From: Sphingopyxis macrogoltabida
GTDB taxonomy: Bacteria > Pseudomonadota > Alphaproteobacteria > Sphingomonadales > Sphingomonadaceae
NCBI RefSeq assembly: GCF_001307295.1
Contig: NZ_CP012700.1
Span: 2,173,001-2,237,000 of the forward strand
Reading direction: 5' to 3'
Length of the DNA stretch: 64,000 nt
A program made the translations under genes and the position numbers. This document shows positions 1 to 64,000 of this stretch, in pieces. The number at the start of each line of letters is the position of its first letter. Positions within the stretch are counted from its first letter, which is position 1. The notes below the pieces were generated by a model. It made no database searches and was not told the DNA's origin. It was given only the letters and a program-made list of their open reading frames with translations.

Positions 1-992
1 ACGGGCATGCCCCACTCGATCGACAGTGCCGCCATCGCCGCTTCGGCCTCCTCTGCCCGCAGCCCCACCGTGTTGAGCGAGACCCCCGCACAGCGCACAC
101 GCGGATTGGTCAGTCGCGCCTGATCGAGCGTCACCTCGATCGCACGAGCGATCGACGGCAGCGGATAGCCCGTCAGGCCGACGATCCGCTCGCGCCCATG
201 CGCATGGCATAGCACAAGCACGTCGGGCTGCGAGCCATGAAGCAGGCCGAGCGACACGCCGGCATAGGAAGGATGAAAGAGCGACCCCTGCCCCTCGATC
301 ACGTCCCAATGCGCGGGATCGGCGTCGGGGCTGAGCAGTTCGGCCGCGCCGGCGACGAAATCGCTCACCACCGCGTCGATGGGGATGCCCGATCCGGCGA
401 TCATGATCCCGGTCTGGCCCGTCGCACGAAAATCGGCGGCAAGGCCGCGGGTGCGGAATGCCCCGGTGAGCGCCAGCGCGGTATATTTCTTGCCGAGCGC
501 GCAGTCGGTGCCGACGGTGAGCAGCCGCCTACCGCTGCGACGGCGGCCGGTCGCGATCGGCAGCCCCGGCGGCGGCGAACGGACGTCGATCAGGCGCCGC
601 CCCTCGGCCTCGGCGACGCGCTTCAGGCGCGGATCGTCGGCAAGGCGATCGTGCGCGCCGCTGACGATATCGAGCCCCGCTTCGAGCGCCTCGATCAGGC
701 AGGGAATCCAGCCGGGCCGGATCGCCCCGCCGATCGACGCCGCGGCAAGCACCAGCCCCCGCGCCCCTGCCGCATAGGCCTCGCGCGGCCGCATGACCGG
801 CAGGCCGAGCGAGGCGGCAGCGCCGGCGCATTTATACTCGGCGATACAGAGCCCCGGGGCCCAGTCGATCAGGCCCTGTCCGGTCTTCAGATAGGTGGTG
901 TCGTCGGCGTCGCCGAGAAAGAGGAGATAGGGTTGCGGCAGGTCGATCCGGACGCCCGCGACCGACGGTGCGATATCGATGACGTCGCTCAT
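1..992 (-). CDS. dgcN: DUF1611/DgcN-type D-amino-acid N-acetyltransferase, copy 1 (3' end outside window)
   Basis: DUF1611 family; characterised DgcN proteins N-acetylate D-glutamate, the first step of a D-glutamate catabolic route. About 330 residues are visible and the C-terminus runs off the left edge. The N-terminus reads MSDVIDIAPSV, then LPQPYLLFLGD. A P-loop-like GTDCALGKKYT near residue 165 and the segment GQTGIMIAGSGIP match the second copy at 21013-22053. The ATG overlaps the stop of the amidohydrolase (ATGA at 989-992), so the two are probably translationally coupled. The N-terminal third differs clearly from copy 2 (KCAGAAAS versus IGGCTVTT), so the paralogs may prefer different D-amino acids. 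Family call is firm; substrate is inferred. Confidence 0.85.
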   Translation of the reverse strand, partial: MSDVIDIAPSVAGVRIDLPQPYLLFLGDADDTTYLKTGQGLIDWAPGLCIAEYKCAGAAASLGLPVMRPREAYAAGARGLVLAAASIGGAIRPGWIPCLIEALEAGLDIVSGAHDRLADDPRLKRVAEAEGRRLIDVRSPPPGLPIATGRRRSGRRLLTVGTDCALGKKYTALALTGAFRTRGLAADFRATGQTGIMIAGSGIPIDAVVSDFVAGAAELLSPDADPAHWDVIEGQGSLFHPSYAGVSLGLLHGSQPDVLVLCHAHGRERIVGLTGYPLPSIARAIEVTLDQARLTNPRVRCAGVSLNTVGLRAEEAEAAMAALSIEWGMP

Positions 993-2488
993 CGTGCGAT
1001 CTCCGATTGTATCGGCCGCCCGGGCGAGACACCCTCGACCAGTTCGCCCCCGTCGACCACGAACACACCATTGACCATCACATAGCGAAAACCCTCCGAC
1101 GGCCGCGCAGCGTCGCCATAGGTCGCCTTCGTCCCGACGGTGGCGGGATCGAACAGGACGATGTCGGCGTCGGCACCGGGCTGGAGCCGCCCCTTGCGCG
1201 CCATCGCGGGCACGAAGGACTGCAACCGCTGCGCCGGTGCCAGCGTCATCTTGCGGATCGCTTCGCTCAGCCCGAGCGCCTTGGTCTCGCGCACATAATG
1301 GCCGAGCACGCGCGCAAAGGTGCCGGCGGAACGCGGGTGGCCGTTCGGCCCCTCGATCCGGCCGCCGTCGCTCGCGACGATCACCGTCGGGTCGGCGAGC
1401 AGCGCGGCGATCGTCGCCTCGCTGTTCATATGCATGATGATGCCGTCATCGCCGCTGCCCGCGCGCAACACGTCGAAGTCGGCCTGCGTCAGCCGCTTGC
1501 CGGTCCTGCGCGACTGCAGATCGCCGACGCCGACGCCCCAGCGCTTTTCCCACCCCGGATCGAAGAAATGGCTGCGTACCGCGTCGACCGATCCGCCCCA
1601 TGGATAGGTTTCGGTCGAGATATCGACGCCGCGTCCGCGCGCGTCGCGCATCAGTGCGACCATCGCCGGCGCCTCTGACATCGCCATGCTGTTGATATGC
1701 GCGATATGGACGCAAGCGCCGGTGATCGCCGCATTGGCAATATTTTCCTGCACCGCTTCCAGCGTGCTGTCGGGCTCGACGAGACTGCCGAAGCGGATAT
1801 GGGTGAAGAGGCAGCTCTTGCTCCGCGCCGCGACACGCGTGACGTCGAGCAGCTCGCGATGTGTGATGCCCGGCGCATATTGCGTGCCGCTGCCGATCCC
1901 GATCGCCCCTTCCTCAAGCCCCTGTTCGAGGAGCGATGCGAGTCGCGGATAGGCGGTATCGGCGATCGGCCGGTCGGCTTCGGGCGCCGCGAATTTTTCG
2001 GCCGGATCGCGCAGCGCTGCAAGGCCCGCCTCCCCCTCGCCCTTCTGGAGATAATAGCGGACGGCGGTATGCCCGACGCTGGTGCCATAGTTCAGCAACT
2101 CGCGGCCGCGCTTCGCCTGATACCAGTCGGCCACCGGCCAGGTCCCGATCTCCAGCTCGAGCCGCGTCGTCACCCCGTCCCTGACCTGATAGGTGGCCGC
2201 CTCGCGCGTCGTTGCGTGCGAGTGGAGGTCGATGAAACCCGGCGCCGCAACCAGCCCGCGCGCGTCGATCATCCGCCTCCCGTCGAGCCTGGCCGCGGTC
2301 ACGGCGACGATCCGGTCGCCGTCAACCGCAACGTTGCGGATGGCGTCGAGCCCCGTTTCGGGATCGATCGCGCGCGCGCCGGTAAAGACGATGTCGTGGA
2401 CCGGCTGGGCACGCGCGCCGGTTGCCGAGAGGGCGGCCGCCAGCAGCATCGCCCCGCGCACTATCATCGCCGTCCGGCCGCCAGCCAT
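989..2488 (-). CDS. Secreted D-aminoacylase-like amidohydrolase (N-acyl-D-amino-acid deacylase family)
   Basis: Amidohydrolase-superfamily protein of 499 aa with a signal peptide (MLLAAALSATGARAQ), so periplasmic. Metal-site motifs in order: DLHSHATT (HxH), a Glu in LELEIG, FTHIRFG, AHINS and the late Asp in ASDGG. Family members remove acyl groups from N-acyl-D-amino acids or act on related D-dipeptides. Classical D-aminoacylases carry a zinc-ligand Cys after GVTT; this one has Glu in that stretch, placing it in a sister subgroup. It starts 5 bp after the TonB receptor stop (2494) and overlaps dgcN copy 1 by 4 bp, forming a three-gene operon. An alternative start is Met8 (2467). The exact substrate is unknown. 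Confidence 0.8.
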   Translation of the reverse strand: MAGGRTAMIVRGAMLLAAALSATGARAQPVHDIVFTGARAIDPETGLDAIRNVAVDGDRIVAVTAARLDGRRMIDARGLVAAPGFIDLHSHATTREAATYQVRDGVTTRLELEIGTWPVADWYQAKRGRELLNYGTSVGHTAVRYYLQKGEGEAGLAALRDPAEKFAAPEADRPIADTAYPRLASLLEQGLEEGAIGIGSGTQYAPGITHRELLDVTRVAARSKSCLFTHIRFGSLVEPDSTLEAVQENIANAAITGACVHIAHINSMAMSEAPAMVALMRDARGRGVDISTETYPWGGSVDAVRSHFFDPGWEKRWGVGVGDLQSRRTGKRLTQADFDVLRAGSGDDGIIMHMNSEATIAALLADPTVIVASDGGRIEGPNGHPRSAGTFARVLGHYVRETKALGLSEAIRKMTLAPAQRLQSFVPAMARKGRLQPGADADIVLFDPATVGTKATYGDAARPSEGFRYVMVNGVFVVDGGELVEGVSPGRPIQSEIAR

Positions 2489-2493
2489 GACGA

Positions 2494-4638
2494 TCAGAAG
2501 TTCGCGCGCAGCGAAACCGTCACGCTCCGCGGTTCACCGACGACATTGCCGTAAAACAGCGTCTGATAATTGTTCACGAAATAATGCTTGTCGAACAGGT
2601 TCTTGACGTTGAGCTGGACACGGAAACGCTCGAAATCATAGCCCGCCGACACGTCGGCCAATACATAGGACGGCAGGTCGCGGGTCGCGCGGTCGATGTC
2701 GGTCTTCACCGAATCGACATAGCGGATGCCGCCCCCGACGAAAGCGCCGCCGCCGAATTCATAGCTGGTGTAGAGGCTCGCCGTGCTCTTGGGCAGAAAG
2801 GCGACCGTCTTGCCGATCAGCGTCGGATCGTCATCCTCGCGGATTGTCGGATCGAGGATGGCGAGCCCGGCGTTGACCTGCCAGCCCTTCACAACCTCGC
2901 CGACCGCCTGCAATTCGAAGCCGCGGTGCCGCACCTTGCCGACCGGCGAATAGCGATCGATCAGGTCGATGGTCTGGTCGTAGCGCGCCTGATTGGCCTG
3001 CCGGACGTCGAAGACTGCCGCGGTGAGCAACAGCCGCCGGTCGGGCGACACATATTTGACCCCGGCTTCATATTGCTCGCCGGTCAGCGGCGGCAGCACG
3101 TCGCCGACCGCGTCGATGAACAACTGCGGCTGGAAGGATTCGCTGTACGACAGATAGAAATTGAGGCCCTGGACTGGCTCCAGTGTCGCGGCGAGGCGCA
3201 GGCTGGTCTGGCTGTCGCCGCTGAAATCCTCCCACGGCGCCGTGCCCGACTGCTTGCTCACATCGGGCTTGGCCCAGCTGATGCCGCCGAGCAGCGTCAG
3301 CGGCTCCGCGACCTTGATGTTCGCCTGCGTCGACAGGGTCAAATAGCGGAGTCGGCGATTGAGGCTGTAATCGAAGATCCCGGGATAGGTCCGCGTGTTG
3401 AACAGCGCCTCGATCGCGTCGACGCCGTCGAAAATGTTCGCGACATCGCCTTCCGGCATATCGGGGATCGTCCCGGCCTGCTTCGTGTCGTAATGCTGAT
3501 AATTGGCAGCGACGGTGACGAAGCTGTCGGCCAGCCCGAGGTCGTCGAGCTTGTACACTGCCGAAAGTCCGGCACTGAACGCCTTGGTCACGCTTTTGGT
3601 GATGTTGTTGATCGCGAGGAAGAAGTCGCCATTGTCTTCGAGCCCGAAGCCGAACCCGCTCTCTCCCGTCGTGTTCGAACGGAGATAGTTGAGCTTCAAG
3701 CTGACCGACAGCGCCTCCGACGCCTCCCAGTCCAGCCCGCCGTTCACGCGCACGACCGGGGTCACAAGGTCGAAATCGCCCGACCCGATGAAGAAGGACC
3801 GGCCGACCGGCGCCGGCGATCCGTCGGGAAAGGTCGGGATGCCGTCGAACGAGGTACGCCGATAGCGTTCGTAGCCGCCATGGATATAGCCGGTGAGGCC
3901 GGGCGTCAGCTCGGCATCGATCCCGGCGTAGAGCACCGTCTTCGTCGAATCGACGCGCTGCATGAAACTGCCCGCCTCTTCGTGGGCGGCGATACCAATG
4001 ACATTTACCGTGCCCGCCGCGTTCAGCGAAGCGGCGACCTGCCCCTCGATCCGCCAGCGATCCCACGAACCGCCGAGCAGTTCGATATGCGAAGGCGTGT
4101 TCGCTTTCGCGCTCTTGGTCACCTGATTGATGATGCCGCCGGGATTGGCAGCGCCATAGACCACCGACGTCGGGCCCTTGACGATTTCGAGCCGTTCGAG
4201 CGTCGCGAAGTCGGGCTCGTAATCGAGCGCGCCGACGTTCAGCCCGTCGATCGCATTGCCGGCGGCAAAGCCGCGCAGCTTGACGATCGACGCGGTGCCG
4301 CCCGGATTGCCGTCGAACAGCGCGCCTGGCGTATATTGCGCAACATCGCCCAGCGAGCGGACATCGGTCGCGTCCATGAAGTCTTCGCTGACGAGGCTGA
4401 TCGACTGCGGGACCTTCTCGATCGGCACCGGAAGCCCGGTCGTGCCGCTGGTGTCCTCGGCAAGGTAGCGATAGCCGCTGACGACGATCGCATCGCCTTG
4501 GCCGCCTTTGTCACCCGCTTCCTGCGCATAGGCGCCCGTGGCTGCGAGCGCCGCCTGCATCGCCAGCGCCCCTGCTGCCAGCCGCAGCCGTGTGCGGCCC
4601 GATCCAACCCGATACCCGTTCCGGCAAAGTCCGTTCAT
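2494..4638 (-). CDS. TonB-dependent receptor, siderophore-receptor type
   Basis: Outer-membrane active transporter, 714 aa. An extended signal sequence ends in ATGAYAQ. A plug domain follows (about residues 60-170: EKVPQSISLVSEDF, VKLRGF, LERLEIVKGPTSVVYG), then a 22-strand-type barrel ending in the terminal Phe of SLRANF. The VPQSISV-like plug signature is typical of siderophore receptors rather than glycan receptors. It is first in an operon with a D-aminoacylase-like enzyme and dgcN, and diverges from an RpiR regulator. It may therefore import a D-residue-containing peptide or lipopeptide siderophore; this is inference. The start has an AGGGGA ribosome-binding site 7 bp upstream. Confidence 0.88.
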   Translation of the reverse strand: MNGLCRNGYRVGSGRTRLRLAAGALAMQAALAATGAYAQEAGDKGGQGDAIVVSGYRYLAEDTSGTTGLPVPIEKVPQSISLVSEDFMDATDVRSLGDVAQYTPGALFDGNPGGTASIVKLRGFAAGNAIDGLNVGALDYEPDFATLERLEIVKGPTSVVYGAANPGGIINQVTKSAKANTPSHIELLGGSWDRWRIEGQVAASLNAAGTVNVIGIAAHEEAGSFMQRVDSTKTVLYAGIDAELTPGLTGYIHGGYERYRRTSFDGIPTFPDGSPAPVGRSFFIGSGDFDLVTPVVRVNGGLDWEASEALSVSLKLNYLRSNTTGESGFGFGLEDNGDFFLAINNITKSVTKAFSAGLSAVYKLDDLGLADSFVTVAANYQHYDTKQAGTIPDMPEGDVANIFDGVDAIEALFNTRTYPGIFDYSLNRRLRYLTLSTQANIKVAEPLTLLGGISWAKPDVSKQSGTAPWEDFSGDSQTSLRLAATLEPVQGLNFYLSYSESFQPQLFIDAVGDVLPPLTGEQYEAGVKYVSPDRRLLLTAAVFDVRQANQARYDQTIDLIDRYSPVGKVRHRGFELQAVGEVVKGWQVNAGLAILDPTIREDDDPTLIGKTVAFLPKSTASLYTSYEFGGGAFVGGGIRYVDSVKTDIDRATRDLPSYVLADVSAGYDFERFRVQLNVKNLFDKHYFVNNYQTLFYGNVVGEPRSVTVSLRANF

Positions 4639-4673
4639 TGCCCATTCCCCTCAAACGACCAGTGATCATCGAA

Positions 4674-4701
4674 CGGCCCCATTTCGCGAGATGCGGGGCC
4701 G
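4674..4701 (-). other. GC-rich hairpin in 5' leader of the 4638 receptor operon
   Basis: CGGCCCC (4674-4680) pairs with GGGGCCG (4695-4701) around a 14-nt loop. It lies between the predicted promoter and the receptor start, near the 5' end of the predicted transcript. It could stabilise the message or act in attenuation; nothing more can be said from sequence. Confidence 0.4.
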
Positions 4702-4711
4702 GTGTGACTTA

Positions 4712-4741
4712 ATTAAAAGTGATTTGACATATTTCTGTCAA
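4712..4741 (-). promoter_or_regulatory. Promoter of the TonB receptor-amidohydrolase-dgcN operon
   Basis: Minus-strand -35 TTGACA (4741-4736), 18-bp spacer, then -10 TTTAAT (4717-4712), five of six to consensus. The -35 forms one arm of the palindrome at 4724-4741, so a repressor bound there would block polymerase. A sigma-70-type promoter is predicted by eye. Confidence 0.5.
4724..4741. promoter_or_regulatory. Putative RpiR operator, palindrome TTGACA-N6-TGTCAA
   Basis: Perfect 6-6-6 inverted repeat in the divergent region between the receptor operon (4638) and the RpiR gene (4790). A further TTGACA half-site follows at 4751-4756. Its first 14 bases match the promoter at 25464 in 13 of 14 positions, and the motif recurs upstream of 28558. 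Position beside the regulator gene suggests autoregulation and joint control of the three D-amino-acid operons. Confidence 0.5.
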
Positions 4742-4789
4742 TTGATAGTTTTGACAAAATTACTAACATATGCCGAAGGAAATCGGGAC

Positions 4790-5707
4790 ATGAGCGACCA
4801 GAACACCGATCGGCCAGCGATCCCCAACGTGCCGCTGCTCCAGCGGCTGCAGGCCGATCTCGAACATTATTCACCGGCCGAACGCGCGATCGCGGCCTAT
4901 ATCCTCGGCCATTATGCGACGCTGGCGTTCGAGACGGCGCTTTCGCTGGCCGACAAGGTAGGGGTCGCCGAAATCACCATCGGCCGCTTTGCCCGCCGGC
5001 TCGGCTATCGCAACTTCAAGGCGCTGAAGAATGAACTGAAGGACAATAGCGAAGAAGGTTTTCCCTGGTTGATGGGCGACCAGCTCGCCGAGTTCGTCGA
5101 ATCGGGCGATGCCGGGGACGAAAGCGAAACGAGCATCCAGCGCGAAATGAAGTCGCTGATCGAAGTTTACAGGCTTGCCGAGACCCCGCAATTCGCGAAG
5201 GCGGTCGAACTGCTCGCCCGGTCGCAGCGCGTCCAGATCGCGGGATTCCAGACCGAACGCGGGATTGCGATGCTGCTCGCCAACCATCTGCAATTCATGC
5301 GCGACGGGGTCGGCCTGGTCGACCTCAGCGCGGGCAATTATGCCGACGTATTCGCCGCCGACGAGACCGACCGCTGCCTCGTCGTCATCGATATCCGGCG
5401 CTATTCGCGCCAATCCTATCTGCTCGCCGAGCAAGCGAGCCAGCAGGGCATCCCGCTGATCGTCCTCACCGACCTGTTCTGCGACTGGGCGCCGCGGTTT
5501 ACGCCGCATGTGCTGGCCGTGCCGACGCAGACGGGGATGTTCTGGAGTTCGCCCGTCGCGCTCGTCTGCGCGGTCAATCTGCTCGTCAACAGCGTGATCA
5601 AGACGATCGGGACGCGCGTCGAACAGCGGCTCGAAAGGCTGACACAGCTCCATCAGGCGTTCACCGGCTATGCCGGGCATCAGCCGCCGCGGCCGAAATT
5701 GTCCTGA
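4790..5707 (+). CDS. MurR/RpiR family transcriptional regulator
   Basis: 305-aa regulator with an N-terminal RpiR helix-turn-helix (about residues 15-85, recognition region SLADKVGVAEITIGRFARR) and a C-terminal SIS domain (about 140-270, from VQIAGFQTERG). SIS domains usually sense phosphosugars or amino sugars; in MurR the ligand is MurNAc-6-P, from peptidoglycan recycling. The frame stays open far upstream, but the ATG at 4790 has an AAGGAAA ribosome-binding site and follows the AT-rich divergent promoter, so it is chosen. The gene faces the receptor-amidohydrolase-dgcN operon and its own promoter carries the shared TTGACA motif. It is the best candidate regulator of the D-amino-acid genes; the ligand is unknown. 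Confidence 0.88.
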   Translation: MSDQNTDRPAIPNVPLLQRLQADLEHYSPAERAIAAYILGHYATLAFETALSLADKVGVAEITIGRFARRLGYRNFKALKNELKDNSEEGFPWLMGDQLAEFVESGDAGDESETSIQREMKSLIEVYRLAETPQFAKAVELLARSQRVQIAGFQTERGIAMLLANHLQFMRDGVGLVDLSAGNYADVFAADETDRCLVVIDIRRYSRQSYLLAEQASQQGIPLIVLTDLFCDWAPRFTPHVLAVPTQTGMFWSSPVALVCAVNLLVNSVIKTIGTRVEQRLERLTQLHQAFTGYAGHQPPRPKLS

Positions 5708-5796
5708 CCACGGACCATTGCGCCGCATGGATTGACGCCGCCCGCGCTGCCGACTAGGGGGCGGCCATACATCAAGAGTCGGGCCGACGCCTGACA

Positions 5797-5839
5797 CCAA
5801 CCTGCTCCCGAGCAAGGTGGTACCCCGTCAACGACGGGG
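5797..5839 (+). promoter_or_regulatory. Possible structured RNA leader upstream of ltaE
   Basis: The 215-base gap 5708-5922 holds two adjacent hairpins: an imperfect one at 5797-5820 (CCAACCTGCT pairing with AGCAAGGTGG) and a perfect 7-bp stem at 5823-5839 (CCCCGTC/GACGGGG, loop AAC). The junction reads GGTGGTACC (5816-5824), which resembles the T-box antiterminator core. T-boxes are rare in Alphaproteobacteria, and no specifier stem or terminator could be identified. This is a low-confidence candidate. Confidence 0.25.
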
Positions 5840-5922
5840 GATGTGGCCGGACCGGCAAAAAACGGGACCATCAGCCGCACCTGCGTCGAACCGCTTCTCG
5901 ATATTTCGAAAGGGAGTTCGAC

Positions 5923-6999
5923 ATGACAGGAAAGCCGCAACAATTCGCCAGCGATAATTATGCCGGTATCTGCCCCGAAGCCTGGGCGGCGACGGCCGCC
6001 GCCAATGACGGTTCGGCGCGGGCCTATGGCGACGATATATGGACGCAGCGCGCCGCGGACGCGTTCCGCACGCTGTTCGAGACGAAGTGCGAAGTGTTTT
6101 TCGCCTTCAACGGCACCGCCGCCAATTCGCTCGCGCTCGCCGCGCTTTGCCAATCCTATCACAGCGTGATCTGTTCCTCGTCGGCGCATGTCGAAACCGA
6201 CGAGTGCGGCGCGCCCGAATTTTTCTCCAACGGGTCGAAACTGCTCGTCGCGCAAACCCCCGACGGAAAACTGAACCCCGAGGCGATCCGCGCCCTCGCC
6301 TGCGGCCGGTCGGATATTCACTTCCCCAAGCCGCGCGTGGTGACGATCACCCAGCCGACCGAGACCGGGCAGGTTTATTCTATCGACGAAATCAGCGCGA
6401 TCTCGGCGACGTGCCGCGAACTGGGGCTGAAGCTGCATATGGATGGCGCCCGCTTCGCGCATGCCTGCGCGACGCTCGGCTGCACACCCGCGGACATTAC
6501 GTGGCGCGCCGGAGTCGATGTCCTGTGCTTCGGCGGCACGAAGAACGGCATGGCGGCAGGCGAGGCGATCATCTTCTTCGACACGAGCCTCGCGACCGAT
6601 TTCGACTACCGGTGCAAGCAGGCGGGACAGCTTGCCTCGAAGATGCGCTTCCTGTCGGCGCCGTGGATCGGGCTGCTCGAAAGCGGCGCCTGGCTGGGCA
6701 ACGCCCGCCACGCCAATGATTGCGCCGCCAGCCTCGCGACAACGATCGCCGGTCTCCCCGGCGTCCGGCTCGCCTTCCCCGTCGAGGCCAATTCGGTGTT
6801 CCTCAGCGCTCCCGACACGGTGCTCGACGGGCTGCGCGAGCGCGGCTGGCTGTTCTACACCTTCATCGGCGGCAGCGCCCGCTTCATGTTCGCGTGGGAT
6901 TCGGACATCGCGGTGGTCCGGGCGCTGGGACAGGATATCGTCGAACTGTGCGCGCCCGCGGCCGGAATGCCGCCGGCACCACAATCGAGCTATGGCTGA
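5923..6999 (+). CDS. ltaE: Low-specificity threonine aldolase
   Basis: PLP-dependent beta-eliminating lyase fold, 358 aa, the usual family length. It cleaves threonine or allo-threonine and other beta-hydroxy-amino acids to glycine plus an aldehyde. Visible motifs: FAFNGTAANSLAL (cofactor phosphate region), HMDGARFAHA (Asp contacting the PLP ring) and the Schiff-base lysine in CFGGTKNG. An AAGGGAG ribosome-binding site precedes the ATG at 5923. It lies 215 bp downstream of the RpiR gene on the same strand and converges with the acyl-CoA synthetase gene, overlapping its end by 10 bp. A role in amino-acid catabolism fits the neighbours; L- versus D-specificity cannot be read here, although the fold is that of the L-type enzymes. 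Confidence 0.88.
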   Translation: MTGKPQQFASDNYAGICPEAWAATAAANDGSARAYGDDIWTQRAADAFRTLFETKCEVFFAFNGTAANSLALAALCQSYHSVICSSSAHVETDECGAPEFFSNGSKLLVAQTPDGKLNPEAIRALACGRSDIHFPKPRVVTITQPTETGQVYSIDEISAISATCRELGLKLHMDGARFAHACATLGCTPADITWRAGVDVLCFGGTKNGMAAGEAIIFFDTSLATDFDYRCKQAGQLASKMRFLSAPWIGLLESGAWLGNARHANDCAASLATTIAGLPGVRLAFPVEANSVFLSAPDTVLDGLRERGWLFYTFIGGSARFMFAWDSDIAVVRALGQDIVELCAPAAGMPPAPQSSYG

Positions 7000-8534
7000 T
7001 CGAGGGTCGCGAGCTTGCCCGCGCGGATGTCCTTCTTCAGCACCTTGCCGACCTTCGAGCGCGGCAGGTCGTCCCAGATCTCGAGCTCTTTCGGCGCCTT
7101 GACGCTGCCGATCGCCGCCTTGACGTGGGCGATGATCGCTTGCGGATCGGCGCTCTGCCCCGCGCGAAGCTGGACGACCGCGCAGACGCGCTCGCCCCAT
7201 TTGTCGTCGGGCAGGCCGAACACCGCGCCGTCCTGCACCGCCGGATGCGCCAGCAATGCCTGTTCGACCTCGGCCGAATAGACGTTGAAGCCGCCGGTGA
7301 TGATCATGTCCTTGGCGCGGTCGACGATGAACAGGAAATTGTCGGGATCCAGATAGCCGATGTCGCCTGTGCGGTGCCAGCCGTCCACGGTCGCTTCGGC
7401 GGTCGCGGCGGGATTCTTGTAATAGCCGTCCATCACCAGCGAACCGCGCACGACGATTTCGCCGCGCTCGCCCTTCGGAACCGGATGGCCCCCGCCGTCC
7501 AGAATGGCGACCTGCACCAGCGGCCCCGGCCGGCCGGCCGACGACAGGCGATAGCGCGCGATCGTTCCGTCGGGATTGAAATGATCCTTCGGTGCCATCA
7601 TCGAGATCATCATCGGCGCTTCCGTCTGGCCGAAAAGCTGCGCCACCACGGGACCGAGCTTGCCGATCGCCTCTTCGAGCCGCGCCGCCGATATCGGCGC
7701 CGCGCCGTACCAGAAACATTGCAGCGAAGAGAGGTCGGTTGCCGCGAGGTCGGGATGGTCGAGCAGCATGTAAATCAGCGTCGGCGGCAGAAAGGTATGC
7801 GTTGCCCGGTGCCGCGCCGCGAGCGCCAGAAATTGCCCGATATCGGGATAGGGCATGATCACGATCTCGCCGCCATGCGCCATGATCGGGAAAGCAAGCA
7901 CGCCCGCCGCATGGGTGAGCGGCGCCATCGCGAGATAGACCGGCCGCCCCTCGAACGGATAACCCATCAGGGTGAGCGCGGTCATCGCTTCCAGATTGCG
8001 GTTCGTCAGCATGACGCCCTTGGGATGCCCGGTCGTACCGCCGGTGCCGGGGATCATCGCCAGATCGCTGACGGGCGCCGCCGTGAATGGGGTGTCGGGG
8101 GCGCCCGCCAGCCACTCGTCGAGCGACGGAGCGAAGGGCTGTTCGGCATCGAGGCAGACAAGCAGCTCGAGCTTGGGCAGATCCTTCCTGAGCACATCGA
8201 CCAGTTCGGCGAATTTGCTGTGGAAAAACAAGGCCGCGCAGTCGAAATTGTCGAGCACATAGGCGTTCTCGGCGGCTTCGTTGCGCGGGTTAATCGGACA
8301 CCAGACAGCGGCGGCGCGCGAGATGGCAAAGACACAGGCGAAAGCGGCCGGATCGTTGCCCGACAGGATCGCGACATGTTTGCCGGGGCTGATCCCCGAC
8401 GCGTGGAGCCCGCGCGCAACATGGTGCGTCAACGCCTGCACCTCGCCATAGGACAGGCTTTCGCCGTCCATCGTCAGGCAGGGCGCATCGGCGCCGAGCG
8501 ATGCCCCCTTGTCGAGCCAGTCGACCAGCCGCAT
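6990..8534 (-). CDS. AMP-binding acyl-CoA synthetase
   Basis: Adenylate-forming ligase of the ANL superfamily, 514 aa, activating a carboxylic acid to its acyl-CoA. The P-loop region is IPGTGGTTGHPKG (A3); the A5-like segment is FGQTEAP; the A7/A8 region is HRTGDIGYLD then VDRAKDMIITGGFNVYS; the catalytic Lys is near RSKVGKVLKKDI. It is last in the operon TonB receptor - SDR - saccharopine-dehydrogenase-like - synthetase, starting 12 bp after the previous stop with a GGAGAAGG ribosome-binding site. Context suggests activation of an acid formed from a lipophilic substrate taken up by the receptor. The substrate is not predictable. Confidence 0.85.
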   Translation of the reverse strand: MRLVDWLDKGASLGADAPCLTMDGESLSYGEVQALTHHVARGLHASGISPGKHVAILSGNDPAAFACVFAISRAAAVWCPINPRNEAAENAYVLDNFDCAALFFHSKFAELVDVLRKDLPKLELLVCLDAEQPFAPSLDEWLAGAPDTPFTAAPVSDLAMIPGTGGTTGHPKGVMLTNRNLEAMTALTLMGYPFEGRPVYLAMAPLTHAAGVLAFPIMAHGGEIVIMPYPDIGQFLALAARHRATHTFLPPTLIYMLLDHPDLAATDLSSLQCFWYGAAPISAARLEEAIGKLGPVVAQLFGQTEAPMMISMMAPKDHFNPDGTIARYRLSSAGRPGPLVQVAILDGGGHPVPKGERGEIVVRGSLVMDGYYKNPAATAEATVDGWHRTGDIGYLDPDNFLFIVDRAKDMIITGGFNVYSAEVEQALLAHPAVQDGAVFGLPDDKWGERVCAVVQLRAGQSADPQAIIAHVKAAIGSVKAPKELEIWDDLPRSKVGKVLKKDIRAGKLATLDQP

Positions 8535-8546
8535 CAGGCCTTCTCC

Positions 8547-9671
8547 TCAGTCGTGGACCGTGACGATCGGTTTCAGCACCAGTCCGAACTGGCGCATCGC
8601 CCCGAATATCTCGCGATGCCCGAACGCCTGGCAGGCCGAAGCGAAGCCGGCGCGGCGCGGCGGCTGTTGCAGCAGGTTCGCCGCACACCACGCCTGCATC
8701 AGCCCGGTCTGCTTGTAATTGCAGTTGCCGTGGATCAGCACATGCACGCGGCCGAGAGGCCCCGAGGCGTAGACCGAATCGATGCTGGTGTTGAGCCGCG
8801 GATTTTCGCGCGGCGGCATGTCGCCCTGTACCGATTCCGCCATTTTCGACAGCGCCGCTTCCTGCTCGGCGAAGGGCAGCGGCTTGATGTCGGTATCGAT
8901 CATCTTCGTCATGTTGACGACATTGTCCATGACCTCGCGCGCGAACACGCCGCCATAGACCTTGACCGTCGAAACGCGCGGGTCGTCCTTGAACCAGATC
9001 GGGTGCGAGGTGCCGCCCCACGGCAGGGTCAGCGCTGTAGCATGCTGGCCCGGCACCTGGCATTCGGTTGCGGTCAGGGTCGGCCACTGAACATATTTAT
9101 TGTTTTCAAGATAATACCAGTCGGCCTTCAGAATCGTGAAGATCGTCTGGACCGAGGCATAGGTCGGGAACCCCTTCCACAGGACGAGCATGTCGAGCGT
9201 GTCGAGCCCGGGCATCGTCTCCAGCGCGATGTTCGCCGCGATCTCACCGGCCGTGTACATCTGCGCGACGCAGGGCGACAGCAGCAGGCCCTTTTTGGCA
9301 AAGGCGTCGCCCCATTTTTCCTGCGCCAACAGCATCCAGTCCTGCTCGCCGGTGGTGTCGAGATAATGGACGCCCGCGGCAAGGCACGCCTCGACCGTTT
9401 CGGGCCCATATTTGATGAACGGCCCGACCATGTTGCACACGACCTTCGCGTCCTTGAACAGCTTGGTCAGCGCCTTGACGCTATGGTCGACCTCCGCGAC
9501 CTCATAATCGGCGGTTTCGATGCCGGGGATCTTGTCCATCACCTCCTGCACGCGCTTCGCGTCGCGCCCGGCCGCGATGAACGGGATGCCGAGTTCGCGC
9601 AGATATTCGCAGACGAGGCGGCCGGTGTAGCCCGAGGCGCCATAGACGATGACAGGTTTCTTCTTGCTCAT
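8547..9671 (-). CDS. Saccharopine dehydrogenase-fold / trans-acting enoyl reductase-like protein
   Basis: 374-aa NAD(P)-binding protein with an N-terminal Rossmann motif YGASGYTGRLVCEYL. It belongs to the saccharopine-dehydrogenase NADP-binding family, which includes mycobacterial trans-acting enoyl reductases of lipid assembly; lysine metabolism is not implied. The frame stays open upstream to 9962, but that extension is Arg-rich shadow sequence. The ATG at 9671 follows a GAGGGA ribosome-binding site and puts the Rossmann motif at the N-terminus. It sits between an SDR and an acyl-CoA synthetase, so a hydride-transfer step in the same pathway is likely. Substrate unknown. Confidence 0.75.
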   Translation of the reverse strand: MSKKKPVIVYGASGYTGRLVCEYLRELGIPFIAAGRDAKRVQEVMDKIPGIETADYEVAEVDHSVKALTKLFKDAKVVCNMVGPFIKYGPETVEACLAAGVHYLDTTGEQDWMLLAQEKWGDAFAKKGLLLSPCVAQMYTAGEIAANIALETMPGLDTLDMLVLWKGFPTYASVQTIFTILKADWYYLENNKYVQWPTLTATECQVPGQHATALTLPWGGTSHPIWFKDDPRVSTVKVYGGVFAREVMDNVVNMTKMIDTDIKPLPFAEQEAALSKMAESVQGDMPPRENPRLNTSIDSVYASGPLGRVHVLIHGNCNYKQTGLMQAWCAANLLQQPPRRAGFASACQAFGHREIFGAMRQFGLVLKPIVTVHD

Positions 9672-9703
9672 AACCCCGATCCCTCTTTCATTGATTTCAT
9701 TGG

Positions 9704-10474
9704 TCAAATTGCGGTGTAGCCACCGTCGACGATCAGCTCGCTGCCGCACATGTACGCCGCGTCGTCGCTGGCGAGGAACAGCAGCGGCCGCGCAATCTCG
9801 CGCGTCGTCGCCATGCGGCCCAGCGGAATGGCGGCGGCGGTCGCGGCGGCAAAGCCCGCCGCCTCCTCTCCGAGCGCCCCAACCGCATCGGCGACCAGCT
9901 TGGTCTCGCAATAGCCGGGGTGCAGCGAGTTGATCCGCACCGGCCAGCCATTGCGCGCGCAATCGACCGCGACCGCCTTGGTCAGCATCGCGACCCCGGC
10001 CTTGCTGGCGTTATAGGCGGGGAAGAGCGGCTCGGCGACGTTCGCCGCGATCGACGCGACGTTGACGATCACCCCGCCCCGCTCCTTCATCGCCGCGATC
10101 CCGACGCGAACGCCGAGGAACACGCTCTCGAGGTTGACCGCCATCAAGCGCTGCCATTCGGCGATATCGGTATCGACGACCGATTTCAGAAACCCCATGC
10201 CCGCGTTGTTGACGAGAATGTCGAGTTTGCCCTCGCGCGCCACGACCTCGGCGACCAGCGCTTCCCACGCGGTCTCGTCGGCGACGTCCTGACGGCGCGC
10301 CTCTGCCTTCAGCCCCTCGGCGCGGATTGCGCCAGCCGCGTGTTCCGCTTCTTCGGCATCGATATCGGTGATCGTCACCGATGCGCCCTCGCGCGCAAAC
10401 TCCTGCGCGGCCGCGAGGCCTATCCCTCGCGCTGCGCCCGTGATCAGTACGCTCTTGCCCGTAAATCGCATCAT
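9704..10474 (-). CDS. SDR family oxidoreductase
   Basis: Classical short-chain dehydrogenase/reductase of 256 aa. Cofactor motif TGAARGIG (residues 11-18), NNAG near residue 90, catalytic Ser in VNVASIAANV, and YNASK (catalytic Tyr and Lys) near residue 155. Asp in ITDIDAEE, at the end of the second beta strand, favours NAD(H). The C-terminus has the usual SELIVDGGYTAI. Two tandem ATGs exist (10474 and 10471); the first has AGGAG 6 bp upstream. It lies 77 bp downstream of the TonB receptor in the catabolic operon. It probably oxidises a secondary alcohol or cyclic alcohol intermediate; the substrate is inferred only loosely. Confidence 0.88.
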   Translation of the reverse strand: MMRFTGKSVLITGAARGIGLAAAQEFAREGASVTITDIDAEEAEHAAGAIRAEGLKAEARRQDVADETAWEALVAEVVAREGKLDILVNNAGMGFLKSVVDTDIAEWQRLMAVNLESVFLGVRVGIAAMKERGGVIVNVASIAANVAEPLFPAYNASKAGVAMLTKAVAVDCARNGWPVRINSLHPGYCETKLVADAVGALGEEAAGFAAATAAAIPLGRMATTREIARPLLFLASDDAAYMCGSELIVDGGYTAI

Positions 10475-10503
10475 GCGACGCTCCTCTCGTAAATATCGGG
10501 ATC

Positions 10504-10539
10504 GGGAACGACGGGCGGGAGGGGGTGCCCGCCGTTCCC
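10504..10539 (-). terminator. Strong stem-loop after the 13152 receptor gene
   Basis: GGGAACG-a-CGGGC (10504-10516) pairs with GCCCG-c-CGTTCCC (10527-10539), a 12-bp stem with one mismatch, just past the receptor stop. No clear T-run follows, so it may be a partial terminator or an mRNA stabiliser lowering expression of the enzymes downstream relative to the receptor. Confidence 0.4.
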
Positions 10540-10551
10540 TGCTCCGGAGGT

Positions 10552-13152
10552 TCAGAAACTGAACGTCGCTTCGACGCCGTAAGTGCGCGGCGTGCCGCGG
10601 TTCAGATAATCGAGCCCGAAGACATCGATATTGAGGCCGTAGGTGTAGTAATATTTGTTGGTCAGGTTCTTGACCCACGCGCTGACCGACAGATTGTCGT
10701 TGGCCTTATAGGTCAGGCGGCTGTTGAAGAGCCAGTAACCCGGATTGCCGCAGGTAAAGGCAACGCCGGCAGGGCGGACGGCGCCGGGGGCGCCGGGCTT
10801 GTCGCACGGATCAAGCCCGTAGTCGCCAAAGGCATCGAAATAATATTTGCCCATATAGCTGGCGTCGCCGCGCAGCGTCAGCTTGCTGTCGCCGCGCTCG
10901 AAGATATCCCAGTCGAAGCCCGCGTTGAAGGTGACCTTCGGCGCATTCGGGAAGGGATTGCCGTTGACGTTCCGCGTGAACTGCGTCGCGGGATCGGCCG
11001 GGTCGACAACATTGCCCTTATATTTGCTGTTGAGGTAACCGAAGGATGCGTTGAGCTGAAGGCCGTCGGCTGGCGCGACGGTCAGTTCGGCCTCGCCGCC
11101 CCAGACGCGGCCGTTGGCGCTGCGGGTGAAGGTGGTCGCACCGACGACCTGCGTCGTCTGCTGGTTCGAATAGTCGTAATAGAAGCCCGCAAGGTTGAGC
11201 TGGACGCGGCGGTCGAGGAACTGGGTCTTCAAACCGCCTTCATAAGCGTTCACCTTTTCGGGCTTGATATAATAGACTTGGTTCGTGCCCTGATACGCGA
11301 GACCGTTATAGCTGCCGCTGCGATAGCCGCGGCTGTACTGGATGTAGCCCATGACATCGTCGGTGAACTTGTAGCTGATATTGGCGCGGCCGGTCAGACG
11401 GTTCGCCTTTTCCTGCAGGTTCATCGTCGGCAGGTCGGGGTCGTAGGGGAAGGCATAGGGGATCAGGTTGACCACCGGCGTCACGCCATCGAGGGCGTAG
11501 ATGATCGTGCTGCCGTTCCGGAACTTCACCTTGTCCATCGTGTAACGCAGGCCGATCGCGACCGTCAGCTGGTCGGTCGCCTTCCATGTGAGGTCGCCGT
11601 AGATCGCCTTCGACGGCCGCTGCACATCGAACTTCTGCTCGCCCAGGATCGGGCCAAACGGGCCGGCGCCAGCGGCGAGGCACCCTTGATAATAGGCACC
11701 GCCAGCGGGGAAATTGCCCGAATTGTTGATCGCGGCATCGGTCTGGTACGCGACCAGCGTCCGCGCATCGAAAAAGCCGTTCGGATTGACGACGACGGGA
11801 TCGCAAAAGCCCGCCGAGCCCGGGGTCAGGGTCGGATCGAGCGCAAACGCAGGGAGCACGCGGATCGAGTCCGGCGTCCCGATCGGGGCGTTGTTGTAAC
11901 CGCCGGGAACCCCCAGCCCCAGCAGCATCGGCCTCAGCGCACCGAAGAAGTCGGGCTCGTTCCGCGTCTTGATGGTGTCCTTGCCATAATAGAGCCCGCC
12001 GACGAAATCGATGTTGTCGTCGGAGTAGTTCAGGCGGAGATCCTGGTTGAAATTCTTGCTGGTGCTGTTGAACCGGATCGAGCAGACGTCCAGCGGCGAA
12101 CCGTCGCAGTCGTTGGGCGAGATGCTGTATTTGCCCGTGTCATAGCCGGTGATCGAGGTCAGCGTGAAATAGTCATTGAGTTCCAGCTCGATGTTGAGCG
12201 CGACCCCCTTCGACGAGGAGAGCGACTTGCCGCCCTGATCGGCGGAGACCTCGTTCTTGCCGAGCGCGCGGCCGCCGTTCTGCGCGGGATTGAAGCGCGA
12301 ATAGCCGACGATATCCTCGCCGTTCGCGAACTGGCCGATCGAATAGGCGTTCGCCGTCCAGGGATCGTCCTTCGCCGCATAGGCTTTCAGGTTGATGTCG
12401 AGGGTGTCGGTCGGCTTCCAGCGCAACGAAATACGGCCGGCCATCGAATCGGTGGTGGCCACATGGCGATCCTGCGCCGGATTATATTGCCAGCCGTCGC
12501 CCTTCGCGACCGTCCCCGCGATGCGTATGCCGAGGACGTCGGGGATCAACGTCTTTTCGAAACCGCCCTCGACCGTCTTGGTGTCGTAATTGGCGTAGCC
12601 GATGGTGAAATAGCCCTCGTCTTCGCCCAGCTTCGGTTTCCGGGTGAAGAAGCTGATCGCGCCGCCGGTGGTATTGCGGCCATAGAGCGTGCCCTGCGGA
12701 CCGCGCAGCACCTCGACGCGGTCGATATCGTAAAGCTGCCCGCCATGGCTGGCGCGGAAGCTCTGATAGACCTCGTCGACATAGACGCCGACCGGCGACG
12801 CGGTGGATGCGGAGAATTCGTTCGCCACCGAAATCCCGCGCAGCGAGAAGTTCGGCTGGGTCTTGCCGTAGGGGGTCGAGATCTGGAGGCTCGGCACCGC
12901 ACCCATCAGGTCGGAGGTTTCGTTGATGCCCCGCGCCGCGAGCGCATCGCCGCCGATCGCCGACACCGCCGCGGGAACATCCTGCAACCTCTGTTCGCGC
13001 TTCTGCGCGGTCACGACGATCTCGGCGATCCCGCCGCTCTCCGTCCCGGTGGCTTCGGGAGCCACGGGCGCCTCTTGGGCCGATGCGGCGTCATGCCATC
13101 CCATCAGCATCGTGGTCGACAGGCAGGTTGCCAGAAAAGCTTTGTTGGTCAC
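10552..13152 (-). CDS. TonB-dependent receptor (lipophilic-substrate operon)
   Basis: 866-aa outer-membrane receptor. Signal peptide ends in HDAASAQ; a TonB-box-like EIVVTAQKRE follows, then the plug (LQDVPAAVSAIGG, FSLRGI, VEVLRGPQGTLYGRNTTGG) and a barrel ending EATFSF. The start is GTG at 13152 with an AGAGAAGG ribosome-binding region. It heads an operon with an SDR, a saccharopine-dehydrogenase-like protein and an acyl-CoA synthetase, and faces a large LuxR regulator across 180 bp of GC-rich DNA in which I see no clear promoter. IVVTAQKRE-type receptors are abundant in sphingomonads and often sit beside degradation genes. The ligand is unknown. Confidence 0.88.
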   Translation of the reverse strand: MTNKAFLATCLSTTMLMGWHDAASAQEAPVAPEATGTESGGIAEIVVTAQKREQRLQDVPAAVSAIGGDALAARGINETSDLMGAVPSLQISTPYGKTQPNFSLRGISVANEFSASTASPVGVYVDEVYQSFRASHGGQLYDIDRVEVLRGPQGTLYGRNTTGGAISFFTRKPKLGEDEGYFTIGYANYDTKTVEGGFEKTLIPDVLGIRIAGTVAKGDGWQYNPAQDRHVATTDSMAGRISLRWKPTDTLDINLKAYAAKDDPWTANAYSIGQFANGEDIVGYSRFNPAQNGGRALGKNEVSADQGGKSLSSSKGVALNIELELNDYFTLTSITGYDTGKYSISPNDCDGSPLDVCSIRFNSTSKNFNQDLRLNYSDDNIDFVGGLYYGKDTIKTRNEPDFFGALRPMLLGLGVPGGYNNAPIGTPDSIRVLPAFALDPTLTPGSAGFCDPVVVNPNGFFDARTLVAYQTDAAINNSGNFPAGGAYYQGCLAAGAGPFGPILGEQKFDVQRPSKAIYGDLTWKATDQLTVAIGLRYTMDKVKFRNGSTIIYALDGVTPVVNLIPYAFPYDPDLPTMNLQEKANRLTGRANISYKFTDDVMGYIQYSRGYRSGSYNGLAYQGTNQVYYIKPEKVNAYEGGLKTQFLDRRVQLNLAGFYYDYSNQQTTQVVGATTFTRSANGRVWGGEAELTVAPADGLQLNASFGYLNSKYKGNVVDPADPATQFTRNVNGNPFPNAPKVTFNAGFDWDIFERGDSKLTLRGDASYMGKYYFDAFGDYGLDPCDKPGAPGAVRPAGVAFTCGNPGYWLFNSRLTYKANDNLSVSAWVKNLTNKYYYTYGLNIDVFGLDYLNRGTPRTYGVEATFSF

Positions 13153-13332
13153 GCCTTCTCTCCCGTGGTTGGAGGCCCGTTCTGTGCAAGGCCTTCGTCG
13201 GGATGGAGGCTATGGCGACGGGCGCGGGTACGACAGACAAGGCGGCGGGGGGAGCGATGGGGGGGATGGCGGCTTCGCCTTGCCGTTCGCGCGCGGGCGC
13301 GATAGCCAGCATAAACAGATGGAGGGCAAGCG

Positions 13333-16029
13333 ATGACCATCCAGCCGGGATCGAGGATAGACATCAGGCCGCAGCATGAAACGGCAAAGGCGCACGGCGT
13401 CACGCCCTTCGCCCACCGCAAGTTCATGCCGCCGCGTTTTCCCTCCGACCTCGTCGGCCGCGACCGGCGCGCCCGATGGCTCGAGGCATTGGCAGAGCGC
13501 GAGATTTGTCTGGTCCGGGCGCCCGCAGGATATGGCAAGACCGCCTTTTGCGCGACGCTGTTTGCCGAAGCCGAGGGCATCGGATGGGACGCCGGCTGGG
13601 TTTCGTTCGATCCCGAAGACAATGAACCGGCCGCCATCGCCCATGTTTTCGAAGCCGTCCGCATCGCACGCCATGCGGCCGCCGAGGACAGCATCGCCGG
13701 GGAGCCGTCCGCACCGGCTTCCGCCCCGATCCTCGCCGATATCCTCGCGCAGCGGATCGATGCGGCAGACCGGCCGCTGCTCCTCGTCCTCGACGATGTC
13801 GACCGGTTGACCGACGCGCGCGCGATCGACGTGCTCAATCGGTTGCTCCGCCATCCGCCGCGGCAATTGCGCCTCGTGCTGGCGGGCTGCGCGCAGCCCG
13901 CCGTGCAGATCGAAGCGGCGGAGCGCCGCGACATGGTGCTGCACGTCGGACGCACCGATCTGGGGCTGACCGACGAGGAGGTCCATAAGTTCCTGCAGAA
14001 CGCCGGAACGCCGGTCGATGCGCCCGGCTGCACGGCGCTCAACAATGCCCTCGAAGGCTGGCCGGCGGGACTGAGGTTTGCAATGCGCGCGGCGTCCTCT
14101 CCGGACCTCACCGATTCACGGGCGCTGACCGGCCGTCTCGACGCCTATTTTGCCGCCTTGCTCGACGAACTGCCCCCCACAGCGCAACTGCTCCTGCAAC
14201 GTTACGGCATCGCCCCCTCTCTCAGCGCCGATCTGTGCCGCCTGCTCGGCGGCGAAAAGCAGCCCGCTAGGCTGCTCGAAGACCTCGCGGCGCGGGGTGT
14301 TTTCGTCGACGCGCCGCGCCCGGGCGGCACTTGGTACCGCCTCCATCCCGCCTTTCGCGCCGCGCTGCGATCGCGCCTCGATATCGCCGAACCGGGCCAG
14401 GCGCGCCAGTTGCACCGGGTGGCCGCACGATATTATGCGGCGCAGGGCATGACGGCGGACGCGATCGAACAGCTTCTGGCGTGCGGCGATGCCGGCGAAG
14501 CGGCAACGCTGATCGCCGGCCTCGCCGCTTCGATGCTCGAACGCGGCGAAATTGCCATGCTTTCCGGCTGGATGGGGCAACTCGCGCCCACACAGATCGA
14601 GACGACGCCCGGCCTTCCGGAAGCCCATGCGTGGCTCCTGACCCTGACCGCGGATCGGGACGCCAACGGGGCAATTGCCGCGCTGGAAAGCACCGGAGCG
14701 GCGGAAGCCCGCGCGCTGGCCTTGTTCCACCGGGCCTGCGTCGAAGACCGGCCCGAGGCGGTGATCGAAACATGCGACCGGTTTCTGGCCGCATCGGGCG
14801 ACGCATCGGCTTTCGCGGTGTCGATGATCCGCGTCATGCAGGCGCAAGGCGCCCTGAAACGCGGTTTGTTCGGGCTGGTGCATGACGCGATCCGTCCCCT
14901 GTCGCTGCGCAGCGCCGGAAGCCCGCTCGACCTGCCCTTTGCGCTGGCGGTTTGCACTCGTGCCGCCGCTGCACGCGCGCAGGGCCAGTTGGGAGAGGCA
15001 GAACGCGTGCTTCGCGAGGCGCGGAGTGGCGCCGCCGCACCCACCCTCGCCACCGCGCTGGTCGACGCCGCGCTGGCGCGATGCGCCTATGAACGCGACG
15101 AGGTCGGCAAGGCCGCCGGACTGGCGGCCGATGCGCTCCCTCACCTTGCGCGAAGCTGTTTTCAGGACGCGCTGATCCAGACCCTTCTCGTCAGCATCCG
15201 CGCTGCGGCCGGGCTCGATCAGCCCGATCGCGCGGCCTCGCTGATCGACCGGGCCGAAGTGATCGCGTTCGAACGCAACTGGGCCCCGCTGAAGGCGCTA
15301 TGCGTCATCGAGCGCGCGCGCCTTCGCCTGCCGCAGACGATCGACCCCGAAGCGGTCATTGCCATCGCCGACGAGGACGCGGCGGTATGCGATCCCCTGT
15401 CGGCGCCCGGCCGCGCCTTTGCCCTGTTGTCCGAAATGCGTGCTTATGAAGCGATTGCCCTTGGCGATCGTCCGCGCCTGACGCTGGTCGCCGAACGGCT
15501 GTTGCGGCTCGCTTCGAACGCCGACGATGCCGAACTGCGTGCTTCGGCAACGCTGTTCAACATCCTGCCCCAGCTCAGCGGGCGCTGCGACAAGATGGTC
15601 GCGCTCGAAACCGTGCGGTTCCTCAATCACGCCGCGAGCACCGGTTTCCGGCGTACGATCGTCGACGTTCTCGACGTCACCGGCGTTCGTGCGGTGCAGA
15701 ATTTCTGCAGCGAGGCCTATTCGTCGGGCTCGTTCCTCGCGCTGCTCAAACTCGCCGATCCGTCGCGCCGCGACCACCGGCTGGAAGGGCATCATGCGAC
15801 CGCGCCGGGAGAGGACTTCTCTTTCCTCACCGAACGCGAAATCGACATATTGGGGGCGTTGAAAGCGGGCGAGTCGAACAAGGAGATCGCGCGGACGCTG
15901 AATCTGGCGCCCGAAACGGTGAAATGGCACCTCAAGAATGTCATGCGCAAGCTGCGCGCGACAAGCCGCGAAGAAGCGGTCCAGAACGCCGCAACGCTCG
16001 GCCTGCGCATGGCCGAACAGGCGGACTGA
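13333..16029 (+). CDS. Large LuxR-type ATP-binding regulator (LAL/MalT-like)
   Basis: 898-aa signal-transduction ATPase. Walker A APAGYGKT lies near residue 70 and Walker B LLLVLDDVD near residue 155. A long helical, TPR-like middle section follows, then a C-terminal LuxR helix-turn-helix (about 835-890: FLTEREIDILGALKAG, SNKEIARTLNLAPETVKWHL). MalT-type proteins become active on binding ATP plus an inducer. The ATG has GGAGGG 7 bp upstream. It is divergent from the TonB receptor-SDR-synthetase operon and is its likely activator. Its 3' end converges with the amidohydrolase gene with 1 bp between stops. The inducer is not predictable. Confidence 0.88.
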   Translation: MTIQPGSRIDIRPQHETAKAHGVTPFAHRKFMPPRFPSDLVGRDRRARWLEALAEREICLVRAPAGYGKTAFCATLFAEAEGIGWDAGWVSFDPEDNEPAAIAHVFEAVRIARHAAAEDSIAGEPSAPASAPILADILAQRIDAADRPLLLVLDDVDRLTDARAIDVLNRLLRHPPRQLRLVLAGCAQPAVQIEAAERRDMVLHVGRTDLGLTDEEVHKFLQNAGTPVDAPGCTALNNALEGWPAGLRFAMRAASSPDLTDSRALTGRLDAYFAALLDELPPTAQLLLQRYGIAPSLSADLCRLLGGEKQPARLLEDLAARGVFVDAPRPGGTWYRLHPAFRAALRSRLDIAEPGQARQLHRVAARYYAAQGMTADAIEQLLACGDAGEAATLIAGLAASMLERGEIAMLSGWMGQLAPTQIETTPGLPEAHAWLLTLTADRDANGAIAALESTGAAEARALALFHRACVEDRPEAVIETCDRFLAASGDASAFAVSMIRVMQAQGALKRGLFGLVHDAIRPLSLRSAGSPLDLPFALAVCTRAAAARAQGQLGEAERVLREARSGAAAPTLATALVDAALARCAYERDEVGKAAGLAADALPHLARSCFQDALIQTLLVSIRAAAGLDQPDRAASLIDRAEVIAFERNWAPLKALCVIERARLRLPQTIDPEAVIAIADEDAAVCDPLSAPGRAFALLSEMRAYEAIALGDRPRLTLVAERLLRLASNADDAELRASATLFNILPQLSGRCDKMVALETVRFLNHAASTGFRRTIVDVLDVTGVRAVQNFCSEAYSSGSFLALLKLADPSRRDHRLEGHHATAPGEDFSFLTEREIDILGALKAGESNKEIARTLNLAPETVKWHLKNVMRKLRATSREEAVQNAATLGLRMAEQAD

Positions 16030-16030
16030 A

Positions 16031-17125
16031 CTAGCGCGTCGCGGCCTCGCCGGCCGTCTCCCGCTTTGCCAGCCATTCGGGGCGCAGATAGGGCGCCACA
16101 TTCTCGCAAAGCTGTTTCCATTCGGCCGGCGTTACCGGAAGCGCCAGCTTTTCCGCGGCGAAATATTCGGCGGGCGGCGCGATCGCAGGCCAGTCGCTGG
16201 CGAGAACGAACCGATCAAGCCCGATCTTGCGCATTCCCGCGACATAAATGCCGCGAAGTTCGTCATAGCTGCGTTTCTCGGTCGAGGTTTTGGCGTCGGG
16301 CAGCTTGGACGGATCGAACTGCATCACCGCCGAAATATCGAGAACGAGATTGGCTGTACCCGGGGCCTTGCGCGCGATCGCGTCACCATAAGCGGCCAGC
16401 GCGTCGAGCGTCGGCTGATCGATCCCGGCATAGCCGCCACCATGAGCGATCTGGATCGGCAAATCGCCCGCCTGCGAAACAACCCGGTCGAGGAAGATAT
16501 TGACGCCGGCAGTGCTGAATGGTGCCGCACCGCGAAGATGGACGACGAGCGGCATCCGAGCCTTGTTCGCCGCGGCAAAGAAGCGGCCGAGCGCTTCGAC
16601 CTGTTCGCGGTTGGCGGTATCGAACCCGCTGTTGCCGAGGTGCAGCTTGACCCCCGACGCGCCGGGCTGCTTCGACCAATATTCGAGCTCGTCGAACGCA
16701 TTGGCTGCGAAGGGATTGATCCCCACAAAGGCGAAGAGCCGCCCCTTCGATGCCAGCGCCGCATCGACGTTGAAGCGGTTTTCGCCGCGCATTTTTTCGG
16801 CTCTGACCGCCGGTTCCATCGGCACGGCGGTGAAACCGAACATATAGCCGGTGGACAGCAATACGCCCTTGTCGATGCCCGCCCGGTCGAGTTCGCGCAG
16901 CGCATCGGCCCCGGTGCGTTCGGCGAACAGGTCAGCGGAAATGCCGTCGAATATATCGGGTTCGGCCGCCTGCATTGCGCGCAACTGATCGACGATCAGC
17001 TTGCTCTGGATATGCATATGATGGTCGGCCCGCGGCACCGGATCGGAGCGCTTCGCATCCTGTGCCAGCGCCGGGATGGCGCCAAACAGCAGCAGCGCCG
17101 CGAACGGGGCAACCGAACGGATCAC
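16031..17125 (-). CDS. Secreted amidohydrolase (amidohydrolase_2 family)
   Basis: 364-aa TIM-barrel metal hydrolase with a signal peptide (VAPFAALLLFGAIPALAQ). Metal and active-site motifs: ADHHMHIQS (HxH), VKLHLGN, VVHLRG, IAHGGG, and Asp in VLASDWP. The open frame extends to 17368, but the GTG at 17125 overlaps the upstream dipeptidase stop (GTGA, 17122-17125) and places the signal peptide correctly. It is the last gene of a seven-gene operon of peptidases, transporter, dgcN and receptor starting at 25401. A hydrolytic role on an amide or lactam released from D-peptides is plausible; the family also contains lactonases and decarboxylases, so substrate and reaction are open. Confidence 0.75.
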   Translation of the reverse strand: MIRSVAPFAALLLFGAIPALAQDAKRSDPVPRADHHMHIQSKLIVDQLRAMQAAEPDIFDGISADLFAERTGADALRELDRAGIDKGVLLSTGYMFGFTAVPMEPAVRAEKMRGENRFNVDAALASKGRLFAFVGINPFAANAFDELEYWSKQPGASGVKLHLGNSGFDTANREQVEALGRFFAAANKARMPLVVHLRGAAPFSTAGVNIFLDRVVSQAGDLPIQIAHGGGYAGIDQPTLDALAAYGDAIARKAPGTANLVLDISAVMQFDPSKLPDAKTSTEKRSYDELRGIYVAGMRKIGLDRFVLASDWPAIAPPAEYFAAEKLALPVTPAEWKQLCENVAPYLRPEWLAKRETAGEAATR

Positions 17126-18306
17126 CCGGCTTTTCCCTGCGCCGCCAAGACGCGCAGAATATTGCCGCTCCACATTTTTTCGATGTCGGCGTCCGAATAG
17201 CCCGCCGCTTTCAGCCGTTCGGTGACCTTGGGTAGCGCCGAGATATCCTCGATCCCGGTCAGTCCGCCGCCGCCGTCCCAGTCGGCGCCGAAACAGATAT
17301 GATCGACGCCGCCGACCTCGATCGCGCGCAGCACCATCGCCATATATTTTTCGAAATCGGCCGCCCACAGCGTCTCGGTCTTGTCGAGTTCGCGCCAGCG
17401 GCGCGTGAGTTCCGCTTGCTCGGCCGGCGACAATGTACCTATCGTCTCATATTTTCCGAACAATTCCGCGCGTTCGGGCGACATCTTCATATCGGATAGG
17501 AAGATCGTCGAGATGCACATCGCGCCGCCCTTCGCCGCCAGCGCCTTCAGCCGCCCCTCGTCGAGGTTGCGCGGATGGTCGTTCGCCGAACGCAGGCTGG
17601 AATGCGAGAGGAGGATCGGATATTTCGACAGCGCGAGGATCTGGTCGAAGGTCGCGTCGGAAGAATGGCTCGCGTCGATCACGATGCCGAGCCGGTTCAT
17701 TTCGGCGACCCATTGCTTGCCGAGCGGGCTGAGCCCTTTCCAGCGCCCCTCGCCCGTCGCGCTGTCGGCGAACTGGTTGTCCTTCGAATGCACCGGCCCC
17801 GCCAGCCGGACGCCCTTTTGGTAGAATTCCTCGAGCAGCGACAGGTCTTCGCCGAGCGGATAGCTGTTCTCGATCGACTTGAAGGCAATCAGCTTGCCTT
17901 CCTTGTTGAGCCGCCGGGCATCGTCGGCGGTCAGCGCCGGGCCGATCGCATCCTTGTGCACCGCAATCGTCCGGTCGATCAGGTCCGACCGTTTGCGCGC
18001 ATGGTCGAGCGCCGCGGCATAGCCAGCCGGGGTCAGCGGCCCCTGATCGGTATAGATAGCGAAAAAGCCGCCATCGAGATTGCCATCCTTCATCCGCGGG
18101 ATGTCGAGCTGCGACAGGTCGGTCGCGAGGTCGTGGCGATCAGCGAAATTCCAGCCCTTGCGCTCGAAATGCAGCGGCGTGTCGAGATGGGTGTCGAGCA
18201 CCAGCATCCGGCTGTGGAGCGGCGCTTCAGGCGCCTTGGGCTTGTCGCCGCCGGTCGAGCACGCCGACAGCGCGGCGGCGGTCACCAGAATCGCGATCCG
18301 CTTCAC
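17122..18306 (-). CDS. M19 membrane dipeptidase family lipoprotein
   Basis: 394-aa renal-dipeptidase-type (peptidase M19) zinc hydrolase with a lipoprotein signal (lipobox LSAC), so membrane-anchored. It keeps the canonical binuclear metal site: HxD in DTHLDTPL, bridging Glu in KSIENS, DASHSSD and LSHSSLRS, then Asp in FGADWDGGGG. M19 enzymes hydrolyse dipeptides and tolerate a D-residue at the C-terminal position, which fits the operon. The GTG start at 18306 overlaps the serine hydrolase stop (GTGA); upstream in-frame codons read through that gene. It is translationally coupled on both sides. Confidence 0.86.
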   Translation of the reverse strand: MKRIAILVTAAALSACSTGGDKPKAPEAPLHSRMLVLDTHLDTPLHFERKGWNFADRHDLATDLSQLDIPRMKDGNLDGGFFAIYTDQGPLTPAGYAAALDHARKRSDLIDRTIAVHKDAIGPALTADDARRLNKEGKLIAFKSIENSYPLGEDLSLLEEFYQKGVRLAGPVHSKDNQFADSATGEGRWKGLSPLGKQWVAEMNRLGIVIDASHSSDATFDQILALSKYPILLSHSSLRSANDHPRNLDEGRLKALAAKGGAMCISTIFLSDMKMSPERAELFGKYETIGTLSPAEQAELTRRWRELDKTETLWAADFEKYMAMVLRAIEVGGVDHICFGADWDGGGGLTGIEDISALPKVTERLKAAGYSDADIEKMWSGNILRVLAAQGKAG

Positions 18307-19880
18307 TTCCTGTCCTCCACGGGTTTCAGGTCGAGGTCGTGATAGTCCCAACTGAAGTCGGCGATCTTGCTCACCGCCTTCATCGTCACGCCGGTCACCT
18401 TGCCGTCGGCGTCGAGCGCGAAGGTCACATAGGCGGGCTCGATCGCCGGCTCGTCGAAATCGGTGACGAAGCTGTCATATTGCCAATGCTTGAGCCGCCC
18501 GGCCATCCGCGGCGTTGACGTAAAGTCGATCGTCAGCCCCTGCGGCGTCGAGGCTACCACGACATCGCCGTACCACGGATCACGATAACGCCCGGCATAG
18601 CGGGCGGGGTCGAGCGACGGGCCGACCTTCGCCGGGGCGGCCTGTGCCTGCTTCAGATATTCGACGCCGCCGGCAAGCCGTTCCTTGTACCAATCCTGCC
18701 ATTTTTTGGTCCAGCCTTCGTCGGGCTGGTCGAGATAATGGTCGAGCAACTTGTACGTCAGCCCGAGCAGCATGCCGCTCTCTTCGCTATTCATCATGAT
18801 CGCAAAGCCGACATTTTTTTCGGGGATCACCACGACGCGGGTGATCGACCCGAACACGCCGCCGCCGTGCGAAATGATCTGGTGGCCGCGATAATCCTGC
18901 ACCTGCCAGCCGAGCGCATAGGATTGCATCGTCGGCTGCGCGGGTTTGAGCGCGTCGGGCAGCGGGGTGATCGGCATCATCGTCACCGGCTTCCACATCT
19001 CGGCCGCCTGCGCCTCGCTGAACAGCCGCTTGCCGTTCGGCAGCGCGCCGTGCGCGAGTTGTATCTTCAGCCACGCCGCCATGTCGTCGGCGCTGAGCGC
19101 CAGCCCGCCGGCGGGCGCGCCGTTGCGGCCGAGTTCATCGCGTTCGTTCAGCGCCTGCTGGTCGCCGAGCCCGCGCAGCGGCCCCGACAGCCGCGCGTGC
19201 GGCCACGAACGGTTCGGGATGCGAAAGCGATCCTCGCTGTCGCTCGTCGCGTTCTTCATCCCGCCGGGCCGCAGCACGCGGTCGCGCATGAAGGCTTCCC
19301 ACGTCTGCCCGGTGACCTCCTCGATCAACTGCCCTGCGACCGCATAGAGGATGTTGTCATAGGCGTAGGAAGACCGGAAACTCGTCTGCGGTTTAAGGTA
19401 GGCGACACGCTCGACCGTTTGCTTGCGGCTCAGGTGCGTGCGCGGCACGAACATCAGATCGCCCTGCCCCAGCCCGAGCCCGCTGCGGTGAACGAGCAGG
19501 TCGCGGATCGTGATCTCGCGCGTAACCCAGGGGTCGTACATGCGGAACCATGGCATATGCTGGATCACCGGGTCGTCCCAGCCGATCTTGCCCTCGTCGA
19601 CGAGGATCGCTAGCGCCGCCGCGGTCATTGCCTTTCCGGTGGAACCGGTCTGGAAGATCGTCTGGCCGTCGACCGCGGCGCGCTCGCCGAGCTTGCGCAC
19701 ACCCCAGCCGCGCGACAGCGTCGTCTTGCCATCCTCGACGATCGCGATCGACACGCCCGTGGCGCCGATTTCCTGCCGCAGCGCCTCGACCTTTTCGACG
19801 AGGTCCTGCGGCGGCTCCGCCCATGCCGGCACAGCGACGCCGAGCAAAAGCGACAGGGTGATCAGACGGGCGGAGGTCAT
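18303..19880 (-). CDS. Periplasmic serine hydrolase (class C beta-lactamase/PBP fold)
   Basis: 525-aa protein with signal peptide (ITLSLLLGVAVPAWA). Catalytic motifs: SxxK in TGSTGKAMT (about residue 90), YxN in YAYDNILY, and HGG in ISHGGGVFG. A C-terminal domain of about 150 residues follows the hydrolase fold. This fold includes D-aminopeptidases, DD-carboxypeptidases and esterases; with DgcN and dipeptidases alongside, cleavage of D-residue peptides is the best guess. The ATG at 19880 overlaps the transporter stop (ATGA, 19877-19880) and gives the signal peptide; longer readings to 20042 are shadow. Confidence 0.8.
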   Translation of the reverse strand: MTSARLITLSLLLGVAVPAWAEPPQDLVEKVEALRQEIGATGVSIAIVEDGKTTLSRGWGVRKLGERAAVDGQTIFQTGSTGKAMTAAALAILVDEGKIGWDDPVIQHMPWFRMYDPWVTREITIRDLLVHRSGLGLGQGDLMFVPRTHLSRKQTVERVAYLKPQTSFRSSYAYDNILYAVAGQLIEEVTGQTWEAFMRDRVLRPGGMKNATSDSEDRFRIPNRSWPHARLSGPLRGLGDQQALNERDELGRNGAPAGGLALSADDMAAWLKIQLAHGALPNGKRLFSEAQAAEMWKPVTMMPITPLPDALKPAQPTMQSYALGWQVQDYRGHQIISHGGGVFGSITRVVVIPEKNVGFAIMMNSEESGMLLGLTYKLLDHYLDQPDEGWTKKWQDWYKERLAGGVEYLKQAQAAPAKVGPSLDPARYAGRYRDPWYGDVVVASTPQGLTIDFTSTPRMAGRLKHWQYDSFVTDFDEPAIEPAYVTFALDADGKVTGVTMKAVSKIADFSWDYHDLDLKPVEDRK

Positions 19881-21016
19881 GATGCAGTCTCCAGTTGGGA
19901 AAGCGGGGTGCCGCGTAGCAGGCGCCAGACGCCGATAGTCAGGAGCGGTGCGACAAAAACGGCGAGGAACAGCCAGGCGAGGAAGCGGTATCCGCTGGCG
20001 ATCAGATCGACGAGCCCGATGCGGCCGGCGACGAACATGCATCCCGCGAGGATAACGGCGCCGATGACGGCACGCGTTCCCGGCGTCAGCGCGCGCCGGC
20101 CGCAGCTTTCGACCGCGCCCGAGATACGCTCGTTGATCGCATGGACCGCACCGGCGCCGCTTTCGAGCAGCGCCGCGAAGATCATCACCTGGAACAGGAT
20201 GTGGAAACCCGGCACCGTCATCTGGCGCAGCAGGAAGTCCGACGGCAGCGTCTCGTCGCCGATTGCAGGATAAAAGGCCATCATCGCGACGAAGAACAGG
20301 ATCGCGGGCAGCATCGACAACGGGCCGGCGATCAGCCCGGCGACGACCGCGTCGCGCTGGCTGGTCAGGTGGCGCAGCACCGGCAGGATCACGACGGCGC
20401 CGACAATATTATAGCTCGCATAGGTCAGCCCGCCCGCCATCCAGTTGCCCGACGGCGGCGGCGCGCTCGCGAAGCCCTGCCCGATCAGCCCGCCGAAGCT
20501 CGCAAGCGCAAGGATCAGGAACAAGCCGTAGACGGCGTAGAGCAGGATCGAGACATATTTGAACATCTGCTCGACCGCACCCGTGCCCCACGCGGTGACC
20601 GCGACGATCGATACGGCGAGGAGCAACGAGCCCGTCCATTCGGGCCAGCCGAAGGTCGCGGCGCCGATCGCGCCTGCGGCGGCGCCGAACACCGCAAGGA
20701 TCAGGATGACGAAAATGATATAGGCGGCCTCGAACGCTCCCCAGGCCGGGCCCAACAGCCCTTTGAAGAAAGCGCGATAATCATAGGCGCCGAGCTTGCG
20801 AGCGAGCGCAAAGGTCAGCGCCGCGACGACGCTCCAGATCAACGTTGCAAGCAGCATCGCAGCGAGCCCACCCCACGGGCCCGATGGCACGAAATATTCG
20901 GCCAGTTCGCGTCCGGTCGCATAGCCGCCGCCGATGATGACGGCCTTCAATGCAAAACCGGGCAGCAGGAAGCGCTGAAACCAGCTCGACCTGCCGCCCG
21001 TCTCGCCCACACTCAT
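19877..21016 (-). CDS. YkvI-family membrane transporter-like protein
   Basis: 379-aa integral membrane protein, about 10-11 hydrophobic segments, resembling the YkvI family of the APC superfamily. The first segment carries a glycine-rich IIGGGYATGRELAEYF, like the unwound first helix of LeuT-fold amino-acid carriers. No member I know of has an assigned substrate. It is translationally coupled on both sides (ATGA at 21013-21016 with dgcN and at 19877-19880 with the serine hydrolase). It is the only inner-membrane carrier in this operon, which makes it the natural candidate to import the D-amino acid or short peptide used by DgcN. The start at 21016 is set by the overlap. Confidence 0.7.
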   Translation of the reverse strand: MSVGETGGRSSWFQRFLLPGFALKAVIIGGGYATGRELAEYFVPSGPWGGLAAMLLATLIWSVVAALTFALARKLGAYDYRAFFKGLLGPAWGAFEAAYIIFVILILAVFGAAAGAIGAATFGWPEWTGSLLLAVSIVAVTAWGTGAVEQMFKYVSILLYAVYGLFLILALASFGGLIGQGFASAPPPSGNWMAGGLTYASYNIVGAVVILPVLRHLTSQRDAVVAGLIAGPLSMLPAILFFVAMMAFYPAIGDETLPSDFLLRQMTVPGFHILFQVMIFAALLESGAGAVHAINERISGAVESCGRRALTPGTRAVIGAVILAGCMFVAGRIGLVDLIASGYRFLAWLFLAVFVAPLLTIGVWRLLRGTPLSQLETAS

Positions 21017-22053
21017 GCGAGACAGCTGTCGACCAGCGCGTCGAACGCCGCGCCGCCGCGAATGGGATCGGCAACGGGCAGACCGAGCCGTTCGCTTTCC
21101 GCCGCCATCAGCGCTTCGGCCGCTTCGGCCGAATAGGCCGAGGTGTTGAGGCTGACGCCCCCGCAACGGATCGCCGGATTGGTCCGGCTGCCGAGGCGGA
21201 TGGTCAGGTCGATGACCTCGTCGATGCTCGGCATCGCGAAGCTTTCCATGCCGAGGATCACCGTGCGCGCCGGATCGTGGCAGACGACGAAGACGTCGGG
21301 CTGGCTGCCGTGAAGCAGTCCCAGCGACACCGCGGCATAGGCGGGGTTGAAGATCGAGCCCTGTCCCTCGACGACATCCCAATGAGCGTCGGGCGCGTCG
21401 GGGCTGAGGATTTCGGCGGCTCCCGCCTCGAAATCCGAAATCACCGCGTCCATCGGGATACCGCCGCCGGCAATCATGATCCCGGTCTGGCCGGTCGCGC
21501 GAAAATCGGCGTCGAGGCCGCGCTGGACGAACGCCCGATGTAGCGCAAGTGCGGTATATTTCTTGCCGAGGGCGCAGTCGGTCCCGACGGTCAACAGCCG
21601 CTTGCCGCTGCGCTTCCGCCCGTTGCCGATCGGAATGCCCGCAGGCGGCGTACGCACGTCGATCAGCCGCTGGCCGGTACGGCGCGCCGCCTCGGCAAGC
21701 GCAGGCACGCTTGCGAGCCGGACGTGCAGGCCGCTGATCACGTCGAGCCCCGCTTCCATCGCCTCGATCAGCGCCGCGACCCAGCTATCGGCGAGCACGC
21801 CGCCCTGGTTCGCGACCCCGATCACCACCGACCGCGCACCTGCCGCCCGCGCATCGGCGGGCGAGAGGCGTTCGAGGCCGGTGGTTACCGTACAGCCGCC
21901 GATCGCCATTTCGCCGACGCAGCGATCGGGCGCCCAGTCGGCAAGGCCGAAAGCGGTCTTGGCATAGCTCGCCTCCACCGTGTCGCCGAGGAAGAGAAGA
22001 TAGGGCTGCGGCAGCACAAGGCTGTCGGCAAGCCTGCCGGTCGGCGCGTTCAT
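21013..22053 (-). CDS. dgcN: DUF1611/DgcN-type D-amino-acid N-acetyltransferase, copy 2
   Basis: 346-aa complete DgcN-family protein. Segments LPQPYLLFLGD, GTDCALGKKYTALAL (P-loop-like), GQTGIMIAGGGIP and VEGQGSIFNPAYA are shared with copy 1 at 1-992. Characterised DgcN acetylates D-glutamate, and DgcA then racemises N-acetyl-D-glutamate. The ATG at 22053 has GGAG 8 bp upstream; a TTG at 22077 (8 residues longer, overlapping the receptor stop) is the alternative. It sits between a TonB receptor and a YkvI-type transporter in an operon with two M19 proteins and a serine hydrolase. The dgcA gene is in the neighbouring operon. Confidence 0.87.
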   Translation of the reverse strand: MNAPTGRLADSLVLPQPYLLFLGDTVEASYAKTAFGLADWAPDRCVGEMAIGGCTVTTGLERLSPADARAAGARSVVIGVANQGGVLADSWVAALIEAMEAGLDVISGLHVRLASVPALAEAARRTGQRLIDVRTPPAGIPIGNGRKRSGKRLLTVGTDCALGKKYTALALHRAFVQRGLDADFRATGQTGIMIAGGGIPMDAVISDFEAGAAEILSPDAPDAHWDVVEGQGSIFNPAYAAVSLGLLHGSQPDVFVVCHDPARTVILGMESFAMPSIDEVIDLTIRLGSRTNPAIRCGGVSLNTSAYSAEAAEALMAAESERLGLPVADPIRGGAAFDALVDSCLA

Positions 22054-22073
22054 CTGGTTCAACTCCAATTCGC

Positions 22074-24254
22074 TCAAAAGGCCATGTCGAGCGCGACGCC
22101 GATCGTGCGCGGCTGTAGCGGCACGTTCGTCTGATAGGCCTGCGCACCAAAGGCGTTCAACGTATAGCTACGCTGCGTCGATGCCCGCTTGTTGGTCAGG
22201 TTGCGTGCATAGACGCGCACCGTCCAATGGTCGTCGAAGGTGACGGCGGCATTGGCATCGAGCGCGGTATAGGGGTCCGACCACAGATTGTTCGGGCTGC
22301 TGGACGGCAGCGACGCCAACCGCGACGAATGCCGCAGTCCCACACCGACCTTGCCTGACGCATTTTCGCCGATCCCGAAGCTGTAATCGGCCTGCACCGA
22401 CCCGGTGAATTTCGGCACGCTGGGCAGGCGCGCGCCGTCGACGCCGGAGATTTCGGGCGCATCGGCGGTCAGCTTCGCATCAGCATAGGCGGCGCTCGCC
22501 ACCAGCGACAGTCCGCGCACCGGCCGCCAGGTCACGGTGCCTTCGACGCCCTTGCTGACCGCCGACGGGCCATTGGCCTGCCCCGTCACGCCGCCGAAGG
22601 GTTGCACCACCTGGATGTCGGTCCAGTCCATATAGAAACCGGCCACTTCGACCGCGAGCGTGCTGCCCAGATTGCCCTTGAAGCCGATTTCGTAATTGAC
22701 CAGCGTGTCTGCCGCGACCTGCGGCGGCACCCCGGGGAACACGACGTTCGGGCCGCCGGGACGATAGCCATTGGCGACGCGCGCATAGAGCATGGCATCT
22801 TCGCTGATGTGGATCTGCGGGCTGATGCTGTAGATGAAGACATCTTCCTTGGACGAGCCGGTGAAATTGGCAACGCCGATGAACGGGCCTTCGCTGATCT
22901 GCTGGAAGTTCTGCTTGTTCTTGGCGTAACGCAGGCCGCCCGACAGCGCGAACACGTCGCCGAAATAGGCCGTCGCATTCGCGAACACTGCCATTTCCTT
23001 GAACGTCGAGGGCAGCGACACGATGGCGCCCGGATCGAATAGATTCGGTTCGCCCGAGAAGTCGAAGGTGCGGACCAGCTGGTGATTCTCGCTCGTCTCC
23101 TTCGTGTAGAAGGCGCCGATCATCCACTCGAAGCGGTCGTTGCTCGGCGACGCGAGGCGGATTTCCTGCGTGAACTTTTCAAGGCCGAGCTCGATGCTGA
23201 ACGGCGCGAGGCCTTCGGGCACCGCCCCGCCGCTCAGCGCCGGGAACGCGACACCGAAAACGAGCGAGGCATCCTGCACGCTGGTGGTTTTGGTTTCGCT
23301 ATAGGTCGAAACCGAGGTCAGCGTTGCAAAGCCGAGGTCATAGTCGAGCACCGCCGAATAATAATCGATGCTCTTGTGGAAAGGCTCGGGCAAGAAGGCG
23401 TTGTAGGACCAGCCGTCGCCGATCGGGACGCCCGCGACGGTCGACACGATATTGTTGGTCGCGTTCGCGTCGATGGTTTGCCAGATGCCGCCGAGGCGAA
23501 CGGTGAAATCCTCGGTCGCATTCCAGAGCAGGCTTACCCGGCCGCCGACCTGCTCGACCGAATTCGCATCGTTGAGCGCCGGATTGTTGACCGAGCTGAC
23601 ATAACCCGGAGTCTTGCGCCACGAGAAGCTGCCCGTCATTCCGAGCTTGTCCTGGACGATCGGCGCATTAACCATCACCTGCGCCGCCCAGCCGGGATTG
23701 CCGGCATGATCGATCGTGAAGAGTTCGCCGCCGGCCTTGACGCTGAAATCGGTCGTGCTCGGCGCGACGGTCCGGTATTTCAGCAAACCGCCGATCGAGC
23801 TTGCACCGTAAAGCGTGCCCTGCGGCCCGCGCAGGATTTCCAGCCCGGCGATGTCGTACGGCATCAGGTCGAGCGAATAGGTCGCGCTGCGGGCGTAAAG
23901 GCTGCTCGATCCTACCGGCGCGTCATCGAGGTATATGCCGACCGCCTGTGCCGAGCCCACCGGCGCGATACCGCGAAGCGAAATGATCGACGTACCGGGC
24001 TGCGAGCTGATCACCGTCATCCCGGGAACATAGCCGGCATAGTCGACCAGCGATCCGGCACCCTGATCGCGCAGCGCTTCGCCGTTGACGACGGTGATCG
24101 AGATCGGAACATCCTGAAGCGCTTCCTCGCGCTTCTGTGCCGTCACGACGATCACTTCGCTTTCAGCTTCGGCGAGTTCCGCTTCCTGCGCCCCGGCCGG
24201 CATCGCCGCCGTCAGCGCGGCCATGCTTCCTGCAATAAGAAATCCCTTATTCAT
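22074..24254 (-). CDS. TonB-dependent receptor of the dgcN-dipeptidase operon
   Basis: 726-aa receptor: signal peptide ending MPAGAQ, TonB-box-like VIVVTAQKREE, plug (LQDVPISITVVNGE, SLRGIAPVG, LEILRGPQGTLYG) and barrel ending LDMAF. It starts 5 bp after the M19 gene stop with GGGGGTAAGACG before the ATG, and its stop lies just before the dgcN ATG. Operon position with dipeptidases and dgcN indicates import of peptide or peptidoglycan-fragment-like ligands; the ligand itself is inferred. Confidence 0.87.
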   Translation of the reverse strand: MNKGFLIAGSMAALTAAMPAGAQEAELAEAESEVIVVTAQKREEALQDVPISITVVNGEALRDQGAGSLVDYAGYVPGMTVISSQPGTSIISLRGIAPVGSAQAVGIYLDDAPVGSSSLYARSATYSLDLMPYDIAGLEILRGPQGTLYGASSIGGLLKYRTVAPSTTDFSVKAGGELFTIDHAGNPGWAAQVMVNAPIVQDKLGMTGSFSWRKTPGYVSSVNNPALNDANSVEQVGGRVSLLWNATEDFTVRLGGIWQTIDANATNNIVSTVAGVPIGDGWSYNAFLPEPFHKSIDYYSAVLDYDLGFATLTSVSTYSETKTTSVQDASLVFGVAFPALSGGAVPEGLAPFSIELGLEKFTQEIRLASPSNDRFEWMIGAFYTKETSENHQLVRTFDFSGEPNLFDPGAIVSLPSTFKEMAVFANATAYFGDVFALSGGLRYAKNKQNFQQISEGPFIGVANFTGSSKEDVFIYSISPQIHISEDAMLYARVANGYRPGGPNVVFPGVPPQVAADTLVNYEIGFKGNLGSTLAVEVAGFYMDWTDIQVVQPFGGVTGQANGPSAVSKGVEGTVTWRPVRGLSLVASAAYADAKLTADAPEISGVDGARLPSVPKFTGSVQADYSFGIGENASGKVGVGLRHSSRLASLPSSSPNNLWSDPYTALDANAAVTFDDHWTVRVYARNLTNKRASTQRSYTLNAFGAQAYQTNVPLQPRTIGVALDMAF

Positions 24255-24258
24255 CGTC

Positions 24259-25401
24259 TTACCCCCAGACTTGAGCGAGCAGGCGGCGGAAATTGCCCCC
24301 CAGCACGGCCGTGATATTTTCGTTGGAATATCCGCGACGGATCAGTTCCTCGGTCAGGTCGAAGACCTTCTTCGGATGATCGAACCCGTCGATGTCGATC
24401 TTGTCGCGAAAGGCGTAGCTGCCCTTGTAGCTGCCCTTCAGGGCGGCATATTCGTCGGGCTTCATATCGTCATAGCCGTTGAGGTCGGCATCCGAACCGA
24501 TGCCGACATGGTCGATCCCGACCAGCTTCGCGACATGGTCGATATGATCGGCCATATGGCCCACATTGGTGGGATCGGTCGCGCGAATGAACATGCGCAC
24601 CCCGGTGATTCCCATCACCCCGCCTTTCGCCGCGAGCGCTTTAATCGCCTCGTCGGTCTTGACGCGCGGATGGTCGATCAGTGCGCGGGCGTTGCTGTGG
24701 GTGATCGCGATCGGCCCTTTGGCCAATTCGATGGCATCCAATGTGGTCTTGTCGCCGCAATGCGACACGTCAACCAGCATCTTCTGCTTTTCCATTTCGG
24801 CGATGATCGCGGCGCCATAATCGCTGACGCCGCCGTCGACGCGCTCGGTGCTGCCCGACCCGATCAGGTTCTGGCTGTTATAGGTGAGCTGCGCGCAGCG
24901 CAGGCCGAGGCGGCGGAACAGCGCGACATCCTCGATGCTCTGGAACTGTTCCGCATTCTGGATACCCATGATGACCGCGCATTTGCGGTCCTTTTTCGCC
25001 TGATCGAGATCGGCGACGCCGTCGACCAGCGTCAACACATGGCTGTTGCGCCCGGCAAAACCCTGCCAGCCGGCGAGAAATTCAAGTGCCTGCTGCTTCG
25101 CATTCGGTCCGCCAAGCCCATAGGCATTATGGAAACCGGTGATGCCGCTGCTGCGAAACTCCTCCGCCTCGGCATCGGTCAGGCGATGCGCGACATAGTC
25201 TTCTGACAGCGTGATCTTGAGCGGCGCCAGCATGTCGATCACCAGCGACGAACCGACAAGGTCGACCGCCCGCCGCGAATAGCTGCGCCCCGGCGCCGCA
25301 GCGAAGGCATAAGCACCGCGATTGATCATCGGCATCGACACAGCCGCACCCACCGCGCCCGCAACCAGTGCGCGGCGCGTCATCGGGAATGATGATGTCA
25401 T
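24259..25401 (-). CDS. M19 dipeptidase-family protein lacking canonical metal ligands
   Basis: 380-aa M19-fold protein with a Tat-like signal (MTRRALVAGAVGAAVSMP), so probably exported folded. DVSHCGD and ITHSNARAL keep the later His ligands. The N-terminal HxD motif is replaced (VIDMLAPLK) and the bridging Glu is Gln (MGIQNAE). This matches a subgroup of M19 relatives whose activity is unclear to me; it may bind one metal, act on another substrate or be non-catalytic. The ATG at 25401 follows GGAGGGTGGA; an in-frame GTG at 25413 is less likely. It is the first gene of the seven-gene operon running to 16031. Confidence 0.8.
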   Translation of the reverse strand: MTSSFPMTRRALVAGAVGAAVSMPMINRGAYAFAAAPGRSYSRRAVDLVGSSLVIDMLAPLKITLSEDYVAHRLTDAEAEEFRSSGITGFHNAYGLGGPNAKQQALEFLAGWQGFAGRNSHVLTLVDGVADLDQAKKDRKCAVIMGIQNAEQFQSIEDVALFRRLGLRCAQLTYNSQNLIGSGSTERVDGGVSDYGAAIIAEMEKQKMLVDVSHCGDKTTLDAIELAKGPIAITHSNARALIDHPRVKTDEAIKALAAKGGVMGITGVRMFIRATDPTNVGHMADHIDHVAKLVGIDHVGIGSDADLNGYDDMKPDEYAALKGSYKGSYAFRDKIDIDGFDHPKKVFDLTEELIRRGYSNENITAVLGGNFRRLLAQVWG

Positions 25402-25436
25402 TCCACCCTCCACCTCAGGTAAGTTTCACTCTCAAG

Positions 25437-25478
25437 ACTATTGTCCTGATCAGAAAAATGTCAACCCATTTAGGACAA
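25437..25478 (-). promoter_or_regulatory. Promoter/operator of the 25401-16031 operon
   Basis: Minus-strand -35 TTGACA (25464-25459), 16-bp spacer, -10 AATAGT (25442-25437). The spacer holds the palindrome CTGATCAG (25446-25453), and a perfect inverted repeat TTGTCCT...AGGACAA spans 25441-25478. Over 28 bases from the -35 it matches the promoter upstream of 28558 at 21 positions, and its first 14 bases match the RpiR-gene promoter at 13. This supports shared control. Confidence 0.55.
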
Positions 25479-25510
25479 ATGTTACAGTTTATTTCGTCAG
25501 CGCGGCGAAA

Positions 25511-25567
25511 GCCGGGATCTCGCCGGGGCGTCCTGACCCTAAGGCGAGACCCCGGCCTGCGCCGGGG
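25511..25567. repeat. Intergenic palindromic repeat overlapping the 3' end of dgcA
   Basis: GCCGGGATCTCGCC (25511-25524) pairs with GGCGAGACCCCGGC (25543-25556), 13 of 14 positions; a second stem CCCCGGC/GCCGGGG lies at 25550-25567. It resembles the GTCACCCCGGC-type extragenic repeats common in sphingomonads. The dgcA frame reads into it, giving the tail PVTPAQAGVSP. It may serve as the dgcA-operon terminator. Confidence 0.6.
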
Positions 25568-26579
25568 TGACAGGAGAGCCCCAAATTTCTGCCGGACAAT
25601 GGACCATGCCGCCGGCGTAACGGACCCCGGGCTCGCGATCACGGGCCAGGAAGATCGGTCCATCGAGATCGACGATGTCGCAGAGCTGCCCGACCACATA
25701 GGACGGCGCCATCGACAGGCTGCTGCCCATCATGTTGCCGACCATCACGTCGAGCCCGAGCCGCCGCGCCTCGCGCGCGATCGCCAGCCCCTCGGTCAGC
25801 CCGCCGCATTTGTCGAGCTTGATGTTCACCACGTCGAAACGCCCGACCAGCGATGCCGTATCGGCCAGCGTCACCGCGCTTTCATCGGCAGCGAACGGCA
25901 GCGGCCGCGCGAAGCCGTCGAGGTCCGCCTCACGCCCGCGCCGGAGCGGCTGTTCGAGCAGCGAAACGCCGTTCGCGACGAGCGTCGGGAGCAGACCCGG
26001 CAACGTCTCGATACTATAGCCCTGGTTCGCATCGACGCCGATCCATGCATCGGGACGCGCCGAGCGGATCGCGATGACGCGCGCAATATCCTCCTCGACA
26101 TCGCCGGTCAGCTTGACCTTGATCGGGGTCTCGGGATCGAATGCCAGCATCCCTTCCACCATCAGCTCGGGCCGGTCGGCGCCGAGCGTCATCGTCGAGC
26201 GCAGGGGTTTCGGCGCGTCGAGCCCCGCAAGGTCCCAGACGGGCCGGCCGGCCTGTTTCGCCTCGAGATCCCAATAGGCGCAATCGAGCGCATTGCGCGC
26301 GCCGCCCGGCGGCAAGAGCTGCTGCAGATCCTCGCGCGTTGCGCCGCTTTCGATCGCACCGCGCACGCGCTCGGCCTCCGACGTCATATGGGCAATGTCG
26401 TCGCCGAGATAATAGACGCCGGCGCCCTCGCCGCGCCCGCTGTGCGTCCCATCCGAAATTTCGGCGACCAGAAGCTCGGTTTCGGTGAAGACATGCCCCG
26501 AAATGCGGAACGGCCGGTGATAGGGAAAGCGCTCGACCCGAAGGTCGAGCGCCAGATTTCGTACCGATTGCGTCGTCAT
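25539..26579 (-). CDS. dgcA: DgcA-type N-acyl-amino-acid racemase / dipeptide epimerase
   Basis: 346-aa enolase-superfamily enzyme of the Ala-Glu epimerase subgroup. Catalytic and metal residues: KxK in PIKVKLTG, metal Asp in GVDANQGY, Glu in LLEQPL, Asp in FAADESA and the opposite-face Lys in NIKLDKCGG. DgcA proteins convert N-acetyl-D-glutamate to the L-form after DgcN; the fold also makes L-Ala-D/L-Glu epimerases used in peptidoglycan-peptide recycling, and either function suits this locus. The ATG at 26579 overlaps the serine hydrolase stop (TGATG). The last ~10 residues are encoded by an intergenic-type palindrome, so the native end may once have been shorter. Confidence 0.85.
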   Translation of the reverse strand: MTTQSVRNLALDLRVERFPYHRPFRISGHVFTETELLVAEISDGTHSGRGEGAGVYYLGDDIAHMTSEAERVRGAIESGATREDLQQLLPPGGARNALDCAYWDLEAKQAGRPVWDLAGLDAPKPLRSTMTLGADRPELMVEGMLAFDPETPIKVKLTGDVEEDIARVIAIRSARPDAWIGVDANQGYSIETLPGLLPTLVANGVSLLEQPLRRGREADLDGFARPLPFAADESAVTLADTASLVGRFDVVNIKLDKCGGLTEGLAIAREARRLGLDVMVGNMMGSSLSMAPSYVVGQLCDIVDLDGPIFLARDREPGVRYAGGMVHCPAEIWGSPVTPAQAGVSP

Positions 26580-28558
26580 CAATATACCATTCCAAAACCG
26601 TAGAGGTGGAAGACCAGCGTCACCCAGACCAGCACCAGTCCTGCGAGCAGGAGCAGCGCCGCGCCGAACTTCATCGTCCATTTGCGCTTGTCCTTGATGC
26701 TGAGCCACAGATGCCAGCCGGCAGTGGCGAGCAGGCCGAACGCAGCGACCGGCGTCAGGATGCGCAGCAGGTGGATCAGCCAGTCGAGCGGACCGCCGAT
26801 GCTGCCGATATCGGCCGAGAAGGCAGCGATCAGGCCGATCCAGCCGGCAAGCGCCGCCAGCACCAGCCAGGCGAACAGGCGCGATAGGCGATAAGCGCGC
26901 CGCGCGTTCCCTTCGAGCGCGAAGGTCGCGCCGAAGTTGCGGCGGACCAGCGCCCGGACCGGCCAGGCGAGTGCCGCGAGCAGCACGATGCCAAGTGCCG
27001 CGATCAGCGCCGGGATGAGCCAGGCGGCATTGGCGCTTGCCCGCGCGGGTTCGAACACCATGAACGGCGATCCGGGATCGAGACTCCAGCGGGTAACCCG
27101 GCCGTCCTTCACTTCGGCGGCAAGGCGTTCGCCGGTGCCGGTGTCGCGCCACACGAAGGGTTCGACCTCGACCCAGTCGCGCGCGCCGGCGCCAAGCCCA
27201 TCGAGACCCGGGATGCTGAGCTTGCCGTCCTCGGTCATCCCGACCTGCGCCTGCCCGAGCAGGCCGAACAGGCTCATGAAGTTGGTGAAGCTGCCGCGGC
27301 TGCTCTCATAATGGCCGACCATCATCTGTGCATGCTGGCGGGCGGTCTTGGCATCGACGGTGCCAGGCGTTGCAGTGCCGGGCAGGTAGCGATCGGCGAA
27401 TTTGTGGAACAGCGCGCTGCGTACCGCGCCCGCATCGCCCGCCTTGCCAGCGCTGTTCATCGAGATGAAGACGCCGATGTCGGCATCGGGGAACAGCCAC
27501 AGATAGGAGTGGAACCACACGGTATCGCCGCCATGCGCGATCGCGCGGTGGCCGTTGACCCATTGTTCGTAGAAGCCGAGCGCCATGCTGTTGAGCGGGC
27601 CGACGCCGGGCGCCTTGAAATCATGCATGATCTTCGCGGTTTCGGGCTTCAGCAGCCCCGCGCCGTCGTTGAGGTGCGCGATCATGAACTTGCCCATGTC
27701 GGCGCCGCTCGCCGACAGGCTGCCCGCCGGGGCCGGGATCACGATCTCGAAGGGCTGCGCCTTCTTTGTGATATCGGGATAACCGTTCGACATGAAGGGC
27801 GCGAGCCGCGCCGGCAACGGCTGGCGGAAGGTCGCATAATTCATGCCGAGCGGCTTGAAGATGTGGTTCTCGACATAATTGTCGAACGGCTCGCCGCTGA
27901 CCCGCTCGACGATATAGCCGGCAAGCGCGGTCGCGTAGTTCGAATAGGCCGGCGTGGTGCCTGGCGCAAAGACGCGGTCGGGGAGCGCGAGCGGCATCTG
28001 CTGCTTCAGCGCCATCACCGCCTTGGGATCGCTGCTGATCAGATATCGGACCGATTCCTGAAAGCCTGCGGTGTGCGTCATGATGTTACGCATCGTCACC
28101 GGCCTGCCCTGATAGGGCGGAATCTTGAAGTCGAGATAGGTGTTGACGTCCTTGTCGAGATCGATCTTCCCCGCCTCGACCTGCTGCATCACCGCAGTCC
28201 AGGTGAACAGCTTCGACACCGAACCCGGCCGGAAAAGCGTGGTTTCGGGGTTGACCGGTGCGCGCTTCGCGACGTTGCTATAGCCATAGCCCTTTTCGAG
28301 CACGACCTGATTGCCGCGCACCACGACGACGACCGCCCCCGGAATATTCGCGCGTTCCAGCGCATAGGGGAGATAGCCGTCGAGCCATGCCTCGAGGTCG
28401 GCGCGGTCGAGCGCGACCGGCTGGCCCGTTTTCGGAGTCTCCGGCGCCGCCGCAGTTACGGCCTTTTTCGCCGGCTCGGGCGGTATCGGTCCCTGCGCCG
28501 CCAGCGGCAGCGCGACCAGCGCGGTCAATCCGATCATCAACTTGCGAAGGAAACGCAT
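26579..28558 (-). CDS. Serine hydrolase (PBP/beta-lactamase fold) with C-terminal membrane domain
   Basis: 659-aa protein: signal peptide (LMIGLTALVALPLAAQ), beta-lactamase-fold domain with SxxK in PGSVSKLF, YxN in YSNYATAL and HGG in AIAHGGDTVW, a linker domain, then four or five C-terminal hydrophobic helices (from about residue 505). It is therefore probably anchored in the inner membrane with the hydrolase in the periplasm. It forms an operon with dgcA (TGATG overlap) and has its own copy of the shared promoter motif. D-stereospecific peptidase or DD-carboxypeptidase activity is inferred. The ATG at 28558 has AAGGGG at a 6-bp spacing; the ATG at 28564 is too close to it. Confidence 0.8.
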   Translation of the reverse strand: MRFLRKLMIGLTALVALPLAAQGPIPPEPAKKAVTAAAPETPKTGQPVALDRADLEAWLDGYLPYALERANIPGAVVVVVRGNQVVLEKGYGYSNVAKRAPVNPETTLFRPGSVSKLFTWTAVMQQVEAGKIDLDKDVNTYLDFKIPPYQGRPVTMRNIMTHTAGFQESVRYLISSDPKAVMALKQQMPLALPDRVFAPGTTPAYSNYATALAGYIVERVSGEPFDNYVENHIFKPLGMNYATFRQPLPARLAPFMSNGYPDITKKAQPFEIVIPAPAGSLSASGADMGKFMIAHLNDGAGLLKPETAKIMHDFKAPGVGPLNSMALGFYEQWVNGHRAIAHGGDTVWFHSYLWLFPDADIGVFISMNSAGKAGDAGAVRSALFHKFADRYLPGTATPGTVDAKTARQHAQMMVGHYESSRGSFTNFMSLFGLLGQAQVGMTEDGKLSIPGLDGLGAGARDWVEVEPFVWRDTGTGERLAAEVKDGRVTRWSLDPGSPFMVFEPARASANAAWLIPALIAALGIVLLAALAWPVRALVRRNFGATFALEGNARRAYRLSRLFAWLVLAALAGWIGLIAAFSADIGSIGGPLDWLIHLLRILTPVAAFGLLATAGWHLWLSIKDKRKWTMKFGAALLLLAGLVLVWVTLVFHLYGFGMVY

Positions 28559-28644
28559 CGTCATCCCCTTGTTCCCGCCGCGCCGGCCTTTCGCAGCCGC
28601 GCAGCCCCATTATCCACGCCAACACATATTGGCCCGATAGGGAC

Positions 28645-28672
28645 ATAATGATCCTGATTGGAAAATTGTCAA
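28645..28672 (-). promoter_or_regulatory. Promoter/operator of the serine hydrolase-dgcA operon
   Basis: Minus-strand -35 TTGACA (28672-28667), 16-bp spacer, -10 CATTAT (28650-28645). Bases ATTTTC then AATCAGGA in the spacer align with the 25464 promoter (TTTTTC, GATCAGGA); 21 of 28 positions agree. TTGACA alone is just the -35 consensus, but the matching spacer suggests a shared regulator site. Confidence 0.55.
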
Positions 28673-28776
28673 ACGGGAAATGAAACGCGGCCGATATGGC
28701 GGATTGGCCGATGCCGTCATGGACCAGAATGTCGTCGGTTTCGGGGTGGGAGCCGACGTAGCTCCACCCCAGTTTC

Positions 28777-28847
28777 GTCATCCCGGACTTGATCCGGGAT
28801 CCACTGCGGCGTCGAAGTCATGGACTCCGGATCAAGTCCGGGGTGAC
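28777..28847. repeat. Long palindromic intergenic repeat
   Basis: Arms of 27 bases (28777-28803 and 28821-28847) begin GTCATCCCGGACTTGATCC and pair with only a few mismatches around a 17-base loop. This GTCATCCCGGACTTGATCCGG type is a widespread extragenic palindrome in Alphaproteobacteria. It lies 36 bp beyond the outer-membrane factor stop and may terminate or stabilise that transcript. Confidence 0.75.
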
Positions 28848-28883
28848 GAAGAAGGAGATAACCGCAACCGGCCGAAAGCCGCC

Positions 28884-30290
28884 TCAGGCCGCGTCCTGCC
28901 AGCCGCCGCCAAGCGCGAGGAACAGCGACACGAGATAGGTCGCGCGTTGCTGTTCGGACTGGGCGATAGTGGCCTGGATCTGCGCCAGCGAGCGTTCGGC
29001 GTCGAGGACGACCTGGAAATCCTCGCGCCCGGCTTCATAGCGCAGCCGTGCGATGCGGGCCGCCTCGCCCGCCTCGCCCGCCGCACGGCGCAGCGCCGCA
29101 AGCCGGTCGAGTTCACCGGCATAGGCGGCGAGCGCGCTTTCGGTTTCCTCGAGCGCCGACAGCCAGCTCCCGTCGAAGCTCGCCAGCGCCGCATCGGCGC
29201 CGGCTTCGGCCTGTTTCAGCCGCGACCGCGCGACCTCCATATTGGGAAAGTTCCACGAAATCAGCGGCCCGAGCGAGAAACGGAAGCCATCCGACTTGCC
29301 GAGCCCCGAGATCGAATCCGCGGTCGATCCGATCGAGCCGCCGAGGCTGATGCTCGGATAGAGGTCGGCAGTGGCAACATTGACCCGCGCCGATGCCGCC
29401 GCAAGTTCGCGTTCGGCGCGGCGAATGTCGGGCCGGCGCGCGAGCAGCGACGCTCCGTCACCAACCGGAATCGGCCGGTCGAGTTCGGGCGGCGCCTCGC
29501 AGGCGAGAACCGCCGCAGCGGGCGCTTCCGCCGGCGGCTTGCCGGTCAGCACCGCGAGCCGGTAAAGCGCCGCCGACCGCTGCGCGTTCAGCGTCGGGAT
29601 CGTCGCGCGCGTCTGTTCGAGCAGCGCCCCCGCCTGTCCCGTTTCGAGCCGCGTCGCGCGGCCGCCCTCATAAAGGCGGCGCGTCAGGTCGAATGTCTGC
29701 TGCTGGATGCGCAGCGTTTCTTCGGCGACCGCGATCTGGCGGTTGAACGAGCAGACGTCGGCATAGGCGCGCGTCGTTTCGGCGGCGACGGTGATGCGCG
29801 TCAGGTCGAACGCCGCCTGCACCGCCTCGGCATCGGCACGGCTGGCGCGGATCGCGCTGCCGACACGCCCGAACAGGTCCACCTGATAACCGACGTCGAG
29901 GCCGACGTCGTAGCTTTCGCCCTCGACCGTCCCCGGCCCCAGCGGATTGCGCTGCCGCGCATAGGTGCCGCTGGCACCGACGCTGGTGGTGGGCAGCCGC
30001 CCGGCTCGCGACTCGCGCAGCACCGCACGCGCCTGCGCCAGATTGGCGGCGGCGACGCGCAGGTCGGTGTTGGCGGTCAGCGCCTGCTCGACAAGCGCGT
30101 CGAGCGTCGGGTCGGCGAACAGGCTCCACCATTCGCCCGGCGGCTGGTCGCCGGTGAAGGCGGGCGACTTGCCGGTTTCGAGGAACGGCGCCTGCGACGG
30201 CGCCGCAGGGGTCGGCGAGACATAGGCGGGGCCCACCGTGCAGGCCGAAAGCGCCAGCGCGCTGGCCCCGATAAACAGATTACGGATCAT
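28884..30290 (-). CDS. RND efflux outer-membrane factor (TolC/OprM, NodT family) lipoprotein
   Basis: 468-aa outer-membrane channel subunit. The lipobox LSAC gives Cys17; a beta/alpha-helical OEP repeat pair follows (WWSLFADPTLDALVEQAL, then LLARRPDIRRAERELAAA, both typical of the family). It completes a tripartite pump with the adaptor (33478) and permease (30290). The ATG overlaps the permease stop by one base (TGATG). The C-terminus reads LALGGGWQ. Substrates of the pump cannot be told from sequence. Confidence 0.9.
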   Translation of the reverse strand: MIRNLFIGASALALSACTVGPAYVSPTPAAPSQAPFLETGKSPAFTGDQPPGEWWSLFADPTLDALVEQALTANTDLRVAAANLAQARAVLRESRAGRLPTTSVGASGTYARQRNPLGPGTVEGESYDVGLDVGYQVDLFGRVGSAIRASRADAEAVQAAFDLTRITVAAETTRAYADVCSFNRQIAVAEETLRIQQQTFDLTRRLYEGGRATRLETGQAGALLEQTRATIPTLNAQRSAALYRLAVLTGKPPAEAPAAAVLACEAPPELDRPIPVGDGASLLARRPDIRRAERELAAASARVNVATADLYPSISLGGSIGSTADSISGLGKSDGFRFSLGPLISWNFPNMEVARSRLKQAEAGADAALASFDGSWLSALEETESALAAYAGELDRLAALRRAAGEAGEAARIARLRYEAGREDFQVVLDAERSLAQIQATIAQSEQQRATYLVSLFLALGGGWQDAA

Positions 30291-33200
30291 CACTGCGCCT
30301 CCAGCGGCGTATCTTTGTGTTTGTCGCGCGGCCCCATCAGCCGCTTCGCCTTGTCGCCGAGCTTGCGGCAGACGACGTAGAAGACAGGCGTGAAGATCAG
30401 CCCGAAGATGGTGACGCCGAGCATACCGAAAGTCACCGCGGTGCCCAGCGCCTGCCGCATCTCCTGCCCCGGCCCGCTCGCGATCGCGAGCGGGATCACG
30501 CCGAAGATGAAGGCAAAGCTGGTCATCAGGATCGGCCGCAGGCGCGAGCGCGCCGCGTGGACCGCCGCGTCGAGCGGGCTCATGCCGTCCTGTTCCTCGG
30601 CCTGCTTGGCAAATTCGACGATCAGGATCGCATTCTTCGCCGCCAGCGCGATGAGCACGACCAGCCCGACCTGCGTCAGGATGTTGTTGTCCATCCCGCG
30701 CAGATTCACGCCGAGCATCGCCGCGAGGATACACATCGGCACGATCAGGATCACCGCGAGCGGCAGCGGCAGCGATTCATACTGCGCCGCAAGCACGAGG
30801 AAGACGAACACCACCGCGAGCAGGAAGATCAGCACCGCGCTGCTCCCCGCCGCCTTTTCCTGATAGGCAAGGCCGGTCCATTCATAGGCGAACCCGGCAG
30901 GCAGCGTCTTCGCCGCCAGCCCTTCCATCGCGGTCAGCGCCGCCCCCGACGAGACGCCCGGCGCCGCCTGTCCCTGCAATTCGACCGCGGGGAACAGATT
31001 GTAGCGCACGACGCGCGTCGGCCCGCTGTCGTTGCGGAAGGTCGCGACCGACGACAAAGGCACCATCTCACCCGACGTCGAACGCACCTGCAGGCGGCCG
31101 ACGTCCTCGATCTTGCTGCGCGCCGACGGTTCGGCCTGCGCGGTCACACGGAAAGTGCGGCCGAGGAAGTTGAAGTCGTTGACATAGGTCGACGCCAGAT
31201 AGGTGCCAAGCGCCGAGTAGACCTGCGTCGGGTCGACGCCCAGGATCTGCGCCTTGTCGCGGTCGACCTCGGCGAAGATGCGCGGGCTGCCGGTGTTGAA
31301 GAGCGAGAAAACCTGCGTCACCTCGGGCACCTGCTGCGCCCCGCCCATCATCGCCATTGTGGCCTGTTCAAGCTCGCGATAGCTTTCGCCGCCGCGCGCC
31401 TGCAGCATCATCGTGAAGCCATTGCCGTTGCCGAGGCCCTGCACCGCGGGCGGTGCGATGACGAAGGCATTGGCTTCGGGGAGTGCATTGGCGAGCGCGC
31501 CCGAAAGCTGTCCCGACAGCGCCGCAGCGCTCAAATCCTTGCCGCGCTCTTCCCAGTCCTTCAGGCGGATGAACATCGTACCGGCGTTCGATGCGGTCGA
31601 GAAACTCGACCCGTCGAGCCCCGAAAAGGCGGCGATACTCTCGACCCCGTCGATGCCCGACACGGTCGTCCGCGCCCGCGCCAAGACCTCGCTCGTGCGG
31701 TCGAGCGATGCGCCCGGCGGCAATTGGACGACGCCGATCAGCACGCCCTGATCCTGATCAGGAATGAAGCCCGTCGGGGTCGCAGTGAGGCGCCAGCCGG
31801 TGAAGGCGAGCAGCACCGCATAGATGACCAGCATCATTCCGGTCTTGCGGATCAGCGACGCCGTCGTCCGGCCATAACGGTCGGACAGCTTGTCGAAGCC
31901 GCTGTTGAACTTGTCGGCGGCGCGGCGGACGAAGCGCATCACCGGGTTCTTCGGTTCGGCGTGATGCTCTTCGTGCGGCTTCAGGAACAGTGCCGCCATC
32001 GCCGGCGACAGCGTCAGCGAGGTGAGCAGCGAGAAAACCGTCGCCGCCGCGATCGTCACCGCGAACTGCTGGTAGAAGATACCCGGAATGCCGGGCACGA
32101 AGGCGGTCGGCACGAACACCGCGACGAGCACCAGCCCGATCGCGATCAGCGCGCCCGACACCTCGCCCATCGTCCGGTGCGCCGCCTCGCGCGGGGTCAG
32201 CCCCTCGCGGATGTGCTTTTCGACTGCCTCGACGACGACGATCGCATCGTCGACGACGATCCCGACCGCAAGTACCAGAGCGAAGAGCGAGAGCGAGTTG
32301 ATCGAGAAACCGAGCGCGAGCTGGACAGCGAAGGTGCCGACGAGCGCGACCGGAATGGCAACGATCGGGATGATCGCGGCGCGCCATGTCTGCAGGAAAA
32401 CGAGCACGACGAGCACAACCAGCACGATCGCCTCGAGCAGCGTTTCCTGCACCGCGGTCACCGACGCCTGGACATATTCGGTCGGGTTGAACGGAATCTC
32501 ATATTCGAGCCCGGGCGGGAAATCCTTCGACGCGTCCTGGACTTCCTTGAGCACCAGATTGGCGGCGTTGAGCGCATTGGCACCGGGCTGCTGGATCACC
32601 CCCATCCCGACGCCTTTTTGCCCGTTGAACACGCCGCGCACGCCATAATCCTGTGCGCCGAGTTCGACGCGCGCGACATCTTTCAGGCGGGTAATCGCGC
32701 CGTTTGTCGTATCGGTCTTGACGACGACATTCTGGAACTGTTCGGGCGTGACGAGGCGGCCGGGGACTTCGACCGGCAATTCGAAGGCAGGATTGCCCTT
32801 GCCATACGGCGGCGCACCGACCGAACCGCCGGCAACCTGCACGTTCTGGCTTTGCAGGGCGGCGACGATTTCGGTCGCGGTCATGTTGCGCGCCGCCGCC
32901 TTGTCGGGGTCGATCCAGACGCGCATCGAATAGAAGCCGCCACCGAAAATCTGCACGCCGCCGACGCCCTCGAGCCGCAGCAGGCGGTCGCGCAGCGTCG
33001 AGTTCGCATAGTTGCCGACATAGTCGATATCGATCGCCGGATCGGTCGACTTCAGCGCGACGATCATCAGGAAGCCCGATTCCTGCTTGTTCACCTGTAC
33101 GCCGATCTGGCGCACCTGTTCGGGCAGCCGCGGTTCGGCGAGCGCAACGCGGTTCTGTACCAGCACCTGCGCGGCATCGAGGTCGGTGCCGGGCTGGAAG

Positions 33201-33481
33201 GTGACGGTGATCTGCGCCGCCCCCTGCGTCGACGACGACTGGATATACAGCATATTCTCGACGCCGTTGATCTCCTGCTCCAGCGTCGAGGCGACCGTTT
33301 CGGCGATCGTGTCGGGCGAGGCGCCGGGATAGGCGGCGTTGATGCTGATCGTCGGCGGGGCGATCTCCGGATATTGGGCGAGCGGAAGCTGCGGATAGGC
33401 GAAGGCGCCGATCAGCGTGATGAAGATCGCGATGACCGCCGCGAAGATCGGGCGGTCGACGAAGAAGCGGCTGAAATTCAC
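30290..33481 (-). CDS. RND multidrug efflux permease (AcrB/MexB, HAE1 type)
   Basis: 1063-aa inner-membrane proton antiporter of the hydrophobe/amphiphile efflux family, the usual length. It starts MNFSRFFVDRPIFAAVIAIF and has 12 transmembrane helices with two large periplasmic loops. The proton-relay Asp pair is in VGIVVDDAIVVVEAVE; a relay Lys lies in ALAAKNAILIVEFA. The GTG start at 33481 overlaps the adaptor stop (GTGA, 33478-33481). Transcribed with adaptor and outer-membrane factor and probably repressed by the divergent TetR protein at 34824. It would export drugs, solvents or detergents from membrane or periplasm. Confidence 0.94.
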   Translation of the reverse strand: MNFSRFFVDRPIFAAVIAIFITLIGAFAYPQLPLAQYPEIAPPTISINAAYPGASPDTIAETVASTLEQEINGVENMLYIQSSSTQGAAQITVTFQPGTDLDAAQVLVQNRVALAEPRLPEQVRQIGVQVNKQESGFLMIVALKSTDPAIDIDYVGNYANSTLRDRLLRLEGVGGVQIFGGGFYSMRVWIDPDKAAARNMTATEIVAALQSQNVQVAGGSVGAPPYGKGNPAFELPVEVPGRLVTPEQFQNVVVKTDTTNGAITRLKDVARVELGAQDYGVRGVFNGQKGVGMGVIQQPGANALNAANLVLKEVQDASKDFPPGLEYEIPFNPTEYVQASVTAVQETLLEAIVLVVLVVLVFLQTWRAAIIPIVAIPVALVGTFAVQLALGFSINSLSLFALVLAVGIVVDDAIVVVEAVEKHIREGLTPREAAHRTMGEVSGALIAIGLVLVAVFVPTAFVPGIPGIFYQQFAVTIAAATVFSLLTSLTLSPAMAALFLKPHEEHHAEPKNPVMRFVRRAADKFNSGFDKLSDRYGRTTASLIRKTGMMLVIYAVLLAFTGWRLTATPTGFIPDQDQGVLIGVVQLPPGASLDRTSEVLARARTTVSGIDGVESIAAFSGLDGSSFSTASNAGTMFIRLKDWEERGKDLSAAALSGQLSGALANALPEANAFVIAPPAVQGLGNGNGFTMMLQARGGESYRELEQATMAMMGGAQQVPEVTQVFSLFNTGSPRIFAEVDRDKAQILGVDPTQVYSALGTYLASTYVNDFNFLGRTFRVTAQAEPSARSKIEDVGRLQVRSTSGEMVPLSSVATFRNDSGPTRVVRYNLFPAVELQGQAAPGVSSGAALTAMEGLAAKTLPAGFAYEWTGLAYQEKAAGSSAVLIFLLAVVFVFLVLAAQYESLPLPLAVILIVPMCILAAMLGVNLRGMDNNILTQVGLVVLIALAAKNAILIVEFAKQAEEQDGMSPLDAAVHAARSRLRPILMTSFAFIFGVIPLAIASGPGQEMRQALGTAVTFGMLGVTIFGLIFTPVFYVVCRKLGDKAKRLMGPRDKHKDTPLEAQ

Positions 33482-34665
33482 TTGCCGGCTTCCTTGTTCG
33501 CCGGCGCCTTCTTCGCCTGCCCTGCCGGCGCTGCGCCCTTGGGCATCAGCACCTTGCCGTCAGGCGCGATCCGGCCCTGCTGCGTCTTGACCGGCTTGCC
33601 CGGCATCGCGCGCTGGATACCGTTGACGATGACACGGTCCTTGGCGGTCACGCCCGAACGGATTACGCGCAGCCCGTCGACCACCGGACCGAGTTCGACC
33701 GGACGCGCTTGCACCACATCCTTGGGCCCGACGACATAGACGAGGCGGCGGGCGGCGTCGGTGACGATCGCCGTATCGGGCAGCAGGATCGCGGACCGCG
33801 GCGCCGACGCCGCGAGCTGGAGCTGGCCGAACAGGCCGGGGCGCAGCTTGCCGTCGGGGTTCTGGACGACCGCGCGCACGGCGATCGTGCCCGATCCGTT
33901 GCTCAGGGCATTGTCGACGAAGTCGATCCGCCCGTTCAGGCGGTAATCGTCTTCGCCCTGCAACCGGATGCGCACCGGCGAGCCGTCGATCGTGTCGCCG
34001 CGCCGCTCATATTCGAGCAGGCTCGCTTCCGATCCCTGAAAAGTGAAGTGTAGCGGATTGGTCGACACGATCGTCGTCAGGATCGTCTGGTCGGCGGTGA
34101 CCGAGTTGCCGGGGTCGACCAGCCGCTGCGACACACGGCCCGAAATCGGCGCCGTCACGCGGGTGAAGCCGACGTTGAGCTCGGCACCGCGAATCGCGGC
34201 GCGATTGGCCGCGACATCGGCCTCGCCCGTCCGCACCGCGGCGCGGCGCTGCTCGACCTCTTCCTTGCTCGCCGCCTGCGATGCCGCGAGCGTTTCCGAA
34301 CGCGCCAGTTCGGTGCGTGCATTGGCAAGCGTAGCCTGCGCGCGTGCGAGCTGCGCCCGCGCCTGGTCGAGCGTCGCCTGCGACGGGCGCGCGTCGATGG
34401 TGAACAGCAATTGCCCGGCGCGCACATATTGACCGTCGGTGAAATGGGCGCGCTGCAGATAGCCCGAGGCGCGCGGACGCACCTCGACGCTGGAGACGGC
34501 TTCGAACCGGCCGACATAATCGTCCCATTCGGTGACCTCGCGGACGAGCGGGGCCGCGACGGTCACGGGCAAGGCGGGAGGCCCGCCCTGCTGGTCGCCG
34601 CCGCCCGAACATGCGGTCAGCAGCAGCGAAAGAAAGATTACGGGCGCGAGGAAGGGAGAGCGCAT
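33478..34665 (-). CDS. RND efflux periplasmic adaptor (AcrA/MexA-like) lipoprotein
   Basis: 395-aa membrane-fusion protein. Lipobox LTAC follows a hydrophobic signal; a biotinyl-lipoyl-like half (VEVRPRASGYLQ), an alpha-hairpin (DQARAQLARAQATLANARTE), the second lipoyl half (APISGRVSQRLVDPG) and beta-barrel segments follow. The C-terminal tail is Lys/Ala-rich. The open frame starts further upstream at 34782, but the ATG at 34665 places the lipoprotein signal correctly. It is first in the pump operon, behind the palindrome at 34779-34792. Confidence 0.92.
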   Translation of the reverse strand: MRSPFLAPVIFLSLLLTACSGGGDQQGGPPALPVTVAAPLVREVTEWDDYVGRFEAVSSVEVRPRASGYLQRAHFTDGQYVRAGQLLFTIDARPSQATLDQARAQLARAQATLANARTELARSETLAASQAASKEEVEQRRAAVRTGEADVAANRAAIRGAELNVGFTRVTAPISGRVSQRLVDPGNSVTADQTILTTIVSTNPLHFTFQGSEASLLEYERRGDTIDGSPVRIRLQGEDDYRLNGRIDFVDNALSNGSGTIAVRAVVQNPDGKLRPGLFGQLQLAASAPRSAILLPDTAIVTDAARRLVYVVGPKDVVQARPVELGPVVDGLRVIRSGVTAKDRVIVNGIQRAMPGKPVKTQQGRIAPDGKVLMPKGAAPAGQAKKAPANKEAGK

Positions 34666-34778
34666 GGTTTTGGACCTATGTCTTTTTTCTAGGGGCATGT
34701 TCCGACATCGCGCCGCAGGGAGGGGGGAAGCGCAGCGCGATGCCGGACAACGCCGACTAATGCGCAAGCCAAAACAAG

Positions 34779-34792
34779 TCAACAGATGTTGA
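34779..34792. promoter_or_regulatory. Putative TetR operator, TCAACA-GA-TGTTGA
   Basis: Perfect 6-2-6 palindrome in the 158-bp gap between the efflux operon (34665, minus) and the TetR gene (34824, plus). Placement between the divergent genes is the usual site for autoregulated TetR repressors of RND pumps. Confidence 0.55.
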
Positions 34793-34823
34793 TTTATGTC
34801 CAGACCCGTGCAAAGGCGCCATC

Positions 34824-35408
34824 ATGGAGCGGACCACATCCATCAAAAAGCGCGATGCCATCGCGACACGCGCCACCATATTGGCCGCCGCGCGTCAGCG
34901 TTTCCTGCGCGAAAGCTATGACAGCGTCGGGCTGCGCGACATCGCCGGCGACGCCGGCGTCGATGTCGCGCTGATCAGCCGCTATTTCGGCGGCAAGGAA
35001 GGCCTGTTCCGCGAAGTCGTCAGCCATGACGACCGACCGGGTGTTTTTCGCGAACCGAAAAGCATCGCCGAACTGCCGGGTTTCCTCGCCCAGCTCGTCG
35101 TCGAGGACGAAGGCGACGACCGCCAATTGCGCATGGAAATGTTCATCATCATGCTGCGTTCGGCCTCTTCGCCCAAGGCAGGCGAGATCATCCGCGACCT
35201 TGTCCATCTCGACGTCCTCGGGCCGCTCGCCGAACTGATCGGCGGCGAACATAGCGAGCTGCGCGCCAACATGCTGCTCGCAATCCTGATGGGCATCGGC
35301 GTATTGTCGACCATCATGCGGGTCGACAATTTCGGCGGCAGCGGCGCCGACCGCGACGAATGCACCGAACGCTTCCGCTGCCTGTTCGAGGCGGCGCTGA
35401 CCTGCTGA
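34824..35408 (+). CDS. TetR/AcrR family regulator of the RND pump
   Basis: 194-aa regulator with an N-terminal TetR helix-turn-helix (about residues 14-60: TRATILAAARQRFLRE, VGLRDIAGDAGVDVALISRYF) and a helical ligand-binding C-terminus. It is divergent from the RND operon with a palindrome between them, so it most likely represses the pump and itself until a pump substrate binds. The 3' end lies 15 bp from the convergent PNPOx-fold gene. Confidence 0.88.
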   Translation: MERTTSIKKRDAIATRATILAAARQRFLRESYDSVGLRDIAGDAGVDVALISRYFGGKEGLFREVVSHDDRPGVFREPKSIAELPGFLAQLVVEDEGDDRQLRMEMFIIMLRSASSPKAGEIIRDLVHLDVLGPLAELIGGEHSELRANMLLAILMGIGVLSTIMRVDNFGGSGADRDECTERFRCLFEAALTC

Positions 35409-35423
35409 CGCCATGTCCCGGCC

Positions 35424-36428
35424 TCAATAGAGATTGTCCTTATAATCCTTGGCGAGGCCGCGCTCCATCAGGCCCGGCATCGATACGAAGGCACCGGCCA
35501 GCCGCGCGGCGAGCCCCTTGTTCTTGTTCAGTTTGACATGATCCGCGAACATCCTGGCCGGCCGGATATCGCCGGGCGCGGCGGCCGCGGGCCACAACCG
35601 CGCGCGACTGAGCGCCGCGCTGGCGCGCATTTCCATCGTCACATCGTCGATGCGCGCCACCAGCAGCGGCGTCTTGTCACGAACCGCAAAGGCCGCCCGC
35701 GCTGATTCGTCGGCGGTCAGCCGGGCCTGCCCCCGCACCGACACCACCCCCGTCGATCCGGGAATCAGCAGCGCCGCAGCGATTCGCGGCTGGACGACGA
35801 TGTTTCGAAAACTGTCGGCGCGGCGGTTGCCCGGCCGATCGGCAAACCACAGCCCGTCGGCACCCGTCCGCGCCATGCTGCCCGCGGGATCGCCTTTCGG
35901 GCTGAGGTCGGCGCCGCCGCCGCCGTCGATCGTCGCAAGCGCCATGAAGCGGCTCGCGTTGACGAAGCTGCCCGGGTCGCCGGGCCACTCGCCGAGCGGC
36001 GCGGCCGACCAGAAATCGGAGCGGATGAGCGCCTTGGCGCAATGGCCGTAGCATTCCTCGATGGCGACGCGCAGGATGCCGCCATCGGTGCCGGCGACGC
36101 GGCCATTGATGCGCAAAGTTTCGCCGACACCGGGAATGAGGAAAAGCGATCCGAATCCGGCTCCAGGCACCGCGAGTGCGGGATCGTCGATCAGGTCGAG
36201 CGGTATCGCCAGCACGGCCGGGTCCGCGGCGGAAGCAAAGCTCGGATCCCCACCGCCGAGTGTGATCGCGATCCCCTGCCCGTCCCCGAATCCGGCGAAC
36301 ATCAGCGGCGAAGCGGCAAGCCAGCACCGCGCGTTGGCATCGGCATGGTCGATCACCTTCAAATTGACCGGTGCCGGCGTCTTCCCGATCACGCCTTCGA
36401 GCGCCGCGAGGTTATCGATGGCGCTCAT
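35424..36428 (-). CDS. Duplicated pyridoxamine-5'-phosphate-oxidase-fold protein
   Basis: 334-aa protein made of two related split-barrel (PNPOx-like) modules. The first (to about residue 145) ends LIPGVGETLRINGR and EECYGHCAKALIRSDFW; the second (about 155-290) has DLSPKGDPAG, WFADRPGNRRADSF and LIPGSTGVVSVRGQARL, all features of the MSMEG_1061-type PNPOx family. These folds bind FMN, F420 or heme; no cofactor can be assigned here. The second module has partly lost the EECY segment. The ATG overlaps the upstream 129-aa gene (ATGA), and a Fur-like palindrome precedes both, hinting at a heme or iron-linked role. Confidence 0.78.
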   Translation of the reverse strand: MSAIDNLAALEGVIGKTPAPVNLKVIDHADANARCWLAASPLMFAGFGDGQGIAITLGGGDPSFASAADPAVLAIPLDLIDDPALAVPGAGFGSLFLIPGVGETLRINGRVAGTDGGILRVAIEECYGHCAKALIRSDFWSAAPLGEWPGDPGSFVNASRFMALATIDGGGGADLSPKGDPAGSMARTGADGLWFADRPGNRRADSFRNIVVQPRIAAALLIPGSTGVVSVRGQARLTADESARAAFAVRDKTPLLVARIDDVTMEMRASAALSRARLWPAAAAPGDIRPARMFADHVKLNKNKGLAARLAGAFVSMPGLMERGLAKDYKDNLY

Positions 36429-36814
36429 TGAAGGTCCCGCGGCGCAAGAGTGAGGAGGATCCGCGTCGAGCAGAGCGCACAGTCGAGCGCCGTGGCGGCG
36501 CCCTCCCTCACGGCAAGGCAGCCGGGCACGCTTCCACCTCCGCCGAGCAGCTTGGCAAGGCGTATTTCGTCTTCCGACAGCCCGTCCGCCCTGCCGACCG
36601 CGAAAGGATGGTCGAGCGCCTGTTCGTACAGGTTCAGCAGGCTGTCGAACGCCGCGGCGAGCATCGGGCAGCGCCTTTCCGACAACAAGGCGTGCAAGCG
36701 CGGTTGCGTCGCTTCGCCCTTGTCGCGCGCCGATCGCCAGCAGCGCGCCGCGGCCGTCGCCAATTCGGCCCGGTCGGGCGAAACCGCGGTGCCGTCGATC
36801 GCGACATGCATCAT
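36425..36814 (-). CDS. Small uncharacterised protein of a Fur-linked operon
   Basis: 129 aa, not recognised. Mostly helical, with an early charged half and a C-terminal DCALCSTRILL containing a CxxC pair, plus further Cys residues (AARCW, ERRCP, PGCLAV). No signal peptide or membrane segment. The ATG at 36814 has AAGGA 7 bp upstream; a second in-frame ATG follows directly. It overlaps the PNPOx-fold gene by 4 bp and lies about 55 bp below a Fur-like palindrome, so an iron-responsive role is possible. Confidence 0.65.
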   Translation of the reverse strand: MMHVAIDGTAVSPDRAELATAAARCWRSARDKGEATQPRLHALLSERRCPMLAAAFDSLLNLYEQALDHPFAVGRADGLSEDEIRLAKLLGGGGSVPGCLAVREGAATALDCALCSTRILLTLAPRDLQ

Positions 36815-36869
36815 CGTCTTTTCCTTCGTTTGCGGCCCCTCAAAACCCGTTACAAAGCCTATGCCATAT

Positions 36870-36886
36870 TTGCGAATGATTCGCAA
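36870..36886. promoter_or_regulatory. Fur-box-like palindrome TTGCGAAT-G-ATTCGCAA
   Basis: Perfect 8-1-8 inverted repeat upstream of the 36814 operon, in the 215-base gap before the diguanylate cyclase gene. The sequence matches the TGCGAAT-N-ATTCGCA form of Fur sites, so iron-dependent repression of the minus-strand operon is likely. The rest of the gap shows nothing clear. Confidence 0.65.
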
Positions 36887-37029
36887 TAAGTCATTCACCA
36901 CGATCAAGCCAATGATATTGCAGCCTGTTTCTGCGGGTGCGATTCTCTCCTACTCGCCCGCTCCGGACCCGTCGCCGAAAAGCGCTGAAACCCGCTTAAA
37001 TCTGGCAACCAGCGCCCGTTAAACGTCGC

Positions 37030-38160
37030 ATGACCACAAAAGCGACATCATCGAACGAGCCGGTAGGGCGGCTCCTAGATTGGCTGGGGCTGCGCAACCC
37101 GCACGGCAACGCCCCGATGCAGGAGAGTCCGCCACCCGGCGCGCGGCCTGCCTCGCTCGACCTCGCGCGGCAGGCTCGGCAGCAACTCGCGCAGGCGATC
37201 ACCGGCTTCCTGCTCGATCATGATCTCGACATATCGGCGTCCAACCTGTCGCTTTCCCATGGCGTCTTTTCGGGCAGCAACCCCGGCCTCGCGCGGCAGA
37301 TCAACGCACGGATCGCATCGGGTGAGGCCATTACCCAGCAATGGCTCGACGAGTTCGCCAAGGAAGAGGCAGCAGGGCTCGACCATAGCGAAATCGACCG
37401 CATCGTCGCCCGCCTCGAATCGAACCTCGACGCCTTCCAGACCCACACCAAGGCCGCCCGTAGCGTCACCAGCGACTATGGCAGCGAACTCGAACGCCAC
37501 GTCCTCGACCTCGAACAGGTGCAAAAGACCGGGCAGCTCGTCTCGAGCCTCGCCGACCTTGCCAAGGCGATGCTCGAACGCACCCGCCGCGCCGAAGACG
37601 ATATGCGCAAGAGCGAGGACGAAGCAAAGGCGCTGCGCCGCAGCCTCGCGCGCGCCAAGCGCGACGCCGAAATCGACTATCTGACCGGCCTGCCCAACCG
37701 CCGCGCCTTCGAGGTGCTGCTCGAACGCCACCATGCCGAAGCCCGCGCCGCGTGCGAACCGTTGAGCGTTGCCTTCTGCGACATCGACGAATTCAAGCGC
37801 GTCAACGATATCCATGGCCATGAAGCAGGCGACCGGGTGATCAAGCTGATCGCCGACACGCTGTCGAAGATTTCGGACGACCATTGCCATGTCGCGCGCC
37901 ACGGCGGCGAGGAGTTCGTCATGCTGTTCCGCGGCCTCGCCCCCAGCGAAGCGGCGAAGCGGCTCGACGAGGCGCGCGAGCAGCTCGCCGAACGGCGGCT
38001 GATCAACCGCAAGACCGACGCGCCGTTCGGGCAGATCACCTTCTCGGGCGGAGTGGCCGACGTCTTCGGCTATGGCGAGGTGCGCGAGGCGCTGAAAGCG
38101 GCCGACGAGGCGCTGTACCGCGCCAAGCAAGCCGGCCGGAACCGCATCGAACTTGCCTGA
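37030..38160 (+). CDS. GGDEF diguanylate cyclase
   Basis: 376 aa, soluble. The N-terminal ~170 residues are helical and unassigned; a coiled-coil stretch (about 175-215, TRRAEDDMRKSEDEAKAL) leads into the GGDEF domain (about 215-376: DYLTGLPNRRAF, DIDEFKRVND, active site RHGGEEF). The catalytic motif is intact, so c-di-GMP synthesis is expected. The five-residue-spaced inhibitory RxxD upstream of GGEEF is absent (SDDHC there), so product inhibition through a canonical I-site is unlikely. No strong ribosome-binding site precedes the ATG. Convergent with the alcohol dehydrogenase gene, 9 bp apart. Confidence 0.92.
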   Translation: MTTKATSSNEPVGRLLDWLGLRNPHGNAPMQESPPPGARPASLDLARQARQQLAQAITGFLLDHDLDISASNLSLSHGVFSGSNPGLARQINARIASGEAITQQWLDEFAKEEAAGLDHSEIDRIVARLESNLDAFQTHTKAARSVTSDYGSELERHVLDLEQVQKTGQLVSSLADLAKAMLERTRRAEDDMRKSEDEAKALRRSLARAKRDAEIDYLTGLPNRRAFEVLLERHHAEARAACEPLSVAFCDIDEFKRVNDIHGHEAGDRVIKLIADTLSKISDDHCHVARHGGEEFVMLFRGLAPSEAAKRLDEAREQLAERRLINRKTDAPFGQITFSGGVADVFGYGEVREALKAADEALYRAKQAGRNRIELA

Positions 38161-38169
38161 CCGCTACAG

Positions 38170-39279
38170 TCAGGGAATCAGCACGACCTTGATGCAATCT
38201 CCGCGCGCCTGCGCGGCGATTGCCTCGTTGATCTCGGCCAGCGGAAAGGTCTTGATCAGCCGGTCGAAGGGGAAACGCCCCGCGGCATGATGCGCGATCA
38301 GCTCGGGAATGAAGGTCTGTGGATCGCTGTCGCCCTCGATGATCCCGATGATCCGGTGACCGGGGGTCATCAGCGCCGCGATATTGACGTTGATCGACGC
38401 GTCGGCCTTTGCCGGCACGCCAACCAGCCCGATCGCGCCATGGCTGCCGAGCGCGGCCAGCCCCGCCTCGATTACTTCGGTCCGGCCGCTGCTGTCGAAC
38501 GCGAAATCGACGCCATCGGGGACGATCGCGCGGATCGCTTCGGCAATGTCGCCGGCGCCCGGATCGATCACATGCGTCGCGCCGAGTTCGATCGCGATAT
38601 CGCGGCGCGCCGCGACAGGTTCGACGAGGATGATCGGCGAACAGCCCTGGATCACCGCGCCCATCACCGCGGCTAGGCCAACCGGCCCGCCGCCGAAGAT
38701 CGCGATGCTCGACCCCGCCGGGCAGGCGAGCGAGCGCATCACCCCGCCCGCGCCAGTCTGGAACCCGCAGCCGAGCGGCCCCAGCAGTTCGAGCGGCGCG
38801 GCGCTGCCGGTCACTTTGACGACGTTGCGCGCGCGCGTAATCGCGTGGCTCGCGAACGAGGATTGGCCGAAGAAATGCGACCCCACTGGCCCCTCGCCGT
38901 CGGCCCATGATTTCGATCCGTCCTCGAGCCGCATCCCCGCATAGTTGAGCGGCACGAAGCTCCGGCAATAGCTCGGCAGCCCCTCATCGCAGCGCGGGCA
39001 GGTGCCGCAGCTCGAAAAGCCGAGCACGACCTTATCGCCGACCGCGAGACCCTCGACCCCTTCGCCTACCGCCTCGATCACCCCGGCCCCTTCATGCCCG
39101 AGTACCGCGGGCAGTTGATAGGGGACGAACTGGTCGCGAAAGATCAGGTCGGTGTGACAAAGCCCCACCCCCGCGATGCGCACCAGCACCTCGCCCGCGC
39201 GCGGGCCCTCCAGTTCGAGTTGTTCGACCGAAAAATCGGCATGCGGCGCGCGCGCCACGGCTGCGGTGGCCTGGGTCAT
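38170..39279 (-). CDS. Zinc-dependent alcohol dehydrogenase (MDR family)
   Basis: 369-aa medium-chain dehydrogenase. Catalytic-zinc residues in GVGLCHTD and GHEGAG; a structural-zinc cysteine lobe in CGTCPRCDEGLPSYC; Rossmann motif FGGGPVGLAAV. Glu in ILVEPV after the second Rossmann strand suggests NAD. Layout resembles class-III/aryl-alcohol dehydrogenases. AGGAGAAGAGG precedes the ATG. It lies 69 bp below the Rieske oxygenase on the same strand and may be the last gene of the 45587 cluster or separately transcribed. Substrate unknown. Confidence 0.85.
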   Translation of the reverse strand: MTQATAAVARAPHADFSVEQLELEGPRAGEVLVRIAGVGLCHTDLIFRDQFVPYQLPAVLGHEGAGVIEAVGEGVEGLAVGDKVVLGFSSCGTCPRCDEGLPSYCRSFVPLNYAGMRLEDGSKSWADGEGPVGSHFFGQSSFASHAITRARNVVKVTGSAAPLELLGPLGCGFQTGAGGVMRSLACPAGSSIAIFGGGPVGLAAVMGAVIQGCSPIILVEPVAARRDIAIELGATHVIDPGAGDIAEAIRAIVPDGVDFAFDSSGRTEVIEAGLAALGSHGAIGLVGVPAKADASINVNIAALMTPGHRIIGIIEGDSDPQTFIPELIAHHAAGRFPFDRLIKTFPLAEINEAIAAQARGDCIKVVLIP

Positions 39280-39348
39280 CCTCTTCTCCTGTTTTTGGTC
39301 GTGTAGCGGCGGCGTCCGCCGACGGCAATCGCCGCGCGCCCCGCTCCG

Positions 39349-40365
39349 TCACAGCATCGCATCGACCGGCGCATCCTGCCCGGCGGCGATCGTCTCGCCC
39401 TGCCACAGCCGCGACAGGCGGCTGCCCAATATGTCGCCGGGTCCGGCGGTAAAGCGCGGAAAGCCGAAGGTCGTCATCACCTCCGACTGGCTTGCCAGCG
39501 CGCGGCGGTCCTGCGCAACGACGGGCGCCAGGAACAACCGGATCGCCGCCTGCTTGAGCCAGCCGGGCGCGATCCCGCGCGGGGTGGTGAAACAGGCGAA
39601 GGGCATAAAGCTGTCGTCGGTCGACGGGGTGAAGAAGGCGGTGACGCACAGCGTCAGCTTTTCGAGTCCTTCCCAGCGCGCCTGCACGACGGTCGGCGGA
39701 TAATAGCGCGATATGCTGCGCGACCGGTCGCGTTCGAGGAAACGCGACATCAGCCCGAGATCGGGCTGCTGCTGCTCGATCACCATCGCAATGCCCGCGC
39801 CGTCGCTTTCGACCAGCAGCGAGACGGGCAGCCGTTTGTCGCGACGGCGGATGAAGCCGTGATGGAGGTGGTTGGTGTGGAACGGGTCCATCACATTTTC
39901 GATCGCGTCGAACGCCCGCCCGCGCCATGTGCCCTGCTGCCACCAGAAATGATCGTGACCCGCCGCACCAAGCGTCGGGGGCAGCGGGGGCTCGGCCGGC
40001 GCCGCCTCGCTCAGCGCCACGAATATCCCGCCATGCCGCTCGGCAACGCGCAGCGCGTCGGCGCGCAATGTCTCGCTGCGCGCCGCATTGATCCGGCAGC
40101 CCGGCACCGCAAGGCATTCGCCCGCCGTATCGAAACGCCAGCCATGATAGGGGCATTCGATGCCGCCTTGATGCACCCGCCCTTCGGACAGCGGAAAGTT
40201 GCGGTGCGGACAGCGATCGACCAGCGCCCCCGCCCTGCCATCCGCGCGGAACAGGACGATCGGCACGCCGCAGAGCTTAAGCCCGCGCACCTGTCCGTCC
40301 TTGAGCTGGCGCGACAAGGCGACAAGGTGCCAGGCACTGCGCACCGCGTCGGGGAGCTTCATCAT
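39349..40365 (-). CDS. Rieske-type aromatic ring-hydroxylating oxygenase subunit
   Basis: 338 aa. Rieske [2Fe-2S] ligands CPHRNFPL and CPYHGWRF (about residues 48-70) and the mononuclear iron site ENVMDPFHTNHLHHG (two His; the third ligand is less clear). Such proteins hydroxylate, demethylate or desaturate aromatic or lipid substrates with a separate reductase; none is encoded nearby. The ATG at 40365 overlaps the ATP-grasp stop (ATGA); readings upstream are shadow. In the KAS III cluster it probably acts as a late tailoring oxygenase. Confidence 0.85.
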   Translation of the reverse strand: MMKLPDAVRSAWHLVALSRQLKDGQVRGLKLCGVPIVLFRADGRAGALVDRCPHRNFPLSEGRVHQGGIECPYHGWRFDTAGECLAVPGCRINAARSETLRADALRVAERHGGIFVALSEAAPAEPPLPPTLGAAGHDHFWWQQGTWRGRAFDAIENVMDPFHTNHLHHGFIRRRDKRLPVSLLVESDGAGIAMVIEQQQPDLGLMSRFLERDRSRSISRYYPPTVVQARWEGLEKLTLCVTAFFTPSTDDSFMPFACFTTPRGIAPGWLKQAAIRLFLAPVVAQDRRALASQSEVMTTFGFPRFTAGPGDILGSRLSRLWQGETIAAGQDAPVDAML

Positions 40366-41525
40366 GGCAGATCCTCTCCATCCCATGCGATATCGGCGAC
40401 CGTCATCGCGCTGGCGCTCGTCCCGCGCAGCATGCCTCTGAAGGTAAAGCCCAGTCCATCGGCAAATGCACCGAAGGCAGGAAGCCGGTCGCCGGGCCGA
40501 CCGATCACGTCGCGGCCTTCCCGCAACGCCGCGATCCAACCGCGAAGGTCGCGGCGCCGCAATGCGACCCCGAGCCCGAAACTCAGCATCGCGGGAAGCA
40601 GATGCCGCGGCTGCCCGTCACCGGCAAGGCAGCCATCGCCGCCGCCGTCAATCGCCGCAGCCAGCCGCCCTTCGTCGGCGAGGAAATGGACCCCGCTTGT
40701 CGCGCGCGGGTTGCATTCGATCAGCCACGGCTGCCCGTTTGCGTCGAAGATCGCGTCGCAGGCGAACTGCCCGGTCAGCGACAGGCGCTCCGCGAGTGCG
40801 GCCGTAATATCGCGCAAGGCCGCCGCCTTCGCTGCATCGAGCGGCTCGAACCCGAAACTCGCACCGCCGCCGAGGCGCCAGTCCGATCGATAGGCGGCGA
40901 ATGCGCGCAATACGCCGTCACGGGCGACGGCGTAAAAGCAGGCCTCACCGCCCACCACACGGCGCTGCGCAATCCGCGGGCGTTCGCGCGTCGCGTGGAT
41001 GTTGTCCAGCCGGTCACGCGCCGGACCGACGAGCGCGGCTTCGCCGAAGCGGCTGAAGCAGGGTTTGAACACCCACCCCGCAGACTCGTCGGCGAAGCGC
41101 GCGACGTCGGCCTCGCTCTCCAGCAAATGCGTTTCGGGCACCGGCAGGTCAAAACCCGCCGCCAGCCGGGCGAAGCGATATTTGTCGTGCAGGTCGCGCA
41201 GGGTCGCGAGCGGCGGCTGGAAAAGCTTGCCCGCCAGCCGCCCTGCAAGTCCCGGCGCCGCAAGGTGGAACGCCTCCTCGCACGTCGGGACGATCAGATC
41301 GACCGACAGTTCATCAACCAGTTCGCAGACGCGCTTGCCAAAGGCCGCAGCATCCGCGCGCGGCGCGGGATAGGACAGGAATGTCCCGGTCCGCCGCGAC
41401 CAGCGGCTGATCCGTGCCGATGCGCTGTCGGCGCAAAAGGTCCGGTACCCCGCCGCCACGAAGTCGCGGGCGATATCGAGCGCCGCGGCAGCGCGCGCGC
41501 CGGTGACCAGGACCGTCCTAGTCAT
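40362..41525 (-). CDS. ATP-grasp ligase
   Basis: 387-aa ATP-grasp protein. An N-terminal Rossmann-like part (TRTVLVTGARAAAALDIARD) precedes the ATP-binding central segment (HDKYRFARLA, GWVFKPCFSRFGE) and the metal-binding WLIECNPRATSGVHF. ATP-grasp enzymes join a carboxylate to an amine, thiol or alcohol through an acyl phosphate. The start at 41525 is within the end of the adenylating enzyme gene (8-bp overlap). With an adenylating enzyme, ketosynthase and oxygenase in the same operon it may form an amide or ester bond in a small metabolite. Confidence 0.8.
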   Translation of the reverse strand: MTRTVLVTGARAAAALDIARDFVAAGYRTFCADSASARISRWSRRTGTFLSYPAPRADAAAFGKRVCELVDELSVDLIVPTCEEAFHLAAPGLAGRLAGKLFQPPLATLRDLHDKYRFARLAAGFDLPVPETHLLESEADVARFADESAGWVFKPCFSRFGEAALVGPARDRLDNIHATRERPRIAQRRVVGGEACFYAVARDGVLRAFAAYRSDWRLGGGASFGFEPLDAAKAAALRDITAALAERLSLTGQFACDAIFDANGQPWLIECNPRATSGVHFLADEGRLAAAIDGGGDGCLAGDGQPRHLLPAMLSFGLGVALRRRDLRGWIAALREGRDVIGRPGDRLPAFGAFADGLGFTFRGMLRGTSASAMTVADIAWDGEDLP

Positions 41526-42777
41526 GCCAGACGACCCTTCGCCGCTTCGGAAAGGGCTCGGCGGGCCGTCCGTGCGACAGGCTGACGGCAACCGGAATGG
41601 AGAGCCGTTCCCGAAACTGCGCGGCCGCCCGCTCGGCGCTTTCGGCCGGAACGCGGGGGTCGAGGCGCAGTTCGACTGTCTGCGGACCGCCGATCACCTG
41701 CCAGAGCGCGGGGACGCCGAGCAGGCTGTCGAGACAATCCGCGACCGCGCCCGGTGCGATCGCTTGTCTGCCCCAGCGCCAGATATCGCCGACCCGCCCG
41801 GCAACGGGGCGCACGACACGCCCCGCATAACCGCAGGCGCAACTTTCCCCCGCCAGTTCGAGATAATCGTCGAGCCGGACCCGGACGACCGGCTGGCTGT
41901 GGCGGCGAAGATCGGTGACGACCGGACGAAAACCGGGGGTATCCGCGACCGGTTCGAGCTCGATGGCTAGGCTGTGCTCGTTGAGGTGCAACGCGCCGGC
42001 GGTACAGGCGGCACCGACAAATCCTTCGGTCGCCTGATAGATCGAACGCGGCCGCACCCCGAACACCTCCCCCACCCAATCGATTTCCGCCTCGCTCATC
42101 GGTTCCGAACCGAAGAAGATGTGTCGCAACGCCGGCATGCTAACGCCGCAGCCGTTACCCTCGGCGAGTGCGAGCAAGCGATGCGGCGGTGCGATCAGGA
42201 TCGTCGGTGCAAACGCCGCCAAGGCTTCGCGCGTCGCAGCCGCCGGCTCCGCCAGCGGAAAATAGCGAAAGGCAAAGAAGCGGCCGCCGACGTCGCTGTA
42301 GAGGTTGCTGTTTGCGCGAAGGTGGAGCGCGATGCGCTGCGGCCGGAGCATCGCGCGAAGCGGCAGCAGGCGCGCGAGGCTTTGTCCGATATAGTCGGCG
42401 CGCTCATTCGCATCGGCGATGAACAGGCCGCGCTGGCCGCTCGTCCCCGTCGACCAGCCGACCCCGAGCCCGTCGATGATCCCCTCCGCCGACCCGGTTT
42501 CCGCGGCATCGGCGGCGCGGCACAGGCGATCGTGATCGAGGCCGAGGCTGTTCCATGCGCCATAGTCGCGCCGCATATCGGCGGGAGCGACAACGGGAAA
42601 GGCGCCCGGTTCCTTGCCCGCCAGATCGGCAAGCGCGGGCGTCCGCCGCAGCGCGGGCTGCAACGCCGCCCATTGGCGATCGCGCTGCCGCGCCAGTTCG
42701 GGCGCCGTCATGCGCATCGCCCGGCGCGTGCGCAGGATCGAGGCGAGGATAGCGCTAGACTGCATCGCCGTCTGCAT
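41518..42777 (-). CDS. F390-synthetase/PaaK-related adenylate-forming enzyme
   Basis: 419 aa, related to phenylacetate-CoA ligase and coenzyme F390 synthetase-like proteins. Phosphate-binding STGTSGQRGLF near residue 110, IFFGSEPMSE, then YQATEGFVG; a C-terminal adenylation-domain half is reduced. It should activate a carboxylate as an acyl-AMP; the acceptor is unknown. The ATG at 42777 overlaps the metallo-hydrolase end by 23 bp; Met5 (42765) is an alternative. Such proteins appear in uncharacterised ketosynthase operons. Confidence 0.78.
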   Translation of the reverse strand: MQTAMQSSAILASILRTRRAMRMTAPELARQRDRQWAALQPALRRTPALADLAGKEPGAFPVVAPADMRRDYGAWNSLGLDHDRLCRAADAAETGSAEGIIDGLGVGWSTGTSGQRGLFIADANERADYIGQSLARLLPLRAMLRPQRIALHLRANSNLYSDVGGRFFAFRYFPLAEPAAATREALAAFAPTILIAPPHRLLALAEGNGCGVSMPALRHIFFGSEPMSEAEIDWVGEVFGVRPRSIYQATEGFVGAACTAGALHLNEHSLAIELEPVADTPGFRPVVTDLRRHSQPVVRVRLDDYLELAGESCACGYAGRVVRPVAGRVGDIWRWGRQAIAPGAVADCLDSLLGVPALWQVIGGPQTVELRLDPRVPAESAERAAAQFRERLSIPVAVSLSHGRPAEPFPKRRRVVWHD

Positions 42778-43603
42778 AGGCCGCAGCCGCGCGGGAGCAG
42801 TGCGACGGCAGGATGGCCAGCGCGCGGTTGTTCGCCAGCGCCGCGTGCAAGCTGGCGAGCGTGTCGCGATAGGCCCGCGTTTCGCCGAGCAATGCGGTCG
42901 TCAGCCGCGGTGGCGGTACGCAGCGCCGGATCCCGTCGATCGACCAGGACGCATCGCCCGCGAGCAGCACCGCGCGGTCGGCCCGATCGCGCAGGGCAAG
43001 GCCCCAATGTCCCTTGCAATGCCCCGGCAGCGGCACTGCGATCAGGCTGCCGTCGCCCAATATGTCGGCGCCTTCGGTGAAGGGCGCGAAGTCGGCGGGA
43101 AGCGCCACGACCGGCGCATCCTCGAAGAAAGAGCAATCGGCGTCGCAGTCGGCGGGGACCAGATCGGCAAGCAGGCCCTGCCGAACCCGGCGCAACCGGC
43201 CGGGGCGGCGCAATTCGGTCAGCCCCGCCGCCGAGCAATGGATCGGCAAGCCCGCGAGATTGCGCAGCCCCGCGACATGGTCGCCGTGGAAATGCGACAC
43301 CACGACCGCGGCGATCTCGTCCGCCGCGATGCCATGCGTCGCGAGCCACGTCTGCCAGGCAAGATCGGGCGAAATCCGCACCGGCGTGGTCCAGCGATAG
43401 AGGCGCTCGGGAAACGGCCTCGTCGCCTCGATAAAGGCCGGATCATAGCCGGTGTCGAACAGGATGATCCCGCGTTCGGGATGGCGGATCACGCCGACCA
43501 TCGCCGGAAAGTCGGTCGCGCACAGGCTGGCGCCGCGCATCGTCATATATTCGGGATGGCGGCACGATCCGCGCGCCAGCCATTGCAGTTCGACGCGCCT
43601 CAT
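42755..43603 (-). CDS. Metallo-beta-lactamase-fold hydrolase
   Basis: 282 aa, cytoplasmic. The metal motif is VSHFHGDHVAGL (HxHxDH), with further ligand regions PLPGHCKGHW and LLAGDAS. The layout (FDTGYDPAF early) resembles lactonase and thioesterase members. In a KAS III operon it may release or open a thioester or lactone. The ATG at 43603 overlaps the epimerase stop (ATGA, 43600-43603). Confidence 0.85.
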   Translation of the reverse strand: MRRVELQWLARGSCRHPEYMTMRGASLCATDFPAMVGVIRHPERGIILFDTGYDPAFIEATRPFPERLYRWTTPVRISPDLAWQTWLATHGIAADEIAAVVVSHFHGDHVAGLRNLAGLPIHCSAAGLTELRRPGRLRRVRQGLLADLVPADCDADCSFFEDAPVVALPADFAPFTEGADILGDGSLIAVPLPGHCKGHWGLALRDRADRAVLLAGDASWSIDGIRRCVPPPRLTTALLGETRAYRDTLASLHAALANNRALAILPSHCSRAAAAYADGDAV

Positions 43604-44595
43604 CGCTTCGCCTTCCATTGCGCGGCCTCGGCCAGCAGGGTTTCCAGCGCATCGTGGCGCGGGCGAAAACCGAGCAGCCGCTCGGCGGGCGCCATGTCGA
43701 AGCTTTGCGAACAGGCGAGCGTCGCCAGCGTATAGCGCGTCAGCACCGGCTCGGCGGCGGATCGTGTCAGCCGCCCCCACCCCTCCGCCACCACGGCGAT
43801 ACTGCGCGCGAGCGGCACCGGGAGCGTGACCAGTTCCGAGTTGGTGCCCAGCGCCGCCGCCAGCCGCACCGCGACGTCGCGCACCGCGACCGGCCGTCCG
43901 CCCGAAATATTGATCGCGATCCCGCCGATATCGGGGGCGCGGTCTTCGGCAAGCATGATCGCTTCGGCGGCGTCGCGAAGGTCGGTGAACTCGACGCGCG
44001 CATGGCCGCCGCCGGGCAGCAGCATCCGCCGCCGCATCGCAAGTTCCGCCAGCTTCGGCAGGATCACCCGGTCGCCCGGCCCGACCAGTGCGCGCGGGCG
44101 GATGGCGCAGCAGGCCATGTCGGCCGAATCGGCCGCGAGCACCATCTGCTCGGCGGCGAGCTTGGTCCGTGCATAATCGTTGAGCGGCGGATCGGCAGGA
44201 GCGGCGTCGATGCCGATATTCTCGCGATCGCGGAAGGAGGCAAAAATCGACGGTGAGGAAATGAAAACGAAGCGCCGGCACCCCGCCGCGCGCGCAGCAT
44301 CGAGCAACCGCGCGGTCGCCGTGACATTGGCACGGACGAAAGCCTCCCTCGCCCCCCAGCTCGCCGACAGGCCCGCCGCGTGAATAACCGAATCGACACT
44401 TGTGACGAGCGGCGCAAGGTCGCGGGCTTCGGCAAGGTCGGCGGGTACGAACCGCGCACCCAGCGCTTCCAGCGCCTGCCCCTTGTCCGCCGAGCGCCCC
44501 GTTGCGACCACCTCATGCCCGCGCGCGCGCGCCGCGCGCACCAGCGCGGCGCCGAGCCCGCCGGTCGCGCCGGTGACGAGGAGGCGCCGCGCCAT
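43600..44595 (-). CDS. NAD(P)-dependent epimerase/ketoreductase (extended SDR)
   Basis: 331-aa extended SDR. N-terminal TGATGGLG, catalytic Ser in FISSPSIF and YxxxK in NDYARTKLAAE. It resembles 3-beta-hydroxysteroid-dehydrogenase-type reductases, including OleD of the olefin/beta-lactone pathway, which reduces the beta-keto acid made by an OleA ketosynthase. It starts directly at the KAS III stop (TGATG, 44595), so coupling to that enzyme is likely. Longer upstream readings are shadow. Confidence 0.83.
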   Translation of the reverse strand: MARRLLVTGATGGLGAALVRAARARGHEVVATGRSADKGQALEALGARFVPADLAEARDLAPLVTSVDSVIHAAGLSASWGAREAFVRANVTATARLLDAARAAGCRRFVFISSPSIFASFRDRENIGIDAAPADPPLNDYARTKLAAEQMVLAADSADMACCAIRPRALVGPGDRVILPKLAELAMRRRMLLPGGGHARVEFTDLRDAAEAIMLAEDRAPDIGGIAINISGGRPVAVRDVAVRLAAALGTNSELVTLPVPLARSIAVVAEGWGRLTRSAAEPVLTRYTLATLACSQSFDMAPAERLLGFRPRHDALETLLAEAAQWKAKR

Positions 44596-45587
44596 CAGAC
44601 GCGCAGCACCATCGCACCGGCGCTGATCCCCGCCGCCGTACCGAGCATCAGCACCGTCGACCCTGGCGCAATCCGCCCGGTCTCCAGCCCGTGCGCGAGC
44701 ACGGTGGGGATCGACGCCGCGATCTGGTTGCCGGTGTGCGCGAAAATGTCGATCACCCGTTCGGGCCGCGGCTCGAACAGGCGGCGGACATGCTCCACCC
44801 CCGGCGCGCTCGCCTGATGGCAGACGACGGTGTCGACATCGTCGATTGTGCAACCGGCATCGGCAAGGACGCGGTCGAGCACGCCGGGCAGGCAGCGTGC
44901 CGCCGCCTTGAAGATGCCGAACGCATCCATCTCGAACCGCGACCCAGCGACCAGCGCGTCATAGCCTTGCTCGACGCGAATCCGCGTGCCCCCGGCGCGG
45001 AGCTGCGCGAGCGCATGATCGGCACCGTTGGTAACGAAATGCGACGACAGCAGCCCCGCGGTTCCGCCCGGCGCCGCCTCGACCGCCAGCGCGGCGGCCC
45101 CGTCGCCGAAGATCGACATTGTCTTGGGCCGCGACGGGTCGAGCCCGGCCGAAGCGATATCGCTCGCGAAGACGAGCGCGCGGCGCCAGCGGCCGGTCGA
45201 CAGCCCCATGGCCGCGATGTCGAGCGCGGTCAGGAACGACAGGCACGTCTGGTTGACGTCGAACGCCATGATCCCCGACCGGCCGAGGCCGAGGCGGTCC
45301 TGCACCAGCGCGGCGGTCGACGGGATCGGCTGTTCCATCACACCGCAGCCGCCGATCAGCACGTCGAACGCCCCGTCGTCCCAGCCCGCGCGCGACAACG
45401 CCCCCTGCGCCGCGGTTGCCGCCATCATCGAGCTCGTCTCGTCCGGCCCGGCGACATGCCGTGCCGCGATCCCGAACTCGGCCTCGCTCCAGCCGCGTGG
45501 CCGGTCGAAACGCACGTCGAGTTCGTCGGAGGTCACCACCCGCTCGGGACGGTAAGCGCCCCAGCCAGCGATCTTCATCGGGATCAT
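44595..45587 (-). CDS. KAS III-like ketosynthase (thiolase superfamily, OleA/FabH-like)
   Basis: 330 aa. Catalytic triad is intact: Cys in VNQTCLSF (about residue 115), His in VCHQASAPG and Asn in AHTGNQIAAS. Condenses an acyl thioester with a second acyl or malonyl unit; FabH initiates fatty acids, while OleA joins two acyl-CoAs. The N-terminus is variable: Met at 45587 has GGGAAG 7 bp upstream; 45608 and 45578 are alternatives. First gene of a co-transcribed cluster of six or seven and divergent from a TetR gene with two operator-like palindromes. Not clearly FabH, since no fatty-acid genes surround it. Confidence 0.82.
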   Translation of the reverse strand: MIPMKIAGWGAYRPERVVTSDELDVRFDRPRGWSEAEFGIAARHVAGPDETSSMMAATAAQGALSRAGWDDGAFDVLIGGCGVMEQPIPSTAALVQDRLGLGRSGIMAFDVNQTCLSFLTALDIAAMGLSTGRWRRALVFASDIASAGLDPSRPKTMSIFGDGAAALAVEAAPGGTAGLLSSHFVTNGADHALAQLRAGGTRIRVEQGYDALVAGSRFEMDAFGIFKAAARCLPGVLDRVLADAGCTIDDVDTVVCHQASAPGVEHVRRLFEPRPERVIDIFAHTGNQIAASIPTVLAHGLETGRIAPGSTVLMLGTAAGISAGAMVLRV

Positions 45588-45629
45588 GTCTCGTCTTCCC
45601 ATCAACATGACGCAACTTCTACCCGATTA

Positions 45630-45669
45630 ATTATGCACTGTTCAATATCTAAATTAGACAGTGTCCAAT
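45630..45669. promoter_or_regulatory. Tandem TetR-type operators of the ketosynthase cluster
   Basis: Two related 17-bp imperfect palindromes in the 102-bp divergent gap: ATTATGCACTGTTCAAT (45630-45646) and ATTAGACAGTGTCCAAT (45653-45669). The second is symmetric at 7 of 8 pairs; read on opposite strands the two agree at 12 of 17 positions. Centres are 23 bp apart, about two helical turns. They probably bind the TetR protein at 45690. Confidence 0.6.
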
Positions 45670-45689
45670 TTTGGTGCTAGCGCGAGGTC

Positions 45690-46295
45690 ATGGCCCGTCG
45701 CTCCGATCACACACCCCGGGAATTGCGCCAGCTTCTGGTGAATTGCGGTCATGCGCTGATGGCCGAAACGGGCTTTGCCAAATTCTCCGCGCGGGCCGCG
45801 GCGCGGCGGGCGGGTTATACCGTCGGGACGATCTACAACGTTTTCGGATCGCTCGATTCTTACCTGCTCGCGATCAACACGCACACCTTCACGCTATGGG
45901 CCGACTGGCTCGAAGCGGCACTGGCGCGCTGCGACGACCGCGACGCAAGGATCGAAGCATTGGTGCGCAGCTATTTCTCTTTCGCCGAGGCGAACCGCCA
46001 CTGCTGGATGGCGATCTATGACCATCGCCGCCCATCCGGCCTGTCGCTCGACGAGGCGGACATGCGCGAGCGGCATCGGCTGACCGCGATCGTCGATCGT
46101 GAAGTGACTGCGGCGCTCGGACGCGACGAAGGCGATGCCACGCGCCGCCTGGTCCGTTCGCTCATCGCGACGGTGCACGGGCATTGCGCACTGCATCTCG
46201 GCGGCAGCTATGCCCTGATGGACGAACCCGATCCGACGGCGCAGGCCATCGCCCGCGTGCACGAAATTTTGGGAGCGAACGGCGTCCGCGCCTAA
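45690..46295 (+). CDS. TetR family regulator of the ketosynthase cluster
   Basis: 201 aa. N-terminal helix-turn-helix (about residues 10-55: LLVNCGHALMAETG, SARAAARRAGYTVGTIYNVF) and a helical sensor domain resembling the TetR_C_33/WHG-type group (FAEANRHCWMAIYDH). Divergent from the KAS III operon, with two palindromes between, so it is the probable repressor of both. Its 3' end is 3 bp from the convergent sugar-transporter gene. Confidence 0.87.
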   Translation: MARRSDHTPRELRQLLVNCGHALMAETGFAKFSARAAARRAGYTVGTIYNVFGSLDSYLLAINTHTFTLWADWLEAALARCDDRDARIEALVRSYFSFAEANRHCWMAIYDHRRPSGLSLDEADMRERHRLTAIVDREVTAALGRDEGDATRRLVRSLIATVHGHCALHLGGSYALMDEPDPTAQAIARVHEILGANGVRA

Positions 46296-46298
46296 TCG

Positions 46299-47603
46299 CT
46301 AGGCCGCTGCCCGGCGCGCCACCCACAGCCCGAAGCCCGCGATGATCGCGTAGCAAATCAGCGGCACCGCCAGAGCGAGCCGGAGATTGCCGCTGATATC
46401 CGCCACCGTTCCGAACAGATAGGGGACGATCGCGCCGCCGACGATCGCGGTGCATAGGATGCCCGACCCCTGCGGCGTCCGTTCGCCCAGTCCCTCGGTC
46501 CCGAGGCTGAAGATCGTCGGGAACATCAGCGAATTGCAGAAGCCGACGAGGATCAGCGCCCAGCCCGACAGCGCCCCGGTCGTCACCGCCGAGAGGATGA
46601 TCAGCGAAATCGCCCCCGCCGCGAAGGTCGCGAGTACGCGTCCGGGCTTCGCCAGCCGCAGGATGAAACCGCCGAGCAGCCGGCCGACCAGTGCGCCCAG
46701 CCAATAGATGGCGACCAACTTGCCGGCATCCTGCATTCCCAGCCCCATTACGCTCGGGTCGCCGAGATAGGCGATGAGGTTCGATCCGATGGCAACCTCG
46801 GCGCCGACATAGGTGAAGATACACAGTGCGCCGAGCTGCACACGGCGATTATGGGTGAGCAGGTTCCACGTCCCCTCAAGCTTAACATCGTCGGCCTTGG
46901 CGTGGTCGAGCGCGCCGCGGAACATCCAGAACACCGCCGCAATGACCAGCATCAGCACACCAAGCCACATATAGGCGGTACCGATCGAAGCGCCCTCGGC
47001 GACACGATAAGCCTGAATTTGCGCTTCGGTCGAAGTTTCGGGGTCGAGAGGCTTGGAATCTCCGAGCAGGAAGGTTGCGCCGCCATAGACCATCAGGAAC
47101 ACGCCGATCGAATTGAACGCCTGCGCAAAGGTCAGGCGGCTGTGCGAGGTTTCGATCGGCCCCAGCGTCGTGATCACCGGATTCATCGCCACCTGCAAAA
47201 CCGTGATTCCGGCGCCGATGCAGAACAGCGCCGCAAGGAAACCGGGATAGGATGCCGCCGCCGAAGCCGGAACGAACAGGAACGCCGCCGCCGCAACCAG
47301 AACGAACCCCAGCACGAAGGTGCGAATATAGCCCAGCTTCGACATGATGATGCCGGCGGGGATCGAAAAGGCCGCATAGGCGATGAAGAACGCCATCTGG
47401 ACGAGGTTCGCCTGCGCATGCGTCAGATGGAACATCGACTTGAACTTGCCGACCAGCAGGTCGTTGATGTTGGTTACCCCGCCCAGCAGGAAAAACACCG
47501 CAAAGGCAAGGATCAGCACGACCAGCGTGCCGCCACCGCTCTTGCCCGGCCGTCCGGCCGGGTTCGGGTCTGCGCTCGTCGCAACATTCGGCGCCAGTGC
47601 CAT
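46299..47603 (-). CDS. Sugar MFS transporter (FucP/GluP-like)
   Basis: 434-aa, 12-helix major facilitator of the fucose/glucose:H+ symporter group. Family-like segments: FFLLGGVTNINDLLVGKFK in helix 1 and FNSIGVFLMVYGG in the middle. The ATG at 47603 has GGGGAG 6 bp upstream. It lies 44 bp below the GH3 beta-glucosidase stop and would take up the glucose that enzyme releases. Co-regulation by the LacI site at 50153-50168 is likely. Confidence 0.86.
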   Translation of the reverse strand: MALAPNVATSADPNPAGRPGKSGGGTLVVLILAFAVFFLLGGVTNINDLLVGKFKSMFHLTHAQANLVQMAFFIAYAAFSIPAGIIMSKLGYIRTFVLGFVLVAAAAFLFVPASAAASYPGFLAALFCIGAGITVLQVAMNPVITTLGPIETSHSRLTFAQAFNSIGVFLMVYGGATFLLGDSKPLDPETSTEAQIQAYRVAEGASIGTAYMWLGVLMLVIAAVFWMFRGALDHAKADDVKLEGTWNLLTHNRRVQLGALCIFTYVGAEVAIGSNLIAYLGDPSVMGLGMQDAGKLVAIYWLGALVGRLLGGFILRLAKPGRVLATFAAGAISLIILSAVTTGALSGWALILVGFCNSLMFPTIFSLGTEGLGERTPQGSGILCTAIVGGAIVPYLFGTVADISGNLRLALAVPLICYAIIAGFGLWVARRAAA

Positions 47604-47647
47604 GCTCTTCTCCCCTTCCACGCTTGCCCGCTAGTTTGCGGGTCTGG

Positions 47648-50134
47648 TCATTTCGCGGCTGGCGGACAGGGCAGATTCTCCCCGACCGCCTCGACATTCG
47701 CATTCAGCAGCGTCACTGCCAGCCCCTTGTCGCCGCCGAGCGTCACCGCATGGGCGACGCGCGTCAGGTCGGCACCCCCGTCGGCGAAGCAGCGCAGCGG
47801 CAGCTTGATCGTCGAAACCTGCCCTTTCGGCGCGGCGCTGACCAGCGCAGAAATGTCGAACGCCGGGCCGCCGAGCGCGATACTGACCGGCCCCTGCCCA
47901 ACCGCGTCGACGCGCCAGTCGAGACGCAGCGCGAAGCTGTTATTGAGCTGGCGCGACAGGTCGGCGTTGGGGCCCGCCAAGGTGAACGAGGCCGGGCCGC
48001 TCCAGACGAAGCTCTTGCCGTCTTCCTGCGCCTTCACGTCGACCGAGCGCGTTTTGAGCAGGCCATAGCTGCTGTCGACCGGCGCCGATCCAACCTGCCG
48101 GGAGCCGCCCGCGTCGACGATCGACAAGGTCCACGGCGCCCGCGCGCGGCCGCCGCTGAAATATTTCTCGACGTTGAGCATGCCGGCGATGTCGACGCCG
48201 GGCGCTTCAGGCAGCTGCGGCACCGCGGTCTTGTCACCATAGGCCAGCCCATAACCGACCGCGAACTGCGGCTTTTCGAACGGCGATCGCGCGTCGGCGG
48301 GCCAGGCGAAGGGCAGCTTGCCGGTAAAGCCGCGCGCCGTCTTGCCGTCCTTGCCCGCAACCAGGACATCGGCCACCCCCACCGCCTGCGATCCGGGCAA
48401 CCAGCCCGCGACAAAGGCGTCGGCGGCATTGATCTCAGGGTTGGTGAACAACGGCCGCCCCGACAGGAACAGCGCAACGACCGGGATACCCGCCGCCTTC
48501 AGCTTCTTCAGCGTCGCGAGGTCTTTCGCTTCCGCCGGCTGATAGTCGAGTGTCGGGACGTCGCCCTGGAATTCGGCATAAGGCTCCTCGCCGAACACGA
48601 CGATCGCGACATCGGGCTTTTCGGTGAAGCTGCCGTCGGCCGAGAGCGTCGCCTTGCCGCCCGCCTCGCCGACCGCCTTGTTCAACGCTTCCCAGATCGT
48701 CTGCCCGTTCGGAAAGTCGGCGTGGGTCACGTCGGTTCCCTGCCAACTGATCGTCCAGCCACCCGACTGCATCGCCATATTATCGGCGCCAGGCCCCGCG
48801 ACGAGCAGCTTCGCGCCGGGTTTGATCGGCAACACGCTGCCATTATTCTTGAGCAGAACCAGCGATTTGGCGACCGCTTCGCGCGCGACTTCGAGATGCG
48901 CGGGCGCGCCCACGGCGGCAAAATCGCCGCGGCTGCCATGCCCGGCGTCGAACAGCCCGAGCTTGTATTTCACCCGCAGGATGCGCCGCACCGCATCGTC
49001 GAGCCGCGCTGCGGCAATCCGGCCATCCTTCGCCTGCGCCAGCGTCGTCTCGTACAGCCCCTTCCAGCTATCGGGCGCCATGAACATGTCGAGCCCGGCG
49101 TTGATCGACTGGGCGCAATCGGTGACGCTGCATCCGGCGACCTGACCATGACCGTTCCAGTCGCCGACGACAAACCCTTCAAAGCCCATCCTGTCCTTGA
49201 GCGCGTCGGTCAGCAGACCCTTGTTGCCGTGGTGCTTGATTCCCTGCCAGCTCGAAAAGCTCGCCATGACGGTCAGCGCCCCGGCATCGATCGCCGCCGG
49301 ATAGCCCTGTGCGTGCTTGGCAATCAGCTCCTTTTCGTCGACCTTGGCGTCGCCCTGGTCCCTACCCTCGAACGTCCCGCCATCGGCAAGGAAATGCTTG
49401 GCCGTCGCCGCGACGTGCGTCGCATCGACAGTCTTTCCGGCGACCAGTGGCCCCTGCAGGCCGAGCACCATGGCCTTGGCATATTTCGCGATCAGTTTTG
49501 GGTCGGCGGCATAGCCTTCATAGCTGCGGCCCCAGCGCAGGTCCTGCGGGACCGCAAGCGTCGGCGCGAAGGTCCATTCGATGCCGCTACCCGCGATCTC
49601 CGCAGCTGTGACCGCGCCGATCCGTTGGATCAATTCGGGATCGCGCGCCGCGCCGAGCCCGATGTTGTGCGGAAACAGCGTCGCGCCGGGAATATTATTA
49701 TGTCCGTGGACGGCATCGACGCCGAAGATGATCGGGATCGCCACGCCGTTCGCCTGCGGGCGCAGCGACACCGCGCGAAACTCGCCGACGAGCTTCGCCC
49801 AGTCGGCCGCGCTCGACCGCTCATTGCCATTGGGGCCGCTGTTGCCGCCCGCGAGGATCGAACCGAGCGGATAGGTTTCGAGATCCTTCGGCGTAATCGT
49901 GCTGATGTCGCCCTGCACGAGCTGGCCGACCTTCTGCTCGACCGTCATCTTCGCGATCAGCGCATCGATCGCCGCTTCGGTCTTGGGATCGGTGATCGCG
50001 GCGGGACTCTTGGCGGCGGGCCAGAGTTCGGAATGTACGGCCGCGGCCTCGGTGCCCACCTGCTCCGGCGCCGTCGCCAGTGCGGTGCCTGCCAACAGCA
50101 GCATGCTCGCCACAGCCATCGCCTGTCGCCGCAT
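47648..50134 (-). CDS. GH3 beta-glucosidase (exo-1,3/1,4-glucanase type)
   Basis: 828-aa secreted glycoside hydrolase family 3 enzyme with a signal peptide (VASMLLLAGTALA). N-terminal GH3 domain: KHFLADGGTFEGRDQGD and the nucleophile Asp in GFVVGDWNGHGQ. The C-terminal GH3 domain contains the likely acid/base region near VVFGEEPYAEFQGD; an extra ~150-residue C-terminal beta domain resembles ExoP-type enzymes. It removes glucose from the non-reducing end of beta-glucans. GGGAGAG precedes the ATG; a LacI-type operator lies just upstream. Confidence 0.92.
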   Translation of the reverse strand: MRRQAMAVASMLLLAGTALATAPEQVGTEAAAVHSELWPAAKSPAAITDPKTEAAIDALIAKMTVEQKVGQLVQGDISTITPKDLETYPLGSILAGGNSGPNGNERSSAADWAKLVGEFRAVSLRPQANGVAIPIIFGVDAVHGHNNIPGATLFPHNIGLGAARDPELIQRIGAVTAAEIAGSGIEWTFAPTLAVPQDLRWGRSYEGYAADPKLIAKYAKAMVLGLQGPLVAGKTVDATHVAATAKHFLADGGTFEGRDQGDAKVDEKELIAKHAQGYPAAIDAGALTVMASFSSWQGIKHHGNKGLLTDALKDRMGFEGFVVGDWNGHGQVAGCSVTDCAQSINAGLDMFMAPDSWKGLYETTLAQAKDGRIAAARLDDAVRRILRVKYKLGLFDAGHGSRGDFAAVGAPAHLEVAREAVAKSLVLLKNNGSVLPIKPGAKLLVAGPGADNMAMQSGGWTISWQGTDVTHADFPNGQTIWEALNKAVGEAGGKATLSADGSFTEKPDVAIVVFGEEPYAEFQGDVPTLDYQPAEAKDLATLKKLKAAGIPVVALFLSGRPLFTNPEINAADAFVAGWLPGSQAVGVADVLVAGKDGKTARGFTGKLPFAWPADARSPFEKPQFAVGYGLAYGDKTAVPQLPEAPGVDIAGMLNVEKYFSGGRARAPWTLSIVDAGGSRQVGSAPVDSSYGLLKTRSVDVKAQEDGKSFVWSGPASFTLAGPNADLSRQLNNSFALRLDWRVDAVGQGPVSIALGGPAFDISALVSAAPKGQVSTIKLPLRCFADGGADLTRVAHAVTLGGDKGLAVTLLNANVEAVGENLPCPPAAK

Positions 50135-50152
50135 AATCTCTCCCGCCTCATA

Positions 50153-50168
50153 TTGTGAACGTTATCAA
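50153..50168. promoter_or_regulatory. LacI-family operator upstream of the GH3 gene
   Basis: TTGTGAAC-GTTATCAA, symmetric at 6 of 8 pairs around a central CG, as usual for LacI proteins. The core GAACGTTATC recurs twice upstream of the TonB receptor at 61395. It probably binds the LacI protein encoded at 51441-52508. Confidence 0.65.
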
Positions 50169-50211
50169 AACACCCTCTCGCATAGCCCCGATGTGAAAGC
50201 AAGCGGTTGTT

Positions 50212-51414
50212 TCAGGCGAACCGGGGGCGCTGGGGCATCGTCGCGAGCAACAGCACTGCCACGCTCGTCAGCGCGGCGAGCAGCAGGAACAGCGCATCGA
50301 AGCCGAAGCCGGGAACGAGCGAAATCGTCAGCCAGGGCATGATCAGCGACGGCACGGTGTTGGTCAGGTTGAAGATGCCGAGATCGCGGGCGCGATGTTC
50401 GGGACGCGGCAGGATGCGCAGGGTCTGGCCGGTGTGCAGCGACAGGAATACGGTCGTCGCGATGCCGAAGACCAGATAGCTTGCCTTGGCCAGATCGGGC
50501 GTCGCCGACAGCGCCATCCCGACCATACCGACCGCCGAAATTCCCGCCGCGAAGACGAGCGGACGAAAGGGCCGGTCGTGGCGGTCGGCCCAGCGCCCTG
50601 CCGTCAGTGCGATCGGCACCGCGAGCGTCAGCGCGAGACTGAAGATACGCGCCTTTTCATTGTCGTGCATATCCGGGTCGATCGACCGGAACCAGAAATA
50701 GAGATAGGCGAACAGCGCCGCCTCGGCGATCTGGACCAGCAGCCGGGCAAGCCACATCCGCACCGCGGGGCCTGTCGGGCGCACCGCGCGATCGCCCGCG
50801 ACGGCCGACGCCGGCGCGCTAAGTTCGGGAAAGGCGCGCGGCCGGCCGAACAGAAGTACCGGCAGCACGGCTGCGGCGACCAGCGCAGCGATCAGAACCA
50901 GCCGGTCATTCGCCGAGACCAGTCCGGGCAGCGTCACCAGCGCCCCCGACCAGGCACCGAGCGCTGGCGAGAAGGCGAGGAGCCCGCCGAGCAGCCCCTT
51001 CTGGTCGTCGGGGACGCAATCGCCCGCCCATGCGGCAAGCGGACCGAGGATCATGTTCAGCGCCAGTTGCCAGGCGACGATCAGCCCGACGAGCGTCGCG
51101 ACATCCTGTGCCAGCGGCATCGCGATCAGTAATCCGATGGTGAGCAGGAGGCCGGCGGCCACCCAAGGCCTCCGGCTCTGCGTCCGGTCGCTCAGCCAGC
51201 CGAACACGATCCCGCCGACGCTCGCGGCAACCGCGCCGAAGAAGGTGACATAGCCGAGCGACTGCACGTCGGCCGCACCCGCGAGCCCGCTCATCCGCGC
51301 GGGCAGCCAGATCGTCAGAAAGGGGACATAGGCGATCGCACCGCCAGCCGAAGCGAGCGCATAGAGCAGCAGAAAGCGGATTGACTGGCGGCGCGAGACC
51401 CCCGTGTCAGCCAC
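50212..51414 (-). CDS. MFS transporter (glycan locus)
   Basis: 400-aa, 12-helix major facilitator. Between helices 2 and 3 it has the motif GWLSDRTQSRRPW, as in glycoside/sugar transporters of the GPH or SLC45-like type. The start is GTG at 51414, 26 bp after the LacI stop. It is probably the inner-membrane uptake system for the oligosaccharide imported by the TonB receptor at 61395. Confidence 0.83.
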   Translation of the reverse strand: MADTGVSRRQSIRFLLLYALASAGGAIAYVPFLTIWLPARMSGLAGAADVQSLGYVTFFGAVAASVGGIVFGWLSDRTQSRRPWVAAGLLLTIGLLIAMPLAQDVATLVGLIVAWQLALNMILGPLAAWAGDCVPDDQKGLLGGLLAFSPALGAWSGALVTLPGLVSANDRLVLIAALVAAAVLPVLLFGRPRAFPELSAPASAVAGDRAVRPTGPAVRMWLARLLVQIAEAALFAYLYFWFRSIDPDMHDNEKARIFSLALTLAVPIALTAGRWADRHDRPFRPLVFAAGISAVGMVGMALSATPDLAKASYLVFGIATTVFLSLHTGQTLRILPRPEHRARDLGIFNLTNTVPSLIMPWLTISLVPGFGFDALFLLLAALTSVAVLLLATMPQRPRFA

Positions 51415-51440
51415 GGCGATCCGCTTGCGGAGCGCCCTCC

Positions 51441-52508
51441 TCAGTCATTGCGATCCGCTGGCGGGGCAGCCGTCGAACCGCGCTGGACGAGGCTGCCCTT
51501 GACCACCGTCGGAGTGTCGGGACGCGGTCCGCCGCGCTGCGCCGCGATGATCAGTTCGACCGCACGCGACACGGTGTCGGCGACCGGCTGGTCGACCGCA
51601 GTCAACGGCGGCTGCGTGAAGCGCACGATCGGCGTGTTGTCGAAACTGACGATCGACAGGTCGCGCGGCACCTCGAGACCGCGCGACCGCGCGGTTTCGA
51701 GCGTCGCGAGCGCCATCTGGTCGTTGCTCGCGATGATCGCGGTCGGGCGGTCGGCACCGTCGAGCAATTGTGCTGCCGCCGCTTCGCCCGACGCAAAACC
51801 GAAATCGCCCTCCGCAAGCAGGCCATCGGTGGCCACCCCGGCTTCGGCCATCGCCGCCCGCCAGCCGTCGACCCGCCACCCGCTCAGATTATATTCCGAC
51901 GATCCGGCGATAAAGCCGATGCGCCTGTGCCCCAGGTCGATCAAATGCCGCGTCGCGAGTTCGGCGGAGCCCTCATCGTCCATCGTCAACGCGATGCCGG
52001 CCTCACCGCCGTGCGACCCGATACGTGCGAAGGGAATCTTCTGGTGATGGAGCAGATTGACGATCAGCACATTGTCCGAATGCGGCGGGGTCAGGATCAC
52101 GCCGTCGGGCTGCAACGCGGCGATCGTCGCGCGCAATTCGCGTTCGACATGATCGCTGTGCGTGTCGACCAGTTCGAAGATCATCCGGTAACCAAGCTCG
52201 GCGCATTTCAGCATCCCGCCGAGCAGCATCTGGTCGACCCAGTCGACCCCCTGCCGCCCGCGCCAGTCGGCGATCGTCCGTTCGCGGTCGTTGATCGCAA
52301 GGATCAGATAGGATCGCGAACCGCTCATCCGTTGCGCCGCGATCGACGGGACATAGCCGAGTTTGTCGATCGACGCCTGCACGCGCTCCTTCATCTCGGG
52401 ACGCACATTGGGTTCGTTGTTGATGACGCGGCTCACCGTCTGCAGCGACACCCCCGCGTCGGCAGCTACATGCTTGATCGTAACCGATTGACGTCGCCGC
52501 CCCATCAT
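51441..52508 (-). CDS. LacI family transcriptional regulator
   Basis: 355 aa. N-terminal LacI helix-turn-helix (TIKHVAADAGVSLQTVSRVINN, about residues 10-32; hinge RMSGSRSYL) and a periplasmic-binding-protein-like sensor domain. It lies inside the operon it probably controls, between GH16 and MFS genes; the ATG at 52508 overlaps the GH16 stop (ATGA), with 52505 as an alternative. The three GAACGTTATC sites in the locus are the likely targets; the ligand should be glucose, laminaribiose or similar. Confidence 0.9.
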   Translation of the reverse strand: MMGRRRQSVTIKHVAADAGVSLQTVSRVINNEPNVRPEMKERVQASIDKLGYVPSIAAQRMSGSRSYLILAINDRERTIADWRGRQGVDWVDQMLLGGMLKCAELGYRMIFELVDTHSDHVERELRATIAALQPDGVILTPPHSDNVLIVNLLHHQKIPFARIGSHGGEAGIALTMDDEGSAELATRHLIDLGHRRIGFIAGSSEYNLSGWRVDGWRAAMAEAGVATDGLLAEGDFGFASGEAAAAQLLDGADRPTAIIASNDQMALATLETARSRGLEVPRDLSIVSFDNTPIVRFTQPPLTAVDQPVADTVSRAVELIIAAQRGGPRPDTPTVVKGSLVQRGSTAAPPADRND

Positions 52509-53437
52509 CTTCCCCGGTGGCCGATTGCGCTGCAATCGCTAATGGCATCGTCACCACATTGCCAGACGCGAACCCAGTCTATTTCCATAATTTTGGGATA
52601 TCCGCTTTCATCAACGCCCTTCACTCCGCGTCCTTCGGCGAGCCCGCCGCCGATGGCGAGGTTCAGAATCAGGTGAAAGGGCCGGTCGAAGGGCGCCGCC
52701 GGATCGCCAGCCCCGCTCGTCGACCATTCGCTCGCAACGCGCGTGGCATAAGGCTGGCCATCGACCGTCCAGACGATCTTCCCCTTTTCCCAAACGATGC
52801 CGAAGACATGAAATCCGTCGAGCGGTGCGGGCAGCGCCGTTTCGTCGCCCTTATGCTTGTTGTTTGGCCACGCCCCGCCGAAATGCAGGGTGCCGAGGAT
52901 GCGGTTCTCGATTCCGCCGGCGCAGCTTTCGCAGCGGACGCCCAGGTTCACCGCCTCCAATATGTCGATCTCGCCCGACGCTGCCCACGGTCCATAGATG
53001 GGCCGTTCGGGCAACATCCAGATCGCCGGCCAGGTCCCCTGCCCCTGCGGCAATTTCGCGCGCACCTCGATCTTGCCATAGGTCCACGCCGCCCGGCCGC
53101 GCGTGACGAGGCGCGCGGAACTATAGTCCTTTGTCGCGGTCGCTTGCGCCTTTGCGGCATCGCCCCGCTGCGACAGGGGGAAAGCCGGGCCCCTCGTCCG
53201 CTCCCGCCGCGCCGTGATGACCAGCCGGCCGTCTTCGATCGCAGCGTTGGCGGCCTTGTCGGTGTAGCATTGCCGTTCGTCATTGCCGCCGCCCCAGCAA
53301 TCGACATCGAAATCCCATTTGCTCCGGTCGATGGCCGGGCCGTCGAACTCGTCCGACCACATCAGCCGCCATCCATCCCCGGCCGATCCGGCCGCGGCGC
53401 CGCTCGCCAGCAAAAGGATCGCAGCGGCAGCGGTCAT
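52505..53437 (-). CDS. GH16 beta-1,3-glucanase (laminarinase-like)
   Basis: 310 aa, secreted (signal AAAAILLLASGAAAGSAG). Typical GH16 start LMWSDEFDGP; the catalytic ExDxxE motif is GEIDILEAV (about residue 165), with IWMLPERPIYGPWAASG before it. The DxxE spacing (no bulge residue missing) and the C-terminal FHLILNLAIGG fit endo-beta-1,3-glucanases. The ATG overlaps the halogenase stop (ATGA). It would cut glucan before uptake. Confidence 0.9.
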   Translation of the reverse strand: MTAAAAILLLASGAAAGSAGDGWRLMWSDEFDGPAIDRSKWDFDVDCWGGGNDERQCYTDKAANAAIEDGRLVITARRERTRGPAFPLSQRGDAAKAQATATKDYSSARLVTRGRAAWTYGKIEVRAKLPQGQGTWPAIWMLPERPIYGPWAASGEIDILEAVNLGVRCESCAGGIENRILGTLHFGGAWPNNKHKGDETALPAPLDGFHVFGIVWEKGKIVWTVDGQPYATRVASEWSTSGAGDPAAPFDRPFHLILNLAIGGGLAEGRGVKGVDESGYPKIMEIDWVRVWQCGDDAISDCSAIGHRGR

Positions 53438-54933
53438 TCCGTCGCCGGAGCCTCCGCCCCGCAATAGCGCGCAACATAGGCGTGGTGTTCGGGCAGCGTC
53501 GCGACGGTGTTCGTCACATTCTCGCGGAGCATCCTCAGCAGCCGGTCGAGTTCGTCGTCGCGCAATTTCTCGGCGATCGGGTGATAGCTTTGCGGTTCGA
53601 TCCCCTGCCCCATCATCACCTGCACCCAGCTATTCTCGGCGAACAACTCCTCATTCTTGCGGAAGACGCGGCCGGTTTCGCGGAACAGCTCGATCTTCTG
53701 CTCGAGCGAGGCGGGGATCGGCATGTTCGCGACATGGCGCCAGAACGGGCTGTCGCGGCGGTTGGTCGCCTTGTAATGCAGGATTACGAAGTCGCGGATC
53801 TGTTCGATGTCCAGCCGCTGCTGGTCGTTGAACTCGGCGGCATCGCGCTCGCTGACCCGGCCGTTCGGCATCATGCGGATAAAGCGCAGTACCGCGCGCT
53901 GGATCAGGTGGACCGTCGTCGCCTCGAGCGGCTCGACGAAGCCGCCGGCCAGCCCGACAGCGACGCAGTTGCGGAACCACTGCTTGCGCCGCACCCCGCC
54001 CCTGAACTTGATATCGAACGGTTCGATCCGCGGCGTGCCGACGCTCGACATCAGCCGCTCATAAGCGGCGTCGCGCGACAGGTAGCCGCTCGAATAGACG
54101 ATGCCCGCGCCCATCCGGTGCTGCAGCGGGATGCGCCACTGCCACCCCGCATCGTGCGCGATCGCCTGCGTATAGGGCATCGGCGGGCCGAGATGGTCGG
54201 ACTGGACCGCGATCGCGCTGTCGTTCGGCAGCCAGTGCCCCCAATCCTCGAACCCCGCGTGCAGCGCGCCGTCGATCAGCAGGCCGCGAAAGCCCGTGCA
54301 GTCGACGAACATGTCGCCCTCGATCCGCCGGTCGCCGTCGAGCAATAGCGCCGCAATGTCGCCGCTCTCGCTGTCGAGTTCGACGCGCGCGATCTTGCCC
54401 TCGACGCGCCGCGCGCCATCCGCCTCGGCGAGCTTGCGGAGGAAGCGGCCATAAAGCGTCGCGTCGACATGATAAGCGTAGTTCATCCGCTCTTCGGGCA
54501 AGTGCGCGAACTTGCCCTGCAGCCCCGCGACCAGTTCGACGCAATAATCATCGTAGGATTGCTCGTGCCCGCGCGCCTTGCCGTGCAGCCAGAAATGCTG
54601 GAAGCCCGCCGACCAATGGTCCTTCCCCGACAGGCCGAAGCTGTGGAAATAGCTGTGGCCGTCGTGCTTCCAGTTGTCGAACAATATGCCGAGCTTGAAC
54701 GTCGCCTGCGCTGCGCGCATGAATTCGGGTTCGGGGATACCGAGGATGCGGTTGAAATTGACCAGCGGCGGGATCGTCGATTCCCCGACCCCGATCGTCC
54801 CGATCGCTTCGGACTCGACCAATGTCAGGTCGACGGTCGGCCCCATCGTCCGCGCGATCGCTGCCGCCATCATCCAGCCGGCGGTGCCGCCGCCTGCGAT
54901 CACGATACGGCGGACGGGTTTGTCTTCATTCAT
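53434..54933 (-). CDS. Flavin-dependent tryptophan halogenase-family protein 1
   Basis: 499 aa. FAD motif GGGTAGWMMAA, the halogenase-type Lys in ATFKLGILF and WxWxIP in GWQWRIPLQHR, so the canonical halogenase signatures are present. Homologs in sphingomonads and Caulobacter are very often beside TonB receptors, SapC and cupins in glycan loci, where true halogenation is undemonstrated. The ATG at 54933 overlaps the cupin stop; the longer frame to 55449 is shadow. Confidence 0.85.
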   Translation of the reverse strand: MNEDKPVRRIVIAGGGTAGWMMAAAIARTMGPTVDLTLVESEAIGTIGVGESTIPPLVNFNRILGIPEPEFMRAAQATFKLGILFDNWKHDGHSYFHSFGLSGKDHWSAGFQHFWLHGKARGHEQSYDDYCVELVAGLQGKFAHLPEERMNYAYHVDATLYGRFLRKLAEADGARRVEGKIARVELDSESGDIAALLLDGDRRIEGDMFVDCTGFRGLLIDGALHAGFEDWGHWLPNDSAIAVQSDHLGPPMPYTQAIAHDAGWQWRIPLQHRMGAGIVYSSGYLSRDAAYERLMSSVGTPRIEPFDIKFRGGVRRKQWFRNCVAVGLAGGFVEPLEATTVHLIQRAVLRFIRMMPNGRVSERDAAEFNDQQRLDIEQIRDFVILHYKATNRRDSPFWRHVANMPIPASLEQKIELFRETGRVFRKNEELFAENSWVQVMMGQGIEPQSYHPIAEKLRDDELDRLLRMLRENVTNTVATLPEHHAYVARYCGAEAPATE

Positions 54934-55976
54934 CGGCTGAACATCCTTAACAGGAAGGCGCGCAGCCGCCCCGCACTCTCGGGAGTGAGCGGGGCCAATA
55001 TGCCGCGGGCCGGTTCGGGAATATGGTCGGTCACATGCGCGCCATTGTCGAAGACATAATGGTCGAACATCGTGCGCCAGATCGCCTTGTCGGCGTCGGG
55101 CAGGTCGCGGATCGCGAGGATCGCGTGATGCAGCGCGTCCTGCGGCTGGCCGAGCCAGGCCGGGCTGCGCCGCCACCAGTAATTGACCAGCACATTGAAA
55201 TCTTCGAGCCCTTCGACATGGTGCCACCACATCGACGGGATGAAGATCGCGTCGCCGGGTTCCAGTTCGACGGTCCGCGCTTCGGCCATTGCATCGACGA
55301 AGCGCGGGTGCGCGGCGAGGTCGGGCGCGTCGAAATCGACCATGCTGACCACCCGGCCGGCGGGGGTATTGTCGATCGGCCCTAGATAGAGATTGGGAAA
55401 CTGCTGCGGCGGGAATAGCGTGAAGCGCCGGCGCCCCACCGCGCAGCATGCAAGATTGTCGGGAAAGTCGTTATGCGCCGCGATCCTTGTCCGCGTCCCG
55501 ATCCAGATGCTTTTCAACGGATCGCGCGCGCCAAGACCGACCGGATTCGCTTCGTCGAGTCCGTCGAAATGCGACGGGATATCAATCGACGCGAGATAGA
55601 CGGTGCGGATGTCGCGGAGCTCTTCGGCCTTGTCGAGCCCGGCGAAGATATCGCCGAGCTTGCCCGTCCCGACGCGGAAGTTCATTTCCATCGCGTCATC
55701 GTAAAACAGGCGTCCGTCGTGCCCCGGCGGACCGATCGAGACCTTGAATGCGCGATCGCGGGCGTGGTCGAGCAGGTAACGGCGCGCCGCGCGGGCTCCA
55801 TCACGGCCGGCCGCACTTTGGCCCGCCGCGACCAGCGGCCAGTCGGCGACCAGTTCGCGCAGGACAAAGGGCTCGCGCGCGCCTTCCAGCAACGCGTCGA
55901 GCCCTGCCCCCTTATCCCATATGCGCTCGGGCACCGGCGCGATGCGCTCGTAAATGGGCGTATCGCGTTCAGCCAC
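54930..55976 (-). CDS. Cupin_8/JmjC-like oxygenase-fold protein
   Basis: 348 aa. The metal motif HxD lies in AAHNDFPDN and the distal His in MWWHHVEGL, with FLFPP-like LFPPQQFPNLY between, as in Cupin_8 (FIH-like) Fe(II)/2-oxoglutarate dioxygenases. GTG start at 55976; overlaps SapC by 8 bp and the halogenase gene by 4 bp. Part of the recurring SapC-cupin-halogenase-TonB set; the substrate could be a protein such as the receptor, but this is unproven. Confidence 0.85.
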   Translation of the reverse strand: MAERDTPIYERIAPVPERIWDKGAGLDALLEGAREPFVLRELVADWPLVAAGQSAAGRDGARAARRYLLDHARDRAFKVSIGPPGHDGRLFYDDAMEMNFRVGTGKLGDIFAGLDKAEELRDIRTVYLASIDIPSHFDGLDEANPVGLGARDPLKSIWIGTRTRIAAHNDFPDNLACCAVGRRRFTLFPPQQFPNLYLGPIDNTPAGRVVSMVDFDAPDLAAHPRFVDAMAEARTVELEPGDAIFIPSMWWHHVEGLEDFNVLVNYWWRRSPAWLGQPQDALHHAILAIRDLPDADKAIWRTMFDHYVFDNGAHVTDHIPEPARGILAPLTPESAGRLRAFLLRMFSR

Positions 55977-56688
55977 TGGCGAGCCTGCGGTTCTTTCGCG
56001 CGACGAGCGCCGAAAGCTGCGACAGCGATGCCAGCGCCATGAAAATGGGCATCAGATGCCCGTCGGCATGCAGGCGCGCCAGTGCGCTGACGTCGAGCGC
56101 CTGCAGCTTCGTCTCGTCGATGATGTGAAAGCCGACGAGCGAATGGAGCGAACCGTCGTCGAGCGTCACCTCGAGGCTGAACGGTTCGAGCAGGTCATGC
56201 TCGCGCAGCGCAGCGAAAAATGCGCCGCTCGCCCGGTGACCGTCGTCGAGGTCGCCCATCCGCTCAGCAATTTCCTCGAGATAGGGCGTCGGACCGCCCT
56301 CGGCGTCGAACAGCCGCACACCTTCTCCGCCGGTCGCGATACGCGGGTGATCGAGGTCGATATGGACCTGACCCGGCCCCTCGCCGCTCGCCGGGCGTCC
56401 GATCAGGAAGGGCTGGATCGCCAGCGACCAAGGGCGATAGCGCGCGTCCCAGCGGCCACCGTCGAGGAAAAGATTTTCGGCGGGTTCAAAGCCGAACAGC
56501 GCCAGCGCAGTAAAATCGTCGCGTCCGGTCTCGCGCCGGAACAGTATCGGGAAATGGCCCTGCACGCTGCGAAACTCGCTCGGCACGGTCAGCGTCGCCA
56601 TCACCCCGTCGCCCAGTTCCGCCCCGGCATCGGCGCGCACGCGCAACTCACGGTGGCCGTTGCTGTCGAGGACGGCGTGACTGGTCAT
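55969..56688 (-). CDS. SapC family protein
   Basis: 239-aa SapC (PF07277-type) protein. Typical blocks: [48 protein letters not shown] and a C-terminal [25 protein letters not shown] stretch. Named from an S-layer-associated protein, but its function is unsettled. It regularly accompanies halogenase-like, cupin and TonB genes. The ATG at 56688 overlaps the upstream halogenase stop (ATGA); longer readings to 57006 are shadow. Confidence 0.85.
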
Positions 56689-58250
56689 TCGGCAGCTTCT
56701 TTCTGTTCGGCCGCGGCGCGGTCGTCCGCCAGCGTATCGAGATAAAGGCGGTTGGTCGGCAACCCGGCGGCCAGCGTGCGCGCCCGCTGCCGCATCTCGG
56801 CCAGCGCGGCCAGCGCGCGGTCGCTCGCGGGCCAGCCGGCCGGCGCCGGGAAACCCATGCCATAGAGGATATATTGGTGGCTCTGCGCCGAGAAAATCTC
56901 GTCGACATAGGGAAAGTCCCATGCCGAGGGCGGCTGGCCGCGCCACAGTTCGAGCAGTTCGGCAAGGTGCGGCGGGATGTGCGCCGGGTCGCGATGCGCG
57001 CGCCAATAGGGCTCGTCGCGGCGACTGAGGACATAATGGAGCTTCAGAAACTCGACGATGCGGTCCCAGCGATAGCGGAACAATTTGTTGAAGCGCCCGG
57101 CATGGATATCCATCGCGGCGCGGTCAGCGGGAAAATTGTCGGTCAGCGCGCGCAGCGACAGTTCGATGAGCACGATCGCCGAGGCTTCGAGCGGCTCGAT
57201 GAACCCCGCCGCCAGCCCGATCGACAGGCAGTTTCTTTCCCAGAAACGCGCGCGGTGCCCGGTGCGAAAACTGATATGCTTGAACGGCACCCCGAACGCC
57301 TTCGTCTCCGGCACCGCTCCGGGCAATTCGCGCGCGATATAGTCGCGCAGGACCGCCTCCGCCCGCTCGGCGTCCATGAAGCGGCTCGAATAGACGCAGC
57401 CGATGCCGCGCCGCGACGGCAGGCCGATGTCCCAGATCCATCCCGCTTCGTGCGCGGTCGCGATCGTCTGCGACGCGATGGGGCTGCCCGGCGGCACCGG
57501 CACCTGCGACGCGATCGCGCGGTCGTTGAAGGCATGATCGCTGCGATCGATCCAGTCGACCCCCAGCGCGTCGCCGATCAGCAGCCCCTTGAAGCCGCTG
57601 CAATCGATGAACAGATCGCCCGCGATCTCCCGGCCGCTGCGCGTCGTCAGCGCCGCGATGTCGCCGTTGTCGCTATGCCGGACGCCGGTGACATGGTCGA
57701 GGATATGGGTGATCAGCGGGCTCTGCTTCGCATGTCGCGCGAGCAAGGCACCGAATTTCTCCGTCGCAAAGTGATAGGCATAGTTGGTCGCGCCCTGATA
57801 GTCGGGCATCGAGCGCTGGCGCGGCGCGAGGTGGAGATTGCACACCGCCGCCTGCGCGCTCATCGCCGCGGCGAAAGGCTGGTCGGACGCCGAAACCTGC
57901 CAGGCGGCAAGCAACTCGCCGGTCGGCAGCGCCGGCGGCGTGGTGAAGGGATGAAGGTAGCTGTCGCCCGCCGAACCATCGACCCAGCCATCGAAGCGTG
58001 ACGCCTGCTTGAACGCCCCGTCGCACGCGGCAAGAAACTCGCTCTCGTCGAGGCCGATCGTCGCCAGCGTCGTCCGGATCGTCGGCCAGGTGCCTTCGCC
58101 GACACCGACGATCGGCACATCGGGTGCCTCGACCAGCGTGATCGAGAGCGGCGCCGCCTTCGCGCGGCGCGAACCCGCGATCAGTGCTGCCGCCAGCCAG
58201 CCGGCGGTCCCCCCGCCGACGATGACAACCCTCTCCACCAAGTCGCTCAT
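56685..58250 (-). CDS. Flavin-dependent tryptophan halogenase-family protein 2 (variant motif)
   Basis: 521 aa. FAD motif [11 protein letters not shown] and the halogenase Lys in [11 protein letters not shown] are present. The WxWxIP signature reads GWIWDIGLP, with Gly instead of Pro at the last position. It is only distantly like the halogenase at 53434, so this is not a recent duplication. First gene after the TonB receptor; the 103-bp gap holds a terminator. Confidence 0.83.
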
Positions 58251-58290
58251 TGCACCCGATCCTAGGCCCGCGATGGCGCCGCGTCACGCA

Positions 58291-58322
58291 AAAGAGCCGC
58301 ACCCGGCGCGGGCGCGGCTCTC
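58291..58322 (-). terminator. Intrinsic terminator after the 61395 TonB receptor
   Basis: Stem AGAGCCGC (58294-58301) / GCGGCTCT (58315-58322), with an inner CCC/GGG; on the minus strand it is followed by TTTT (58294-58291). It probably reduces transcription from the receptor into the downstream halogenase-to-MFS genes. Confidence 0.65.
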
Positions 58323-58353
58323 TCGCCAGGGGGACTGGCTGACAAAGCCCGTC

Positions 58354-61300
58354 CTAGAAGCTGAACCTCACCCCGGCCGCATAGCGGGCAAAGCCGGGCG
58401 ATGCGAAGGTCACGTTGTTCGTGTGCCGAAGGTGTCCGCGCCGGCTTTCCCCGGTCAGGTTGATCGCCTCGACGAAGGCCGTCAGGCCGGGCATGAACTC
58501 GTAACTCGCGCTGGCGTCGATCTGCCAATATTCCTCGATATAGGTCGGGTTGGCGCCCGTCTGTGAGAGGAACTTGTCGCGCCAGTTCCATGCGACGCGC
58601 GCCTGGATCGGCCCCTTGTCGTAATAAAGGACGGCGTTCGCACTGTCGCTGAGACCGGTCAGCGCGAACTGCGTCACCGACGACGGCTGCGTATTGTCAT
58701 AAGTCGCACTGCCGTTGACGATCGTATAGTTCAGGATAACGCCGAAGCCGGTATCCCAGAAGCTGTGCTGGAGCGCGAACTCCCATCCGTTGAGCGATGC
58801 GGTCTGGTCGCTGTTGACCGGCTGGGTCACCTCGAAATTCACCAACGGATCGCCGGCTGCCGCATGGATGACCCCGGTAAAGGGCGTGTTCCCGCCACCG
58901 CCGGTGATCGTCACCGAGTCGGGGAAATTCTCGAAGATATATTGCCGAATGTCGCCGACGGTCGCACCGGTTCCCAGTGCCGCAATTGCCGCCTGCCACC
59001 GGGGCCCGTTGACCGGGGTGGTCAATCCGAAGGCGTTGGTGTCGACGCGGGTGGTCGAGATGAAATTGCTGACATCCTTGTGGAAATAACCCACCGACAC
59101 ATAGCTGTCGGGCGCATAATACCATTCGGCCGACAGGTCGATGTTCTTCGACTTGTATGGGACGAGACCCGGGTTGCCTTGCGCGCCGGTGCCGCCGCCG
59201 ACACGGAACAGTGTGTCGAGCGTCCGTCCGCCCTGCATATTGGCATAGTCGGGACGGGTGATCGTGTGGCTATACGACGCGCGCAGCTTGACATTCTCCA
59301 TCGGCGAAACGTCGAGGTCGAATGCCGGCAACCAGTTGTCGTAAGATCCCTTAAAGCGGGTGAATTGACTTTCGCCCGAGAAGACGACGTTGAACTCGTT
59401 CTCGCCGACCCAGTCGGTGGTGGCGGGCGCCGGCACCAGCGCCGCCGACAGAATATCGGTCGTTTCGTACCGGATGCCCGCGACGAAATGCGCCGGATTC
59501 TGGAACAGGTCGAATTCGGTGGCGACCTGCAGATAGGGTGCGATCGTGCGTTCGGTGATGCGGCGGTCGGTGTTGAACACGGCAAGGCAGGTGCCCGGCT
59601 GCGCAGCACCGGTCAGCGGGTTGCTGCACGTCTGGTAATTCTGTTCGACGAGGTCGGCCATCCGCTCGAAATCGAAAGTGTAAAAGCTCTCGATCATTCC
59701 CGGCTGCGCCAATCCCGGGAACTTGTCGGGCACCGTCACCAGCTTGAAAATATCGTCGGGAATGTCCGACGCCGGCCCCGCGCCGCCCCAGGTGTCGTCG
59801 TTCTGGATCGTGCCGAAGGCCGAACGCACCTTGCTGTCGATATAGGAGACCCCGAAATCGATGGTGTCGAGGAAACCCGCATCATGGTCGTAATGACCGC
59901 GGAACTGGACCTGATTGATCCGGTTGCGGAAATAGGCGTTGCGGAAGGCATTGCCGGTGGGGGTGATCAACGAGACGTCAAGCGGGTCGATCCCCGGATA
60001 CATTTCGTACGAAATCACCGGGAGATCATTTTCGAAATTGATTCCTTGCCCCCGAACCCCGAACACGGCGTTGCCCAGCGACATGCTCGAACCGAAGCGG
60101 TTGACCGGCTTCACCGTCGAGACCGAATGATGCGCATCGAACTCGATCGTCACGCCGCCCGGCGCGTCCCATTTCAGGTTGGTGCCCAGCGACTTGTTTT
60201 CGCCGCGATTCTCGGTCAGCGCGCCGCTGTACGAAAGATCCTTGCCGCCATAGAGCGCGTTCGGCCCCGGCGTCCCCGATGGCGGCCCGAAGATTTCCGA
60301 ATAAAAGAGCGGGCCGGCGATCGGACCGTCGGTCCACGCGCTCGACGTATCCTCGTGATTGAACCAGACGCCGACGTTGCTGTTCCGCGTTTCGACCGTG
60401 TTGCGCGAATAGACGTAGTCGATCGTCGCGGTCAGATCGTCGGTCGGACGGAATTGCAGGACCGCCTGCCCGTTGATCCGCTCGCGATTGATGTCGTTGA
60501 GGTCATATGAGGCGTTCTGCGGCACCTGATAGACGTCGGTCGGCCCCGGACGGTTGGTGATATTGTCGTAACGCGGATCGGGAACTTCCACGCCATTGAC
60601 GATGCGCGTCGGGTTGGCCAGCGACCCCCAATTGTTTTCGTTGCCCAGATAGCCGTCGCGCCAACCGACATTGGCGGTGTTCACGCTCGCCTTGCGCTTC
60701 TGGTACGATCCCGCAATCATGATGCCGATCCGGTCGTCGGCGAAGGTCGAACTGACAATACCCGAAATCTCGGGCGTCACCGGATTGCCCTCGTTGCGCG
60801 ATGAATCATAGACGCCCTTGACCGCGAGACTGCCGTGCGTGCCAGGCTTGTCGAGGGGGCGCGGGGTGCGGATGTTGATCGTCGAACCGATGCCGCCCGA
60901 CTCGTTCGTTGCGCGGCCGCTCTTATAGACTTCGACCGCGGCAATGCCTTCGGACGCCAGATTGGCGAAGTCGAACGAGCGCGACGACGGCGCACTGCCG
61001 CCGTCGCCGATCAGCGCGGTCGGCATCTGGCGGCCGTTCAGCGTCACGAGGTTGAACTCGGGGCCGAAGCCGCGGACCGTGACCAGCGATCCTTCGCCGT
61101 TCGAGCGGTCGATCGACACGCCCGTGATCCGCTGGAGCGATTCGGCGAGGTTGGTGTCGGGGAACTTGCCGATATCTTCGGCCGAGATCGCATCGACGAC
61201 ACCCTGCGCTTCGCGCTTGATGTTCGCCGACGCCTCGAGGCTGGCGCGGATGCCGGTGACGACGATCTCGTCGCCGCCTGCTTCGCCGTCGACGGGAGCT

Positions 61301-61395
61301 TCCTGCGCCATTGCCGCCTGCGCCATGCCCATCAGGGCCAGCGCGGAACTCCCGGCCAGAAATTTGGCAAACCACTGTTGCTGAGACGCCCGCAT
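58354..61395 (-). CDS. TonB-dependent receptor, large glycan type
   Basis: 1013 aa with signal ending AQAAMAQ. TonB box/plug: DEIVVTGIRASLEAS, DTNLAESLQRITGVSID, TVRGFGPEFN; barrel ending AAGVRFSF. This IVVTGIRASL type of about 1000 residues is the form commonly tied to oligosaccharide uptake in Caulobacter, Xanthomonas and sphingomonads. The ATG at 61395 follows GGGAGG; an in-frame GTG at 61410 is less likely. Two LacI-type operators overlap its promoter, and GH16, GH3 and transporters follow, so a beta-glucan oligomer is the probable ligand. Confidence 0.9.
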   Translation of the reverse strand: MRASQQQWFAKFLAGSSALALMGMAQAAMAQEAPVDGEAGGDEIVVTGIRASLEASANIKREAQGVVDAISAEDIGKFPDTNLAESLQRITGVSIDRSNGEGSLVTVRGFGPEFNLVTLNGRQMPTALIGDGGSAPSSRSFDFANLASEGIAAVEVYKSGRATNESGGIGSTINIRTPRPLDKPGTHGSLAVKGVYDSSRNEGNPVTPEISGIVSSTFADDRIGIMIAGSYQKRKASVNTANVGWRDGYLGNENNWGSLANPTRIVNGVEVPDPRYDNITNRPGPTDVYQVPQNASYDLNDINRERINGQAVLQFRPTDDLTATIDYVYSRNTVETRNSNVGVWFNHEDTSSAWTDGPIAGPLFYSEIFGPPSGTPGPNALYGGKDLSYSGALTENRGENKSLGTNLKWDAPGGVTIEFDAHHSVSTVKPVNRFGSSMSLGNAVFGVRGQGINFENDLPVISYEMYPGIDPLDVSLITPTGNAFRNAYFRNRINQVQFRGHYDHDAGFLDTIDFGVSYIDSKVRSAFGTIQNDDTWGGAGPASDIPDDIFKLVTVPDKFPGLAQPGMIESFYTFDFERMADLVEQNYQTCSNPLTGAAQPGTCLAVFNTDRRITERTIAPYLQVATEFDLFQNPAHFVAGIRYETTDILSAALVPAPATTDWVGENEFNVVFSGESQFTRFKGSYDNWLPAFDLDVSPMENVKLRASYSHTITRPDYANMQGGRTLDTLFRVGGGTGAQGNPGLVPYKSKNIDLSAEWYYAPDSYVSVGYFHKDVSNFISTTRVDTNAFGLTTPVNGPRWQAAIAALGTGATVGDIRQYIFENFPDSVTITGGGGNTPFTGVIHAAAGDPLVNFEVTQPVNSDQTASLNGWEFALQHSFWDTGFGVILNYTIVNGSATYDNTQPSSVTQFALTGLSDSANAVLYYDKGPIQARVAWNWRDKFLSQTGANPTYIEEYWQIDASASYEFMPGLTAFVEAINLTGESRRGHLRHTNNVTFASPGFARYAAGVRFSF

Positions 61396-61443
61396 CCCTT
61401 TTCCTCCCACATCGACCGCTCTTTTCGTGGCGGCATACCCGTT

Positions 61444-61482
61444 ATGTGAACGTTATCTAAATGGGAACGTTATCATTGTCAA
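61444..61482 (-). promoter_or_regulatory. Promoter with two LacI-type operators for the 61395 receptor
   Basis: Minus-strand -35 TTGACA (61482-61477), 17-bp spacer, -10 TAGATA (61459-61454). Palindromic sites ATGGGAAC-GTTATCAT (61461-61476) in the spacer and ATGTGAAC-GTTATCTA (61444-61459) over the -10 would block polymerase. Both share GAACGTTATC with the GH3 site. Confidence 0.65.
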
Positions 61483-61565
61483 CGCATCGACTGTCCGTTT
61501 CCGGACATTTTGCTGCGCATTTGATGCAGCAAACGTATGCAACATAATCTTGCTGACAGTAAGCT

Positions 61566-62456
61566 TCAGCGACTCCAGCGCGCGAAAATCGCCGTAGGCA
61601 GCAACAGCCCCCTCGCCTCCTCCCGCACCGCGAGTTCGCCGCATTCGATCGTCCCGGGCAGATCAGCGAACAATTGCGCCAGCAATTCGCCGATCGCCAG
61701 CGCCGACATACGCACGGCATAAACAGTCAGGAACAGCGCGCGGCTGTCGGCGTCGAGCAACCGGCGGCAGTCGGCGAGCAGCGGCGCCAGCCCCTCCTCG
61801 ATCTGCCAGCGTTCGCCGCCCGGACCGCGGCCGAACTTAGGCGGATCGAGCAGGATCGCGTCGTACCGGCGCTCGCGCCGCACCTCGCGCGCCGTGAATT
61901 TGCCGGCGTCGTCAACGATCCAGCGCACCGGCTTGTCGGCCATGTCGGCGAGCGCCGCATTCTCGCGCGCCTGCGCCACCGATTTCTTCGACGCATCGAC
62001 GTGCGTTACCGACGCGCCGATTGCGGCCAGTGCCTGGCTGCCGACCCCGGTATAGCCGAACAGGTTGAGAAAGGCCGAATCGGGTTTGTCCGCAAGCCTT
62101 TCGCGCAACCAGTCCCACACCGGCGCCATGTCAGGAAAGAAGCCGAGGTGGCGGAACGGCGTGCACGACGCGGTGAACCGCGTTTCGCGCCAGCCGAGCG
62201 GCCAGCCTCCGGAAGGTACCGGTTTGCTGTAATACCAGCGGCCGCCACCATCATCGTCCGACGCGGGGATGAACTCGCCATCGGCGGCATCCCATTCGCT
62301 GGCAGCCAACGCGGGCTGCCACATCGCCTGCGGTTCGGGGCGGATGAAGCGATAGCCGCCATAGCGTTCGAGCTTGCGCCCGCCGCCGCTGTCGATCAGC
62401 CCGTAATCATCCCAAGCCTCCCCGACGAGGGTGCGCAGGGGCGCAAGCTCAGCCAC
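61566..62456 (-). CDS. Class I SAM-dependent methyltransferase (RlmI/RlmK-like)
   Basis: 296 aa. SAM-binding NLFGYTGVGSQALAAIGA with Asp in THVDASKKSV, and the catalytic-type LDPPKFGRG motif as in RlmI/RlmK rRNA cytosine methyltransferases, though the PUA domain of RlmI is missing. An rRNA or tRNA base is the probable target. The GTG start at 62456 has GAGG 6 bp upstream and overlaps thrC by 8 bp. Confidence 0.83.
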   Translation of the reverse strand: MAELAPLRTLVGEAWDDYGLIDSGGGRKLERYGGYRFIRPEPQAMWQPALAASEWDAADGEFIPASDDDGGGRWYYSKPVPSGGWPLGWRETRFTASCTPFRHLGFFPDMAPVWDWLRERLADKPDSAFLNLFGYTGVGSQALAAIGASVTHVDASKKSVAQARENAALADMADKPVRWIVDDAGKFTAREVRRERRYDAILLDPPKFGRGPGGERWQIEEGLAPLLADCRRLLDADSRALFLTVYAVRMSALAIGELLAQLFADLPGTIECGELAVREEARGLLLPTAIFARWSR

Positions 62457-63846
62457 GCGCCGCCTCGGCGAGGATATGGGCCTTTACCGCGTCATAATCG
62501 CCGGGCAGCTTCATATAGCGCTCTTCGCGATCGAAAAGATTGCCGAGCCGCGCCGGGAGCGGCGGACGGACGCCCGTCGCGCGCTCGACCGCGTCGCGGA
62601 ATTTCGCCGGGTGTGCGGTCGCGAGCGTGACCACGGGAATCGCCGGATCGATGTCGAGCCCGCGCGCCGCTGCCAGTCCGACCGCGCTATGCGGATCGAT
62701 GATCTGGCCGCCATGCTCCTGCGCCCAGCGCAGCGCCAGCGTCATCGCATCGCCGTCGATGCTGGCGCTCGAAAAGAGCCCGCGCGATCCCGCGAGCATG
62801 TCGGCGGGAATGGTCATCGCGCGGTTGCGGTCGAAATCGCCCATCATGCCGCTAATCGCCGCGCCGTCGCGGCCGGACAGGTCGAACAGCAATCGTTCGA
62901 AATTGCTGCTGACCTGGATGTCCATGCTCGGCGTCGCGGTCGGGGTGACCGTGCCGGCGCTATAGTCGCCGCTGGTCAGCGCGCGGTGGAGGATATCGTT
63001 GACGTTGGTCGCGACGACCAGCCGCGCGACGGGCAGTCCGATCTGCGCCGCGACATAGCCCGCAAAGATATCGCCGAAATTGCCCGTCGGGACGCTGAAA
63101 GCCACCGGTCGGTCGGGCCCGCCGAGCCGCACCGCGGCGTAGAAATAATAGACGACCTGCGCCATCAGCCGCGCCCAGTTGATGCTGTTCACCGCCGACA
63201 GCGTGATCTGCCCGCGCGCTTCCTCGTCGCCGAACAGCCGCTTCACCATCGCCTGCGCATCGTCGAAGCTGCCGTCGATCGCGATATTATGGACGTTTGG
63301 TGCGAGCACCGTCGTCATCTGGCGCCGCTGGACGTCGCTGACCCGGCCTTCGGGATGGAGCATGAAGATGCGGATATGCTCGCGCCCCGCCACCGCTTCG
63401 ATCGCCGCCGATCCGGTATCGCCCGAGGTCGCGCCGACGATGGTGATGTCGGTGTCGCCGCCCGCAAGGAATTTCTCGAACAATTGGCCGAGCAATTGCA
63501 ACGCGACGTCCTTGAACGCGAGGGTCGGGCCGTGGAACAGTTCGAGCAGCCAGTGGCGATGATCGAGCTGGACCAGCGGTGTCACGGCATCGTGCCCGAA
63601 GCGGCCGTAGGCAGCGCGGCACAGCTCGCGCAATTCGTCCTCAGTCAGCACGCCCTCGACGAACGGGCGCATGACGCGCACCGCGGTTTCGACATAATCG
63701 AGCCCGGCAAGCGCGCGAATCTCGTCGATCGACATTTGCGGCCAGCGCGCCGGCACATAAAGCCCGCCGTCACTGGCAAGCCCCGCAAGCGTCGCGGCAC
63801 GAAAGTCGAGGGTCGGCGCAGAGCCGCGGGTGCTGATATATTCCAT
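62449..63846 (-). CDS. thrC: Threonine synthase
   Basis: 465-aa fold-type II PLP enzyme converting O-phosphohomoserine to threonine. N-terminus YISTRGSAPTLDF is typical; the PLP lysine is in HGPTLAFKDVALQ; the phosphate loop is GATSGDTGSAA. The C-terminus has KLPGDYDAVKAHI. A housekeeping gene, followed by the methyltransferase with an 8-bp overlap. Length is usual for the bacterial long form. Confidence 0.95.
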   Translation of the reverse strand: MEYISTRGSAPTLDFRAATLAGLASDGGLYVPARWPQMSIDEIRALAGLDYVETAVRVMRPFVEGVLTEDELRELCRAAYGRFGHDAVTPLVQLDHRHWLLELFHGPTLAFKDVALQLLGQLFEKFLAGGDTDITIVGATSGDTGSAAIEAVAGREHIRIFMLHPEGRVSDVQRRQMTTVLAPNVHNIAIDGSFDDAQAMVKRLFGDEEARGQITLSAVNSINWARLMAQVVYYFYAAVRLGGPDRPVAFSVPTGNFGDIFAGYVAAQIGLPVARLVVATNVNDILHRALTSGDYSAGTVTPTATPSMDIQVSSNFERLLFDLSGRDGAAISGMMGDFDRNRAMTIPADMLAGSRGLFSSASIDGDAMTLALRWAQEHGGQIIDPHSAVGLAAARGLDIDPAIPVVTLATAHPAKFRDAVERATGVRPPLPARLGNLFDREERYMKLPGDYDAVKAHILAEAARG

Positions 63847-63927
63847 GACGCCGATGCGCCTAGAGCGGTTTCAGGCGAAATGGAACATTCCGCGGCGCGG
63901 AAATCGCTGAAAAACTTCGGCGGCTGC

Positions 63928-64000
63928 TCAAGGCCGCAAGCGGCGACGGACCGCCAAGATATAGATGACCAGCGCCGCGACGGCGAACAGGAACCATTGC
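63928..64000 (-). CDS. C-terminal end of a membrane protein, probably SURF1 (partial)
   Basis: The last 23 codons before a stop at 63928 read as a hydrophobic helix (WFLFAVAALVIYILAV) followed by a basic tail RRRLRP. This matches the end of SURF1 cytochrome-oxidase assembly proteins, which commonly lie just upstream of thrC in sphingomonads. Too short to be certain. Confidence 0.45.
   Translation of the reverse strand, partial: QWFLFAVAALVIYILAVRRRLRP

Follow-up and report, generated by a model that had tools for sequence, protein, structure and literature searches.

The DNA analysed here (the window) is a 64,000-nucleotide stretch of the Sphingopyxis macrogoltabida genome, with three operons that each contain dgcN or dgcA. 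DgcN and DgcA make up a D-glutamate pathway, of which DgcR is the published regulator. One operon runs divergently from a gene for an RpiR-family regulator, whose nearest NCBIfam model is SapR (175 bits, below the cut-off of 500), while the other two lie 3' of the promoters called sites 2 and 3. The genes 3' of these two sites (M19 dipeptidases, a TonB receptor, serine hydrolases, DgcN and DgcA) do look like a system that takes up D-residue peptides, cleaves them and carries out N-acetylation/racemisation, as an earlier note on the sequence had proposed. Against the NCBIfam equivalogs NF041892 and NF042940, both dgcN copies and dgcA are clear relatives that stay below the naming threshold. The true start of dgcA probably lies near 26550, since the family match begins at residue 203 of the open frame.

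Features of the window (coordinates from the first letter of the window)
Feature	Position	Strand	Basis
dgcN1, DgcN-like, DUF1611	3..992	-	430 bits, cut-off 480; cut by window edge
Amidohydrolase, NF006560 family ("D-aminoacylase-like" is our wording)	989..2488	-	family match
TonB-dependent receptor, first gene divergent from rpiR	2494..4638	-	domain match; arrangement kept in orthologous loci
Site 1: RpiR-linked footprint TTGACATATTTCTGTCAATTGATAGTTTTG, near-palindrome CTGTCAATTGATAG at 4735-4748	4724..4753	+	conserved in 13 distinct orthologous promoters
RpiR-family regulator, HTH_6 + SIS, 305 aa	4790..5707	+	both domains above cut-off
Amidohydrolase, Amidohydro_2	16031..17368	-	family match
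M19 dipeptidase	17122..18351	-	family match
Serine hydrolase + DUF3471	18303..20042	-	family match
YkvI-like protein (name from the earlier note)	20039..21016	-	0 Pfam families; conserved in cluster
dgcN2	21013..22077	-	446 bits, cut-off 480
TonB-dependent receptor	22074..24254	-	family match
M19 dipeptidase, first gene 3' of site 2	24259..25413	-	family match
Site 2: TTGACATTTTTCTGATCAGGA	25444..25464	-	promoter of M19-TonB receptor-dgcN operon; -10 AATAGT at 25442-25437
dgcA, N-acetyl-D-Glu racemase-like, MR_MLE	25539..27152	-	362 bits, cut-off 400
Serine hydrolase, beta-lactamase/AmpH-like, first gene 3' of site 3	26579..28564	-	family match
Candidate XRE-cupin operator, site 3: ATCAGGAT-CATTAT-GTCCCTAT	28637..28658	-	imperfect inverted repeat, from sequence; dyad by eye
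Site 3: -35 box TTGACA + operator core, TTGACAATTTTCCAATCAGGA	28652..28672	-	promoter of serine hydrolase-dgcA operon; element conservation

The three operons had been joined into one RpiR regulon on the strength of a single motif, TTGACAWWTTTC, reported at 4724, 25464 and 28672. All three copies are there without a mismatch (4724-4735 on the forward strand, 25464-25453 and 28672-28661 on the reverse strand), and they are the only exact matches both in the window, whose other promoters had been said to lack an equivalent, and in the 5,098,553 bases of the whole genome, across which the reversed control pattern has 0 exact matches. The reported agreement is likewise correct (21 of 28 bases between sites 2 and 3, 13 of the first 14 between sites 1 and 2), as is the palindrome at site 1, TTGACA-TATTTC-TGTCAA in a 6-6-6 layout. 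The genome-wide search that the earlier note had suggested shows that the three matches are unique in the genome, but they are probably not of one kind, and the motif has a background in the genus. Specifically, 56 of 60 sampled genomes of the genus carry a match, with at least 150 matches listed, in 54 genomes. When those near an XRE-cupin gene (see below), those at rpiR promoters, sites 2 and 3 of this genome and of its sister G433, and two in G452, where the XRE-cupin matches begin at contig ends, are removed, 44 are left among the matches listed, or approximately 0.8 per genome, so that a single additional match is ordinary. The rarity of the motif in one genome is no proof that its three sites share one kind; a motif unique to three places can still combine two unrelated regulons.

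To judge by its conservation, TTGACAATTTTCYRATCAGGA is a genuine regulatory element, and both site 2 and site 3 belong to it. A promoter role had been assigned to the motif at all three places, and this holds for sites 2 and 3, where TTGACA is the -35 box of a promoter with a 16-bp spacer and 10 of 12 consensus bases, the -10 boxes being AATAGT and CATTAT, respectively. It does not hold for site 1, where the rpiR -35 box is placed at TTGATA (4742) rather than at TTGACA (4724). The spacer bases ATCAGGA are almost as conserved as the -35 box, and ATcAGGAtcattatgtCc is kept in the consensus of 23 site-3-like rows (sorted by a rough script rule). At site 3 the imperfect inverted repeat is centred on the -10 hexamer (28650-28645); at site 2 the second half-site is degenerate. 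The ATCAGGA core is absent from site 1, and the TTGACA half is not kept among RpiR orthologues; the identification of site 1 with the element at sites 2 and 3 is not supported.

What is conserved at the rpiR promoter is a different footprint, TGANATATTTCTGTCAATTGATAGTTTT, of which each of the 15 genome entries with the regulator has a single copy; by place these are 13 distinct genomes. Identical places show that four pairs of entries (G324/G398, G174/G405, G430/G399 and G408/G397) are one genome each; distinct promoters were counted once for promoter conservation, and entries were counted separately for the footprint. Two loci (L028 and L029) do not match the typed promoter pattern and have the shorter footprint, exact in G220 and with one mismatch in G253. 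In this genome the only match to the footprint ATATTTCTGTCAATTGATAGT with up to 3 mismatches is at site 1, with none found at sites 2 and 3.

Could RpiR nevertheless bind all three sites and govern one regulon? All exact matches in the genome fall at these operons, sites 1 and 2 are nearly the same over their first 14 bases, every operon has dgcN or dgcA, and a close RpiR orthologue occurs together with the element slightly more often than chance (3 of 5 genomes, p=0.024; for any RpiR relative 8 of 24, p=0.014; neither corrected for relatedness). However, 55 of the 58 element genomes in the family sample have no close RpiR orthologue (3 have one), as do 42 of 47 in the genus sample (5 have one). 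Conversely, the element is missing in 2 of the 5 family-sample genomes with a close orthologue and in 3 of another 8 with RpiR, among these 3 two 2.9-Mb metagenome-assembled genomes of unstated completeness. Site 1 has a TTGACA half that is not conserved and a right half that reaches -14.2 bits with the site-2/3 matrix, where the real sites reach 15.7 and 16.4; the RpiR footprint is single in the genome. A single RpiR regulon is thus very unlikely.

With up to 2 mismatches, the element turns up in 58 of 397 Sphingomonadaceae genomes, against 2 for the reversed control pattern. It often comes in pairs, one copy 5' of serine hydrolase-dgcA and the other 5' of the dgcN operon; among 20 fetched loci, which were selected for carrying the element, 19 have a counterpart of site 3 (up to 3 mismatches) 5' of BLA1-dgcA and 19 have a counterpart of site 2. 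The element is strongly associated with a gene for a protein with an N-terminal HTH_3 and a C-terminal Cupin_2 domain (XRE-cupin), both above cut-off in this genome's own copy and in four scanned relatives. Such a protein (E<=1e-45) is encoded in 50 of the 58 element genomes compared with 18 of 339 others (Fisher p=1.4e-39, relatedness not corrected), and in 48 of the 58 no more than 10 kb separates the gene from a site, often just tens of bases. In most element-bearing relatives the gene and site 3 are divergent, with the start of the gene next to the site. Within the genus, TTGACAWWTTTC lies within 250 bp of the 64-69% identical XRE-cupin in 44 of the 45 genomes that have that protein; in the remaining one, G452, the XRE-cupin matches start at base 1 of two contigs. 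The gene adjoins the dgc cluster in 19 of the 20 fetched loci, again selected for the element, and this genome is without such a neighbour.

Not every genome follows the rule. A strong XRE-cupin (1e-74 or better) is missing in 9 of the 58 site-bearing genomes, in 8 of which the sites have 2 mismatches only and may be chance; the 78% complete G308 has an exact match to the pattern, yet only a 48% XRE-cupin. One fetched locus (L113) has both sites and no XRE-cupin in the stretch, with three strong ones elsewhere in its genome, G253. A further 14 genomes have a strong XRE-cupin and no element; dgc genes adjoin the regulator gene in 9 of the 11 that were fetched and not in the other 2, and in those 9 the promoter has, by eye, drifted. 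Two other flanking genes were considered as common partners of the dgc cluster, an AsnC/Lrp gene and a Glu/Leu-dehydrogenase-like gene. Each is present in 7 of the 21 stretches compared (the 20 fetched loci and part of the window), against 18 of 21 for XRE-cupin.

Alternatively, the element may be a mere strong core promoter with no dedicated regulator, and the proximity of XRE-cupin incidental to operon position. TTGACA with a -10 box at 16 bp is indeed a good sigma-70 promoter, and the sites behind the consensus were gathered with a pattern that itself demands spacer bases, which inflates the apparent conservation. This would not account for a spacer nearly as conserved as the -35 box, nor for the same core forming a palindrome at an unlinked XRE-cupin promoter (see below); moreover, in the few cases printed, genes of a second XRE-cupin type (40-44%) have a promoter of their own that carries TTGACAAATTTC and a CAGGA-like core. 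We regard this explanation as highly improbable.

In this genome and in G433 the linked XRE-cupin gene is absent from the dgc cluster with both operators intact; at sites 2 and 3 the sisters do not differ at any base of the 21-base element or the -10 box. In the 60-genome sample of the genus only these two have the site pair without the linked gene, and only these two have one particular unlinked XRE-cupin, 100% identical between them. Its gene is located 161 kb away (G000:C1:2363170-2363781), flanked by genes for a D-amino-acid dehydrogenase and a Rid-family protein, and just 5' of it, in its promoter, lies the palindrome ATCCTGATTAGGAT. The core WTYCYRATYAGGAY has 6 matches in the genome. 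Two are sites 2 and 3, one is the promoter just described, and the other three fall within long reading frames, namely at 473905 in a P-type-ATPase-like frame (by eye), at 2204751 (window 31751) in an RND gene and at 2870525 in a 348-aa frame. Because the latter three lie inside long frames and are rejected as regulon members, all the non-coding places fit the XRE-cupin model. Six 3-mismatch matches to the longer pattern were treated as chance.

The presumed recognition helix of the unlinked protein, STLSKVEHDRL, is the same in 4 of 4 aligned linked XRE-cupins of the genus. No sequence relative of the protein was found in the PDB. In a tree of 36 of 41 sequences (the other 5, of at most 150 residues, were left out) it groups with an unlinked copy in G174 (support 100/99), apart from the linked copies of the genus; it is therefore a paralogue or a transfer, and its specificity need not match. 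It is conceivable, but improbable, that the linked gene was lost from both sisters without replacement, leaving orphan operators and operons that are constitutive or otherwise controlled. The absence of the linked gene from both genomes fits this, as does the divergence of the remaining XRE-cupin, which shares just 64-69% identity with the linked type and sits on another branch. Against it stand the identity of the sites between the sisters and two features of the remaining regulator: its promoter carries a palindrome that matches the sites, and its presumed recognition helix is that of the linked proteins.

Most probably, then, the sequences describe two neighbouring but separate D-residue regulons, with RpiR at site 1 and an XRE-cupin repressor at sites 2 and 3, the unlinked copy being the likeliest actor in this genome and in G433. 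RpiR would act on the intergenic region common to its own gene and the TonB receptor-amidohydrolase-dgcN1 operon. Sites 2 and 3 would be operators of the repressor: with an ATCAGGA half-site in the spacer between the -35 and -10 boxes, and at site 3 a partner half beyond the -10 box, a dimer bound there would stand in the way of RNA polymerase. Presumably the repressor lets go once its cupin domain holds a ligand, either D-Glu-derived or a D-peptide; this would switch on import through the TonB receptor, cleavage by the M19 dipeptidases and serine hydrolases, and conversion to N-acetyl-L-Glu by way of DgcN/DgcA. The unlinked copy would act in trans. That the linked XRE-cupin was lost in the common ancestor of this strain and G433, and that the paralogue linked to the dehydrogenase and Rid genes took over the two intact operators, has in our view about an even chance; it rests on a single event, seen in two sister genomes. 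If this hand-over is true, the N-acetylation route (DgcN/DgcA) and an oxidative D-amino-acid route are joined in one regulon, beside an independent RpiR regulon with a second dgcN. The two sisters are a natural test of how a regulon survives the loss of its local repressor. More generally, the scavenging of D-glutamate and D-peptides in the Sphingomonadaceae, plausibly tied to the turnover of dead-cell wall material, now has an operator that is defined and conserved, together with a candidate regulator.

Among the matches listed from the open-access literature, outside which most subscription papers fall, no XRE-cupin or RpiR regulator of dgcN or dgcA in the Sphingomonadaceae is described. The DgcN-DgcA pathway is mentioned in PMC10845958; the same two enzyme families are present here, each just under its NCBIfam equivalog cut-off, the difference being two dgcN copies under what we propose are two different regulators. 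For site 1 the closest parallel, by description, is OngR, an RpiR-family repressor of the Pseudoalteromonas ong cluster, which degrades oxidised chitin sugars and includes a TonB receptor and a D-aminoacylase-like deacetylase (PMC9537276). Here, too, an RpiR-family regulator is clustered with a TonB receptor and a D-aminoacylase-like amidohydrolase, but the operon has dgcN1, whereas the genes listed for ong include neither dgcN nor dgcA. DbuR of Pseudomonas putida, according to PMC12724383, is an XRE-family repressor whose target, a D-amino-acid catabolic operon, encodes an oxidase and a Rid protein; the authors place it with the XRE-cupin regulators, and its footprint covers the -10 box. The unlinked XRE-cupin, between its dehydrogenase and Rid-family genes, appears analogous, although the DbuR palindrome is AATTCTCATATATTAGAATT rather than RTCCTGATCAGGAY and the gene order differs. 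PsdR, a local XRE-cupin repressor of Pseudomonas aeruginosa, governs small-peptide uptake and a dipeptidase (PMC7901475). By description, the P. aeruginosa XRE-cupin repressors share with our candidate the XRE and cupin domains and a palindromic site, as well as a local control of few genes that for our candidate is a prediction; in contrast to PsdR, the predicted targets here are dgcN, dgcA, M19 dipeptidases and TonB receptors in the Sphingomonadaceae, and in this genome the regulator is unlinked.

The earlier note had placed TTGACAWWTTTC at three promoters (see the table), and this holds: those three matches are exact, there is no fourth in the window, and a genome-wide search returned the same three places and no others in 5,098,553 bases. 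It had further proposed that RpiR reads all three as one regulon for D-residue peptides, but neither a place for site 1 in the group nor RpiR as its reader is supported. Sites 2 and 3 do belong together. They have TTGACAWTTTTCYRATCAGGA in common, a promoter scan finds consensus-like promoters with a 16-bp spacer at both, and when the whole genome is searched for TTGACANNTTTCNNATCAGGA at up to 3 mismatches these two match perfectly, while the six other matches each have 3. Across the family, the corresponding element, TTGACAWNTTTCYRATCAGGA at up to 2 mismatches, occurs in 58 of 397 genomes compared with 2 for a reversed control pattern, frequently as a pair of copies about 3.1 kb apart. Among 20 regions fetched because they hold the element, 19 have a copy (up to 3 mismatches) ahead of the serine hydrolase-dgcA genes, and 19 have one ahead of the M19/TonB receptor-dgcN genes.

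Coordinates of features in the window
Feature	Position (nt)	Strand	Remark
Site 1	4724	+	exact motif, rpiR promoter
TTGATA	4742		rpiR -35 in the promoter scan, in place of 4724
Interval between rpiR and PLP lyase	5707-5923		
Beta-eliminating lyase family gene	5923-6999		after rpiR
Site 2	25464	-	exact motif, M19-TonB receptor-dgcN promoter
Site 3	28672	-	exact motif, serine hydrolase-dgcA promoter
RND efflux genes	28673-34782		
Frame with weak matrix match near its start	58354-61410		
Weak matrix match	61370	-	16.0 bits

Site 1 is a different element. A matrix built from the 17 distinct 21-mers among the 38 sites of the fetched regions, with the window kept out of the training, gives sites 2 and 3 full scores of 40.1 and 42.6 bits but site 1 only 6.5. 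On the final nine positions alone (YRATCAGGA), site 1 falls to -14.2, and 44,870 of the 127,958 positions in the window do at least as well; 4 positions reach the score of site 2 and 1 that of site 3. The third-best full score in the window is far under those of the real sites (see the table). Nor is the TTGACA of site 1 conserved, since some relatives have TTGATA, ATGATA, ATGAAA, GTGAAA or ATGACA. What is kept at the rpiR promoter, across 13 distinct sequences, is a footprint of its own, TGANATaTTTCTGTCAATtGATAGTTTTg; ATATTTCTGTCAATTGATAGT at up to 3 mismatches occurs once per genome in 15 of 15 genome entries, which were selected for carrying RpiR and represent 13 distinct genomes by position.

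The search for RpiR orthologues gave ten close loci (76-85% identity), a distant one at 43%, and two weak matches of short length. In nine of the ten close loci the genes diverging from rpiR are again those for the TonB receptor, the amidohydrolase and dgcN; in the tenth, L017, the contig ends partway through the receptor. A second dgcA-like gene follows rpiR in six (L012, L014, L015, L017, L020 and L021), 45-53% identical to the window's dgcA; the L012 copy scores 358 bits against NF042940 (cut-off 400). No such gene lies between rpiR and the PLP lyase in the window, nor in L013, and the window's dgcN1 may therefore rely on the other regulon's dgcA. The beta-eliminating lyase family gene is also linked in L013, L014 and L015.

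The distribution of RpiR argues against the proposal that it reads sites 2 and 3. It is found at E ≤ 1e-40 in 24 of 397 family genomes, five of them with a close orthologue. Among the 58 element genomes a close orthologue is present in 3 (p = 0.024) and any relative at 1e-40 in 8 (p = 0.014), compared with 50 for an XRE-cupin regulator; we take the slight RpiR excess as shared ancestry or niche. Eight further RpiR genomes have the element (up to 2 mismatches) in five cases, two of these with a single copy at 2 mismatches, and lack it in three. In a sample of 60 genomes of the genus RpiR occurs in 6, and at least 47 have XRE-type sites (by our own sorting, 44 with a match within 250 bp of the 64-69% XRE-cupin, plus G000, the genome of the window, its sister G433, and G452), of which 5 carry RpiR. 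On contig C17 of genome G253 a close RpiR orthologue (60325) is separated by 26 kb from an XRE-cupin (34031).

The candidate regulator of sites 2 and 3, judged from genomic association, is a putative local repressor of the XRE-cupin kind. When open frames from the 20 loci and a portion of the window were clustered, 18 loci showed a gene of about 210 residues running divergently from the serine hydrolase; a subsequent search found this gene, an XRE-cupin with HTH_3 and Cupin_2 domains, in 19 of the 20. The exception, locus L113 (G253:C13:132000-151999), has both sites and no XRE-cupin within its 20 kb, the second such case beside that of G000 and G433 (below); its genome has three strong copies (1e-74 or better) elsewhere, the nearest on that contig about 97 kb away. 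Family-wide, XRE-cupin (E ≤ 1e-45) occurs in 68 of 397 genomes, the element in 58 and both in 50 (Fisher p = 1.4e-39, which overstates the association because the genomes are related), and 48 of the 58 have an XRE-cupin within 10 kb of a site. Nine element genomes are without a strong XRE-cupin, eight with 2-mismatch sites only and one, G308, with an exact site. Conversely, the element was not found in 14 strong XRE-cupin genomes; dgc genes adjoin the XRE-cupin in 9 of the 11 fetched. Within Sphingopyxis at least 12 TTGACAAATTTC matches have a second XRE-cupin (40-44% identical) no more than 250 bp away (e.g., G411:C2:284160 and G410:C1:1093417). In this genus TTGACAWWTTTC is therefore a marker of two types of XRE-cupin; the second type's promoters have a related CAGGAT-like core in the cases displayed.

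No XRE-cupin lies beside the serine hydrolase in G000 or G433, though both retain sites 2 and 3 and share the same 20.7-kb arrangement, with proteins 92-99% identical. G000 has RND efflux genes where four fetched relatives within the genus (L099-L102) carry, next to the serine hydrolase, an XRE-cupin and an amidohydrolase gene. The two operons may now be unregulated in these genomes. Alternatively, and in our preferred reading, the lineage may have undergone an unusual change of regulator, a single event in two sister genomes. Each has one close XRE-cupin elsewhere, 161 kb away in G000 and about 292 kb in G433, identical (100%) between the two and 64-69% identical to the genus's linked type; two more in G000 are at 31-33%. 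The promoter of the close copy contains ATCCTGATTAGGAT in both genomes, and WTYCYRATYAGGAY has six occurrences in the genome, of which three fall within long reading frames and the others are at this promoter and at sites 2 and 3. The close copy has a D-amino-acid dehydrogenase match on one side (373.6 bits against a cut-off of 383) and a Rid-family gene on the other (71 bits against 106). In a tree it joins an unlinked copy from G174, which adjoins a frame resembling, by eye, an FAD oxidoreductase, apart from the genus's linked copies; it is thus a paralogue or a transfer, and not simply a relocated gene.

The architecture of the sites suggests how such a repressor could act. An ATCAGGA half-site is located between -35 and -10, and site 3 reads ATCAGGAT-CATTAT-GTCCCTAT, two half-sites flanking the -10 hexamer. 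The right half is retained in the consensus of 23 rows sorted as site-3-like by a rough script rule, and is degenerate at site 2. An XRE-cupin dimer bound around the -10 should block polymerase, and by analogy with PsdR and from the target genes, a D-Glu-derived or dipeptide ligand might release it. In P. putida, the region protected by DbuR covers the predicted -10 of the D-amino-acid operon under its control (PMC12724383), and P. aeruginosa XRE-cupins are reported to have local effects on few genes, with palindromic motifs wherever one could be derived (PMC7901475).
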